Shown: positions 1 through 45,170 of the stretch, piece after piece
Layout: every line of letters begins with the position of its first letter
Numbering within the stretch: the first letter of the stretch is position 1
Assembly: GCA_028716485.1 (NCBI GenBank)
Contig: JAQUPS010000012.1
Location: forward strand, 1-45,170
Reading direction: 5' to 3'
Source of the DNA: Patescibacteria group bacterium
Lineage (GTDB): Bacteria > Patescibacteriota > Patescibacteriia > Patescibacteriales > WJLG01
DNA: 45,170 nt
Notes under the pieces: model-generated
The model's database searches: none
Told to the model about the DNA's origin: nothing
The model's input: only the letters and a program-made list of their open reading frames with translations
Made by a program: the position numbers and the translations under genes

Positions 1-3000
1 TTAAGGCTCCCACGCTGGCGCCGATATGAAAAATGGCGCTGTTGCCATTGATGGTTATACTGTTGCCCAAATTAAGCGAGCCGGCGTATTCATCAAAGCT
101 TACCGAACTGCTGGAAATTAGGGAGTAGCCGGAAATCGACCAGTTGCCGGAAAAGCCCGCGGTAGAAGTGATCGAACCGGCGGTGAGATTGGCGGTGGCG
201 GCGGAAGAAGTCGCTCCGGAATTAAAAATCAAATTATCAGAAGCGAGCAAGGGTCCGGTCGGAGTATAGTTATTTCCGTCGTTCATATTATTGGCGTTCC
301 CCGTGCTGGAACGGCCATACCAATAACGGGTGGCGGCGGAAGTTGTCTGGACGAATTCGGTCGTGCCGCTGGCTTTGTTGCCGGCTCGGTCATAAACAAA
401 AATATTGAAAACATACTGCGTGCCGGAAGTAAGGCCGGTGATAGAAGTGGTGGTGTGGCCGAGATAAGTAATGGAACCGAGAGCCGAATCCGAAGAAGAA
501 CTGAAAAGCGTGTCAGTTTCTTTGACGCCCGAGGAGCCGGCTTTGTAATAAATTTTGTATTGATAAAAATGAGAATCCGAGGCGGCCGAGCCGAAAGCGA
601 GCGTCATCGAGCTGGTATTCTTTTTACTGAAAGTCAGACTGCCCGGCTTGGTCGGGTTGGTGGTGTCAATGGAAAAATTAGGAGTCGTGCCGTTGAAGGC
701 GGTCCAGGAGCGGGAACAGCCGTCAATGTCGCAGGCCAAGACTTGCCATTTATAATCATTGTCCGGCAGCGTGGTGATATCGACTTTTTTAACCGAGGCC
801 GGGGTTTGCCAGACGCGGGACGGGCAAGACGCCCAGGCCGTGCCCGAAGAACAAGCATTGGCCGGCGCGGTGGTTGCGGTGAGATAAGTTCCGCTCGTCG
901 AGGCTAATTGATAATACAAAGTAATAGCGTCCGATTCAGCGTCGGTAGTGGTGGCATAGAGATTAACTTCGGTTTGGCTGATGACGGCGGTGTTGCCGAG
1001 AGCGGTGGTTCCATCTGACTTATATTGATTCAAACCGGAAGGCGCGGCCGGAAAATTTTTGGTCGCGGTGGTGAATTCGGCAGTGCCGCTAGCTTTGTTG
1101 CCGTAAGTGTCATAAGCCCAGATGTTGAAAACATAATTGGCGCCGGAGAAAAGGCCGGAAATCGTGGTAGTGGCATGGCCGGAATAGGAAATCGAACCGA
1201 GCGCCGAATCCGAAGAGGAGCTGAAAACCGTATCGGTTATCTTGACGCCCGAGGTGCCGGCTTTGTAATAAATCTTGTATTGGGAAAAATGGGGATCGGC
1301 CGAAGCCGAGCTGAAAGCAAGCGTGATTGAGCCGTCATTTTTTTTGCTCAAACTTAAATTGCCCGGAACGGTCGGGGCGGTGGCGTCGATGGTGAAATTG
1401 GGGGTCGCGCCGTTGAAGGCGGTCCAGGAGCGGGAACAGCCGTCCGCGTCGCAGGCGAGCGCTTGCCATTTATAGCTATTGTCCGCGATAGTTTTTATAT
1501 CGACTTTTTTGGTGGCGGCCGGAGTCTGCCAAACGCGGGAGGGGCAAGATGCCCAGGTTGTGCCCGAAGAGCAGGCGTTGGCCGGCGCGGTCGTCGCGGT
1601 AAGATATGTTCCGCTCGTCGAAGCCAATTGATAGTAAAGCGTGATGGCGTCGGAATCGGCATCGGTGGAGGTGGCGAAAAGATTTATTTCGTTTTGATTA
1701 ATCGGGGCGCCGTTGGCAAGCGCGGTAATTCCGTCAGAGCGATATTGATTAAGGCTGCTTGGCGCGGCCGGATAATTTTTGGTGGTGATGGCGATTTCCG
1801 TAGTGCCGCTGGCTTTGTTGCCAGCCAGGTCATAGGCGTAAATATTAAAAACATATTGGACATTGGGGAATAAGCCGCTGATAGTTGTCGTAGCCGCGCC
1901 ACCGTAAGTTTTACTACCCAGATTGGCGTCGGAGGAAGAACCGAACAGAGTGTTAGTTTCTTTGACGCCTGATGATCCGGCTTTATAATAAATTTTATAT
2001 TGATAAAAATTGGTTTCCGTAGTGGCGCCGTGAAACGCCAACGTGATAGTCGTATCATTTTTTTTGCTCAAAGTCAGGCTGCCCGGCGCGGTGGGGGCGG
2101 TCGTATCCACGCTGATGTTCGGGATCACCGGATTAAACGGATTCCAATTATTGCAGCCGCTGATGCCGCAGCCCAAGACTTGCCAGCGATAACTGCCGTC
2201 CGGGACGGAATTAAGTTTCATAAACTTCGGCCCGGCCGGAGTAATATCCCGCACCTGCACGGCGTTGAGCGCCAGATAATGATAAGCGGAGCTGTGAAGA
2301 TTGATCGTTTCAGTCGCGGCGGTCGCGACAAAATCGCCATATCCATACTGGCCGGGCACGGGAGCGGCCGCGGTCATATCGAGCGAATTGGTATCGGTAA
2401 AAGAAATAGTCCCATAACTTGAATTATTATTGGTGCTGGACCAAACCTGAACCCGATACTTATGACCGACGGTCAGGCCGTGGAGCACTACCGGACGATT
2501 GCCGTTGCCGGCGCTGGTGAAATTGGCAAAATTGGCAATAATCCCGTTATAGCTGGCGATAGTCGAGCCGTCGGTTCCGATGCCTTCCGCGGAAGTGGTA
2601 AAAGTGATATTGCCGTCGCCGCTGCCGGCCAGACTGTTGGTGCCGGTAAAAGCGACTCCGTTGACGGTCTGTGAAGTGTTGGCCCAATCGTAGGCATAGA
2701 GAGTAGTGCCGGAATTATCAACATCAGTGCCGGCGCTGATGGCCGTCGGACCGGTCCAGGTCATAGCCAGGGCGGCGGCGGAAATTCCCCAAACGCGGGA
2801 AGGGCAGGAAGCATAAGCGGTGCCGGTCACGCAGGCATTGCTCGGCGCCGAGGAAGTGGAGGTGATAAAAGCGCCGCTGGTGGTGGCCAGCTGATAATAA
2901 AGGTATTTATAGGTAGTGGAGGTGGCATAAAGATTGATTTGATTTTGTTTGATCCAGGCGCCATTAGAGAGCGGCGTGGAAGTGCTGTTGCCGTATTGCT

Positions 3001-6000
3001 GCAAGCCGGTCGGGTAACTTTTGATATAAGCCGTGGCTTCAGCCGAGGCATGAGCTTTGTTGCCGTAAGTATCGTAAGCCCAGATATTAAAAACATAAGT
3101 GACGCCGGAGCTAAGTCCGGTGACGGTGGTGGTGGTATGGCCGGAATAAGTCCGGGAACTGAAAACCGTATCGCCCGGCGTAGTTGATGAACCGAAAGCC
3201 GTATCGGTTTCCGCCGCGCCCGAGCTGCCGATTTTATAATAAATCTTGTATTGGCGGAAATTGGTTTCCGCGGCGGCCGCGCCAAGATTCAAAACCACGC
3301 TGGTGCCGTCTCTTTTGTTGACGGTAAGCGATCCCAGGCCGGTCGGCGCCTGGTTGTCGATATACAAAATCGTATTGGCGGATTTGGTCGCGCCGCGATT
3401 ATCGCTGACGGTGATTCGCAAACAATAAGTATTATCCCCCGTCGGCAAATCGGTTTGGGAGAGCCAGACCGTGTTGACGGTGTTAGCGCCCGAAGAAGTC
3501 AGAATCCAGCCGGTGGAGGTGCCGATTTGATAGGCGTTTTTATTCTGGACTTTCGGGTCGCCGAACATTGCCGAAGTATTGGCATCGGTTTCATCCACTG
3601 TCGCCTTGGACGGACTGGAAAAATCGCAGCCCGCGCCAACGACATATTCCAGCTTGGCCATCAGCTGATTATCTTTATCCGCGTCATTGGCGGTAAAAGA
3701 AAGGTCCACTTTCCCCGTGCCGTCGATTCGTTGCGCCGCGGAATTGAAGGTAATCGTCGGCGTGCGGTCGGTGCGATCATAAATCAGCGAAGTGCTGGCC
3801 TTGTTGCCGGCCGAATCATAAGCCCAAAGCGAAAAACTATACCAGGTGCTGGTAGCCAATCCGGTAACGGTGGTGGAAGATTTGCCGTTAAAGGAAAGCG
3901 AACCGAGATTGGCGTCCGAACTCGAACCCCAAAGCGAATCGGTTTCATGGATTGCGGTGGTGGAGCCGGTGCGATAATATATTTTGTATTGATAAAAATT
4001 AATTTCAGTCGCGGCGGCCGGGAATCCCAGTTTGATGGAAGTGGAAGAGGAAGCGATGCGGGTCAGAGTATTGGTGAAAGTCGGAACGACGGTATCGACT
4101 TTAAAATTCGGCGCCGAAGCGCTGAAAACTGTCCAAGCGCGGGCGCAGCCGTCAGTATCGCAGGCGATCGCCTGCCATTTGTAGCCGGTAGCGGAATCGG
4201 GAATTGATTTTATGTCAGCCTTGATCGCTTTAGTCGAGTACCAAATCCGGCTCGGACAACTTGTGTAAGCCGTGCCCGAAGAGCAAGCATTAGCCGGCGT
4301 AGTCGTCGCGGCAAGGAAAGTTCCGGAAGTGGTGGCTAATTGATAATAAATGGTAATCAGGTCAGCGTCGGCATCGGTGGAAGTGGCGTAGAGATTCACT
4401 TCGTTCTGGTTAGTCCAGCCGCCCTTGGTTATCAGCGTGCTTCCGTCAGCTTTATATTGCTGGACATTGGTACTGCTCGTTGCCAGCACGGCCGGAAAAT
4501 TTTTGGTCGTCTGGACAAATTCGGTCGTGCCGCTAGCCTTGTTGCCGGCCTTATCATAAGCCCAGATATTAAAAACGTATTGGGTGCCGGCATTAAGTCC
4601 GGTGATGGCGGTGGTGGCGTGGCCGGAATAAGTAATCGAGCCTAACGCGGCATCGCCCGGACTGGTCGATGAGCCGAAAAGCGTGTCGGTTATTTTGACG
4701 CCTGACGACCCGGCTTTGTAGAAAATTTTGTATTGATAAAAATTGGTCTCGGTGGTGGCGCCGTTGAAATTAACCGTGACGCCGGTGTTATTTTTTTTAT
4801 TCAAAGTCAGGCTGCCCGGGGCGGTGGGAGGAGTGGTATCAAGGCTGAAATTCGGCGTCGTCACATTAAACACCTTCCAGGCCTTGGAACAGGTGTTGAG
4901 ATTGCAGGCCAGGGCTTGCCATTTATAATCGTTGGACGGAATGCCGGTAATATCCGCTTTGACCAAGCGGCTGGAATACCAAATTTTTCCCGGACAGCTG
5001 CCGTAGGCCGTCCCGGTTGAACAAGGACTGGCCGGCGTGGTGGTGGCCGTAATCAGAGTTCCGGAAGTCGAAGCCAATTGGTAGTAAATCGTCGGCGTGC
5101 CGTTTTGCCCGTTGGTGGAAGTGGCATAAAGATTAACTTCCGCCGCATTCAACCAGCCGCCATTGATAATATTAGTCGAGCCGTCGGATTTATACTGAGC
5201 CAAATCTTCGGCAACCGGCGGAGCGGTGGTATTTACCAATTCAACCGTGCCGCTCGCTTTATTGCCGTAAGCGTCATAGGCCCAGATATTATAAACATAG
5301 CGGGTGCTGAACTGCAGGCCGGAAATGGTGGTGGTGGAATGGCTTAAATAAGTTTTTGAGCCGAGCGCGGCGTCGCCCGGGGAGGTGGAAGAGCTGAACT
5401 CGGTATCGGTTTCCCTGGCGCCCGAGGAGCCGATTTTGTAGAAAATTTTGTAGCGCGAAAAATTCGTTTCCGTCGTGGCTGAATTAAAATTGATGGTGAT
5501 AGTCGTGTTATTATATTTATTCACCGTCAGCGGGCCGGGCGCTGTCGGCGCTTTGTTGTCGATATAAAGCGAGGAGGTGGACACGGCGGTCGCGCCTTTA
5601 TTATCACTGACCGTAAGCCTAAGGCAATATGTTCCGTCGGCGGTCGGCAAATCGGTTTTCGCGAGCCAAACCGTGTTGACGGTGTTGGCGCCGGAAGAAG
5701 TGATGATCCAGCCGGTGCTGGTGCCGATCTGATAAGTATTTTTATTCTGCACTTTGGGGTCGCCGTAAGTGGCGGTGGTGGCCGCGTCGGTTTCATCGAG
5801 CGCGGCCTGATTGGCCGAAGTATGGCATAAGGCATCGGCGAAATATTCCACCCGAGCCATCAGCTGGATATCTTTATCCGGATCATTGGTCGTGAAAGAA
5901 ATATCGACTTTACCCGAGGCATCGACGCGTTCGGCGCGGGAATTAATCGCCAGCGTCGGCGAGCGGTCGGTGCGATCCCACATTAAAGTCGTGCTGGCTT

Positions 6001-7130
6001 TGTTGCCGATCTGGTCATAGGCCCAGAGGGAAAAACTGTAGGTGGTCACCGCGGCAAGCCCGGTGATGGTGGTGGAAGATTTGCCGTTAAAGGTCTGGGA
6101 GCCGAGATTGGCGTCCGAACTCGAACCCCAAAGCGAATCGGTTTCGTGGATTTTCGTGGTCGAGCCGATTTTATAATATATTTTGTATTGATAAAAAAAG
6201 GCTTCGGTGGCCGCGGTCGGGAAACCGAGCTTGATGGAAGCGGTGGTGGAAGCGATGCGGGTCAAGGTGTTGGTGAAGGCCGGGGCAGTGGCGTCGATTT
6301 TGATATTCGGCGTCGTCCCGTTGAACGCTGTCCAGCTTTTCGCGCAGCCGTCGGCGTCGCAAGCCAAAACCTGCCATTTATAATTACCGTCGGGAATGGC
6401 GGTGATATCGGCTTTCTTGGTAGCCGCCGGCGTCTGCCAGACCCGGGCGGGACAAGCCGCCCAGGCCGCGCCTGAAGAGCAGGCGCCCGCCGGCGTGGTA
6501 GTGACCGTGATGTATGTTCCCGAAGTGGTAGCTAATTGATAATACAAAGTGATAGCGTCGGAATCGGCGTCGGTGGAGGTGGAGAAAAGTTTTACTTCAT
6601 TCTGATTAGTGAAAGCGCTATTGGCAATCAAGGTCGCGCCGTCGGATTTGTATTGATTCAAGCTGCTGGCTGAAGCCGGAAAATTTTTGGTCGTCTGGAC
6701 AAATTCGGTCGTGCCGCTGGCTTTGTTGCCGGCCTTGTCATAAGCCCAGATATTGAAAACGTACTGGGTATTAACGGAAAGTCCGGTAACAGTGGTAGTG
6801 GAATGATGCGAAAGGGTCGAAGTGCCCAGGGCCGTGTCGCCGGGGCTGGTGGAGGAGCCGAAAAGCGTGTCGCTTATCTTAAGACCCGAAGCGCCGGCTT
6901 TATAGAAAATCTTATATTGGTAAAAATTGGTATCAGTGGAAGTCGCGGCGAATTTCAATGTGACGCTTGAATCGTTTTTTTTGCTTAAAGTCAGGGAGCC
7001 GGGAACGGTGGGGTTGGTGGTATCAATTCTGATGTTCGGCGTGCTGGCGTTGAAGGCGGTCCAGGCGGAACAGCCGTCCGAAGTGCAGGCCAGGGCTTGC
7101 CATTTATAATTGCCGTCCGGAACAGTGTTA
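1..7130 (-). repeat. Tandem ~720-745 bp (about 240 aa) FN3-containing coding modules
   Basis: The FYQYKIYYK-encoding motif recurs near 548, 1268, 1988, 3238, 3977, 4722, 5448, 6178 and 6901; 692-724 and 1412-1444 are identical at an exact 720-bp offset. Confidence 0.85.
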
Positions 7131-8110
7131 ATTTTCATATACTTCGGCTCGGTGGCGGCTACGGTCGTGTCGCGCAATTGCATCGCGTTCAAAATACCCT
7201 GGTAATAACCCGCGCCCGACGGCGTGACGGTAATGGCCTGCGTCGTCCCGTTGGCGGTAAAGGTTCCGGTGACATATTGTCCCACGCCAGAGCTATTGGT
7301 AATGTTGTCATCAACGGTAACATTATTGGTGGCCGCGTAATTTGTCGTACCCGGGTCGTAATAAGAATCATTGGCCCACAATTGGACTTTATACGAATGG
7401 CCGCTCGTTAAATTATTCAAAGTCAAGGTCCAGGCGGTTGCGACATAATACTGGCCGATCAAACCGGACAGGACATTCTGATAAGCGGCGGAAAGCAAAG
7501 CTGAATCGCCGTAAACAACATTGGAAGTATTTGGTCCGGAAGTGTTCACTGTCAGATCGGAAGACGCGCCGACATTGCCATTGCTGACATTGGTGCCGAC
7601 AAAGGCGACGCCGTTCAATGTCTGGTTTATATTCGACCAGGCGTAAGCGTATTTCAACGTTCCATCCGTCTTAACATCGGTATCCCCGGAAATATTCGTT
7701 GCCGTTCCCCAGGTTATGCCGGTACCGCCGCCGCCCGCGGAGGTGGCGCCCCAGACTCGGGAGGGACAAGAAGCCCAGGCCGTGCCCGACGAACATACGG
7801 TGCTCGGCGTAGAAGTAGAGGAAATAAAAGTGCCGCTGGTGGTGGCGAGCTGATAATAAATTATCACCGCTTTATGGTCGGTATTGTCGGTCGAGGTGGC
7901 ATAAAGGTTGATTTGATTCTGCTTAAGATAGCCGCCGTTAGCGAGCGGCGTGGAAGTGCTTGAACCGTATTGGTTCATCGTCGCGGCGCTGGGCGCGGGC
8001 GGCTTGGCCGCCTGGGCGATAAAAAAACCAACAGCCAAAATCAGCCCGCTCGCCGCCAGGACGGACAGGATTATCTTTATTTTTTTATTTTTTAATAGCT
8101 GCTTAAACAT
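1..8110 (-). CDS. Giant secreted/surface protein with tandem FN3-like modules (partial, C-terminus beyond left edge)
   Basis: ATG at 8110 (MFKQLLKNKKIKIILSVLAASGLILAVGFFIAQAAKPP..., signal/TM segment). Same frame checked at 6118, 3991 and 1282; repeated YQYKIYYKAGSSG..SSSDANLGS..TTTITGL..YVFNIWAYDKAGNKASGT motifs. Absent from ORF track because no stop lies in the window. Confidence 0.9.
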   Translation of the reverse strand, partial: MFKQLLKNKKIKIILSVLAASGLILAVGFFIAQAAKPPAPSAATMNQYGSSTSTPLANGGYLKQNQINLYATSTDNTDHKAVIIYYQLATTSGTFISSTSTPSTVCSSGTAWASCPSRVWGATSAGGGGTGITWGTATNISGDTDVKTDGTLKYAYAWSNINQTLNGVAFVGTNVSNGNVGASSDLTVNTSGPNTSNVVYGDSALLSAAYQNVLSGLIGQYYVATAWTLTLNNLTSGHSYKVQLWANDSYYDPGTTNYAATNNVTVDDNITNSSGVGQYVTGTFTANGTTQAITVTPSGAGYYQGILNAMQLRDTTVAATEPKYMKINTVPDGNYKWQALACTSDGCSAWTAFNASTPNIRIDTTNPTVPGSLTLSKKNDSSVTLKFAATSTDTNFYQYKIFYKAGASGLKISDTLFGSSTSPGDTALGTSTLSHHSTTTVTGLSVNTQYVFNIWAYDKAGNKASGTTEFVQTTKNFPASASSLNQYKSDGATLIANSAFTNQNEVKLFSTSTDADSDAITLYYQLATTSGTYITVTTTPAGACSSGAAWAACPARVWQTPAATKKADITAIPDGNYKWQVLACDADGCAKSWTAFNGTTPNIKIDATAPAFTNTLTRIASTTASIKLGFPTAATEAFFYQYKIYYKIGSTTKIHETDSLWGSSSDANLGSQTFNGKSSTTITGLAAVTTYSFSLWAYDQIGNKASTTLMWDRTDRSPTLAINSRAERVDASGKVDISFTTNDPDKDIQLMARVEYFADALCHTSANQAALDETDAATTATYGDPKVQNKNTYQIGTSTGWIITSSGANTVNTVWLAKTDLPTADGTYCLRLTVSDNKGATAVSTSSLYIDNKAPTAPGPLTVNKYNNTTITINFNSATTETNFSRYKIFYKIGSSGARETDTEFSSSTSPGDAALGSKTYLSHSTTTISGLQFSTRYVYNIWAYDAYGNKASGTVELVNTTAPPVAEDLAQYKSDGSTNIINGGWLNAAEVNLYATSTNGQNGTPTIYYQLASTSGTLITATTTPASPCSTGTAYGSCPGKIWYSSRLVKADITGIPSNDYKWQALACNLNTCSKAWKVFNVTTPNFSLDTTPPTAPGSLTLNKKNNTGVTVNFNGATTETNFYQYKIFYKAGSSGVKITDTLFGSSTSPGDAALGSITYSGHATTAITGLNAGTQYVFNIWAYDKAGNKASGTTEFVQTTKNFPAVLATSSTNVQQYKADGSTLITKGGWTNQNEVNLYATSTDADADLITIYYQLATTSGTFLAATTTPANACSSGTAYTSCPSRIWYSTKAIKADIKSIPDSATGYKWQAIACDTDGCARAWTVFSASAPNFKVDTVVPTFTNTLTRIASSSTSIKLGFPAAATEINFYQYKIYYRTGSTTAIHETDSLWGSSSDANLGSLSFNGKSSTTVTGLATSTWYSFSLWAYDSAGNKASTSLIYDRTDRTPTITFNSAAQRIDGTGKVDLSFTANDADKDNQLMAKLEYVVGAGCDFSSPSKATVDETDANTSAMFGDPKVQNKNAYQIGTSTGWILTSSGANTVNTVWLSQTDLPTGDNTYCLRITVSDNRGATKSANTILYIDNQAPTGLGSLTVNKRDGTSVVLNLGAAAAETNFRQYKIYYKIGSSGAAETDTAFGSSTTPGDTVFSSRTYSGHTTTTVTGLSSGVTYVFNIWAYDTYGNKAHASAEATAYIKSYPTGLQQYGNSTSTPLSNGAWIKQNQINLYATSTTYKYLYYQLATTSGAFITSTSSAPSNACVTGTAYASCPSRVWGISAAALAMTWTGPTAISAGTDVDNSGTTLYAYDWANTSQTVNGVAFTGTNSLAGSGDGNITFTTSAEGIGTDGSTIASYNGIIANFANFTSAGNGNRPVVLHGLTVGHKYRVQVWSSTNNNSSYGTISFTDTNSLDMTAAAPVPGQYGYGDFVATAATETINLHSSAYHYLALNAVQVRDITPAGPKFMKLNSVPDGSYRWQVLGCGISGCNNWNPFNPVIPNISVDTTAPTAPGSLTLSKKNDTTITLAFHGATTETNFYQYKIYYKAGSSGVKETNTLFGSSSDANLGSKTYGGAATTTISGLFPNVQYVFNIYAYDLAGNKASGTTEIAITTKNYPAAPSSLNQYRSDGITALANGAPINQNEINLFATSTDADSDAITLYYQLASTSGTYLTATTAPANACSSGTTWASCPSRVWQTPAATKKVDIKTIADNSYKWQALACDADGCSRSWTAFNGATPNFTIDATAPTVPGNLSLSKKNDGSITLAFSSASADPHFSQYKIYYKAGTSGVKITDTVFSSSSDSALGSISYSGHATTTISGLFSGANYVFNIWAYDTYGNKASGTAEFTTATKNFPAAPSGLNQYKSDGTTALGNTAVISQTEVNLYATTTDAESDAITLYYQLASTSGTYLTATTAPANACSSGTAWASCPSRVWQTPASVKKVDITTLPDNDYKWQVLACDIDGCSRSWTAFNGTTPNFSIDTTNPTKPGSLTFSKKNTSSMTLAFGSAASDSHFYQYKIYYKAGSSGVKETDTLFSSSSDSALGSITYLGHTTTSITGLTSGTQYVFNIFVYDRAGNKASGTTEFVQTTSAATRYWYGRSSTGNANNMNDGNNYTPTGPLLASDNLIFNSGATSSAATANLTAGSITSTAGFSGNWSISGYSLISSSSVSFDEYAGSLNLGNSITINGNSAIFHIGASVGAL

Positions 8111-8316
8111 TTGGCGGTTTTTCTGATAAATACGGGATAAAATATTAATTTTAAATTTTAAAATAAATCAAAAAATTAAAATCTTAAATTTGGTTCCCGT
8201 ACAAGCCCCTCGTTAGAGGAGCGCGGCGATGATCGGCGTATTTCACAATCTTTTAAATTTGGTATTTGAAATTTATTTTAAAATTTAAAATTGAGATTTG
8301 TGATTTTAAAATTTTT

Positions 8317-11300
8317 CTATCCTCCCCCGTTGTCATTCCGCCAGCGGTAATGCTGCTGGTCGAGCCAGCTTTTGCGGATCTGAAAAATATTGCTATACGA
8401 ATCTTCGGCAGTGCGCAAGGAGGCGTCGGTGGAATAAAGTTCGCCGGAATAATTGACCGAGGAAGTAGTGAAGGAATTGGCAAAGATGATTTTAAAATCA
8501 ACCGTGCATAAATCAGCGGCGCAAGTGGAAGTGCTCTGCGGCGAAACGGCCGCCGCGCCGTTGGCGTCAGCGCCGGTTTCGGCAAAAACGCCGGTCGAGC
8601 GCGTCCAGGTGAATTTCAAATCATCAAATGGCGAAGAATAATCCAAGCTGTCGGCCAAGCGCAAAGTCACGTCGGTAAGCGCCGCATAACCGTCGACATC
8701 GGCAATCTTGGCGCGGAAATTCCAGGCGCTGGAATTATCAGCCACGGCAATATTGGTTGTCGTGCCGGTGCTTTCCGGATTAACAAACTGCAAAGATTTA
8801 TTGGTCAAATCCGCGTCGGTTTTCGCCGTCACTTCCGTGGCCATCGCCGTATTGCCGAAAGAATCATAAGCCCAGATATTAAAAACGTAATGGGTGTCGG
8901 CGCTTAAGCCACTGACAATCACCGAGCTGGAGCCGTTGAAATCATAAGCGTTCAAAGCCGAATTAACGAACTGCGTATCGCCAGTCGTCACGCCGCTGGT
9001 GCCGGCTTTGTAGAAAATTTTATAAGCGTTAGCTGCCGGTTCGTTGCTGTCCTGGGCAAAATGGGTAATCGGCAAAAGAAGCTGAAGCGATGTTTCCGTT
9101 GAACTGCCGACTGTCAAATTTCCCGAGACGCTCGGCTTGACATTGTCGAGGACGACGACAATGGTTGACGAAACAATCTGATCATCCACGCCGTCATTGG
9201 CGGTGAGGCGCAGGCAATAAGTGCTGCTGGCCGCCGGAACATCGGTTGCCGAGAGCCAGTCGAAGTTAATCGTATTCTCGCCGGTGGAAGTCAAAATATA
9301 ATACGAACTGGTGCCGATACGATAAGTTTCACTGTTGTCGCGCTGAACTGTGCCGAAAGTCGCGGTCAGATTATTGGCATCAATAGTCGCCAAACTCGCC
9401 GAAGTAAAATCACATAAGGAGCCGGCCTGATATTCCAGCTTGGCGCGCAACGTGTTGTCGTCATTGGCGTCATCGGCGGTGAAAGAAATATCCACCCGGC
9501 CGCTGCCGTCGGTTTTTTCCGCGGCCGAATTGAAAGAAGCGGTCGGCGGGTCATTGGCAATCACATCGATGCCCGCGGTCGAGCTGGAACGGTTGCCGAA
9601 AGCATCGTAAGCGAAAAGATTGAAAGTATATTTTAAGCCGGCAGTCAGACCATTGATAGTCGTGGTGGTGGCGCGGTTAAAATTCGCGCTGGCCAAATTA
9701 GCGTCCGATGAAGATCCGAATAAATTTCCGGCTTCGGTAACGGGCGCGCCGTCGTATAGCTTGTAATAAATTTTATATTGCCGGAAATGGGAATCAGTGG
9801 AAGTGGCGGCGAATTTCAAAGTCACACTCGCGCCCGTTTTTGACGACAAAGTTAAATTACCCGGAACAGTCGGCGCCGCGTTATCGATCACCACCGTCGT
9901 CGTCGCCGGCGCAGTCTGGTCGCTGATATTGTCATTGGCAGTCAGGCGCAAGCAATAAGTTCCATCGCCAGCCGGCAAATCCGTTTTGGAAAGCCAGTCG
10001 AATAAAATATTATTCGTTCCGGAAGCGGTATCGATCCAGCCGGTCGAGGTGCCGATTTGATAAATATTTTTATTGGCGATCACCGGCAAACCCAAATCAG
10101 CGCTGACAAAAGTTTCGTCTAAAAGCGGCGCCAGCGGCGAACCGAAATCGCAATGACCGCCCGACTGCGCCACATATTCGATTTTGGCGCGGCAATTATC
10201 GCGGCTTAAATCATTGATGGCGATGGAAACATTAATTTTCCCCGAGCGGTCGGATTTCTCCGCGGCCGAATTGATAATGCCGGTCGGCGGACCTTCGATT
10301 TGCTGGGCGCCGAAAGCGAAAGTCGGATCAGGATAAGAATAATTTCTCGTCTGTACCGCGCCGAATAAATTGGTTTCCGCTCCCCCGCCCGCGGCGCTCG
10401 TGTCTTCATAGTAAGCGTAAAACGGTTTTCCATTAGTGGAAATAATTCTTGAACCGGCCAGATAAGTCGTGGCGTCGGCCGCGCCGAAATAAGCTTTGCC
10501 CGGATAATTTCCAACACCCAAGCAAGTCGAGCTGGAAACGAAATTATTATTCTGGTCATAAACGCTCAACTCAACCGTGCCGGATTCGGGCGCGCAGACT
10601 ACCGCGATATGCGCCGCGTTGGTGGGCAGCATATACTCGGCGGAAAATTCTTTGAACGGCAGAAACATCGTCGACTCGGTGCTGGTTCCTTCGTCCTGCT
10701 GGATAGCGTTGATCGCGCCGCTGATATTGCCGAGGCGAACGGCGTTGCCCGCGCCCTTTACTTCGCCGGTACAGATTTGATTGGTTTGCATTGCTCCCCG
10801 CGCCAAAGAAGAAATGGTCGTTGAAGAATTATTAGAACAATAAATGGAGAAAGAAGACGCGGAACCGGCGCCGATTAAATTGTATCTGGACTTCACGCCG
10901 TAAAGGTCGCTATTGCCAGCCGGATAGCCGAGTAAACTGTCGCCCGGGCCGCTATTGGCGAATGAAAATAAAACCGGTTTGGTCGCTTCCACGATGGCAA
11001 TGCTGTCGGTGGCGATATCCTGCGTTGCCATCCAGGCGCTGCCCGCCGCCACGGAATGAGTTTGTTTCAATGTCGCGCCGTCATAAATCGTGGTGGTGGC
11101 GTCGGCGAACGGCGCGTAGACATTAAAATTTTCCGCGTGCCGAAAAGAAGGAATGACAAAGCTTGTGCCGGTAAAAGAAATCGGAAGCGCCGATTCCAAA
11201 GCCGCGCCCCCTGATAATTTCGCCATCAGCGGACCTTTGGCTTTGATGACTGAATTCGAATTAAAGCCGGTGAACACGGCGGTCTGCTGGCGATTCAAAT

Positions 11301-14019
11301 TAATTACCGTGCCCGAATCCAATTGCACTTGATTGCTGTCGATCAAACTGACGACATTGATCGTCTTGACGGCCGAGGAGCTGGCCGTGTAAAAAATATT
11401 TTGCAGCGAAGAATAAGTGAACGGCGCAAATTGATCGGAAGCGCTGCTGGCGCCGCTGTTGCCGTAATAGAGATAAATCTTGCTGGTCGTCGCGGCCGGA
11501 ATCGAATCGACTTTGATCCAAATCTTCGTCGATGACGCGGCATAATCGAACGATTGAATCCAATAAGGCAATTCGGTTGTCTGGCTGGAATTGGTAAAGC
11601 GGATATCACTGCCGTCGGCTTTGATGTTGCGCCAGAAATCGCGGCTGGTGGACGAAGAAATTTCCAGATAAAGCTGGTGATCGGCGAGCGTGCCCGCATT
11701 GCCGGTGTTATCGATAGTAATCGGCAAACGATAATTCCAGCCCGAATTCCACCAGGGATCAAGCAAGCCATAGCCGTCGTTATTGCCGACCGCTTCAATA
11801 TAGAACTCCCCTTCCGAATTCGGCTGAAAACCGATAACGGCCTTGAAATATTTTACTTGGCCCGGAGCGATGGTCACGCCCTCGGCGGTGGTTTTTTTAT
11901 TAGTGAAATTATCCGGAACTTTTTTGAGCTGCGGACCCAGGCCCAGGATTTTTTGCAGCAAATTTTCCCGCGGCGCGATCGCCTGGCCGCCCAGCGCCAC
12001 TTCCTGCCAGCGGTCGGCGTATTGGATTTTTTCCACCGTGCCGGTCATCACGCCATTAATCCGGCAATAGCGGCGATTGGGGCTCACCTCGTCGCAAGCC
12101 CGCTGTTCTTCGCTTGGATAGCAGCTCCAAATATTTTCCCGTTTATCCCAGCCGTTGGCGCAATCATAAATCTGCGCTTCGTATTTCGGCACTTCAGTCA
12201 GATAAGGACTGTTGGGAATAAGCTGATCCATCTTGACCACCGAGGAGCTGGTGGCGGGAAAATAAAATTGGAAATTCATCTGTTCGTCCCGGAGGCCGGT
12301 ATTCTCGACGCTGAAATACATCTCGGCATTGGTTAAGCCGAAATAATTTTTCTTGTCGCTTTTGATTATCAGATTTTCATTGCTGTTTTCATCGGTCCAG
12401 CTGAAATTTATTTCCCGCCCGTCGATATTCAATTTATCCTTGTCCGTAATTTTCGGTTTTTCTTCCGGCTTGGCCGATCCGTTCTGATAAGAAATTTCCA
12501 CCCAGACGCTGTCGAGATAAGCGCTGAAATTTCCGCCGTCCGGTTCTGTTCCCTGGAATTTCAAACGCAGCTTATCCAAATCACGCCAGTCGTTCAAAAA
12601 CGGCGCGTCAAAACTTAAATATCCGCCGCGATCGGCATTAGAGAGACTGCTTGCGTCAATTTTTCCAAGCTCTCGCCAGACATTACCGCCGCCTTCATCG
12701 GCAAAAGAATACCAGATGACGATCGGCGCGCTGGTTGCGGCCGAATTTTCCTCGGCGCCGGCGCCGGTGGGCGCGAAGAAATCCAAAATCTTTTGCATAA
12801 TCGCGCCCGCGGCCGAACCGCTGTTTTCCGAAGAAGAAGCTATACTGCCGGAATCAGCCATTGGCTGAACCGTTGCGTTATTTTCTATTGTTGAAGAAGC
12901 GATAGCCTTAATTGTCGAGGTTGAAACCTTATTTTTCCGGATATCTTGGGCAATGGCCGCCAGAGAAATTTTGATTTTCGCGCTCTTAAACGGCCCGAAA
13001 AGGATATTGCGGTCATCGGCGGCCGAACCCCATTGCGTTTCCGCCATTGCCAGCTTGCCCAATAATGTCTGGCCAATTTCTTTCTTGCCGGCCGCAAAAA
13101 TATTCTTTAATTCTTTCAGCCATGATACCGGCCCGGCGGAATCCGCGGCCGGCGAACTATTTTCAGCCGGCTGAACAGCCGGCTCTTGAACAGGCTGGGA
13201 ATCGGGCAAATGATTTGGCGTTTCGACCGCCGGAGTTTCATTCGCGGGCGCGGCCGATGAATCAGTGTTAGTGTCCGGCGCGACGGTCGCCGCCGATTCG
13301 GTCGGAGCAGAATTATCCAGCGCCGGAGCGACAGGAGGCTCGGGCTGCGCCGGTAAAGAATTATCCGAAATCGGCGGCGAAGAAATTTGCGCGGCAGGAT
13401 CCGCGGCCGGGGAATCAGCGGCCGGGGAACTGCTATTTTCCAAAGTTGAGGAAGCAATGATTGATTCCGGCGATGAAGATGATTGCAAACCAGCCGGAGA
13501 AATATTTTGTTCCGCGGCAGCGGCCGCGCTGTCGGGATTATTATTTTCTAAAACCGGCTGAGTCGTCGAGGCCGGGTGTTCGATGATGGGCGCGTAATTT
13601 TTAATAAAATCTTGCGTGGTGAAATTATCGCAAATCAGCGCTTGCTGGCCGCCGGAATAAATCACGGAATTGTCAGCGCTGAAATCAGCAGCCGCGCCAG
13701 CCTCGGTTATTTGCGGCGCGCCCAAAACCCGATCAACCCCAACCCAAGAATTTCCCGCCCCCTCGACTTGCGAAGCGTTGGCGTAAAAATCAACCGTGGC
13801 GATATTATCCGTGCCGGTCGCGTGCAAAGTTTTATTAAGAACGACGACAAATCCGCCGATAGCGAACAGATAAAAAGCGATAATCAAAACTTTCGCCAGC
13901 AGCGGAGAGATAACAAAACTCGGGCGGATATTTTTTGTCCGTTTTTTCCGAGGCTGGATACCAAAAAACAGAGGCCTCGCTTTTCCCGCTTTTGCATGCG
14001 CTGAAAGTCCCCTTTGCAT
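8317..14019 (-). CDS. Large secreted protein with DUF2341-like domain and FN3-like repeats; C-terminal LDQQHYRWRNDNGGG
   Basis: ORF 8317..14034; ATG at 14019 preferred over TTG at 14034. N-terminal TM (AKVLIIAFYLFAIGGFVVVL), low-complexity Ser/Ala/Pro linker, WWNSGWNYRLPITIDNTG...IYLYYGNSGASS typical of DUF2341, FN3-like repeats. Confidence 0.88.
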   Translation of the reverse strand: MQRGLSAHAKAGKARPLFFGIQPRKKRTKNIRPSFVISPLLAKVLIIAFYLFAIGGFVVVLNKTLHATGTDNIATVDFYANASQVEGAGNSWVGVDRVLGAPQITEAGAAADFSADNSVIYSGGQQALICDNFTTQDFIKNYAPIIEHPASTTQPVLENNNPDSAAAAAEQNISPAGLQSSSSPESIIASSTLENSSSPAADSPAADPAAQISSPPISDNSLPAQPEPPVAPALDNSAPTESAATVAPDTNTDSSAAPANETPAVETPNHLPDSQPVQEPAVQPAENSSPAADSAGPVSWLKELKNIFAAGKKEIGQTLLGKLAMAETQWGSAADDRNILFGPFKSAKIKISLAAIAQDIRKNKVSTSTIKAIASSTIENNATVQPMADSGSIASSSENSGSAAGAIMQKILDFFAPTGAGAEENSAATSAPIVIWYSFADEGGGNVWRELGKIDASSLSNADRGGYLSFDAPFLNDWRDLDKLRLKFQGTEPDGGNFSAYLDSVWVEISYQNGSAKPEEKPKITDKDKLNIDGREINFSWTDENSNENLIIKSDKKNYFGLTNAEMYFSVENTGLRDEQMNFQFYFPATSSSVVKMDQLIPNSPYLTEVPKYEAQIYDCANGWDKRENIWSCYPSEEQRACDEVSPNRRYCRINGVMTGTVEKIQYADRWQEVALGGQAIAPRENLLQKILGLGPQLKKVPDNFTNKKTTAEGVTIAPGQVKYFKAVIGFQPNSEGEFYIEAVGNNDGYGLLDPWWNSGWNYRLPITIDNTGNAGTLADHQLYLEISSSTSRDFWRNIKADGSDIRFTNSSQTTELPYWIQSFDYAASSTKIWIKVDSIPAATTSKIYLYYGNSGASSASDQFAPFTYSSLQNIFYTASSSAVKTINVVSLIDSNQVQLDSGTVINLNRQQTAVFTGFNSNSVIKAKGPLMAKLSGGAALESALPISFTGTSFVIPSFRHAENFNVYAPFADATTTIYDGATLKQTHSVAAGSAWMATQDIATDSIAIVEATKPVLFSFANSGPGDSLLGYPAGNSDLYGVKSRYNLIGAGSASSFSIYCSNNSSTTISSLARGAMQTNQICTGEVKGAGNAVRLGNISGAINAIQQDEGTSTESTMFLPFKEFSAEYMLPTNAAHIAVVCAPESGTVELSVYDQNNNFVSSSTCLGVGNYPGKAYFGAADATTYLAGSRIISTNGKPFYAYYEDTSAAGGGAETNLFGAVQTRNYSYPDPTFAFGAQQIEGPPTGIINSAAEKSDRSGKINVSIAINDLSRDNCRAKIEYVAQSGGHCDFGSPLAPLLDETFVSADLGLPVIANKNIYQIGTSTGWIDTASGTNNILFDWLSKTDLPAGDGTYCLRLTANDNISDQTAPATTTVVIDNAAPTVPGNLTLSSKTGASVTLKFAATSTDSHFRQYKIYYKLYDGAPVTEAGNLFGSSSDANLASANFNRATTTTINGLTAGLKYTFNLFAYDAFGNRSSSTAGIDVIANDPPTASFNSAAEKTDGSGRVDISFTADDANDDNTLRAKLEYQAGSLCDFTSASLATIDANNLTATFGTVQRDNSETYRIGTSSYYILTSTGENTINFDWLSATDVPAASSTYCLRLTANDGVDDQIVSSTIVVVLDNVKPSVSGNLTVGSSTETSLQLLLPITHFAQDSNEPAANAYKIFYKAGTSGVTTGDTQFVNSALNAYDFNGSSSVIVSGLSADTHYVFNIWAYDSFGNTAMATEVTAKTDADLTNKSLQFVNPESTGTTTNIAVADNSSAWNFRAKIADVDGYAALTDVTLRLADSLDYSSPFDDLKFTWTRSTGVFAETGADANGAAAVSPQSTSTCAADLCTVDFKIIFANSFTTSSVNYSGELYSTDASLRTAEDSYSNIFQIRKSWLDQQHYRWRNDNGGG

Positions 14020-14255
14020 ATTTTGTATATACAATATTATTATACCATTTCCAGAGCCTTTTTTGCCGGGAAATACGGCATTTTTTATTAATTTTTTTTC
14101 TCTATTATTAGTTAAATAATTTCAGACCAATTCTGTCTAAAAAATTAAGCCTAATTCCGACATCTGAAATCTGAAATCTAAAATCCGGATTGTGGATAAC
14201 TTGTGTTCACATTTTTTGTACAGTTTGACAAAAAAAATTTCCTGCATATAAAAAA

Positions 14256-14278
14256 GCGGCTAATAAAAAATTAGCCGC
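14256..14278 (-). terminator. Intrinsic terminator of 14291..14836 gene
   Basis: gcggctaa/ttagccgc stem followed by T-run on the minus strand. Confidence 0.8.
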
Positions 14279-14290
14279 CGACAGTCAAAA

Positions 14291-14836
14291 CTATTCTTGA
14301 CTGGACGTTTTAAGCACCCTTTTAAAAGTGCCTTTTATTTCAATTTTCTTGAATTGAAATAAATCTTCAAATTCTTGTTCAGAAAGAACCTTCGAACATG
14401 CATTTAAAAATTCTTCCGACTCATACTCGGCGACGGAAAGATAATAATCCTTATCCAGCTTCCCATTTTCTAACGCCTTTCTTAGAGGCTCAAGTTTAAG
14501 GTGCATTTTTTTCAAACTTGTTCCAATAATCTCTCTTTTCTCCGCAGGAAAATCAACTCCGAGCGCAAAATCAATTCTATTTTCAAATTGTTCCGCTATT
14601 TCTTCGGCGATACCTTTCCCTGGATTCTCTTTTTGCTTTTTAGCAAGCTCAAAATCATTCCTGGAGTAAAAATCTCCTCTAAACTTTGAAACTTCGTCAC
14701 TCCTTATTGGTCCCGTAAGCATAGCCGCGCTAAAATCTGGGTCATCACCGTGCCTGTACTTTTTTTCATCCCCATTAGCAGAAGAAAAAAACATGCCTAC
14801 AAAAACCATCAAAACAAAAATAAGATCGGCTCTCAT
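14291..14836 (-). CDS. Small secreted hypothetical protein
   Basis: ATG at 14836 with AAGGAGG SD; MRADLIFVLMVFVGMFFSSANG signal peptide. Confidence 0.8.
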   Translation of the reverse strand: MRADLIFVLMVFVGMFFSSANGDEKKYRHGDDPDFSAAMLTGPIRSDEVSKFRGDFYSRNDFELAKKQKENPGKGIAEEIAEQFENRIDFALGVDFPAEKREIIGTSLKKMHLKLEPLRKALENGKLDKDYYLSVAEYESEEFLNACSKVLSEQEFEDLFQFKKIEIKGTFKRVLKTSSQE

Positions 14837-14849
14837 CGTATCCTCCTTG

Positions 14850-15284
14850 TTAGTTGCAATTACAACTACTGAAATTTGTACCGTATATCCCCCAAGTCGC
14901 AACAGAAAATGCGTAACCAGTAACATTGCAATTATTCAATGTTTGTCCGGTGGGATGCAGAACTCTGTTAGAATGTTGGTGGCAAACTCCATGAACACCG
15001 TAATTAAGAGTACAATAGGCATAACAAGCTGCCTTGTTACCATCACCATACCCCCCAACAACCGGGGTGCCACCTGTTTTACTGGCATTTGGCGGACAAG
15101 TATAGCAAACGCAATTACTGTAACTGCCAACGCAAACATATGTATGGTCAAGCCACTGAAAAGGGGCCGCGGCAACAGGTTTTTTGCTTGCCCATATATA
15201 CACTGAAGCTGAAACGTCGACAGTCATAATAACGAATACGCCAAAAAAAATTGACAAAAGAAAAAAAATCCTCTTGCTAAGCAT
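14850..15284 (-). CDS. Secreted Cys-rich hypothetical protein (DHTYVCVG...GVCHQHSNRVL)
   Basis: ATG at 15284 with AAGGAG SD; signal peptide; many Cys residues. Confidence 0.75.
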   Translation of the reverse strand: MLSKRIFFLLSIFFGVFVIMTVDVSASVYIWASKKPVAAAPFQWLDHTYVCVGSYSNCVCYTCPPNASKTGGTPVVGGYGDGNKAACYAYCTLNYGVHGVCHQHSNRVLHPTGQTLNNCNVTGYAFSVATWGIYGTNFSSCNCN

Positions 15285-15404
15285 TTTAAACTCCTTGTTG
15301 ATTTTTTTAGTTTTAGATTTGAAAGAACAAAAAAACAATAAAAGCTAACCGGTATTGTTCATTTTCCCTCCTTTTTTAAAGGAAATAAAACTTCTAATGT
15401 TTCA

Positions 15405-15432
15405 AACATATCACAAATAAAATCCTTGTCAA
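15405..15432 (-). promoter_or_regulatory. Sigma70-like promoter for 14850-15284 operon
   Basis: TTGACA (15427-15432), 16-bp spacer, TATGTT (15405-15410) on minus strand. Confidence 0.5.
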
Positions 15433-15499
15433 TTGATTTTTTTTAAAAAAAACGCTAAACTATAAAACGCCATTAATAAAAAATTTAAAATAATGAAGT

Positions 15500-15889
15500 A
15501 TGATGAAAAATAAAAACATAGCTATTCTCATAAGTTTTATCCTCTTAATAGCCTCTACTATTTTCGCTTATTTTGTAATCGGCCTTTCTATCTTTGAATA
15601 TAAAATAAACTTAGCATCTATTTCCATAATCTATCCCACAATTTTATTTTTACTGTCTTTAATGTTTTTAGTTTTTAGCGTAACTACCTTTAAAAAAGAA
15701 TTTAAAAAGAATGAAAAAATCGGAATATCGCTCATCACCTTCTCGTTGCTTATTTTTGCATATAAAGGCGTCAAACTAATTCTTTCTTACACCAATGGCA
15801 ACGGCGGCGGATGGCTTGGATTTTTATTTATATTCCTAATTTGTCTATATTTGCTACTGATGGGATTGAGATTTAATAAAGGAGAGTAA
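15500..15889 (+). CDS. Small multi-pass membrane protein, hypothetical
   Basis: 129 aa, about four hydrophobic segments. Confidence 0.6.
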   Translation: MMKNKNIAILISFILLIASTIFAYFVIGLSIFEYKINLASISIIYPTILFLLSLMFLVFSVTTFKKEFKKNEKIGISLITFSLLIFAYKGVKLILSYTNGNGGGWLGFLFIFLICLYLLLMGLRFNKGE

Positions 15890-15988
15890 ACCAAAAGATG
15901 TTTCTAAGGCTGCCAAACCATAACGGCACAATCCTATTCGGAAGATTCTGCCAGAGCCAAATATATAATATTTTTTGTCAACAAAAAA

Positions 15989-16008
15989 ACGAGGCTGTTT
16001 AACCTCGT
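15989..16008 (-). terminator. Terminator downstream of groEL
   Basis: acgagg/cctcgt stem followed by T-run on minus strand (and U-rich on plus). Confidence 0.75.
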
Positions 16009-16049
16009 CTTTTTTATTCAAGACTTTTACTTTAAAACTTTGTAACTTT

Positions 16050-17768
<1,719 letters not shown>

Positions 17769-17787
17769 ATTCGGGGATTAGGATTTT

Positions 17788-18075
17788 TTATAAAATTGCT
17801 AAAATATCCGACTCGGAAACCAAGAGAACTTTTTCTCCGCCGATTTCGATTTCGTCCGCCGCGTATTTCTTGAACATCACTTTGTCGCCGGCTTTGACTG
17901 ACATCTTGGCGACCGCGCCGTTGTCCAGATTTTTTCCCGCGCCGACCGCCAGCACTGTTCCCTGCTCCGGCTTGCCCTTGTCCACCGTGTCCGGCAGAAC
18001 GATTCCGGCCTTGGTGGTTTTCTCAACCGCCGCCGGCTTGATCACCACGTTGTCATGAAGAGGTTTGATTATCAT
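17788..18075 (-). CDS. groES: Co-chaperonin GroES
   Basis: MIIKPLHDNVVIKPAAVEKTTKAGIVLPDT...GDKVMFKKYAADEIEIGGEKVLLVSESDILAIL. Confidence 0.98.
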   Translation of the reverse strand: MIIKPLHDNVVIKPAAVEKTTKAGIVLPDTVDKGKPEQGTVLAVGAGKNLDNGAVAKMSVKAGDKVMFKKYAADEIEIGGEKVLLVSESDILAIL

Positions 18076-18083
18076 ATAGAATT

Positions 18084-18145
18084 TTCAATTATCAATCTCC
18101 AATCTTCAATGATCACAAATTGAAGATTGTCGATTGAAGATTAAT
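18084..18145. repeat. Heptad inverted-repeat element D in groESL leader
   Basis: caatctc caatctt caat arm 18084-18110; inverted arm 18119-18145, 21/27 paired, 8-nt loop. Confidence 0.7.
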
Positions 18146-18207
18146 ATAATTTGTAATATTAAACTAATTTTCAATATAATACTTTATTAAAATTCACGCC
18201 GAATTGA

Positions 18208-18234
18208 TTAGCACTCTGATAAACCAAGTGCCAA
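18208..18234 (-). promoter_or_regulatory. CIRCE element (HrcA operator) of groESL
   Basis: TTAGCACTC-N9-AAGTGCCAA vs consensus TTAGCACTC-N9-GAGTGCTAA (9/9 and 7/9). Confidence 0.88.
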
Positions 18235-18244
18235 AGCATACTCC

Positions 18245-18272
18245 ATTTTAACACTTTAAATCGCCTTGTCAA
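18245..18272 (-). promoter_or_regulatory. Sigma70-like groESL promoter
   Basis: Minus strand TTGACA (18267-18272), 16-bp spacer, TAAAAT (18245-18250), just upstream of CIRCE. Confidence 0.75.
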
Positions 18273-18296
18273 GAATGGATTTTTTGACAAAAAAAA

Positions 18297-18320
18297 CCGC
18301 CGGAAATTTCCTTCCGGCGG
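18297..18320 (-). terminator. Intrinsic terminator of 18329..19054 gene
   Basis: ccgccggaa-atttcc-ttccggcgg, then T-run on minus strand. Confidence 0.85.
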
Positions 18321-18328
18321 ACTTAACT

Positions 18329-19054
18329 TCAATCAATGTAATTAACGGTAACGGAAAAATTAAAATTGTTTCCGGCAAACTCATAAAGCTCGTTTTTCAG
18401 CGCGGCTCTGGCTTTGGCCAAAAAAATATCCATCGCGTTAAAAGATAACTCCATTTTTTGAAAACTCCCTTTTTCGCCGGTATTCTTTAGGCACTCGCTT
18501 ACCGTCTCTTTCAGGGCATCGGAAATAAATTTATTCATCTGAACCTGCGCCGAGTAAAGATTGCCGTAACGATAAAATAATTTCATCGCTTCTTGGCAAT
18601 CACCGCTCTTTGCGTCAACTAAAAAATTTTCCGCCTGCAAACAGATCTCCCAGCGGCCGCTGGCGCCAAGAGGGATTATGGTGAGATTTGAGGCATTAAT
18701 TTTTATTTTCATCGGTAAATAAAAATAACCGTGAAAAATATCGGCCACTTTTAATTCGTCCCGGTTGTTTCCATCAAAACGCCCGCGGAAGAAAACTTCC
18801 CCTTTTTTCGCGCGGAAAAGCATCGTGCCGGTCGGTTCAATCAGCGATATTACTTCAAGGCGCAGTATGATCTTTTTAACCAGCTGCGCCAATAACACAA
18901 ATACCAATAATCCGCCGATAACCAGCAAGATTGTCAAAACAAAGACGCGCCCGCCGCCATTCGGTGAAATACAATTATAAATTTCATATCCTGCCATACC
19001 GATCATCATCACTAAAATCGAATCAATAAGCCCGAAAAATGATTTTAAAGACAT
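18329..19054 (-). CDS. Membrane-anchored protein, possibly SPFH/band-7-like
   Basis: Two hydrophobic segments then soluble domain; SD AAGGAG before ATG. Confidence 0.6.
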   Translation of the reverse strand: MSLKSFFGLIDSILVMMIGMAGYEIYNCISPNGGGRVFVLTILLVIGGLLVFVLLAQLVKKIILRLEVISLIEPTGTMLFRAKKGEVFFRGRFDGNNRDELKVADIFHGYFYLPMKIKINASNLTIIPLGASGRWEICLQAENFLVDAKSGDCQEAMKLFYRYGNLYSAQVQMNKFISDALKETVSECLKNTGEKGSFQKMELSFNAMDIFLAKARAALKNELYEFAGNNFNFSVTVNYID

Positions 19055-19144
19055 GCCAAACTCCTTGGTTGAATTTATGAGTCTATTGTTAAAGGACAGC
19101 TCTCATTTTTACCATAGCTAACCCATAATTGTCAAGAATAAAAA

Positions 19145-19166
19145 AACCGCCGATAACTCGACGGTT
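19145..19166 (-). terminator. Intrinsic terminator of 19187..19444 gene
   Basis: aaccgccg-ataact-cgacggtt, then T-run on minus strand. Confidence 0.75.
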
Positions 19167-19186
19167 GCTAAAGAACTTGATGAGAA

Positions 19187-19444
19187 TTATTCGCCGAAAG
19201 CTTCCAGACACGTTTCGCATCTCCTGAAAACGCCGGCCGCTTCATTTTCCAGAGTGCACTCGGGAAAATCGCGGGAAATGCGGCATCCAGCCAAATTAGT
19301 CCCTTGGAAGAGCGCGAGACAAATGCAATTTTTGCCGCAAAGTTTCCGGTTGTCCGCCTGAATCGTCACTTGCAGTGATGTTTTCTTGGTCTTGCTGAAA
19401 ATCTTTACGGTTTTTACCTCCATTACGGCGCTGGCTTGTTCCAT
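19187..19444 (-). CDS. Small Cys-rich hypothetical protein
   Basis: 85 aa; CGKNCICLALF..CRISRDFPEC..CETC; SD AAAGGAG; promoter and terminator. Confidence 0.65.
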   Translation of the reverse strand: MEQASAVMEVKTVKIFSKTKKTSLQVTIQADNRKLCGKNCICLALFQGTNLAGCRISRDFPECTLENEAAGVFRRCETCLEAFGE

Positions 19445-19481
19445 TAGACGCTCCTTTGTTTAAGTGATAAACATTGCCGAT

Positions 19482-19510
19482 ACTATAAAGCAAAATTCAG
19501 GCCAAGTCAA
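19482..19510 (-). promoter_or_regulatory. Sigma70-like promoter of 19187..19444
   Basis: TTGACT, 17-bp spacer, TATAGT on minus strand. Confidence 0.65.
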
Positions 19511-19640
19511 GCGAATCGAATAATCGAATGGAAAATCTAAATTTTTATATTTTATCAACTCGTGCTATTATTAAACCAGTTTTCACTTGTGCTTAGGAAG
19601 CCAACTCTCATTATAAGAGAGCTATTTAAAAAACAAAACT

Positions 19641-20231
19641 ATGACTAAGCAAAATAAAATCAATGGCCAAGATGGAGCTATCATAAAAAAAATTACCGCC
19701 ATTTTTTGTATTTTCGGCGGGATTATAATCTTAATGCCGACTTTGTTTTTTATTTTCTTTGATATTTTTTATAAACTTCCCCTCATACAAATTTTATCAA
19801 CTCGCAGCCCATGGCTATTGATTTCAATAACACTCATAATTCTCGGGGTTATATTGCTAAAACAATTTTCTGGTAAATTATCTGATTTCATTAAGGCGTA
19901 TATAATAAATTTTATAATTTTAAATATTTTTCAAATAATCTTACTTGGCATTGATACTGTAAGACATCTTAAAGAAAATATCGCCGAGGATTTAACTGTG
20001 GCTTTTTTCGTCTACAGTTTTGTAATTTTTATTTTCTGCTTTCTTCCGGCCGCCTTTAAAGTCGGTTTTAAACTTTCCAATAAATATTTAGCGTTATTTT
20101 CAACAACTCTAGGGGTGGCTCTTGTGGTAGAAATTATTTTCAAATTGGGTTATAATTATTGGACTTTTTTAGCTTTTGCAATTTTTCTTCCTTTTTTATC
20201 TCTCTTTCTGAAAAAACGAGCCACCCGATAA
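19641..20231 (+). CDS. Multi-pass membrane protein, hypothetical
   Basis: 196 aa, several hydrophobic segments. Confidence 0.6.
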   Translation: MTKQNKINGQDGAIIKKITAIFCIFGGIIILMPTLFFIFFDIFYKLPLIQILSTRSPWLLISITLIILGVILLKQFSGKLSDFIKAYIINFIILNIFQIILLGIDTVRHLKENIAEDLTVAFFVYSFVIFIFCFLPAAFKVGFKLSNKYLALFSTTLGVALVVEIIFKLGYNYWTFLAFAIFLPFLSLFLKKRATR

Positions 20232-20244
20232 AATCGAGTGGCTC
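20218..20244 (-). terminator. Terminator downstream of the 20262 gene remnant
   Basis: gagccac/gtggctc stem followed by TTTTTT on minus strand; overlaps end of the convergent plus CDS. Confidence 0.65.
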
Positions 20245-20261
20245 CGCGTTAATGTTTGTGT

Positions 20262-20408
20262 TTACTCCGAAGCTCTTTTTAAAGCGCCTTTTATTTCACT
20301 TTTTTTCATTTGAAAAAGGGCTTCGAATTCTTCATCGCTCAGAATTTTTGAAACTTGATACAAATACTTTTCGTGATAACCGGCTATTTTTTCTTGATAG
20401 CCCGCAAT
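20262..20408 (-). pseudogene. Truncated paralog of the 14291..14836 protein C-terminus
   Basis: Minus translation ..KILSDEEFEALFQMKKSEIKGALKRASE* parallels KVLSEQEFEDLFQFKKIEIKGTFKRVLK of 14291..14836; no ATG/GTG/TTG start found upstream. Confidence 0.65.
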
Positions 20409-20454
20409 GTTAAACTCTCCTCTGTCGTCGAGAGTTTTTTTGCAAGAATAAAAA

Positions 20455-20480
20455 AACAGCGGACAATTATTCCCGCTGTT
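20455..20480 (-). terminator. Intrinsic terminator of methyltransferase gene
   Basis: aacagcgg/ccgctgtt then T-run on minus strand. Confidence 0.85.
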
Positions 20481-20509
20481 TTACTTTCAAAATTATTTTT
20501 ACCATCCGT

Positions 20510-21517
20510 TTAGGCAATCTGCAGTTGCGGCTGCAAACTTCCTTTTTTCATCTTTTCCGAAATTACCGCCTTTCCAAACAAATCCGATTTCTCATCCAAT
20601 TCTTTCAATCTCTGCTCGGAAATTTTTACATATTTTTCATTGGCGTCAATGCCAATATAATTTTTCCCTAATTTTTTTGCCGCTACAGCCGTAGTTCCGC
20701 TGCCGACAAAAGGATCCAACACAACCGCATCCTTGGCAAAAGCCGATAAATTAATTAGGTATTCGCATACCGCCAAAGGCTTGACTGTTTTGTGATCGTT
20801 ATATTCCCCCTTTTCTTTCTTAGTTGGCTTGGGCAATAAAAAAGCGCGGTCAACCAATTCATTAATGCTGTCAATCGTAAAAACATTGGCCGGATACATA
20901 TTGTCGCCAATCCGCACGGTTGTGTCAAAAAGTCCGACTTCATATTTCATCATATTATTTAAATAGGTTTGCTCGGTCGGTTTTTGCGCCATAGCAATCG
21001 GCTCAAAGCAAGATTTTATCTGCGGAGTTTTCCAGCCATTCAATTTTTCTCTGATTTTCCCCTTGGCTTTTTCATCGATATTCATTTTATTGATAAAATG
21101 GTCAACACCCATCGCCTTAGCCTGATTTTGCGTGTAGAGCCACATAAAAGCGTCTCTGATTTCAAAACCGGCATCATCAATGGCCGAGGCCATTCGGTGA
21201 TAAAGTCGCGGGCTGGAAAAAGAAAAGAAAAAACCACCCGGCTTTAAGACCCGAAAAATTTCTTCGGAAATTTTTAAATACCAAGCGTAAAATTTTTTCC
21301 CCTGCTCTCGGTCGAATTTCATTCCAGCCGGCAGAGACTTGATCACCTGTTGATTATCTTGGTTTGCCACCTCTTCGCAGTCCCAATTATTGTCCAGTTT
21401 ATCCAAAAAATAAGGCGGATCGGTTAAAACAACATCAATGGAATCGCTTTCGATTTTAGCCAAAAATTTCAAAGTGTCGGCGCAAATTATTTTATTTACA
21501 AATTTATTATTTTTCAT
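20510..21517 (-). CDS. DNA methyltransferase (DPPY; DPFVGSGTT), N6-adenine/N4-cytosine type
   Basis: IDVVLTDPPYFLDKLDNNWD then VVLDPFVGSGTTAVAAKKLGKNYIGIDANEKYV. Confidence 0.9.
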   Translation of the reverse strand: MKNNKFVNKIICADTLKFLAKIESDSIDVVLTDPPYFLDKLDNNWDCEEVANQDNQQVIKSLPAGMKFDREQGKKFYAWYLKISEEIFRVLKPGGFFFSFSSPRLYHRMASAIDDAGFEIRDAFMWLYTQNQAKAMGVDHFINKMNIDEKAKGKIREKLNGWKTPQIKSCFEPIAMAQKPTEQTYLNNMMKYEVGLFDTTVRIGDNMYPANVFTIDSINELVDRAFLLPKPTKKEKGEYNDHKTVKPLAVCEYLINLSAFAKDAVVLDPFVGSGTTAVAAKKLGKNYIGIDANEKYVKISEQRLKELDEKSDLFGKAVISEKMKKGSLQPQLQIA

Positions 21518-21519
21518 TT

Positions 21520-22260
21520 TTATCTTTTAGCATTGGGATTTATCCCCTTAAATTCATTAAATAAAATTCTGTATGCCGCTTTTCTGACATCTTTATCACA
21601 CGCCTTGATAACTTGCGGATTGGCCAATTTTATAACCCTGCCTTTATCATCATAAATCCACCTGTTTCTGTCGCCCCGGTTGCATTTTTGGCATTGAGGA
21701 ATAATATTTCCGGCGACCAGCGGTTTATTCGGATCCATGTGCGATTTTTGCAAAATAGTTTTGGTTGCCGGCCAGTGAAAATGCGGCTTGCCTTCCGATG
21801 AACCGCAAGTGGCGCAGCGAAAATTATATTTTTCTTTTATTTTTTCCCAATTATCGGTTTTGCTTATTCTGCGCCCTTTTTTAAAACTGGGGTAAGGCTG
21901 TTCTAAAGTATAAAGCTGATAAGAGCCTCTCTTAACTTTCAATACGATATTGTCTCGTCCGCCGGCGACTATCCACCAGCCGGCTTGCGCGCCCAAATGC
22001 CGCGCCTGCTGAACATCGTTTGTGTTAGGATAATAACTTCTGACAAATTTGGTAAGCTCCTCCTTACTCACTATTCTGGTCTTTGGATAATCGTAAGCAA
22101 GATAAACTAAAACCAGTCCGTCTTTAGTAAAACCGCCCTTTAAATCATAAAGTTTTGGCAATTTTACTCCGAATTTTTTCAAATATTTTTTATGATATTC
22201 GAAAACTGTTTGATAAATATTTTCTATGGATTTTTTATTTAAAATAAGGCTGTCCAGCAT
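21520..22260 (-). CDS. HNH nuclease, putative type II restriction endonuclease
   Basis: FRCATCGS...LQKSHMDPNKPLVAGNIIPQCQKCNRGDRNRWIYDDKGRVI; 2 bp upstream of the methyltransferase. Confidence 0.75.
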   Translation of the reverse strand: MLDSLILNKKSIENIYQTVFEYHKKYLKKFGVKLPKLYDLKGGFTKDGLVLVYLAYDYPKTRIVSKEELTKFVRSYYPNTNDVQQARHLGAQAGWWIVAGGRDNIVLKVKRGSYQLYTLEQPYPSFKKGRRISKTDNWEKIKEKYNFRCATCGSSEGKPHFHWPATKTILQKSHMDPNKPLVAGNIIPQCQKCNRGDRNRWIYDDKGRVIKLANPQVIKACDKDVRKAAYRILFNEFKGINPNAKR

Positions 22261-22346
22261 ATTTTTATCAAACTCTTATAAAAAATTATCTAAGGTAATT
22301 ATATCACAAAATCTTGGTTAATAAAATCGTTTGCCACTGGCTAAAA

Positions 22347-23198
22347 TCAGCTAATTCCAAAAAATCTTCGGGCGTTCTCGGTGGAAATTTCGGCGATGCG
22401 CTCCGGCTCCACGCCGCGGATGGCCGCGATGCGCTCGGCCACATAAGCGACCAGCACCGGTTCATTGCGCGTGCCGCGGTAAGGCTCGGGCGTCATGAAC
22501 GGACAATCGGTTTCGACCATAAATTTATCAAGCGGCATTTTGCGCAACAGGTCGTCCCATTGCTGGCTGAAAGTGATGATGCCGGTAAAAGAAATATAAA
22601 AACCGAGCTTGAAATATTCCCAGGCCAGATTTTCGTCGCCGGAAAAGCAATGGATCACTCCCCAAGGTTTATCGAGCGGAATTTTTTCTTTATAATCTTC
22701 CTTGAATTTTTTCAAAGTGGCCAGCAGATCATCGTGCGCCACGCGGCAATGAACCAGCGCCGGTAAATCAAAACTGCGGGCGAGCAAAAGCTGTTTGACG
22801 AAAACTTCCTTCTGCTTTTTTTTGGAATTTTCCAGATCCGCGGAAAGTTTCAAATGATAATAATCCAGGCCGATCTCGCCGATGGCCACGGCCTTCTCGA
22901 ACTCGGCCAGCTTTTCGTAATTATCATAATTAAATTCTTCCGCCCGAACGCGGACCACTTCGCGCCCGTCCTCGCCGGCCTCGGTGATATCTTCCAGATG
23001 CACCGGATGCAAACCGACCGCGGCGTAAACTCCCTTTTCATATTTATTGGCCAAATCCAAGGCTCGTTTGGAAGTTTTGTAATCGGCGCCGACAATAACC
23101 ATGCCGGTCTCGTTATTCAAGGCGTTGAGAATAACCTGGTCGGCGTCGGCGCTGAATTTCTTGAAATTGACGTGCGCGTGAGTATCGATTAGTTTCAT
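22347..23198 (-). CDS. tatD: TatD family hydrolase/DNase
   Basis: MKLIDTHAHVNF; GEIGLDYYH; HCRVAHDDLL; VETDCPFMTPEPYRGTRNEP. Confidence 0.93.
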   Translation of the reverse strand: MKLIDTHAHVNFKKFSADADQVILNALNNETGMVIVGADYKTSKRALDLANKYEKGVYAAVGLHPVHLEDITEAGEDGREVVRVRAEEFNYDNYEKLAEFEKAVAIGEIGLDYYHLKLSADLENSKKKQKEVFVKQLLLARSFDLPALVHCRVAHDDLLATLKKFKEDYKEKIPLDKPWGVIHCFSGDENLAWEYFKLGFYISFTGIITFSQQWDDLLRKMPLDKFMVETDCPFMTPEPYRGTRNEPVLVAYVAERIAAIRGVEPERIAEISTENARRFFGIS

Positions 23199-23271
23199 GA
23201 AAATATTATAGCACAAAAATAAGTCAGTAAGAACAAAATTGGAGCATTATTAATAAAAAAATCGCTGAATT

Positions 23272-23346
23272 GTTACATTGTTACATTGTTGTTTTGCTTA
23301 AGCGGCTTGTTCTCCATCCAACAATGTAACAATTTGGCAATGTAAC
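23272..23346. repeat. Short-period inverted-repeat element E (8-bp unit)
   Basis: GTTACATT x2 GTTG (23272-23291) versus CAACAATGTAAC (23319-23330) and CAATGTAAC (23338-23346). Confidence 0.7.
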
Positions 23347-23369
23347 CATAAAATAATTTTTCTAAAAAA

Positions 23370-23401
23370 AATAACCAGCCCATTGGTTAAAGCTGATTAT
23401 T
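23370..23401 (-). terminator. Terminator of 23412..23585 gene
   Basis: aataaccagc/gctgattatt followed by T-run on minus strand. Confidence 0.6.
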
Positions 23402-23411
23402 TTAAACCGAT

Positions 23412-23585
23412 TTATTTCATATCTTCGCTTCCGGCCTCATCCGCCATTTCCTCGCCGCCCATCTTTTTCTCTTCAGGCATTGATCCGCCCATCGGCATTT
23501 CCGGAGCAGCGGGCGCGCTCATCGGCGCCTCTTTGGCCGCTTCCTGTTTTTTTCCTCCGAAAATTTTCTTTAACCATTCCATCAT
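23412..23585 (-). CDS. Small Met/Glu-rich protein (MMEWLKKIFGGKKQEAAKE...)
   Basis: Start inferred at MMEW inside ORF 23412..23699. Confidence 0.5.
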   Translation of the reverse strand: MMEWLKKIFGGKKQEAAKEAPMSAPAAPEMPMGGSMPEEKKMGGEEMADEAGSEDMK

Positions 23586-23589
23586 ATTG

Positions 23590-23621
23590 TTGGTAAAGTT
23601 CTTACCAAAAAAATTTGGTAA
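23590..23621. promoter_or_regulatory. Operator-like palindrome TTGGTAA-N5-TTACCAA plus third TTGGTAA half-site
   Basis: 23590-23596, 23602-23608 and 23615-23621, next to the MMEW start codon. Confidence 0.45.
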
Positions 23622-23763
23622 TCGCTTCATTAACGTAGCTATTATTAGCTTAACTGATTTTAGCTTACCACCTCCGTCCGCAAAAAGCAATCTTGACAAC
23701 CAAGGGTAAAAAGGGCTGAAAGGTTGAAATAATGCCCGGCTTAGGCTATGCTATAAATTAAAT

Positions 23764-23838
23764 AATGCTAAATGATGAATGCTAAATGCTAAATTTTAAA
23801 ATAATATAGCATTAATCATTTAGCATTTAGCATTCATT
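23764..23838. repeat. Heptad inverted-repeat element F abutting murA start
   Basis: AATGCTA heptads; perfect 20-bp arms 23775-23794 / 23818-23837; ATG at 23839. Confidence 0.85.
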
Positions 23839-25107
23839 ATGTCCAAATTCATCATCAACGGCCCGGCGCGATTAAAGGGCGAAATCGAGGTTAAGGGCGC
23901 TAAAAACGCGGCTCTGAAGATTATTCCGGCCGCGATTTTATCGACCGAAAAAATCACCATCAGCAATCTTCCGCAAATCGAGGATGTCAAATTATCGTTG
24001 GCGCTGCTGGAAGATTTGGGAGCTAAAATCGACTATCCGCGGCCGGGAACGGCGATAATCAACGCTTCGGGCATCAATAAGACCGGATTGAACCCTGCGC
24101 TGGCTAACAAATTCCGCGCCTCGATTATGTTTGTCGCGCCGCTTTTGGCGCGCTTTGGCGAAGCAACATTCCCTCATCCGGGCGGCTGCATCATCGGCGC
24201 CGGCAAAAGAGACATCGATGTTTTCTTGGACGGTTTCGCGGCCTTGGGCGCGGAAACAAGCGTCAAAGATAATTGCTATCACATCAAAGCCAAAGGCGGC
24301 CTGTCTGGCGGCGAATTCTTTTTTTATAAATTGATCGCCGTCACCGCTACCGAATCAATGATCATGGCGGCTGTTTTAGCGAAAGGCAAAACCGTTCTGA
24401 AAAATTGCGCCATGGAACCGGAAATAAAAGCGCTGGCCGATTATCTTAATTCCTGCGGCGCGAAAATTTCCAACGCCGGCACTCCGACTATTACTATTGA
24501 AGGCGTGGCCAAAATTTCCGCCGGTTCTTTCGCCGTCATGCCTGATCGCATCGAAACCGGTTCTTTCGCGATTATGGCCGCGGCCACCCGCTCGGAAATC
24601 TTAATCAAAAATTGCGTCCCCGAACATATCCGGGTGCTCTTGGAAATTTTCAAAAACCGCTTGGGCATTCCTTTTGAGGAAGGCTCGGATTGGATAAAAA
24701 TCAAACCGGCCAAAAAAATCAGGCCGTTCGGAATCAAGACGCATGAGTATCCGGGATTCCCGACTGATTTGCAGCAACCCTATTCGGTGCTGATGACGCA
24801 AGCCGAAGGATCTTCTTTAATCCACGAAACTATTTTTGACCGCCGGCTTTTATACGCCGATTTATTGTCGCAAATGGGCGCCGATATTATTATGTGCGAC
24901 CCGCACCGCATCGTCGTCAACGGGCCGGCTCGGCTTTGCGGCCATAAGCTTACCAGTCCGGATTTACGCGCCGGCATCGCGCTGGTAATCGCCGCGCTGG
25001 TGGCGGAAGGCCGCACGGAAATCGATAATATTTATCAAATCGAGCGCGGCTATGAAAACATCGCCGCCAGACTCGCCTCGCTTGGCGCTGACATAATCAA
25101 GGTATGA
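23839..25107 (+). CDS. murA: UDP-N-acetylglucosamine 1-carboxyvinyltransferase
   Basis: GPARLKGEIEVKGAKNAALKIIPAAIL; PHPGGCIIGAGKRDIDVFLDGFAALGAE; EYPGFPTDLQQP. Confidence 0.96.
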   Translation: MSKFIINGPARLKGEIEVKGAKNAALKIIPAAILSTEKITISNLPQIEDVKLSLALLEDLGAKIDYPRPGTAIINASGINKTGLNPALANKFRASIMFVAPLLARFGEATFPHPGGCIIGAGKRDIDVFLDGFAALGAETSVKDNCYHIKAKGGLSGGEFFFYKLIAVTATESMIMAAVLAKGKTVLKNCAMEPEIKALADYLNSCGAKISNAGTPTITIEGVAKISAGSFAVMPDRIETGSFAIMAAATRSEILIKNCVPEHIRVLLEIFKNRLGIPFEEGSDWIKIKPAKKIRPFGIKTHEYPGFPTDLQQPYSVLMTQAEGSSLIHETIFDRRLLYADLLSQMGADIIMCDPHRIVVNGPARLCGHKLTSPDLRAGIALVIAALVAEGRTEIDNIYQIERGYENIAARLASLGADIIKV

Positions 25108-26471
25108 GCTTAACTTTACGCCGGATAATTTTTTATTCTTTCTGCCTGCTTTTTTTGATCATCTCGCCACTGATCATCCTTTACGCTTCCGGCTATGAAA
25201 TAAATTGGCGGCATCTTTTCACCCCGTTAGCCGTGCAAAAAACCGGCATGACTATTATTTATTCCAATCCGGCCGGAGCCGATATTTTTCTCAACGACCG
25301 GGAAGCTCAATATTTTTCCAGCCCCTTTCTCAAACAAATTATTTCCTATAAAAATAATGCTATCAGAACGCCGGCGCGCATCAAGGATCTGCTGCCCGGT
25401 TCTTATGATTTGCGCGTCGAACTGCCCGGCTATTGGCCCTGGGAGCGGCGAATCGATATTTTACCGGGAAAAATCACCCATGTGCTGGACATTAATCTAT
25501 TCCGCAACGCCGCGCCGCAGCGCTTGGCCGAAGTTAAGCCCCAGGAAATTTCTCTCTCGCCCAATAATAAAAAGATTTTTCTTCCCGCTACCGGAGAACT
25601 TTTTGATTTGAAAACGCAAAGTCTGGAAAAAATTTCGCCGATCGCTTTCGCGAGTTCGACGATCGCTTCTTGGTCAACCGACTCCAACCGGCTGAGCGCG
25701 GAAAAAACTTTGCTTAATCTGAAAAATCCGGATAAAAGCCTGCGGCTGGATAAAATTATCGGCTCCGGCATCGCCAATTTAAAATGGAACGACGAACTGG
25801 ATAAAATTTATTATCAATTCAAGAATTCCATCGACGTTTTCGATCTGGCCGGCGAAGCTAATCAAGCCATCGTTACCGCCGATAATATCCTTGATTACGA
25901 AGTGAAAAACAATAATTTATATTACGTGATCCAGGACGGGCTGGGAGCCAAACTGGAATTTTACTCTTTGAGCGGCAAAAAAATTACCAAGGAAATCAAT
26001 TTGCCCGCCTCCAACGGTTATAAATTGATCAATCCGGGCGCCAAACTGCTCAATCTTTACGACCAGAAATACGAAACGCTTTACTTGATCGATCCCGCGG
26101 CCGCCAATCCGATGCTGGAAACAATCGATTCGGTCAAAAAAACCGTCTGGGTCAATGACAAAGAGCTGGCTTGGGCGAATGATTATGAAATCTGGGCGCT
26201 GGATCTTGATAAAAATGAAAATAGACTGATCACCCGCTGGTCTCAGCCGATTAAAAGCATCATCAAAACCAAGGTGGCGAATTACATTCTCTTCGCGACG
26301 GAAAAAACCGTCAATGTCATCACCTGGACGACCAGCGACGAAATCCAGGTTACCGAATTAGCCGCTTTTGATTCGCTTGCTTCGCCGGTCTATGATGATA
26401 GTGAAAAAAATCTTTACTTCACGGCCAAATCGGGCAGCGAGGAAGGACTATATAAACTGAATATCCAATAA
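25104..26471 (+). CDS. Membrane-anchored PEGA-domain protein
   Basis: ATGA overlap with murA; N-terminal TM; NPAGADIFLNDRE...LLPGSYDLRVELPGYWPWERRIDILPG. Confidence 0.75.
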   Translation: MSLTLRRIIFYSFCLLFLIISPLIILYASGYEINWRHLFTPLAVQKTGMTIIYSNPAGADIFLNDREAQYFSSPFLKQIISYKNNAIRTPARIKDLLPGSYDLRVELPGYWPWERRIDILPGKITHVLDINLFRNAAPQRLAEVKPQEISLSPNNKKIFLPATGELFDLKTQSLEKISPIAFASSTIASWSTDSNRLSAEKTLLNLKNPDKSLRLDKIIGSGIANLKWNDELDKIYYQFKNSIDVFDLAGEANQAIVTADNILDYEVKNNNLYYVIQDGLGAKLEFYSLSGKKITKEINLPASNGYKLINPGAKLLNLYDQKYETLYLIDPAAANPMLETIDSVKKTVWVNDKELAWANDYEIWALDLDKNENRLITRWSQPIKSIIKTKVANYILFATEKTVNVITWTTSDEIQVTELAAFDSLASPVYDDSEKNLYFTAKSGSEEGLYKLNIQ

Positions 26472-26498
26472 AATTATTTTGCTACTTTTTTTAAAAAA

Positions 26499-26513
26499 CA
26501 CCCAATAAGGGTG
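26499..26513 (+). terminator. Intrinsic terminator
   Basis: CACCC-AATAA-GGGTG then ATTTTTTT. Confidence 0.8.
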
Positions 26514-26557
26514 ATTTTTTTATTTCTTTATTTTCCAGCCGTTGCTTGATGAAAAAA

Positions 26558-27337
26558 TTAACCGAAGAAATATCTTGCCCAGGATTTAATATGCTCCCGC
26601 GTCAAGGAATCGACCAGCGGCGCGATATACCAGGGTTTTTCCGCGCTCTGTCGGGCATGGTCATGGACAACCACCGCGGTCGGAAGATAAACGACCTGGT
26701 AATTATGTTCGGCTTTGACGCGCCGGCAAAGGTCGGTGTCTTCAAAATACATAAAAAATTTCTCATCAAAAATATGGCCGTCTTTTTCCAAAATTTCCCG
26801 GCGGATCAAAAAGCAAGAGCCCATCAGCCAATCCACTGATTTAGTCGCCGCGTGATCGTAATCTTTCATTAAAAAATCATCCAAATGCCGGGGTGAGAGT
26901 CCGCCGAAAAAAGTGCGCCGCAGAATCGGCGTGTGGATTTTGGGGAAGCGCAGGCAGGAATATTGCAGGCTGCCGTCCGGATTTAATAATTTCGGCCCGA
27001 CGATTCCGGCCGAATTGTTTTCCGCCAGATGCCGGTGCAATTTTAAAATCGCATCGTCTTGAACCGCCGTGTCGGGATTAAGGATCAAGATAAAATCGCC
27101 GGCGGAATTCTGCGCGCCCAGATTATTTCCGCCGCCCATGCCCAAATTTTTTTCGCTCCTGATTATTTTCACTTCCGGATAAACCTCGGCAAGTGATGAC
27201 AAATCCTCGCGCGAATCATTATCCACGACGATTATTTCGCGCGTCAAATCTCCCCAATCGGCGCGCGAAAGCGCCGCCAGGCATTTCCCGACTTTTTCCT
27301 TGTTCTTATAATTGACGATGATGACGGAAATGTCCAT
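26558..27337 (-). CDS. Glycosyltransferase family 2
   Basis: MDISVIIVNYKNKEKVGKCLAAL, VVDNDSRED, LGMGGGNNLGAQNSAGDFILILNPDT. Confidence 0.92.
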   Translation of the reverse strand: MDISVIIVNYKNKEKVGKCLAALSRADWGDLTREIIVVDNDSREDLSSLAEVYPEVKIIRSEKNLGMGGGNNLGAQNSAGDFILILNPDTAVQDDAILKLHRHLAENNSAGIVGPKLLNPDGSLQYSCLRFPKIHTPILRRTFFGGLSPRHLDDFLMKDYDHAATKSVDWLMGSCFLIRREILEKDGHIFDEKFFMYFEDTDLCRRVKAEHNYQVVYLPTAVVVHDHARQSAEKPWYIAPLVDSLTREHIKSWARYFFG

Positions 27338-27412
27338 TTATGTAGTATGGTGTATGTAGTATGGTGTATGGAATTTTTAAAGACCATACTGCATACTACC
27401 AGCTACCAAAAA
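27338..27412. repeat. Heptad inverted-repeat element G
   Basis: TGTAGTATGGTGTA x2 tandem; gtagtatggtgtatgg (27356-27371) / ccatactgcatactac (27384-27399), 14/16. Confidence 0.8.
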
Positions 27413-27449
27413 GAATACTTCGTTAACTTATTTAAGTCAAATTAAAAAA

Positions 27450-27499
27450 TTCCCCTCTAAAAAGAGGGGTGGCTCGCGCCGCGCGAGACGGGGTGTGTT
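27450..27499. repeat. REP/BIME-like double-hairpin element
   Basis: cccctc-taaaaa-gagggg then ctcgcg-ccg-cgcgag then acggggtgtgt. Confidence 0.65.
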
Positions 27500-27537
27500 A
27501 TTTTGCGCCAATCGTTCGAGAGGATAAATTTTCCAAA

Positions 27538-28641
27538 TCAAAAAAACTTCAACACTGCCCGCGCCAGCTGCCAGTAGGCGCTGAAAATCGGATTGATCAG
27601 GCGCAATTTCCAGTCAGCGACTTCCTGATACCAGATTTTGCCGGTGATCAAGCGGGTGATTTCCTTGTCGCTTACTTTCCGCAAACCTTGATTGCGCGCC
27701 CGGGCTTTTTTGATATATTCCCAATTATCATAAGAGAGAAAATAATTCCAAACTTTCATTTTCTCGCCAAACCAGCCGGACTGCAAAGAAAATAAAGTCA
27801 GGCCGAATTCCATAATCATAAAAGCCGGCGCGATCAAGATCAAAGTCAAGATATCGTAGCATTCCAAAATCGCCAAAATCCGGTTGCGGTCCAGCCAATA
27901 ATACTTGTTCGCCGAGCGGCTGAATTCGTATTTATGATAAACAACGGCGTCCGGCGCCAAAACGCATTTCCAGCCCGAGAGCCACAAGCGCCAGCCCAAT
28001 TCCTGATCTTCGTTATACATCCAATATTCTTCATCTAATAATCCAACTTGATCCAGCGCTGATTTTTTGAAAAGCACAGCCGCGCCCGAGGGATACATTA
28101 TTTCAAATTTCGAATTACAAGGTTCGAAGTGCGAATTATTCTCTTTCCACTCCTCGCCATATCCCAACGAATAACCGAAACCCAAGAAATGCGTAGAATT
28201 GCCTAAAGAATTTACCTTGCTCGATAAAACTGGATTCCCGCCTTCGCGGGAATGACATTGAGAAAAAAGCATTAATCTCGCCTGCACGGCGCCGATTTTC
28301 TCATCGGCTTCGGCCGCCTTCACCATTTCCGAAAGCGCCTGCGGCTCGATAACCGTATCCAGATTTAAAAGCAAAACATAATCACAGCCGTCAGCCATTG
28401 CCGCTTTCATCCCGTCATTATTCCCTTTGGCAAATCCATCGTTATTTTGATTGGCAATAATTTTCGCTTCGGCAAAATTTTCCCGCAGATATTTTTCCGA
28501 TTCCGCAGTCGTTGCGTTGTCAACAAGATAAACCTGAAAATCCGGATAATTTTGCGCGCGCAAAGAATCGCGGCAATCGGCGAGAAAGCGCTGGGCGTAA
28601 TCTTTGTAATTCACCAATATTATCCCGACTCGTTTGGACAT
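27538..28641 (-). CDS. Glycosyltransferase family 2 with in-frame palindromic repeat insertion
   Basis: MSKRVGIILVNYKDYAQRFL; internal SQCHSREGGNPVLSSKV encoded by ATTCCCGC-cttc-GCGGGAAT. Confidence 0.88.
   Translation of the reverse strand: MSKRVGIILVNYKDYAQRFLADCRDSLRAQNYPDFQVYLVDNATTAESEKYLRENFAEAKIIANQNNDGFAKGNNDGMKAAMADGCDYVLLLNLDTVIEPQALSEMVKAAEADEKIGAVQARLMLFSQCHSREGGNPVLSSKVNSLGNSTHFLGFGYSLGYGEEWKENNSHFEPCNSKFEIMYPSGAAVLFKKSALDQVGLLDEEYWMYNEDQELGWRLWLSGWKCVLAPDAVVYHKYEFSRSANKYYWLDRNRILAILECYDILTLILIAPAFMIMEFGLTLFSLQSGWFGEKMKVWNYFLSYDNWEYIKKARARNQGLRKVSDKEITRLITGKIWYQEVADWKLRLINPIFSAYWQLARAVLKFF
28234..28253. repeat. Palindromic repeat ATTCCCGC-N4-GCGGGAAT within coding sequence
   Basis: Matches the general ATTCCC-N8-GGGAAT layout of dRS3/REP-like elements. 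Confidence 0.8.
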
Positions 28642-28648
28642 ATTAAAT

Positions 28649-28730
28649 AGGTAGCAAGTGTCATGTATCAAGTAACATGACTTCTAAATTTATGTTACCT
28701 GTTACATGATACCTGCCACCTGCTACGTGT
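28649..28730. repeat. Heptad inverted-repeat element H
   Basis: Left GTAGCAA GTGTCAT GTATCAA GTAACAT; right (revcomp) GTAGCAG GTGGCAG GTATCAT GTAACAG GTAACAT: one extra heptad. Confidence 0.8.
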
Positions 28731-29613
28731 TTTTCTTGCTCTCAAACTTTAACTTTCCAAAAACGAAAGTTAAGAACAACCCGACCGGCCACGCCAGCCA
28801 AAGAATAAAATATTGCCAGAACGGCTGCCACTTGCGGAAATATTTGAGCATCGAAGCGCGAAAATATTTTTGCGCCGTCAGCCGGTTTACTTGCGTGAAA
28901 CTTTGTCCGACCAAATCATAACAGCGCGCCGCCGGAGTGTACCAAACTTCCAGTCCGGCGGCCTTGAAAGTCCGGCACAGATCAACGTCTTCAAACCAGA
29001 TAAAAAATCTTTCATCAAGCAATTCGCCTCTTCGCAACCGCTCGGATGGTAAAGTTTTATCCAAAGCAGAACGGCGGATAATCATCGCGCTGCCGCGCAC
29101 GCTATCGACAATCGCCGGCTGGTCATAATCAAACCCAATGCAAAGATAGCGGTCTAAAATATGGGTGAACAAATACGGCCATTTTAAAACTATTGCCAGC
29201 TGATTGAATAACCCGGGGAATTTTCTCACCTGGCCTTTGATGTCGCTGCCGTCTTTATCCAGCAATCGACAGCCAGCCATGGCCGCCTGCTCTTTCGCTT
29301 TAAGCCAATGAAGCAGATTATCGACAGTCAAAGGAAAAACAAAATTATCCGGATTAAGCAAAAAAATAAAGTCGCCGCTTGTCTGGCGGAAAGCCTGATT
29401 GACGGCTTTCGCAAAGCCAAGATTACCGTCATTGGCGATCAATTTAACTTCGGGAAAATCTTTCCCAACCATTTCCGCCGAACCATCGCGGGAACCGTTA
29501 TCAACCACAAAAACTTCAAACTTAAAATTCGTCCGGCTTAAAAGCAGATGTGATAAGCATCTATTTAATTTCTCCCGGACATTCCAGGAAACGATGATGA
29601 TTGAGAGATCCAT
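28723..29613 (-). CDS. Glycosyltransferase family 2
   Basis: MDLSIIIVSWNVREKLNRCL, VVDNGSRDGSAEMV, LLNPDNFVF. Confidence 0.9.
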   Translation of the reverse strand: MDLSIIIVSWNVREKLNRCLSHLLLSRTNFKFEVFVVDNGSRDGSAEMVGKDFPEVKLIANDGNLGFAKAVNQAFRQTSGDFIFLLNPDNFVFPLTVDNLLHWLKAKEQAAMAGCRLLDKDGSDIKGQVRKFPGLFNQLAIVLKWPYLFTHILDRYLCIGFDYDQPAIVDSVRGSAMIIRRSALDKTLPSERLRRGELLDERFFIWFEDVDLCRTFKAAGLEVWYTPAARCYDLVGQSFTQVNRLTAQKYFRASMLKYFRKWQPFWQYFILWLAWPVGLFLTFVFGKLKFESKKNT

Positions 29614-29625
29614 ACTTCTCATAGC

Positions 29626-29778
29626 ACACATCACATAACACGTAACAGTGCTAAATTTATCTTGACAAAAAAAATTTTTCTTCCTATAAACCAAGTCTGG
29701 TAATAAAAATTGTTACATGTTACATGTTACATGTTACATGTTACATGTTACATGTTACGTGTTACGTGTTACGTGTTA
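29626..29778. repeat. Heptad element I with perfect VNTR (TGTTACA)6(TGTTACG)3
   Basis: 29711-29773 exact heptads; opposing arm cacatcacataacacgtaacagtg 29627-29650. Confidence 0.9.
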
Positions 29779-30040
29779 TTTTCACCAATTTAATCCTCGC
29801 CGTCGCTCCGCTGATAATATTAGCTGAACCGCGCGGCACGCCGAATTCTTCGGCTAAAAAATCTATCAGGGTTTGATTCGCCTTGCCCTTTTCCGGCGCA
29901 GCGGCTAAGGCGATTTTAATCGTTTTGTCGGCCATTTCGCCCTTGATTTCCGTCTTGGCTGAACCCGGAATCGCCTTGATTCTTAAATATACTTGCCCAT
30001 TCTTAGCCAATTCTTTTTTGTATTCTGTTAACATTTTCAA
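29762..30040 (-). CDS. DUF167/YggU family protein
   Basis: VYLRIKAIPGSAKTEIKGEMADKTIKIALAAAPEKGKANQTLIDFLAEEFGVPRGSANIISGATARIKLVKI; last codons ITRNT* lie in the heptad VNTR. Confidence 0.85.
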   Translation of the reverse strand: MKMLTEYKKELAKNGQVYLRIKAIPGSAKTEIKGEMADKTIKIALAAAPEKGKANQTLIDFLAEEFGVPRGSANIISGATARIKLVKITRNT

Positions 30041-30170
30041 AATGCTCTTTTATTTAATAATTTTGATTTTATTATATCACAGGCAACCGGCAAAAAGGAA
30101 CTTGACAAAAACTATTTTTTAATCGAAAATTTAATAAATCAAGTCCTTTCTTACACAAGAGGAGGAACAA

Positions 30171-30446
30171 ATGGCTAACGGCTTAAGCGGCACGGTGCTT
30201 GAGGCGGTAAATCTCGGCCAGAAAACAATCATGGGAAAAATTTTGCACATTATTCCCTTGGAAAGGGAGGATTACCGCGCCTTTAAAATAGTTGTTATCG
30301 AGGGGAATGAAAAAAGGAATTTGCGCGCCATTTTCCTTGAAGAAAAAAATTTTTCTTTTCCTCATCTTAACGGCGGCGAAATCGCCAAACTTGAAGGGAG
30401 ACGGATACTGGTCGAGGACGGAACCATCTTTTTTTTGGAAAACTAA
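30171..30446 (+). CDS. Small hypothetical protein
   Basis: 91 aa; SD GAGGAGG; followed by terminator. Confidence 0.65.
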   Translation: MANGLSGTVLEAVNLGQKTIMGKILHIIPLEREDYRAFKIVVIEGNEKRNLRAIFLEEKNFSFPHLNGGEIAKLEGRRILVEDGTIFFLEN

Positions 30447-30455
30447 GCCGAGCTT

Positions 30456-30481
30456 GCCGCGGGAATCTCCAATCCCGCGGC
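30456..30481 (+). terminator. Intrinsic terminator
   Basis: gccgcggga/tcccgcggc then TTTT. Confidence 0.85.
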
Positions 30482-30504
30482 TTTTATTTACTGCTAATGC
30501 TGCC

Positions 30505-30520
30505 CGCCTGCCGGCAGGCG
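30505..30520. repeat. 16-bp perfect palindrome CGCCTGCCGGCAGGCG
   Basis: Direct reading. Confidence 0.85.
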
Positions 30521-30544
30521 CGCGAATTTAGATAATCCGAATTA

Positions 30545-30572
30545 TTGACAAAAATGCAACAAGGAATATAAT
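30545..30572 (+). promoter_or_regulatory. Sigma70 promoter of 30615..31265
   Basis: TTGACA, 16-bp spacer, TATAAT. Confidence 0.8.
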
Positions 30573-30614
30573 ACAATAAACTTGCCCGCGCAATTTTAAC
30601 TGAAAGGAAGTCTT

Positions 30615-31265
30615 ATGGAGAAGAAAGCGCCGGAACGATTGCTCGTTGAAATTCTTATTGATCAGCCGCCAGTCATCGGAACAATTGACGGGAAAGAAGC
30701 GATTGATTTGGGCACTCGCTGCCTAATGGCTATCCGCCTAAAAACAGACAAGGGAGAAATCCGCAGATTCCTCGCTAGCGATACGTGGCTGCAACACTAT
30801 AGTTCAACCGATTTAGTCGGCTGGCGCGTAAAGATCGCCGGCGGCGGCGAGATGATTGTTCTTAACGGCAACAAGCGAATAAAGAAGGAGGAACTGATGC
30901 CGAATCCGATAAAATTCTCCGCCCATATCCGGACCTTGGTTTCCGGACAAAATGGAGCGAATGATTCTCTCGCCGATTTCAAGCCCCTGAAAGGAATCCT
31001 AAGGTACATCAACGAACCCGATGAAAACAACCGCTACCGGATAACTGTCGCTTTCTGGAAAAGAGCGACAATTCTTTCCGCTTTTCGCGGAAAAAATTTG
31101 ACGAAAATCAAGCGGTTGATCAGGGAGGGGAAAGAAAACGGCAAGACTGCCAGCCGCAGCTTTTGCGTCGATGGCGGAGATCTGCCGGCAATGACTCTGG
31201 AAAAATATATCGGCCAGGAAGTAAAAATTCAACCGAAAGAAATCCTTGTGAATTTTCAGGCTTGA
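30615..31265 (+). CDS. Hypothetical protein, 216 aa
   Basis: SD AAAGGAAG, own promoter and terminator. Confidence 0.7.
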   Translation: MEKKAPERLLVEILIDQPPVIGTIDGKEAIDLGTRCLMAIRLKTDKGEIRRFLASDTWLQHYSSTDLVGWRVKIAGGGEMIVLNGNKRIKKEELMPNPIKFSAHIRTLVSGQNGANDSLADFKPLKGILRYINEPDENNRYRITVAFWKRATILSAFRGKNLTKIKRLIREGKENGKTASRSFCVDGGDLPAMTLEKYIGQEVKIQPKEILVNFQA

Positions 31266-31280
31266 TCAATGTCAGCAAAA

Positions 31281-31307
31281 CCGCGGAATCCATCATGGAT
31301 TCCGCGG
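31281..31307 (+). terminator. Intrinsic terminator
   Basis: Perfect 12-bp stem ccgcggaatcca-tca-tggattccgcgg then TCTTTTT. Confidence 0.9.
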
Positions 31308-31350
31308 TCTTTTTATTCGGAGAGCGAAAAGCATAGAGCAACGAGCAAAT

Positions 31351-32370
31351 CTAACCAGTCTTATTCTTTGCTCTTTGTTTCGCCAGCTGTCCGCAGGCGC
31401 CTTCAATGTCCCGGCCGAACTTGAAGCGCTGGACAACTTCGACTCCTTCCCTTTCCAGAATTTTCTTGAAATTATTAATCACGGCCGCGGGCGAAGTCTT
31501 GAATTTTTGCGTTTCATTGTAAGAAATCAAATTCACCATGAATAATCTGCCCAAACCGGCTTTGAGCAAGTCCGCCAAGCGCTGCGCTTGCGCCGAAGAA
31601 TCGTTGATTTTGTCGAGCATCAAATATTCGATCATCACCTTGCGATTGGTGCGCTCGATATAACTTTTCACCGCTTTAAGCAAGCTTGGCAGCGGATTAT
31701 TCTTACTCACCGGCATCAGCTGGTTGCGCAACTCATCGTCCGGAGCGTGCAAAGACAGCGCTAAATTTATCTGCAGCGGTTCGGCGGCTAATTTCTTGAT
31801 GCCGTCGATAATGCCGACGGTGGAAATGGAAATTTTCCGCGCGCCGATATTGAAAGTTTCCTTGTCATTCAAGAATCTGATCGCCTTCATCACTTCTTCG
31901 TAATTCATCAGCGGTTCGCCCATGCCCATAAAAACAATATTTGATACTCTCTCGTTGTATTTTTTAAGATAACGGGCGAAGAATAAAACTTGCTCGACGA
32001 TTTCGTAAAAATTCAGACTGCGCTCAAATCCGCCCTGGCCGGTCAGACAGAATTCACAGCCCAAGAGGCAGCCGATCTGCGAGGAAACGCAAACCGTATT
32101 GCGATTTTCGCCATGCCGCATTAAAACAGCTTCCACCTTCCCGTCGTCATAATCAATCGCCGCTTTGACCGTATTTTTATCAGCTGATTCCAAAATTTCC
32201 GCCGGAATCTCTAGCGGACACTCGGCTTTCAGCTTTTCGCGCAAAGCCAAAGACAAAACCGTGACTTCGTCCCAGTTCTCAATAAACTTGGCGAAAACCG
32301 CCTGATAAACCTGCTTAATCCGGAACTTCGGCTCATCCTTCAATATTTCTTGTATTTTTTTGATATCCAT
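31351..32370 (-). CDS. rlmN: 23S rRNA (adenine(2503)-C(2))-methyltransferase
   Basis: CLLGCEFCLTGQGGFERSLNFYEIVEQVLF; NIVFMGMGEPLMNYEEVMKAIRFL. Confidence 0.95.
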   Translation of the reverse strand: MDIKKIQEILKDEPKFRIKQVYQAVFAKFIENWDEVTVLSLALREKLKAECPLEIPAEILESADKNTVKAAIDYDDGKVEAVLMRHGENRNTVCVSSQIGCLLGCEFCLTGQGGFERSLNFYEIVEQVLFFARYLKKYNERVSNIVFMGMGEPLMNYEEVMKAIRFLNDKETFNIGARKISISTVGIIDGIKKLAAEPLQINLALSLHAPDDELRNQLMPVSKNNPLPSLLKAVKSYIERTNRKVMIEYLMLDKINDSSAQAQRLADLLKAGLGRLFMVNLISYNETQKFKTSPAAVINNFKKILEREGVEVVQRFKFGRDIEGACGQLAKQRAKNKTG

Positions 32371-32376
32371 TCTTTT

Positions 32377-32405
32377 TTGACAAATATTATAAAATAGTAT
32401 ATTAT
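32377..32405 (+). promoter_or_regulatory. Sigma70 promoter of ncRNA
   Basis: TTGACA (32377-32382), 17-bp spacer, TATTAT (32400-32405). Confidence 0.8.
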
Positions 32406-32410
32406 ACTAT

Positions 32411-32512
32411 TGTGCTTGTGGGCGCAAGCCCCGTTCGGTTAGTCCTCAAAAGGGAGTATAAACCGAAGACAGGCACAATAAAAATACTCTCGATTTTTCG
32501 AGGGTATTTTTT
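32411..32512 (+). ncRNA. Unassigned ~100-nt structured RNA with three-way-junction fold and terminator
   Basis: P1 TGTGCTTGT/ACAGGCACA (32411-32419/32469-32477); GGGC-GCAA-GCCC (32420-32431); TTCGGTT/AACCGAA (32434-32440/32461-32467); terminator AATACTCTCGA-TTTT-TCGAGGGTATT (32483-32508). Confidence 0.75.
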
Positions 32513-32750
32513 ATACCCAATACCAATATAACCTTAAAAATTAATTTTAACAACAGCTTTTATGAATAAGCGGTTTTTATTTTAAAAATATCAGATAAAG
32601 TTCACAAAATTCTATAGCCTTTTTTAAAATGCTTAATCGCATTTTCAATAAAACTGGAGCTGGGCTTCGGACAACGCGATTTTGCACGGCTTCTACGCTG
32701 CGTGATTACGGAAATTTTTCAATGCTCGCTACAAAAAAATGGGGGGTTAC

Positions 32751-32782
32751 AAAAAATCGAGGCTTTACAACCCCGATTTTTT
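32751..32782. terminator. Bidirectional terminator
   Basis: aaaaaatcgagg/ccccgatttttt. Confidence 0.7.
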
Positions 32783-32801
32783 ATTTTTTCTCTTTTAATT
32801 T

Positions 32802-33383
32802 TTATTTCTTCACCAACTCCACGGTTTCGATTGTCGCATCGGTTGTCGGGTGGTCGTTTTCATTTACCGGCAAAGCTTCAATTTTACTAACTACCTCCAT
32901 GCCCTTAACAACGCGGCCAAAGTTTACATGCTTGCCGTCAAGCCAGGGGGTGGCCGGCGCCGTGACGATGAAAAATTGCGAACCGTTGGTGTTTGGTCCG
33001 GAGTTGGCCATCGCCAGCGAGCCGCGGACTAATTTTTCGTTATTGAATTCGTCAGCGAATTGATAGCCCGGACCGCCCATGCCGTCGTTGGACCAATCAT
33101 TGTCTTTGGAATTCGGGTCGCCGCCCTGAATCATAAAATTCGGGATAATGCGATGGAATTTGGTGCCGTCGTAAAAACCTTCCTGCGCGAGCTTTAAAAA
33201 ATTATCAACCGTGTTCGGCGATTCAGCGCCGTAAAATTCAACTTGGATGTCGCCCAGGTTGGTGTGCAAAATCGCGCCTTGATATTCGGAGGCCATACTT
33301 TTTACTGATTGCGCCGCTGGTTGAGCGCAACCGCTCAAAACAAACGCGCCAATTAAAATAATGAATAAAAATTTCAGTTTCAT
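32802..33383 (-). CDS. Cyclophilin-type peptidyl-prolyl isomerase, lipoprotein
   Basis: FVLSGC lipobox; FYDGTKFHRIIPNFMIQGGDP; GPNTNGSQFFI. Confidence 0.93.
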   Translation of the reverse strand: MKLKFLFIILIGAFVLSGCAQPAAQSVKSMASEYQGAILHTNLGDIQVEFYGAESPNTVDNFLKLAQEGFYDGTKFHRIIPNFMIQGGDPNSKDNDWSNDGMGGPGYQFADEFNNEKLVRGSLAMANSGPNTNGSQFFIVTAPATPWLDGKHVNFGRVVKGMEVVSKIEALPVNENDHPTTDATIETVELVKK

Positions 33384-33391
33384 AAAAATTT

Positions 33392-33484
33392 TAGTAGTAC
33401 GCAGTAAGTAGTATGTAGCATGGTCTAAAATGATAAATTTTAATCAGCCCCATACTGCTTACTGCATACTACATGCTACGGCTA
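33392..33484. repeat. Heptad inverted-repeat element J
   Basis: gtagtacgcagtaagtagtatg (33394-33415) / catactgcttactgcatactac (33451-33472), 20/22; overlaps the rseP-like stop codon. Confidence 0.85.
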
Positions 33485-34762
33485 AAATATCTTTTGTAGC
33501 AACCCCACCAGCGGCGCGGTAAATTGCGAAACGTCCTTGACGGTAATGACTAAAACTAAAAGTATTAAGGCGATAAAGCCGGCATTATGAATCACCGCTT
33601 CCACTTCCCGCTTCACCGGACTGCCTTTGATTTTTTCAATCAGTAAAAAGATAATCCGTCCGCCGTCAAGCGCCGGCAGCGGCAGAAAATTAACCACCGC
33701 CAGATTGAGCGACAGCAAACCGACGAATTGCAGCAGATAAACAAAACCCATCCGCGCGTATTGGCCGGTCATATTGGCAATGCCGACCGGCCCGGCGATT
33801 TCCGCGGATACGCCATGGCCGAGAATTAAATTTTTGAGCAATTCATAAAACGCGACGATGATCACCCAGAGCAAAATCGCGGCCGTAGTGATTCCTTTCC
33901 AAATCGCCAGATACCAGGGATACCTGACCAAGCCGGTGTTGATGATAGCGATGCCGATTTCGCCTTTGCCGTTTTTATTTATCGGCGTAATTTTAAAATC
34001 GGAAATTTTATTATCGCGTGAAATTTGATAAGTCAATTCCTTGCCGGCGCGAGAATTGACGTAATTCTGCAAATCCGCGTCGCGGGTAAATTTATTTCCG
34101 TCAATCGAGATTACCACGTCCCCCGCTTTCAGGCCGGCCTTGGTCGCCGGCGTATCCGGCAGAACCTGAACGATTTGAATTTTTTCATCGCTGATATAGG
34201 CTTTGCTGGTACTATCCTCGACGCTCTGCGGCAAGCCGATCATATAACCGATAGCAAAAAGCGCCATGGCCAAAACGATATTCATAATCACGCCGGCGGA
34301 AATAATGGAAATCCTCTGCCAGATTTTCTTGGCGACAAAACTGTCCTCATCAGCCTCGTCTTCGCCGTTCTCACCCTTGATCTTGCAGAATCCGCCCAGC
34401 GGCAGCCAATTTATCGAGTAAACCGTATCATCCGCTTTTAATCCTTCTTCCGCGTCGGGCAATCGCTCGCCCCAGAAAAATTTCCAGCGTTTTATTTTTT
34501 CAATAATGCCCACTTCGGTGATCTCTTCATGAATTTTTTTCTCGCCGAACATATTTTCTTCAACTTCAAGCTCCTCTTCTTCGGCGAGCGGCGTCATTTT
34601 TTGGCCGCTGAATTTCAAAAATCCGAAAAGGCGCGGCGGCAAACCAAAGCCGAATTCCTCGACCTTGACGCCCATCTTCCGCGCCGTCCAAAAATGCCCG
34701 AGCTCGTGGACGAAGACGAGGACTGAAAGAACTATGATGAATGTTACTATCGTTAAAATCAT
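33482..34762 (-). CDS. rseP: Site-2 protease, RseP/M50 family with PDZ
   Basis: FVHELGHFWTARKMGVKVEEFGFG; PDZ PATKAGLKAGDVVISIDG; NFLPLPALDGGRI. Confidence 0.9.
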   Translation of the reverse strand: MILTIVTFIIVLSVLVFVHELGHFWTARKMGVKVEEFGFGLPPRLFGFLKFSGQKMTPLAEEEELEVEENMFGEKKIHEEITEVGIIEKIKRWKFFWGERLPDAEEGLKADDTVYSINWLPLGGFCKIKGENGEDEADEDSFVAKKIWQRISIISAGVIMNIVLAMALFAIGYMIGLPQSVEDSTSKAYISDEKIQIVQVLPDTPATKAGLKAGDVVISIDGNKFTRDADLQNYVNSRAGKELTYQISRDNKISDFKITPINKNGKGEIGIAIINTGLVRYPWYLAIWKGITTAAILLWVIIVAFYELLKNLILGHGVSAEIAGPVGIANMTGQYARMGFVYLLQFVGLLSLNLAVVNFLPLPALDGGRIIFLLIEKIKGSPVKREVEAVIHNAGFIALILLVLVITVKDVSQFTAPLVGLLQKIF

Positions 34763-34787
34763 AATAATTATTTTGCTAAATAAAAAG

Positions 34788-34872
34788 TCGTATTTCGTAT
34801 TTCGTATTTCGATTCTTTTCAACCTGCGAAGATTGATAAAAAATACGAGATACGGGATACGGGATACGAATT
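34788..34872. repeat. Heptad inverted-repeat element K
   Basis: CGTATTT x3 left; right revcomp CGTATCC CGTATCC CGTATCT CGTATTT; adjoins frr stop. Confidence 0.85.
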
Positions 34873-35425
34873 AAATTGTCATTATCTCTTTCTCTTTTTT
34901 ATCTCTTACCCCTTTAAGTTCCTCATTGATTTTTTTCACTTCCTCTTCCAATTCTTCCATAAAACGGAACCGATCATCTTCGGAAATGGCCTTGTCTTTT
35001 TCAGCCTTCTCAATCGCGTTTTTAATCGCTTCCCGATTCTGCCGCGCCGAAACTTTGGCCTGTTCGGTTTTTTCATTCAATTTTTTTACCAAATCCTTGC
35101 GGTTTTCTTCGGTCATCGCCGGAATCGTCAGGCGGATTTTATCGCCTTCGTTCACCACGCCCAAACCCAAGCCGGCCTCGATAATCGCCTTCTCCACGTC
35201 CTTGGTTATATTCTTATCCCAAGGAGAAACGATCAAACTGCGCGCGTCCGCCACCACGATATTGGCCAATCCGACCAGCGGAGTTTTGGCGCCATAAGCC
35301 TCAATATTTATTCCTTCCAAAATAGCGGTATTGGCGCGGCCGGTGCGGAGCGAATTGATATCTTTCTTAAAAAATTCCACCGCCCGCTGAAACTCTCCCT
35401 TTTTAGTTTGCAAAAATTGGTTCAT
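34871..35425 (-). CDS. frr: Ribosome recycling factor
   Basis: SLRTGRANTAILEGINIEAYGAKTPL; DKIRLTIPAMTEENRKDLVKKLNEKTEQAKVSARQNRE. Confidence 0.95.
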   Translation of the reverse strand: MNQFLQTKKGEFQRAVEFFKKDINSLRTGRANTAILEGINIEAYGAKTPLVGLANIVVADARSLIVSPWDKNITKDVEKAIIEAGLGLGVVNEGDKIRLTIPAMTEENRKDLVKKLNEKTEQAKVSARQNREAIKNAIEKAEKDKAISEDDRFRFMEELEEEVKKINEELKGVRDKKEKEIMTI

Positions 35426-35433
35426 ATTTTTGT

Positions 35434-35567
35434 CACAAATCCGAAGCGCGAAATTATAAATCCGAAACAAATCTGAATGCTCAAAACGCTAAATTCGAAA
35501 TGTTTCGAATTTTTGTCATTTAAATTTAGGATTTGTTTCGGATTTCGCGCTGAGAATTTCGAATTTA
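35434..35567. repeat. Heptad inverted-repeat element L
   Basis: aaatccgaaacaaatc (35458-35473) / gatttgtttcggattt (35530-35545), perfect 16 bp; heptads AAATCCG, AAACAAA, AAATTCG. Confidence 0.8.
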
Positions 35568-35603
35568 ATTATTTATTCCCTCCTCCATATTTTTTTATTT
35601 TAA

Positions 35604-35640
35604 TGCTTGCATGCTCCATGCTTTCATGTTCTTATACTCC
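35604..35640. repeat. Single-arm heptad tract M
   Basis: Revcomp AACATGA AAGCATG GAGCATG CAAGCAT; no opposing arm found. Confidence 0.5.
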
Positions 35641-35645
35641 GCGTG

Positions 35646-36737
35646 TCATATCCCGAACGCTCCGCTGCTCGCCTGATATTTCTTCATTCCCATAAATATC
35701 ACGTTGGTCTCGTCCGGCTTGATCAGCAAGCGCTGGCCGGCGCGGGTGGACGGCAATTTTTTTGTCCGCCAGCTGGCGCCGCCGTCGGCTGAACTGTAAA
35801 ACGTGGTATTGGTTACATAATATATTTCTCGCGGATCTTTGGGACTGACCGCCAACGAATTGATTGATGCCTGCTGTTCCGGGGTTACCAGTTTTATTCT
35901 CGTCCAAGTATCGCCCGCATCGGCGGATTTTAACAGACCATAGGCCGTGGCCGCGAAAAGCAAGCCGTCGCTACCCGGCGTCGCCACCAGTGAAACTATA
36001 TTAAAACTATTTTTGAATTCTGTCATCTTGTCTTTGAGCGGCGTCCAATTGTCGCCTGAATCGGTCGAACGATAAATGCCTTCGCTTACCGTGGTGACAA
36101 AAACTTTCCGGCTGTCCTGCGGGCTTAAAATAATCTGATTGACGCTGGAACCGGAGCGATAAACCGTCATCCAATGGTCGCCGCGGTCAATACTGCGCCC
36201 GATTTCGCCGCGGGAATTGCCGAAATAAATCCGGTGCGCGTCATAAAAATCCACAGCCAGCGCGTTGATCTGCGTAGTCGGGTCGTTATCAAAATAGATT
36301 TGCGTCCAAGTGCGGTTGCAATCGCCGGAACGATAAACTTTATTGCCGGCTGTCGCGTAAATAATGCATTTATCGTCTGGACTGACGACGACCGCGTTGA
36401 TTTTAGTTTCATTCAAGCCGGCGGCTTTGGTCCAGCCGCTGCCGACACTATAAGTATAATAAAGCCCCTGCGCCGCGCTGCCGAAATAAATTGCGTTATA
36501 ATCCTCCGGATCCAAAGCCAGCGATGAATCGTCGAGCGAATTAATGCTTGAAACTCCGCCGACAGTCGGCACGGCATTGACCTGCCGCCAGGATACGCCC
36601 TTGTCCAGACTCACCCAGAATCCGCCATCGACCGCGGAAGTATCGTTGGATTTGAAAGAGATGGAACAGCCGGCGCCCATCGTCAGTATGGCCGCCAGAC
36701 AAAGCGCGAAAGCGATGATGTTTTTTTGATTTAGCAT
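35646..36737 (-). CDS. BNR/sortilin-like beta-propeller lipoprotein
   Basis: LTMGAGC lipobox; repeated YRSTDSGDNWTPL, KSADAGDTWTRI, SSADGGASWRT. Confidence 0.82.
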   Translation of the reverse strand: MLNQKNIIAFALCLAAILTMGAGCSISFKSNDTSAVDGGFWVSLDKGVSWRQVNAVPTVGGVSSINSLDDSSLALDPEDYNAIYFGSAAQGLYYTYSVGSGWTKAAGLNETKINAVVVSPDDKCIIYATAGNKVYRSGDCNRTWTQIYFDNDPTTQINALAVDFYDAHRIYFGNSRGEIGRSIDRGDHWMTVYRSGSSVNQIILSPQDSRKVFVTTVSEGIYRSTDSGDNWTPLKDKMTEFKNSFNIVSLVATPGSDGLLFAATAYGLLKSADAGDTWTRIKLVTPEQQASINSLAVSPKDPREIYYVTNTTFYSSADGGASWRTKKLPSTRAGQRLLIKPDETNVIFMGMKKYQASSGAFGI

Positions 36738-36742
36738 ATTTT

Positions 36743-36820
36743 AAGTAGGCAGCATGTAGTAAGTAGTATGTAGTATGGATTTAATACCCTACTGCATGCT
36801 ACATACTGCATACTACTAAA
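36743..36820. repeat. Heptad inverted-repeat element N
   Basis: Left GCAGCAT GTAGTAA GTAGTAT GTAGTAT; right revcomp GTAGTAT GCAGTAT GTAGCAT GCAGTAG; overlaps holB stop. Confidence 0.8.
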
Positions 36821-37856
36821 TATTTATCGCGATATTTTCCAGAACTAATTTCGGATTAACATTGGCGCGCAGATATTTTTCTCCCCGCCGCAGCAATCCG
36901 TTCAATTCCAGCAAGCGCGAACCGTTCAGCTTATTTTTCAAGCCGTCCATCATCGCCCGCAGCGGCTCGTGCTGGATCAAGTCGCCGTTGTTGGCATTGA
37001 GCAAAAGCAGGTCGCGCAACAAACCTTGCCAGACATTCAAAACGTCCAGCGCGGCTTCAACTTTATTTTCTTCTTCTTTGCCGCCGGCAATCTTGTCCAC
37101 GGCCGACAGGCGCTCGTTCAGATTTTCCTTAAAAAAATGTAAAAACGTTTCAGTCTTGGACAGATAGCTCTGATAAAATTCTTGGTCCTCGAAAAATTTA
37201 GCCGCCAACGCCGGCCGGCCCGCGCTCAAACGGGAAATATTTTTGGCCTGCACTCGCGGACAGGCCAGATCATTAATCAAATAATCATAAATCACCGCGT
37301 TCGACACCGGCAAAAAATTCAAAACCTGGCTGCGGGAAACGATCGTCGCCGGAATTTTTTCCAAGCGCGCCGCGGTGAGGATTATCACCACCTTCGGACG
37401 GGGTTCTTCCAAAGTTTTCAGCAAAGCATTGGCGGCGCTCTCGCTCAAATCATCGGCTTCCTTGATAATGCCGACTTTATATGAATTCATGAAAGAGCTC
37501 ATTTCTAAAATCCTGATGAATTCCCGCACCTGCTCGATGGAAATATTTTTCTTTTCCGCTTCTTTTTTCAGCAGATGAAAATCGCCATGCAAAGTTTCGA
37601 AACCATTATCCGCTCCCGGATTATTCTGCATCTGCCGGCAGGACGGACAGGCTCCGCAGGCCAAAGAAAAAACTCCGATTTTTTGCTTCTGGCACAACAG
37701 GCACTTGGCGAAAAATACAGCCGCCGCGGTCTTGCCCAAGTCTTTCGGCCCTAAAAAAATATAAGTATGAGCGACTTTGCCATTGGCCAGGCTTTTCTCT
37801 AAAAAATCGGTAATCGGACGATTACCGGCGAGCGGCCAGCCGTTTTTTATGTTCAT
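36816..37856 (-). CDS. holB: DNA polymerase III delta prime subunit
   Basis: HTYIFLGPKDLGKTAAAVFFAKCLLC; CGACPSC; ADDLSESAANALLKTLEEP. Confidence 0.87.
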   Translation of the reverse strand: MNIKNGWPLAGNRPITDFLEKSLANGKVAHTYIFLGPKDLGKTAAAVFFAKCLLCQKQKIGVFSLACGACPSCRQMQNNPGADNGFETLHGDFHLLKKEAEKKNISIEQVREFIRILEMSSFMNSYKVGIIKEADDLSESAANALLKTLEEPRPKVVIILTAARLEKIPATIVSRSQVLNFLPVSNAVIYDYLINDLACPRVQAKNISRLSAGRPALAAKFFEDQEFYQSYLSKTETFLHFFKENLNERLSAVDKIAGGKEEENKVEAALDVLNVWQGLLRDLLLLNANNGDLIQHEPLRAMMDGLKNKLNGSRLLELNGLLRRGEKYLRANVNPKLVLENIAINI

Positions 37857-37981
37857 TTTCATTCCTTCCATATTATTTATCTTACCATTGCGCCATCGTT
37901 AAAGCAAGCCATTTCGCTTGATTTTTAGCGGCATTACTGGTAGATTGATAACATAATAAGAATCAACGCAATATCCAGGAT

Positions 37982-38141
37982 TAAATCCTAAACACGAAAT
38001 CCTAAATTCTAAACAAACCCGAAAACCGAAACACGAAATTCAAAATAAACTTCCAGCTAAGACGAATAAATAAGCGATTGACGGACAAACCAGCTGTTTC
38101 GGATTTGATATTTCGAATTTGTTTAGGATTTAGAGTTTGAT
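37982..38141. repeat. Heptad inverted-repeat element O
   Basis: AAATCCT AAACACG AAATCCT AAATTCT AAACAAA CCCGAAA ACCGAAA; taaatcctaaaca (37982-37994) / tgtttaggattta (38120-38132), perfect. Confidence 0.8.
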
Positions 38142-38159
38142 ATAATCTCCCTTATTTTT

Positions 38160-39518
38160 ATGAAAAGCAATATCAAACAGTTTGCCCTTCTTTTGGGGGA
38201 CATACTGATAATGAACTTGGCGCTTTATCTGGCTCTTTGGCTGCGCTACGGAGAAAATCCGGCTTTAGGAAACTGGGGAATAAACTGGGGGCCTTTCGCG
38301 GTTGTTTTTATTATTTGGCTGATCGCTTTTTACATTTCCAATCTTTATAATTTGCATCTGGCCATAAACAACGGCTTGTTTTTCCAAAGGATAACGCAAA
38401 GTTTTGCCATCGCCGCGATTCTGGCCGTAATTTATTTTTATCTGGCTCCGCCGGACAAGCTTACTCCCAAAACCAATCTGGCCGTTTTTTTCGTTGTTTT
38501 CGCCGTCCTGTTCATCGTCTGGCGGCAATTATTCAATTCGCTGCTCAAATCATATTTGCCCCGGACCAACCTGGCGGTCATCGGTTTCAATAATTTAGTT
38601 GAAAAAATAATTATGGAATTGAAACAAAAACCGCAATTAGGCTTATCCCTTTCTTTCATCCTGGACGAGAAAGCAACCGGCAAAGAATTGAACGGCACGC
38701 CGATTTTCAACAACATCAACGACTTGCCGGCGCTGATTGAAAAAAGAAAAATCAACAACGTGATACTCGCCGCCGCGCCCGACTCGCAGGAATTGCGCGC
38801 CTTGCTTTTTGAATGTCTGCCCTTGAAAATAACTTTTATCAATTTGGCGGATTTTTACGAAAACATTGCCGGCAAGATACCTTTGGAAGTCATTAATAAG
38901 ATGTGGTTCTTGGAAAATCTCAATGAAGGCAATAAAAATAATTTTGATCTGTTCAAGCGGACGGCCGATTTGGTTCTGGCCTTGCTGATTTTTATCATCA
39001 CCTTGCCCTTCTGGCTGATCATCGCCCTGATCATCAAGCTGGAAAGCCGCGGGACGATATTTTTCGTGCAGACCAGAGCCGGCGAGCGGGGAAAAAATTT
39101 TAGGATGATAAAATTCCGCACGATGAAAACCGAAAATAACGATCATTCGCCGACAACCGATGGTGATCGCCGCGTTACCCGCTTTGGTTCATTCTTGCGC
39201 AAAACCCGTTTGGACGAAATCCCCCAGGTGCTTAACATCATCAAGGGCGAAATGAGTTTTGTCGGCCCGCGTCCGGAACGGCCGGAATTGATCGAGACTT
39301 TGGAAAAGCAGATCCCTTTTTACCGCGAACGGATGCTGGTCAAGCCCGGAGTTACCGGCACCGACCAGATTTCCGGCGAATATCATTCCCCTTCTTATGA
39401 AGACACGATGAAAAAATTGCAGTATGATTTATACTATATCAAAAACCGCTCGGTTTATCTGGAACTGTCGATTATCCTAAAAACGATTTCTACGGTATTA
39501 TCAAGAGCGGGACGATAG
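38160..39518 (+). CDS. Polyprenyl glycosylphosphotransferase (sugar transferase)
   Basis: N-terminal TMs; FRMIKFRTMKTENND; RFGSFLRKTRLDEIPQVLNIIKGEMSFVGPRPERPE; KPGVTGTDQISG. Confidence 0.94.
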   Translation: MKSNIKQFALLLGDILIMNLALYLALWLRYGENPALGNWGINWGPFAVVFIIWLIAFYISNLYNLHLAINNGLFFQRITQSFAIAAILAVIYFYLAPPDKLTPKTNLAVFFVVFAVLFIVWRQLFNSLLKSYLPRTNLAVIGFNNLVEKIIMELKQKPQLGLSLSFILDEKATGKELNGTPIFNNINDLPALIEKRKINNVILAAAPDSQELRALLFECLPLKITFINLADFYENIAGKIPLEVINKMWFLENLNEGNKNNFDLFKRTADLVLALLIFIITLPFWLIIALIIKLESRGTIFFVQTRAGERGKNFRMIKFRTMKTENNDHSPTTDGDRRVTRFGSFLRKTRLDEIPQVLNIIKGEMSFVGPRPERPELIETLEKQIPFYRERMLVKPGVTGTDQISGEYHSPSYEDTMKKLQYDLYYIKNRSVYLELSIILKTISTVLSRAGR

Positions 39519-39520
39519 GC

Positions 39521-39618
39521 GGTAAATCAGAAATCAGATATTGGAAATTAGGAAAAAATAAACCGTAAAAAACAACCCCTGATTTCAAATATCCAATTTC
39601 CAATTTCAGATTGGGGCG
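39521..39618. repeat. Heptad inverted-repeat element P
   Basis: AAATCAG AAATCAG ATATTGG left; revcomp right AATCTGA AATTGGA AATTGGA TATTTGA AATCAGG. Confidence 0.75.
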
Positions 39619-39658
39619 GTAAAATTTAAAATTAACTAAAAATTTTTAAAATCAAGTT

Positions 39659-40093
39659 ATGATCAAAAAAACTTTTGCTTACTTCTGGTCGTTGCGGCAT
39701 CAGTTCGTCAAATATTTTATCGTCGGCATCAGCGCGGTAGTGATCGATATGAGCAGCCTGATATTTTTGAAAGAGGCTCTGGGCATCGCGCCGGTCTTCG
39801 CCGTTATCGCCAATCAGGCCGTAGTCTTGATTTTTGTTTTTCTCGCCAATAAATATTGGTCTTTCAAAGGAACCGCCTTGTCTAGGGGGCAAATCATCCG
39901 TTTTGCCATCGTTGTCACTTTCGATTATTTTTTCGCCGTGGCGGCGATGTATGTTTTTAATCATCGGCTGAATTTTGATTACCGCCTGGTCCGCCTCGGC
40001 TCGATCGCCCTGGCCGTTTCCTGGAATTTTTTCTTATACAAATATTGGGTTTACGCCGTGGAGGCGGAAATAGCGCCGCCACCGGAAAATTAA
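39659..40093 (+). CDS. GtrA family membrane protein
   Basis: FVKYFIVGISAVVIDMSSLIFLKEALG; FVFLANKYWSF. Confidence 0.9.
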   Translation: MIKKTFAYFWSLRHQFVKYFIVGISAVVIDMSSLIFLKEALGIAPVFAVIANQAVVLIFVFLANKYWSFKGTALSRGQIIRFAIVVTFDYFFAVAAMYVFNHRLNFDYRLVRLGSIALAVSWNFFLYKYWVYAVEAEIAPPPEN

Positions 40094-40105
40094 CAGCCAT
40101 TTTTT

Positions 40106-41524
40106 ATGAACAAACAAGAGATCCGGGAATATTTCGACAAAATCGCCGCCGAGCGCGACAGTTGGCGGAAAAAGAATTCCTATTATCACGACGATCTGAA
40201 AAAATTCTTGCGCTTTACCGTTCCCGCCGGAGTTTCCGTCCTGGAAATCGGCTGCGCCACGGGCGACATCACCGCTTATCTGGCGCAAGCCAATCCGAAA
40301 ATCAAAGGCGTTGATCTGAGCTCGGCAATGATCGAAAAGGCGAAAGAAAAATATCCGGCGCTGAATTTTGCCGCGGCCGACGTGGAAAAAACAGCCTTTG
40401 GTGAAAAATACGACTATCTGATCATGTCGGATGTCGTCGGCTATCTGGACGATATCCAATCCGCTTTCCGCAATCTGAAAAATAATTCCCATGCCCAGAC
40501 CAAATTGATCATTACGACTTATAATCATCTTTGGGAACCCCTGCTCCGCGCCGGGGAAATCTTCGGCTGGAAAATGCCCAGCCCGATCCAAAACTGGCTT
40601 TCTGCCGCCGACTTGGAGCAATTTCTGTATCTATCCGGCTGGGAAATAATCAAAGAAGGCAACCGCCTGCTGCTGCCGGTCAACATCCCCATCCTTCCCG
40701 GTTTCTGCAATAAATACCTGGCTAAACTGCCTTTCTTCCGCCGGCTCTGCATGGTCAATTATTTCATCGCCCGCCCGACTCCATCCCGAATCTTGCCCGC
40801 TGATCCGCCGCTGGTTTCCGTAATCATTCCGGCGCGCAATGAGAAACTGAATATCGAGAACGCGATCACCCGGATGCCGGAAATGGGCGCGGGGACGGAA
40901 ATCGTCTTCGTGGAAAATAATTCGACCGACGGCACCTGGGAAGAGATGATCCGCCTCAAAGCCAAATATCCGGCCAAGAATATCAAACTTCTCCGGCAGA
41001 CGACCCGCGGCAAAGCCAACGCGGTCTGGGCCGGATTCGAAGCCGCCAGCGGCAAGGTGCTGATGATCGAAGACGCCGACCTGACCGTGCTGCCGGAAGA
41101 TCTGCCGAAATTCTACGAAGCGCTCGCCAGAGGCGACGGCGAATTCATCAATGGCTCACGCCTGGTCTACCCGATGGAAAAGGAATCGATGCGCATCCTG
41201 AATATGCTCGGCAATAAAGCCTTCGGCCTGATGTTCTCCTGGCTGGTCGATCAGCGCATCAAGGACACGCTTTGCGGCACCAAGGTCTTCTGGAAAAAAG
41301 ATTATGAAAGCATCAAAGCCGGGCGCGGCTACTTCGGCGATTTCGATTCGTTCGGCGATTACGACCTGCTTTTCGGCGCTTCCAAATTGAATCTGAAAAT
41401 AATCGATTTGCCGATCCATTACCAGGCGCGCACCTACGGGAACTCCAATATGATGCGCTTCAGCTACGGCTGGCGGCTGCTGCGGATGTGCCTGTTCGCC
41501 ATGAAGAAAATAAAATTCATCTAA
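40106..41524 (+). CDS. Fused class I SAM methyltransferase + glycosyltransferase family 2
   Basis: VLEIGCATGDITAYL; then PPLVSVIIPARNEKLNIENAI...VFVENNSTDGTWEEM. Confidence 0.88.
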   Translation: MNKQEIREYFDKIAAERDSWRKKNSYYHDDLKKFLRFTVPAGVSVLEIGCATGDITAYLAQANPKIKGVDLSSAMIEKAKEKYPALNFAAADVEKTAFGEKYDYLIMSDVVGYLDDIQSAFRNLKNNSHAQTKLIITTYNHLWEPLLRAGEIFGWKMPSPIQNWLSAADLEQFLYLSGWEIIKEGNRLLLPVNIPILPGFCNKYLAKLPFFRRLCMVNYFIARPTPSRILPADPPLVSVIIPARNEKLNIENAITRMPEMGAGTEIVFVENNSTDGTWEEMIRLKAKYPAKNIKLLRQTTRGKANAVWAGFEAASGKVLMIEDADLTVLPEDLPKFYEALARGDGEFINGSRLVYPMEKESMRILNMLGNKAFGLMFSWLVDQRIKDTLCGTKVFWKKDYESIKAGRGYFGDFDSFGDYDLLFGASKLNLKIIDLPIHYQARTYGNSNMMRFSYGWRLLRMCLFAMKKIKFI

Positions 41525-41555
41525 ACGGGACTGTCGCCCTAAACTTAAATAAATT

Positions 41556-42203
41556 ATGCCAAAATTAATTTTTCCGTCGCAAGCCAATGTTTTCAAAACC
41601 AACGATGAAGACCCGATTGATTTTTATTATTACCCGCTGATCGGCTGGGTTTACCGGAAAAGGCTGGCCAACACTTTGGCCCTGCTGGCCGGGGGGAAAG
41701 AAAAAATCCTCGATATCGGCTATGGCTCGGGTTTGTTATTCCCCTCGCTCCTCCAATTCGCCCAAACTTGCTACGGCTTGGAAAGCCATGGCCAAGAAAA
41801 AAAAGTCTATGAATTCCTGGCCAAAGAAAAGATTCCCGCGGAAAAAGTGATCCTTCGGCCGGGCAGCATCCTGGCTATTCCTTTCGCCGACGGATTCTTC
41901 GACGCCATCGTTTCCGTCAGCACCCTGGAGCATATCGAGGATTTGAACAAGGCGATGAGCGAAATGTCCCGGGTTCTCAAAACCGGCGGCGAAATAATCC
42001 TGTCTTTTCCGGTTCGCAATCTCATTACCGATATCTTTTTTAAACTTTTTGGTTTTCACCCGCGCGAGATCCATCCTTCCTCCCACCTGAACATCATCAG
42101 CGCCGCGGAAAAAATCTTCCAGGTTGAAAAAATCCTCAAATTCCCCAATCTTAAAAACATCAATCTCTCTCTTTATTGCACAATCAGATGCGTGAAAAAA
42201 TAA
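41556..42203 (+). CDS. Class I SAM-dependent methyltransferase
   Basis: ILDIGYGSGLLFPSL; FADGFFDAIVSVSTLEHIEDLNKAMSEMSRVLKTGG. Confidence 0.87.
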   Translation: MPKLIFPSQANVFKTNDEDPIDFYYYPLIGWVYRKRLANTLALLAGGKEKILDIGYGSGLLFPSLLQFAQTCYGLESHGQEKKVYEFLAKEKIPAEKVILRPGSILAIPFADGFFDAIVSVSTLEHIEDLNKAMSEMSRVLKTGGEIILSFPVRNLITDIFFKLFGFHPREIHPSSHLNIISAAEKIFQVEKILKFPNLKNINLSLYCTIRCVKK

Positions 42204-43792
42204 TCAACCGGGCGAAAAATAATTTCGGGCTGATCCTGGTCGCCGCTTTCTATCTCGGGATGACGCTCTACCGCTTTATTTCCCAGGGCCTGATCAACTG
42301 GGACGAGGCTTATTTTGTGGTCACCGTAAATACTTTCGCCAACATCATCCGGGCAGTGCTCGCCCATCCGTTCGGCTTTTTCGGCGACAGCCACTTTTTC
42401 CAGCCGCTGCTTTCCGGTTACAACAATGTTTATACGGCGGCCCGGCCTTCCTATATTATAGCGGCGGTTTTCACCAATCTTTTTTTGAACGCCGGCATCT
42501 TTGCCACCAAGATCATCAGCCTCCTTTCCGGCCTCGCCGCGATCGTCTTCTTTTATAAGCTGCTCCATTTCTACGGCCTGGGGAAAAAGACGCGGGTCGC
42601 CGCCACTTTCTTTCTGGCCGCTTCGCCGCTCTTCATTATTTATTCCCGATTGGGATTGTCGCAGATCTTTTCCGCCGCCTTTTTCCTGATTAGCTGGTAC
42701 TACCTGCTGAAATTCCAAGAATCAGCCAGATCGCGCGATTTAACGACGGCGGCCCTGTCCTTATCGGCGCTGGCAACCAGCCATTACAATAGTTTCCCCG
42801 TGGTGGCGCTGCTCTTCGCCGCCGGAGGATTGATAATTTTTCAGAAGCGCCTTGGCTGGAAAAAATATCTGGCGTTTATTTTTTATTTCCTGCTTTTCCC
42901 GGCGGTCTGGGAGATCATCACCCGCGTCGGCGCGCTCGTCGCTTCAGCCAAACACGCCCTTGATCCGGCCAAAGGGATCGCCATCCTTTCCTATTCGGCC
43001 GAAATCATCCAGCAATTCAAAAAAGCCGGCGCCGGCAGCGGTTTTTCTACCGATCAATTATTCTATTATTTCAGCCTGCTTGCTTCAACCGAGGGAATTA
43101 TTTTTTGCCTGCTTTCCCTTGCCGGCATAGCAATCGCCATTTTGAACTTCAAAAAGATAAAATACTGGCTTTTTTTAGCGATACCTTTGGTTTATCTGGC
43201 GATTTTTTCCGCCGTACCGTTTAAATTTCCCCGCAACATCATTATCATTCTGCCGGGACTTTATGTTTTTGCCGCGCTGGGCTTAAAATTAGCGAGCCGC
43301 CTGGCCGCGCCGCGTTTTTCCCCGAGAGGAAAAAATATCATCTTGGCCGCCTTTATTTTGCTGGTTATCGCCTTGAATGCCGGCCAATATAAAAATATTC
43401 TGAATATCCGGACTAACTTCGCTGAAATTGCCGGCTTCATCAAAACTAATTACGGCCAAGACGATATCGTAATTTTTTCCAATTCCGCTCCGATCTGGCG
43501 CTCCTATCTGCCGGGCTACAAAGCGGAGGCCTTTGCCAAAGTTTCCGACCCAGCCTATGCCCTGCCCGGAAAAAAAATAATCTTCATTGATGATTATTTT
43601 TCCGCCGTCAAAGGCGGCCAGTGGATCCCCGATAGTTTTTCCGCCAAACAGCTTCTTGCAACCGAGACGAATATTTTTCAAGTTAAGCCGGTAGTGCTGG
43701 ATTTTATCTATCAGGGCGAAGACCGGGATAAAAAAATGTTCGCCGCCAATCAGTCCGGCCCGATCCGGATTTACGAGCTCATCCCTCGCTGA
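42188..43792 (+). CDS. GT-C type membrane glycosyltransferase (PMT/ArnT-like)
   Basis: Multi-TM; early NWDEAYF acidic motif; MREKIIN start overlaps upstream gene. Confidence 0.7.
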   Translation: MREKIINRAKNNFGLILVAAFYLGMTLYRFISQGLINWDEAYFVVTVNTFANIIRAVLAHPFGFFGDSHFFQPLLSGYNNVYTAARPSYIIAAVFTNLFLNAGIFATKIISLLSGLAAIVFFYKLLHFYGLGKKTRVAATFFLAASPLFIIYSRLGLSQIFSAAFFLISWYYLLKFQESARSRDLTTAALSLSALATSHYNSFPVVALLFAAGGLIIFQKRLGWKKYLAFIFYFLLFPAVWEIITRVGALVASAKHALDPAKGIAILSYSAEIIQQFKKAGAGSGFSTDQLFYYFSLLASTEGIIFCLLSLAGIAIAILNFKKIKYWLFLAIPLVYLAIFSAVPFKFPRNIIIILPGLYVFAALGLKLASRLAAPRFSPRGKNIILAAFILLVIALNAGQYKNILNIRTNFAEIAGFIKTNYGQDDIVIFSNSAPIWRSYLPGYKAEAFAKVSDPAYALPGKKIIFIDDYFSAVKGGQWIPDSFSAKQLLATETNIFQVKPVVLDFIYQGEDRDKKMFAANQSGPIRIYELIPR

Positions 43793-43821
43793 GCGAATGA
43801 TATTGCTATTTCAACTATCTT

Positions 43822-43849
43822 AAAACCGCCTAAACTAAGGGGCGGTTTT
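43822..43849. terminator. Bidirectional terminator between convergent genes
   Basis: aaaaccgcc/ggcggtttt with flanking A/T runs. Confidence 0.8.
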
Positions 43850-43864
43850 TTTCTATTTTTTCGA

Positions 43865-45058
43865 TTATCTGGCGGCGATGCCGATCAGGCACATCCAAAC
43901 TATCCAGCCGGCCAAATATATGATAGCCGCCCAAACGCCCGCTCGGCCGCTGAATTTCTTTTCCGCGAAAATAGCCGCCGGAATCAGCCAGGGCCAAACC
44001 AGCGCCGGCAAGACCCGGCCGGGATAAAAAGTCAGGACCGAGAAAAAACACGCGAATAGAAGGAAGACGGCGGCGATGAGGGACAGGATCGGGCGCATAG
44101 CGGCATCTTTCCGCCAAAGGTAAAACCAGGCTGCCGCGCCCGCCGCGAAAATATAAAGATTTGTCGACAAGATATTCTTCAGCTGCTCGCCAAGACCCAA
44201 GAAAAACAAGGAAGCGATGTTGAAAAAACCTTTTGCCTGGTTCCAAATGCCGTAATTGTAAGTCTGCAGTTCGTGCTGATAATAGCTGCCGGTTTTCCAG
44301 ATCACCGCGTAATACCAGATGATCGAAGGCAGGATGACCAGAATGAAAGAGATCAGATAGCGAAGCAAGGAGGCGCGGGATAACTTTTTTTCGCGCAGCC
44401 ATTCGCCGAAGAGCACCGCGGGAAAAAATAATATGAAAGTTTGGTAAGCCAGGACGCCAAGACCGGCCAAAAACGACAAAAGAAAAAAATTCTTGCGCAA
44501 AGATTCCCCGCCTTGATGCGCTTTGATCGCCGCCCACACGCAGAAAACCGGCGCGAAAATATTAAAAACTTGCGTATGCGGGGACCAGAAGTAATGATAA
44601 AAAATACTGTTGGCGATGAAGAACAGGCTGAAAACGAAAACAGTCAGGGAAATTTTCTTTTCCGCATCAGCGAAAAGAGACCAGAAAAGCCGGGCGGCCA
44701 GCCAGAGGAAAAAAATATCCAGCAAGACATAGCCGGCATAAGCCGGAAAATAATCGGCCAGCGGACGGATGAACCTGGGGGGCGTTTGGCGCATCGCCTG
44801 GAAACCGACTTTTTCGGCCAACACGGTTAAGGGCGCGAAAGGACGCGAAACCAGCCACGGAAGAACGATATACCCTGGCCTTGATTGCCGGTCGTTTTTC
44901 GGCTCGAAAAGATATTGCGGGTCGGTGGCCAGGCGCAAGAATTCCGGCGAATCGCAATTCATCGACAAACCGCCGATCGGCAGATGGAAATTGACCACGC
45001 ACTGCTTCAGCTGCTGATCATCCGGCACCAGTGGTCCGGCGATAATTAAATTACACAC
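43865..45058 (-). CDS. Multi-pass membrane protein, possibly GT-C-like
   Basis: 397 aa, many TM segments; GTG start at 45058 uncertain. Confidence 0.6.
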   Translation of the reverse strand: MCNLIIAGPLVPDDQQLKQCVVNFHLPIGGLSMNCDSPEFLRLATDPQYLFEPKNDRQSRPGYIVLPWLVSRPFAPLTVLAEKVGFQAMRQTPPRFIRPLADYFPAYAGYVLLDIFFLWLAARLFWSLFADAEKKISLTVFVFSLFFIANSIFYHYFWSPHTQVFNIFAPVFCVWAAIKAHQGGESLRKNFFLLSFLAGLGVLAYQTFILFFPAVLFGEWLREKKLSRASLLRYLISFILVILPSIIWYYAVIWKTGSYYQHELQTYNYGIWNQAKGFFNIASLFFLGLGEQLKNILSTNLYIFAAGAAAWFYLWRKDAAMRPILSLIAAVFLLFACFFSVLTFYPGRVLPALVWPWLIPAAIFAEKKFSGRAGVWAAIIYLAGWIVWMCLIGIAAR

Positions 45059-45170
45059 CGGCTTCGCCGGTGGAATTAGTTAGGTAACGGGCTTCGCCCT
45101 GCGTATCTTCCCATTTGTTCAAAAATTCCCGCTCATCCGCTTGCCGCTGGTCATCGATGTACTTTTTTAT
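45051..45170 (-). CDS. C-terminal end of a CDS entering from the right edge
   Basis: Minus translation IKKYIDDQRQADEREFLNKWEDTQGEARYLTNSTGEAGV*. Confidence 0.55.
   Translation of the reverse strand: MKKYIDDQRQADEREFLNKWEDTQGEARYLTNSTGEAGV

Follow-up and report, generated by a model that had tools for sequence, protein, structure and literature searches.

The intergenic hairpins described here, whose arms are tandem arrays of degenerate 7-bp units (heptads), are best explained as ORF-less copies of small mobile elements built around a PF05635 open reading frame, related to the intervening sequences (IVS) of 23S rRNA and inserted between protein genes. We put the probability of this reading at about 85%. 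The window, 45,170 nucleotides long, comprises an entire contig (C12) of a 99% complete draft genome of 1.15 Mb from a Patescibacteria group bacterium. PF05635 is the family of the 23S rRNA IVP, or S23 "four helix bundle protein", and its members are called IVPs below.

Period-7 inverted repeats in intergenic DNA

Identity at lag 7 in the window's intergenes is 0.340, against 0.284 in the Markov-1 shuffles that served as the null (z 7.6), and the excess recurs at lags 14 (z 6.2) and 21 (z 3.4); the window's coding DNA is flat at lag 7. The genome-wide tests, covering 1.12 Mb with genes called and 688 intergenes, gave z values of 29.5, 17.8 and 11.8 at lags 7, 14 and 21, and of 9.8 at lag 8. 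The original prediction, of a lag-7 excess over shuffled intergenic sequence, thus holds at both scales. Strong lag-7 segments are present in 254 of the 688 intergenes (11 expected) and strong lag-8 segments in 54 (8.7 expected); lag 6 yields 22 against 8 expected, and lags 4, 5 and 9-12 lie within about twofold of chance. The inverted arms also exceed chance, as had been anticipated: inverted repeats (IRs) reaching the threshold score of at least 16 occur in 186 intergenes genome-wide where 7 are expected, and their arms, picked blind to period, show identities of 0.564 at lag 7 and 0.507 at lag 14, against about 0.3. That the heptad unit varies by site while period and inverted layout persist is likewise confirmed, for what is a family of intergenic elements. 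The sites in the window are given below; no strand is assigned to any of them, and fold z refers to RNA folding against shuffles.

8140..8299 (arms 8140-8188 and 8251-8299): ORF-less hairpin of the AAATTTT family, found as an IR; 43 nt at 90.7% to an arm of IVP element C1:42419, E 4e-10
14162..14185: one-sided ATCTGAA tandem array, a solo arm or decayed element, found by TRF; no hairpin, fold z -0.4
17714..17786: ORF-less hairpin with AAATCCTAATC-type units, found as an IR; fold z -4.9
18087..18142: ORF-less hairpin, unit AATCTTC / GAAGATT, IR of 24+24 nt; fold z -5.2
23261..23346: ORF-less hairpin, period-8 unit ATTGTTAC, found by TRF and as an IR; fold z -4.7
23759..23839: ORF-less hairpin, unit AATGCTA, abutting the ATG of an EPSP-synthase-family gene at 23839; fold z -6.4
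27339..27409: ORF-less hairpin, unit GTAGTAT(GG); 30 nt at 86.7% to an arm of IVP element C19:12544, E 7e-6
28651..28731: ORF-less hairpin, units GTAGCAG/GTAACAT; 50 nt at 80% to an arm of IVP element C11:49618, E 1.7e-7; fold z -8.3
29621..29779: TGTTACA array of 9.7 copies (29711-29778; TRF 98%) with a weak inverted partner at 29621-29647 (IR of 27 nt, 81%); 24 nt at 92% to an IVP arm, C11:49618
33393..33479: ORF-less hairpin, unit GTAGTAT; 50 nt at 76% to IVP element C19:12544, the match extending inward past the arm, E 1.8e-7; fold z -5.8
34788..34868: ORF-less hairpin, unit CGTATTT, between frr and rseP; 34 nt at 91% to an arm of IVP element C19:9626, E 1.7e-7; fold z -7.2
35437..35566: ORF-less AAATCCG-family element with conserved centre, fitting the cross-phylum consensus; fold z -6.5 for the whole site, 35435-35567
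36754..36822: ORF-less hairpin, unit GTAGTAT; 41 nt at 83% to an arm of IVP element C19:12544, E 5e-8; fold z -3.0
37982..38138 (arms 37997-38038 and 38097-38138): AAATCCT-family element with a foreign loop, placed by IR and family membership
39524..39612: ORF-less hairpin, units AAATCAG / ATTTCCA, found as an IR; fold z -3.7

The roughly 14 window sites that had been proposed were right in essence, except that the array at 14162-14185 lacks an inverted partner and the long, near-perfect TGTTACA array has only the weak one listed.

Inverted heptad arms enclose IVP genes

In an all-against-all comparison of intergenes, CGTATTT arms were seen to run directly into the ATG of an IVP ORF. PF05635 has 12 matches in the window's genome. 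The first nine IVPs examined all lie within heptad inverted arms, of the GTAGTAT, CGTATTT (three and a variant), AATGCTA, GTAACAT and AATTTTT (two) types. With an improved HMM, an IR scoring at least 16 was found around 10 of 10 distinct intact IVP elements of this genome, a count that leaves out five further HMM rows (fragments, a frameshifted C3 element, itself armed, and the Avd of a diversity-generating retroelement, DGR). A single IVP homologue of the genome lacks heptad arms, the Avd-like gene next to the reverse transcriptase of the DGR on C15. All seven IVP ORFs scored in the congener have heptad inverted arms, and among loci from relatives an IR flanks 27 of 30, with a best period of 7 or 8 in 26 of those; control genes have a flanking inverted repeat in 24 of 571 cases. 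A solved structural relative of the IVP is 2gsc (E 1e-23). No nuclease, transposase or reverse transcriptase domain is known in the family, which weighs against the mobile-element reading.

Four complete IVP elements, three with CGTATTT and one with GTAGTAT arms, are packed into 4.5 kb at C19:8482-12906. The DGR (C15:25048-26213) comprises a reverse transcriptase, the Avd-like IVP homologue and a C-type-lectin-like variable protein. A second reverse transcriptase (C14:4564-4998), flanked by an HsdM/HsdS-like gene and a nuclease-like gene, possibly marks a defence locus.

A complete element consists of a 5' arm of three to six tandem units of 7 (or 8) bp, then a PF05635 ORF of about 120 aa whose ATG lies at or just past that arm's inner end, and finally the arm in inverted orientation. 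The ORF lies downstream of a co-directional gene in 17 of 17 cases in the genus, in 22 of 22 chromosomal cases from relatives and in 11 of 14 annotated plasmid cases, and is therefore likely to be expressed by read-through.

ORF-less hairpins share arms with IVP elements

In the window's genome, 84 of 143 ORF-less heptad hairpins match an IVP arm of the same genome, and in the congener 65 of 102 do so. The corresponding figures are 64 of 534 and 48 of 540 for other intergenes, and 28 of 677 and 23 of 642 for shuffled sequence; hairpins thus match at five to seven times the rate of other intergenes. The approximately 41% of the genome's own ORF-less hairpins with no match to the IVP arms compared count against the IVP-element reading. 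The ORF-less unit families of each genome reappear as arms of its own IVPs, as do the AATTAGTT octads of the congener. Within the window, positions 23764-23787 (AATGCTAAATGATGAATGCTAAAT) of the AATGCTA hairpin are identical in 24 of 24 nt to the 5' arm of IVP element C3:77655, and TTAAAGACCATAC, inside the 3' arm of the hairpin at 27339..27409, resembles TTTAAGACCATAC of C19:12544. An IVP ORF with AAATCCT arms, the family of the element at 37982..38138, is carried by a Terrybacteria contig. In the GTAGTAT family, the motif TTTARACC is found just inside the 3' arm of complete and ORF-less copies alike, as internal deletion would leave it.

Since IVP ORFs are armed in the same families as the window hairpins, the latter are best read as ORF-less relatives of IVP elements, a link that rests on shared arms and layout rather than on a deletion event seen in this genome. 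The window copies may have arisen by internal deletion or by co-mobilisation. Among relatives, heptad density is higher in IVP-bearing genomes (42 segments per 28 kb) than in IVP-less ones (4 per 10 kb), but this accord with IVP copy number is one of direction only (genome-level p 0.16) and counts against the reading.

Insertion and turnover

Nostocales plasmids offer gene pairs in occupied and empty forms, with 5-bp target duplications, GTAAT and TTCTA. At the first pair the occupied form reads AAAAAGTAAT-element-GTAATTAAC and the empty form AAAAAGTAATTAAC; Nostoc linckia has the empty form, Trichormus and Scytonema the occupied one, and Nostoc C052 retains no more than the left arm and the beginning of the ORF. 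At the second pair the occupied form is GGTTCTA-element-TTCTAGTTATG and the empty form GGTTCTAGGTTATG. The target-site duplication looked for in a transposable or MITE-like element is thus found for complete Nostocales plasmid elements at two sites, being clear in two of the four empty-site comparisons made. In Picosynechococcus PCC 7003, a type III-B CRISPR operon holds an IVP element (L331 992-1348) between its cas10 and cmr3 genes; PCC 7002 lacks the element, but the junction is too diverged to be read. In the window's own genus, hairpin ends show no excess of 5-bp duplications (46 of 202, 42.5 expected), perhaps because the ends are ill-defined and old.

Turnover in the genus was followed by comparing orthologous intergenes with those of the congener. 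The IVP at C17:12012 has its closest congener counterpart (73% identity) at another site, and at the syntenic position the congener has a gap of 19 bp. At two further sites, an IVP in one species corresponds to an ORF-less hairpin from a different unit family in the other; at one more, both species have related IVPs (66%) whose arms differ. At the frr/rseP site, occupied in the window by a CGTATTT hairpin, the congener has a period-8 AATTTTCA hairpin. Over 228 syntenic intergenes, hairpin occupancy is correlated between the two species (odds ratio 4.6, p 6e-8), but at the 41 sites with a hairpin in both, arm likeness has a median of 0.26 against 0.24 for random pairs, 7 sites exceeding the random 95th percentile. 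The comparison with a close relative, proposed in advance as a check, therefore has two sides: sites stay occupied and the unit usually changes. Co-occupancy with unlike arms implies either rapid re-insertion at permissive sites or rapid rewriting of the two arms.

A more far-reaching reading, to which we give less than an even chance, treats IVP elements as a transposable-element class of their own that lacks a recognised transposase: the IVP would drive insertion with a 5-bp duplication, both arms would be periodically rewritten to a genome-specific 7- or 8-bp unit, and the heptanucleotide repeats of many phyla would mostly be their remains. The IVP protein itself may take part in the mobility of the element.

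Transcription and a possible host function

In RNA folding, 9 of 12 window hairpins were more stable than every shuffle (z -3.0 to -8.3), and for a tenth site (39520) 1 of 200 shuffles did as well. A search of Rfam matched the window to no curated RNA model, and the heptad elements of ten cross-phylum loci gave no match either. A Shine-Dalgarno-like motif precedes 14% of predicted start codons genome-wide and 5% of those abutted by a heptad arm.

An alternative that draws on these folds is that the hairpins are kept for a function in host mRNA, as terminators, processing sites or protection of 3' ends within operons. It would account for the greater frequency of heptad hairpins between co-directional genes (0.40) than between convergent ones (0.18) and for the co-occupancy in two species, and the genome has an RNase III gene. 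We nevertheless consider it unlikely, although the hairpins may have such a role secondarily. The arms are AT-rich, abut start codons and are followed by no U-tract, which sets them apart from intrinsic terminators, and unit sequence and site content turn over freely. Arm mismatches oriented to the genes include no excess of G-U over A-C (184 against 184; 131 against 143), so that G-U is not preferred on the transcribed strand and there is no sign of selection for RNA pairing. The lack of such a sign also counts against the IVP-element reading. RNase III cuts the arms of rRNA IVS in other bacteria (PMC4990558), and by analogy the transcribed arms would fold into long duplexes whose cleavage by RNase III would spare the host operon.

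Unit families and the origin of the arms

The arms of one site had been described as more alike than those of different sites and ascribed to local homogenisation by slippage and quasi-palindrome correction. Greater likeness within a site holds for looser or mixed unit families; in tight families, arms resemble each other equally within and between sites (0.72 against 0.73 for CGTATTT, 0.80 against 0.80 for AATGCTA). Handedness is fixed in each family: CGTATTT is on the 5' arm in 10 cases to 0, and orientation is as constant for AAATCCG (9 to 0), AATGCTA (8 to 0) and, in the congener, AATTAGTT (13 to 0). Moreover, variant units are ordered differently in the two arms of a site. Together these three features argue against site-by-site copying of arms; dispersal of whole elements would give them.

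An origin by neutral mutation, in which polymerase slippage makes the heptads and template switching adds the second arm at each site independently, is therefore improbable, although parts of it have merit. Heptamers are the commonest long simple repeat in many genomes, according to Mrazek 2007 as cited in PMC4679880; unit copy number differs among Coxiella strains; and, because orthologous sites retain a hairpin but swap its unit, some rewriting of arms must occur. Local homogenisation predicts neither the handedness and arm similarities above nor a protein-coding core and target duplications, and for complete elements the empty and occupied sites already contradict it.

Other phyla and plasmids

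Matches to the AAATCCG-family pattern were found in Acidobacteria, Planctomycetes, Verrucomicrobia, Omnitrophota, Elusimicrobia, Bacteroidota, Chloroflexi, Patescibacteria and Methanophagales. A common arrangement, in which a run of three to four heptads is followed by a 4-nt step, further heptads and a near-palindromic centre, applies to up to 26 of 97 matches of a CGGATTT scan, the other 71 being simple tandem arrays and not elements. PF05635 is encoded by 27 of 28 other-phylum genomes with the CGGATTT pattern and by none of 14 control genomes. In Acidobacteria SZAS-13, perfect (CGGATTT)n-loop-(AATCCGA)n hairpins fill stop-to-start gaps at four loci, with a handedness opposite to that of the Patescibacteria AAATCCG family. 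Four loci from Planctomycetes and others carry long simple arrays, (GGATTTC)n or (GGATTTA)n, that lack an inverted partner.

On named plasmids (Nostoc, Trichormus, Calothrix, Picosynechococcus, Azospirillum), 13 of 16 IVPs examined have period-7/8 inverted arms. The STRR heptamers of heterocystous cyanobacteria had been cited as the nearest parallel, though one not organised in this way; the parallel is pertinent, but on Nostoc, Trichormus and Aulosira plasmids IVP ORFs do lie within inverted heptad arms. Heptad or octad arrays flank an IVP in direct rather than inverted orientation on a Pseudanabaena plasmid and in Gemmatirosa. Searches for IVPs in phages and viral contigs gave no matches.

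Relation to known repeats and elements

The hairpin class is not wholly new: it joins the known intervening sequences of 23S rRNA. In Coxiella, three tandem GACAGAT units, variable in number among strains, precede the S23 ATG, and RNase III cuts the 28-bp stem at the first repeat (PMC4990558). The elements described here share with the IVS of Coxiella burnetii and others the inverted-repeat stem round a PF05635 ORF, the tandem heptamers directly 5' of its start codon and the sense orientation within a transcription unit. Complete copies encode PF05635 within a terminal inverted-repeat stem, and the window copies share their arms without the ORF. Known IVS, however, sit in 23S rRNA helices, whereas these elements lie between protein genes, many per genome and in many unit families, are mostly ORF-less, and in cyanobacterial plasmids have target duplications. 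Because of their location they are IVS-like elements rather than IVS in the strict sense.

Short, ORF-less, dispersed inverted repeats with coding parents recall MITEs and REPINs, from which the present elements differ in having period-7/8 arrays of changing unit as arms and a parent without a recognised transposase. The STRR heptamers and the heptads in P6b of Nostoc trnL are likewise degenerate, those of P6b standing on both arms of a stem (PMC4476775); P6b is intronic and without an IVP. The TAACTGA repeats of Beggiatoaceae (MacGregor 2015) are intergenic heptamers just 5' of start codons; they have a single unit and are nearly always direct, with one indirect repeat in 169 sets.

The class 1-3 "putative global regulator binding sites" of Geobacter metallireducens, read as IHF/HU sites (Aklujkar 2009, PMC2700814), have the same anatomy: multicopy pairs of arrays with three to five tandem 7- or 8-mers each, one array per strand and variably spaced. 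As compared by description only, they differ in that they come from one genome and that no link to IVPs was drawn. Extending that reading to the present hairpins, as paired sites for an IHF/HU-like protein, has very little to recommend it beyond the shared layout: the unit is conserved neither across species nor across sites, unlike a binding site, and the ORF core and insertion behaviour are left unexplained.

Telomerase-like or reverse transcriptase-driven addition of repeats at broken ends joined head to head would fit the (U)n-loop-rc(U)n layout, the fixed handedness, the unrelated loops and the two reverse transcriptases of the genome, but the loop is often an IVP ORF, and IVP-rich genomes without RVT_1 (G011, 100% complete with 9 IVPs and no reverse transcriptase, G008 and G026) led us to reject it as scarcely credible. 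Equally hard to credit is movement of REP/REPIN-type elements by a Y1 (RAYT/IS200-like) transposase, suggested by one Y1_Tnp in the genome and GTAG in one unit family: other families lack GTAG, the congener has 11 IVPs and G002 has 7 with no Y1_Tnp (PF01797) in either, and the 5-bp target duplication seen is, to our knowledge, not a feature of Y1 transposition.

Significance

No description of a link between heptad hairpins and IVPs was found in a search of the open-licence literature. PF05635 proteins are frequent in environmental bacteria and no function is known for them; heptamer repeats, for their part, have been recorded from many genomes, with no consensus on how they arise. Should the two be parts of a single mobile element, each would account for the other. 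The long-suspected mobility of 23S rRNA IVS would then be open to direct test, and a large share of intergenic sequence in some members of the window's lineage would gain an identity.
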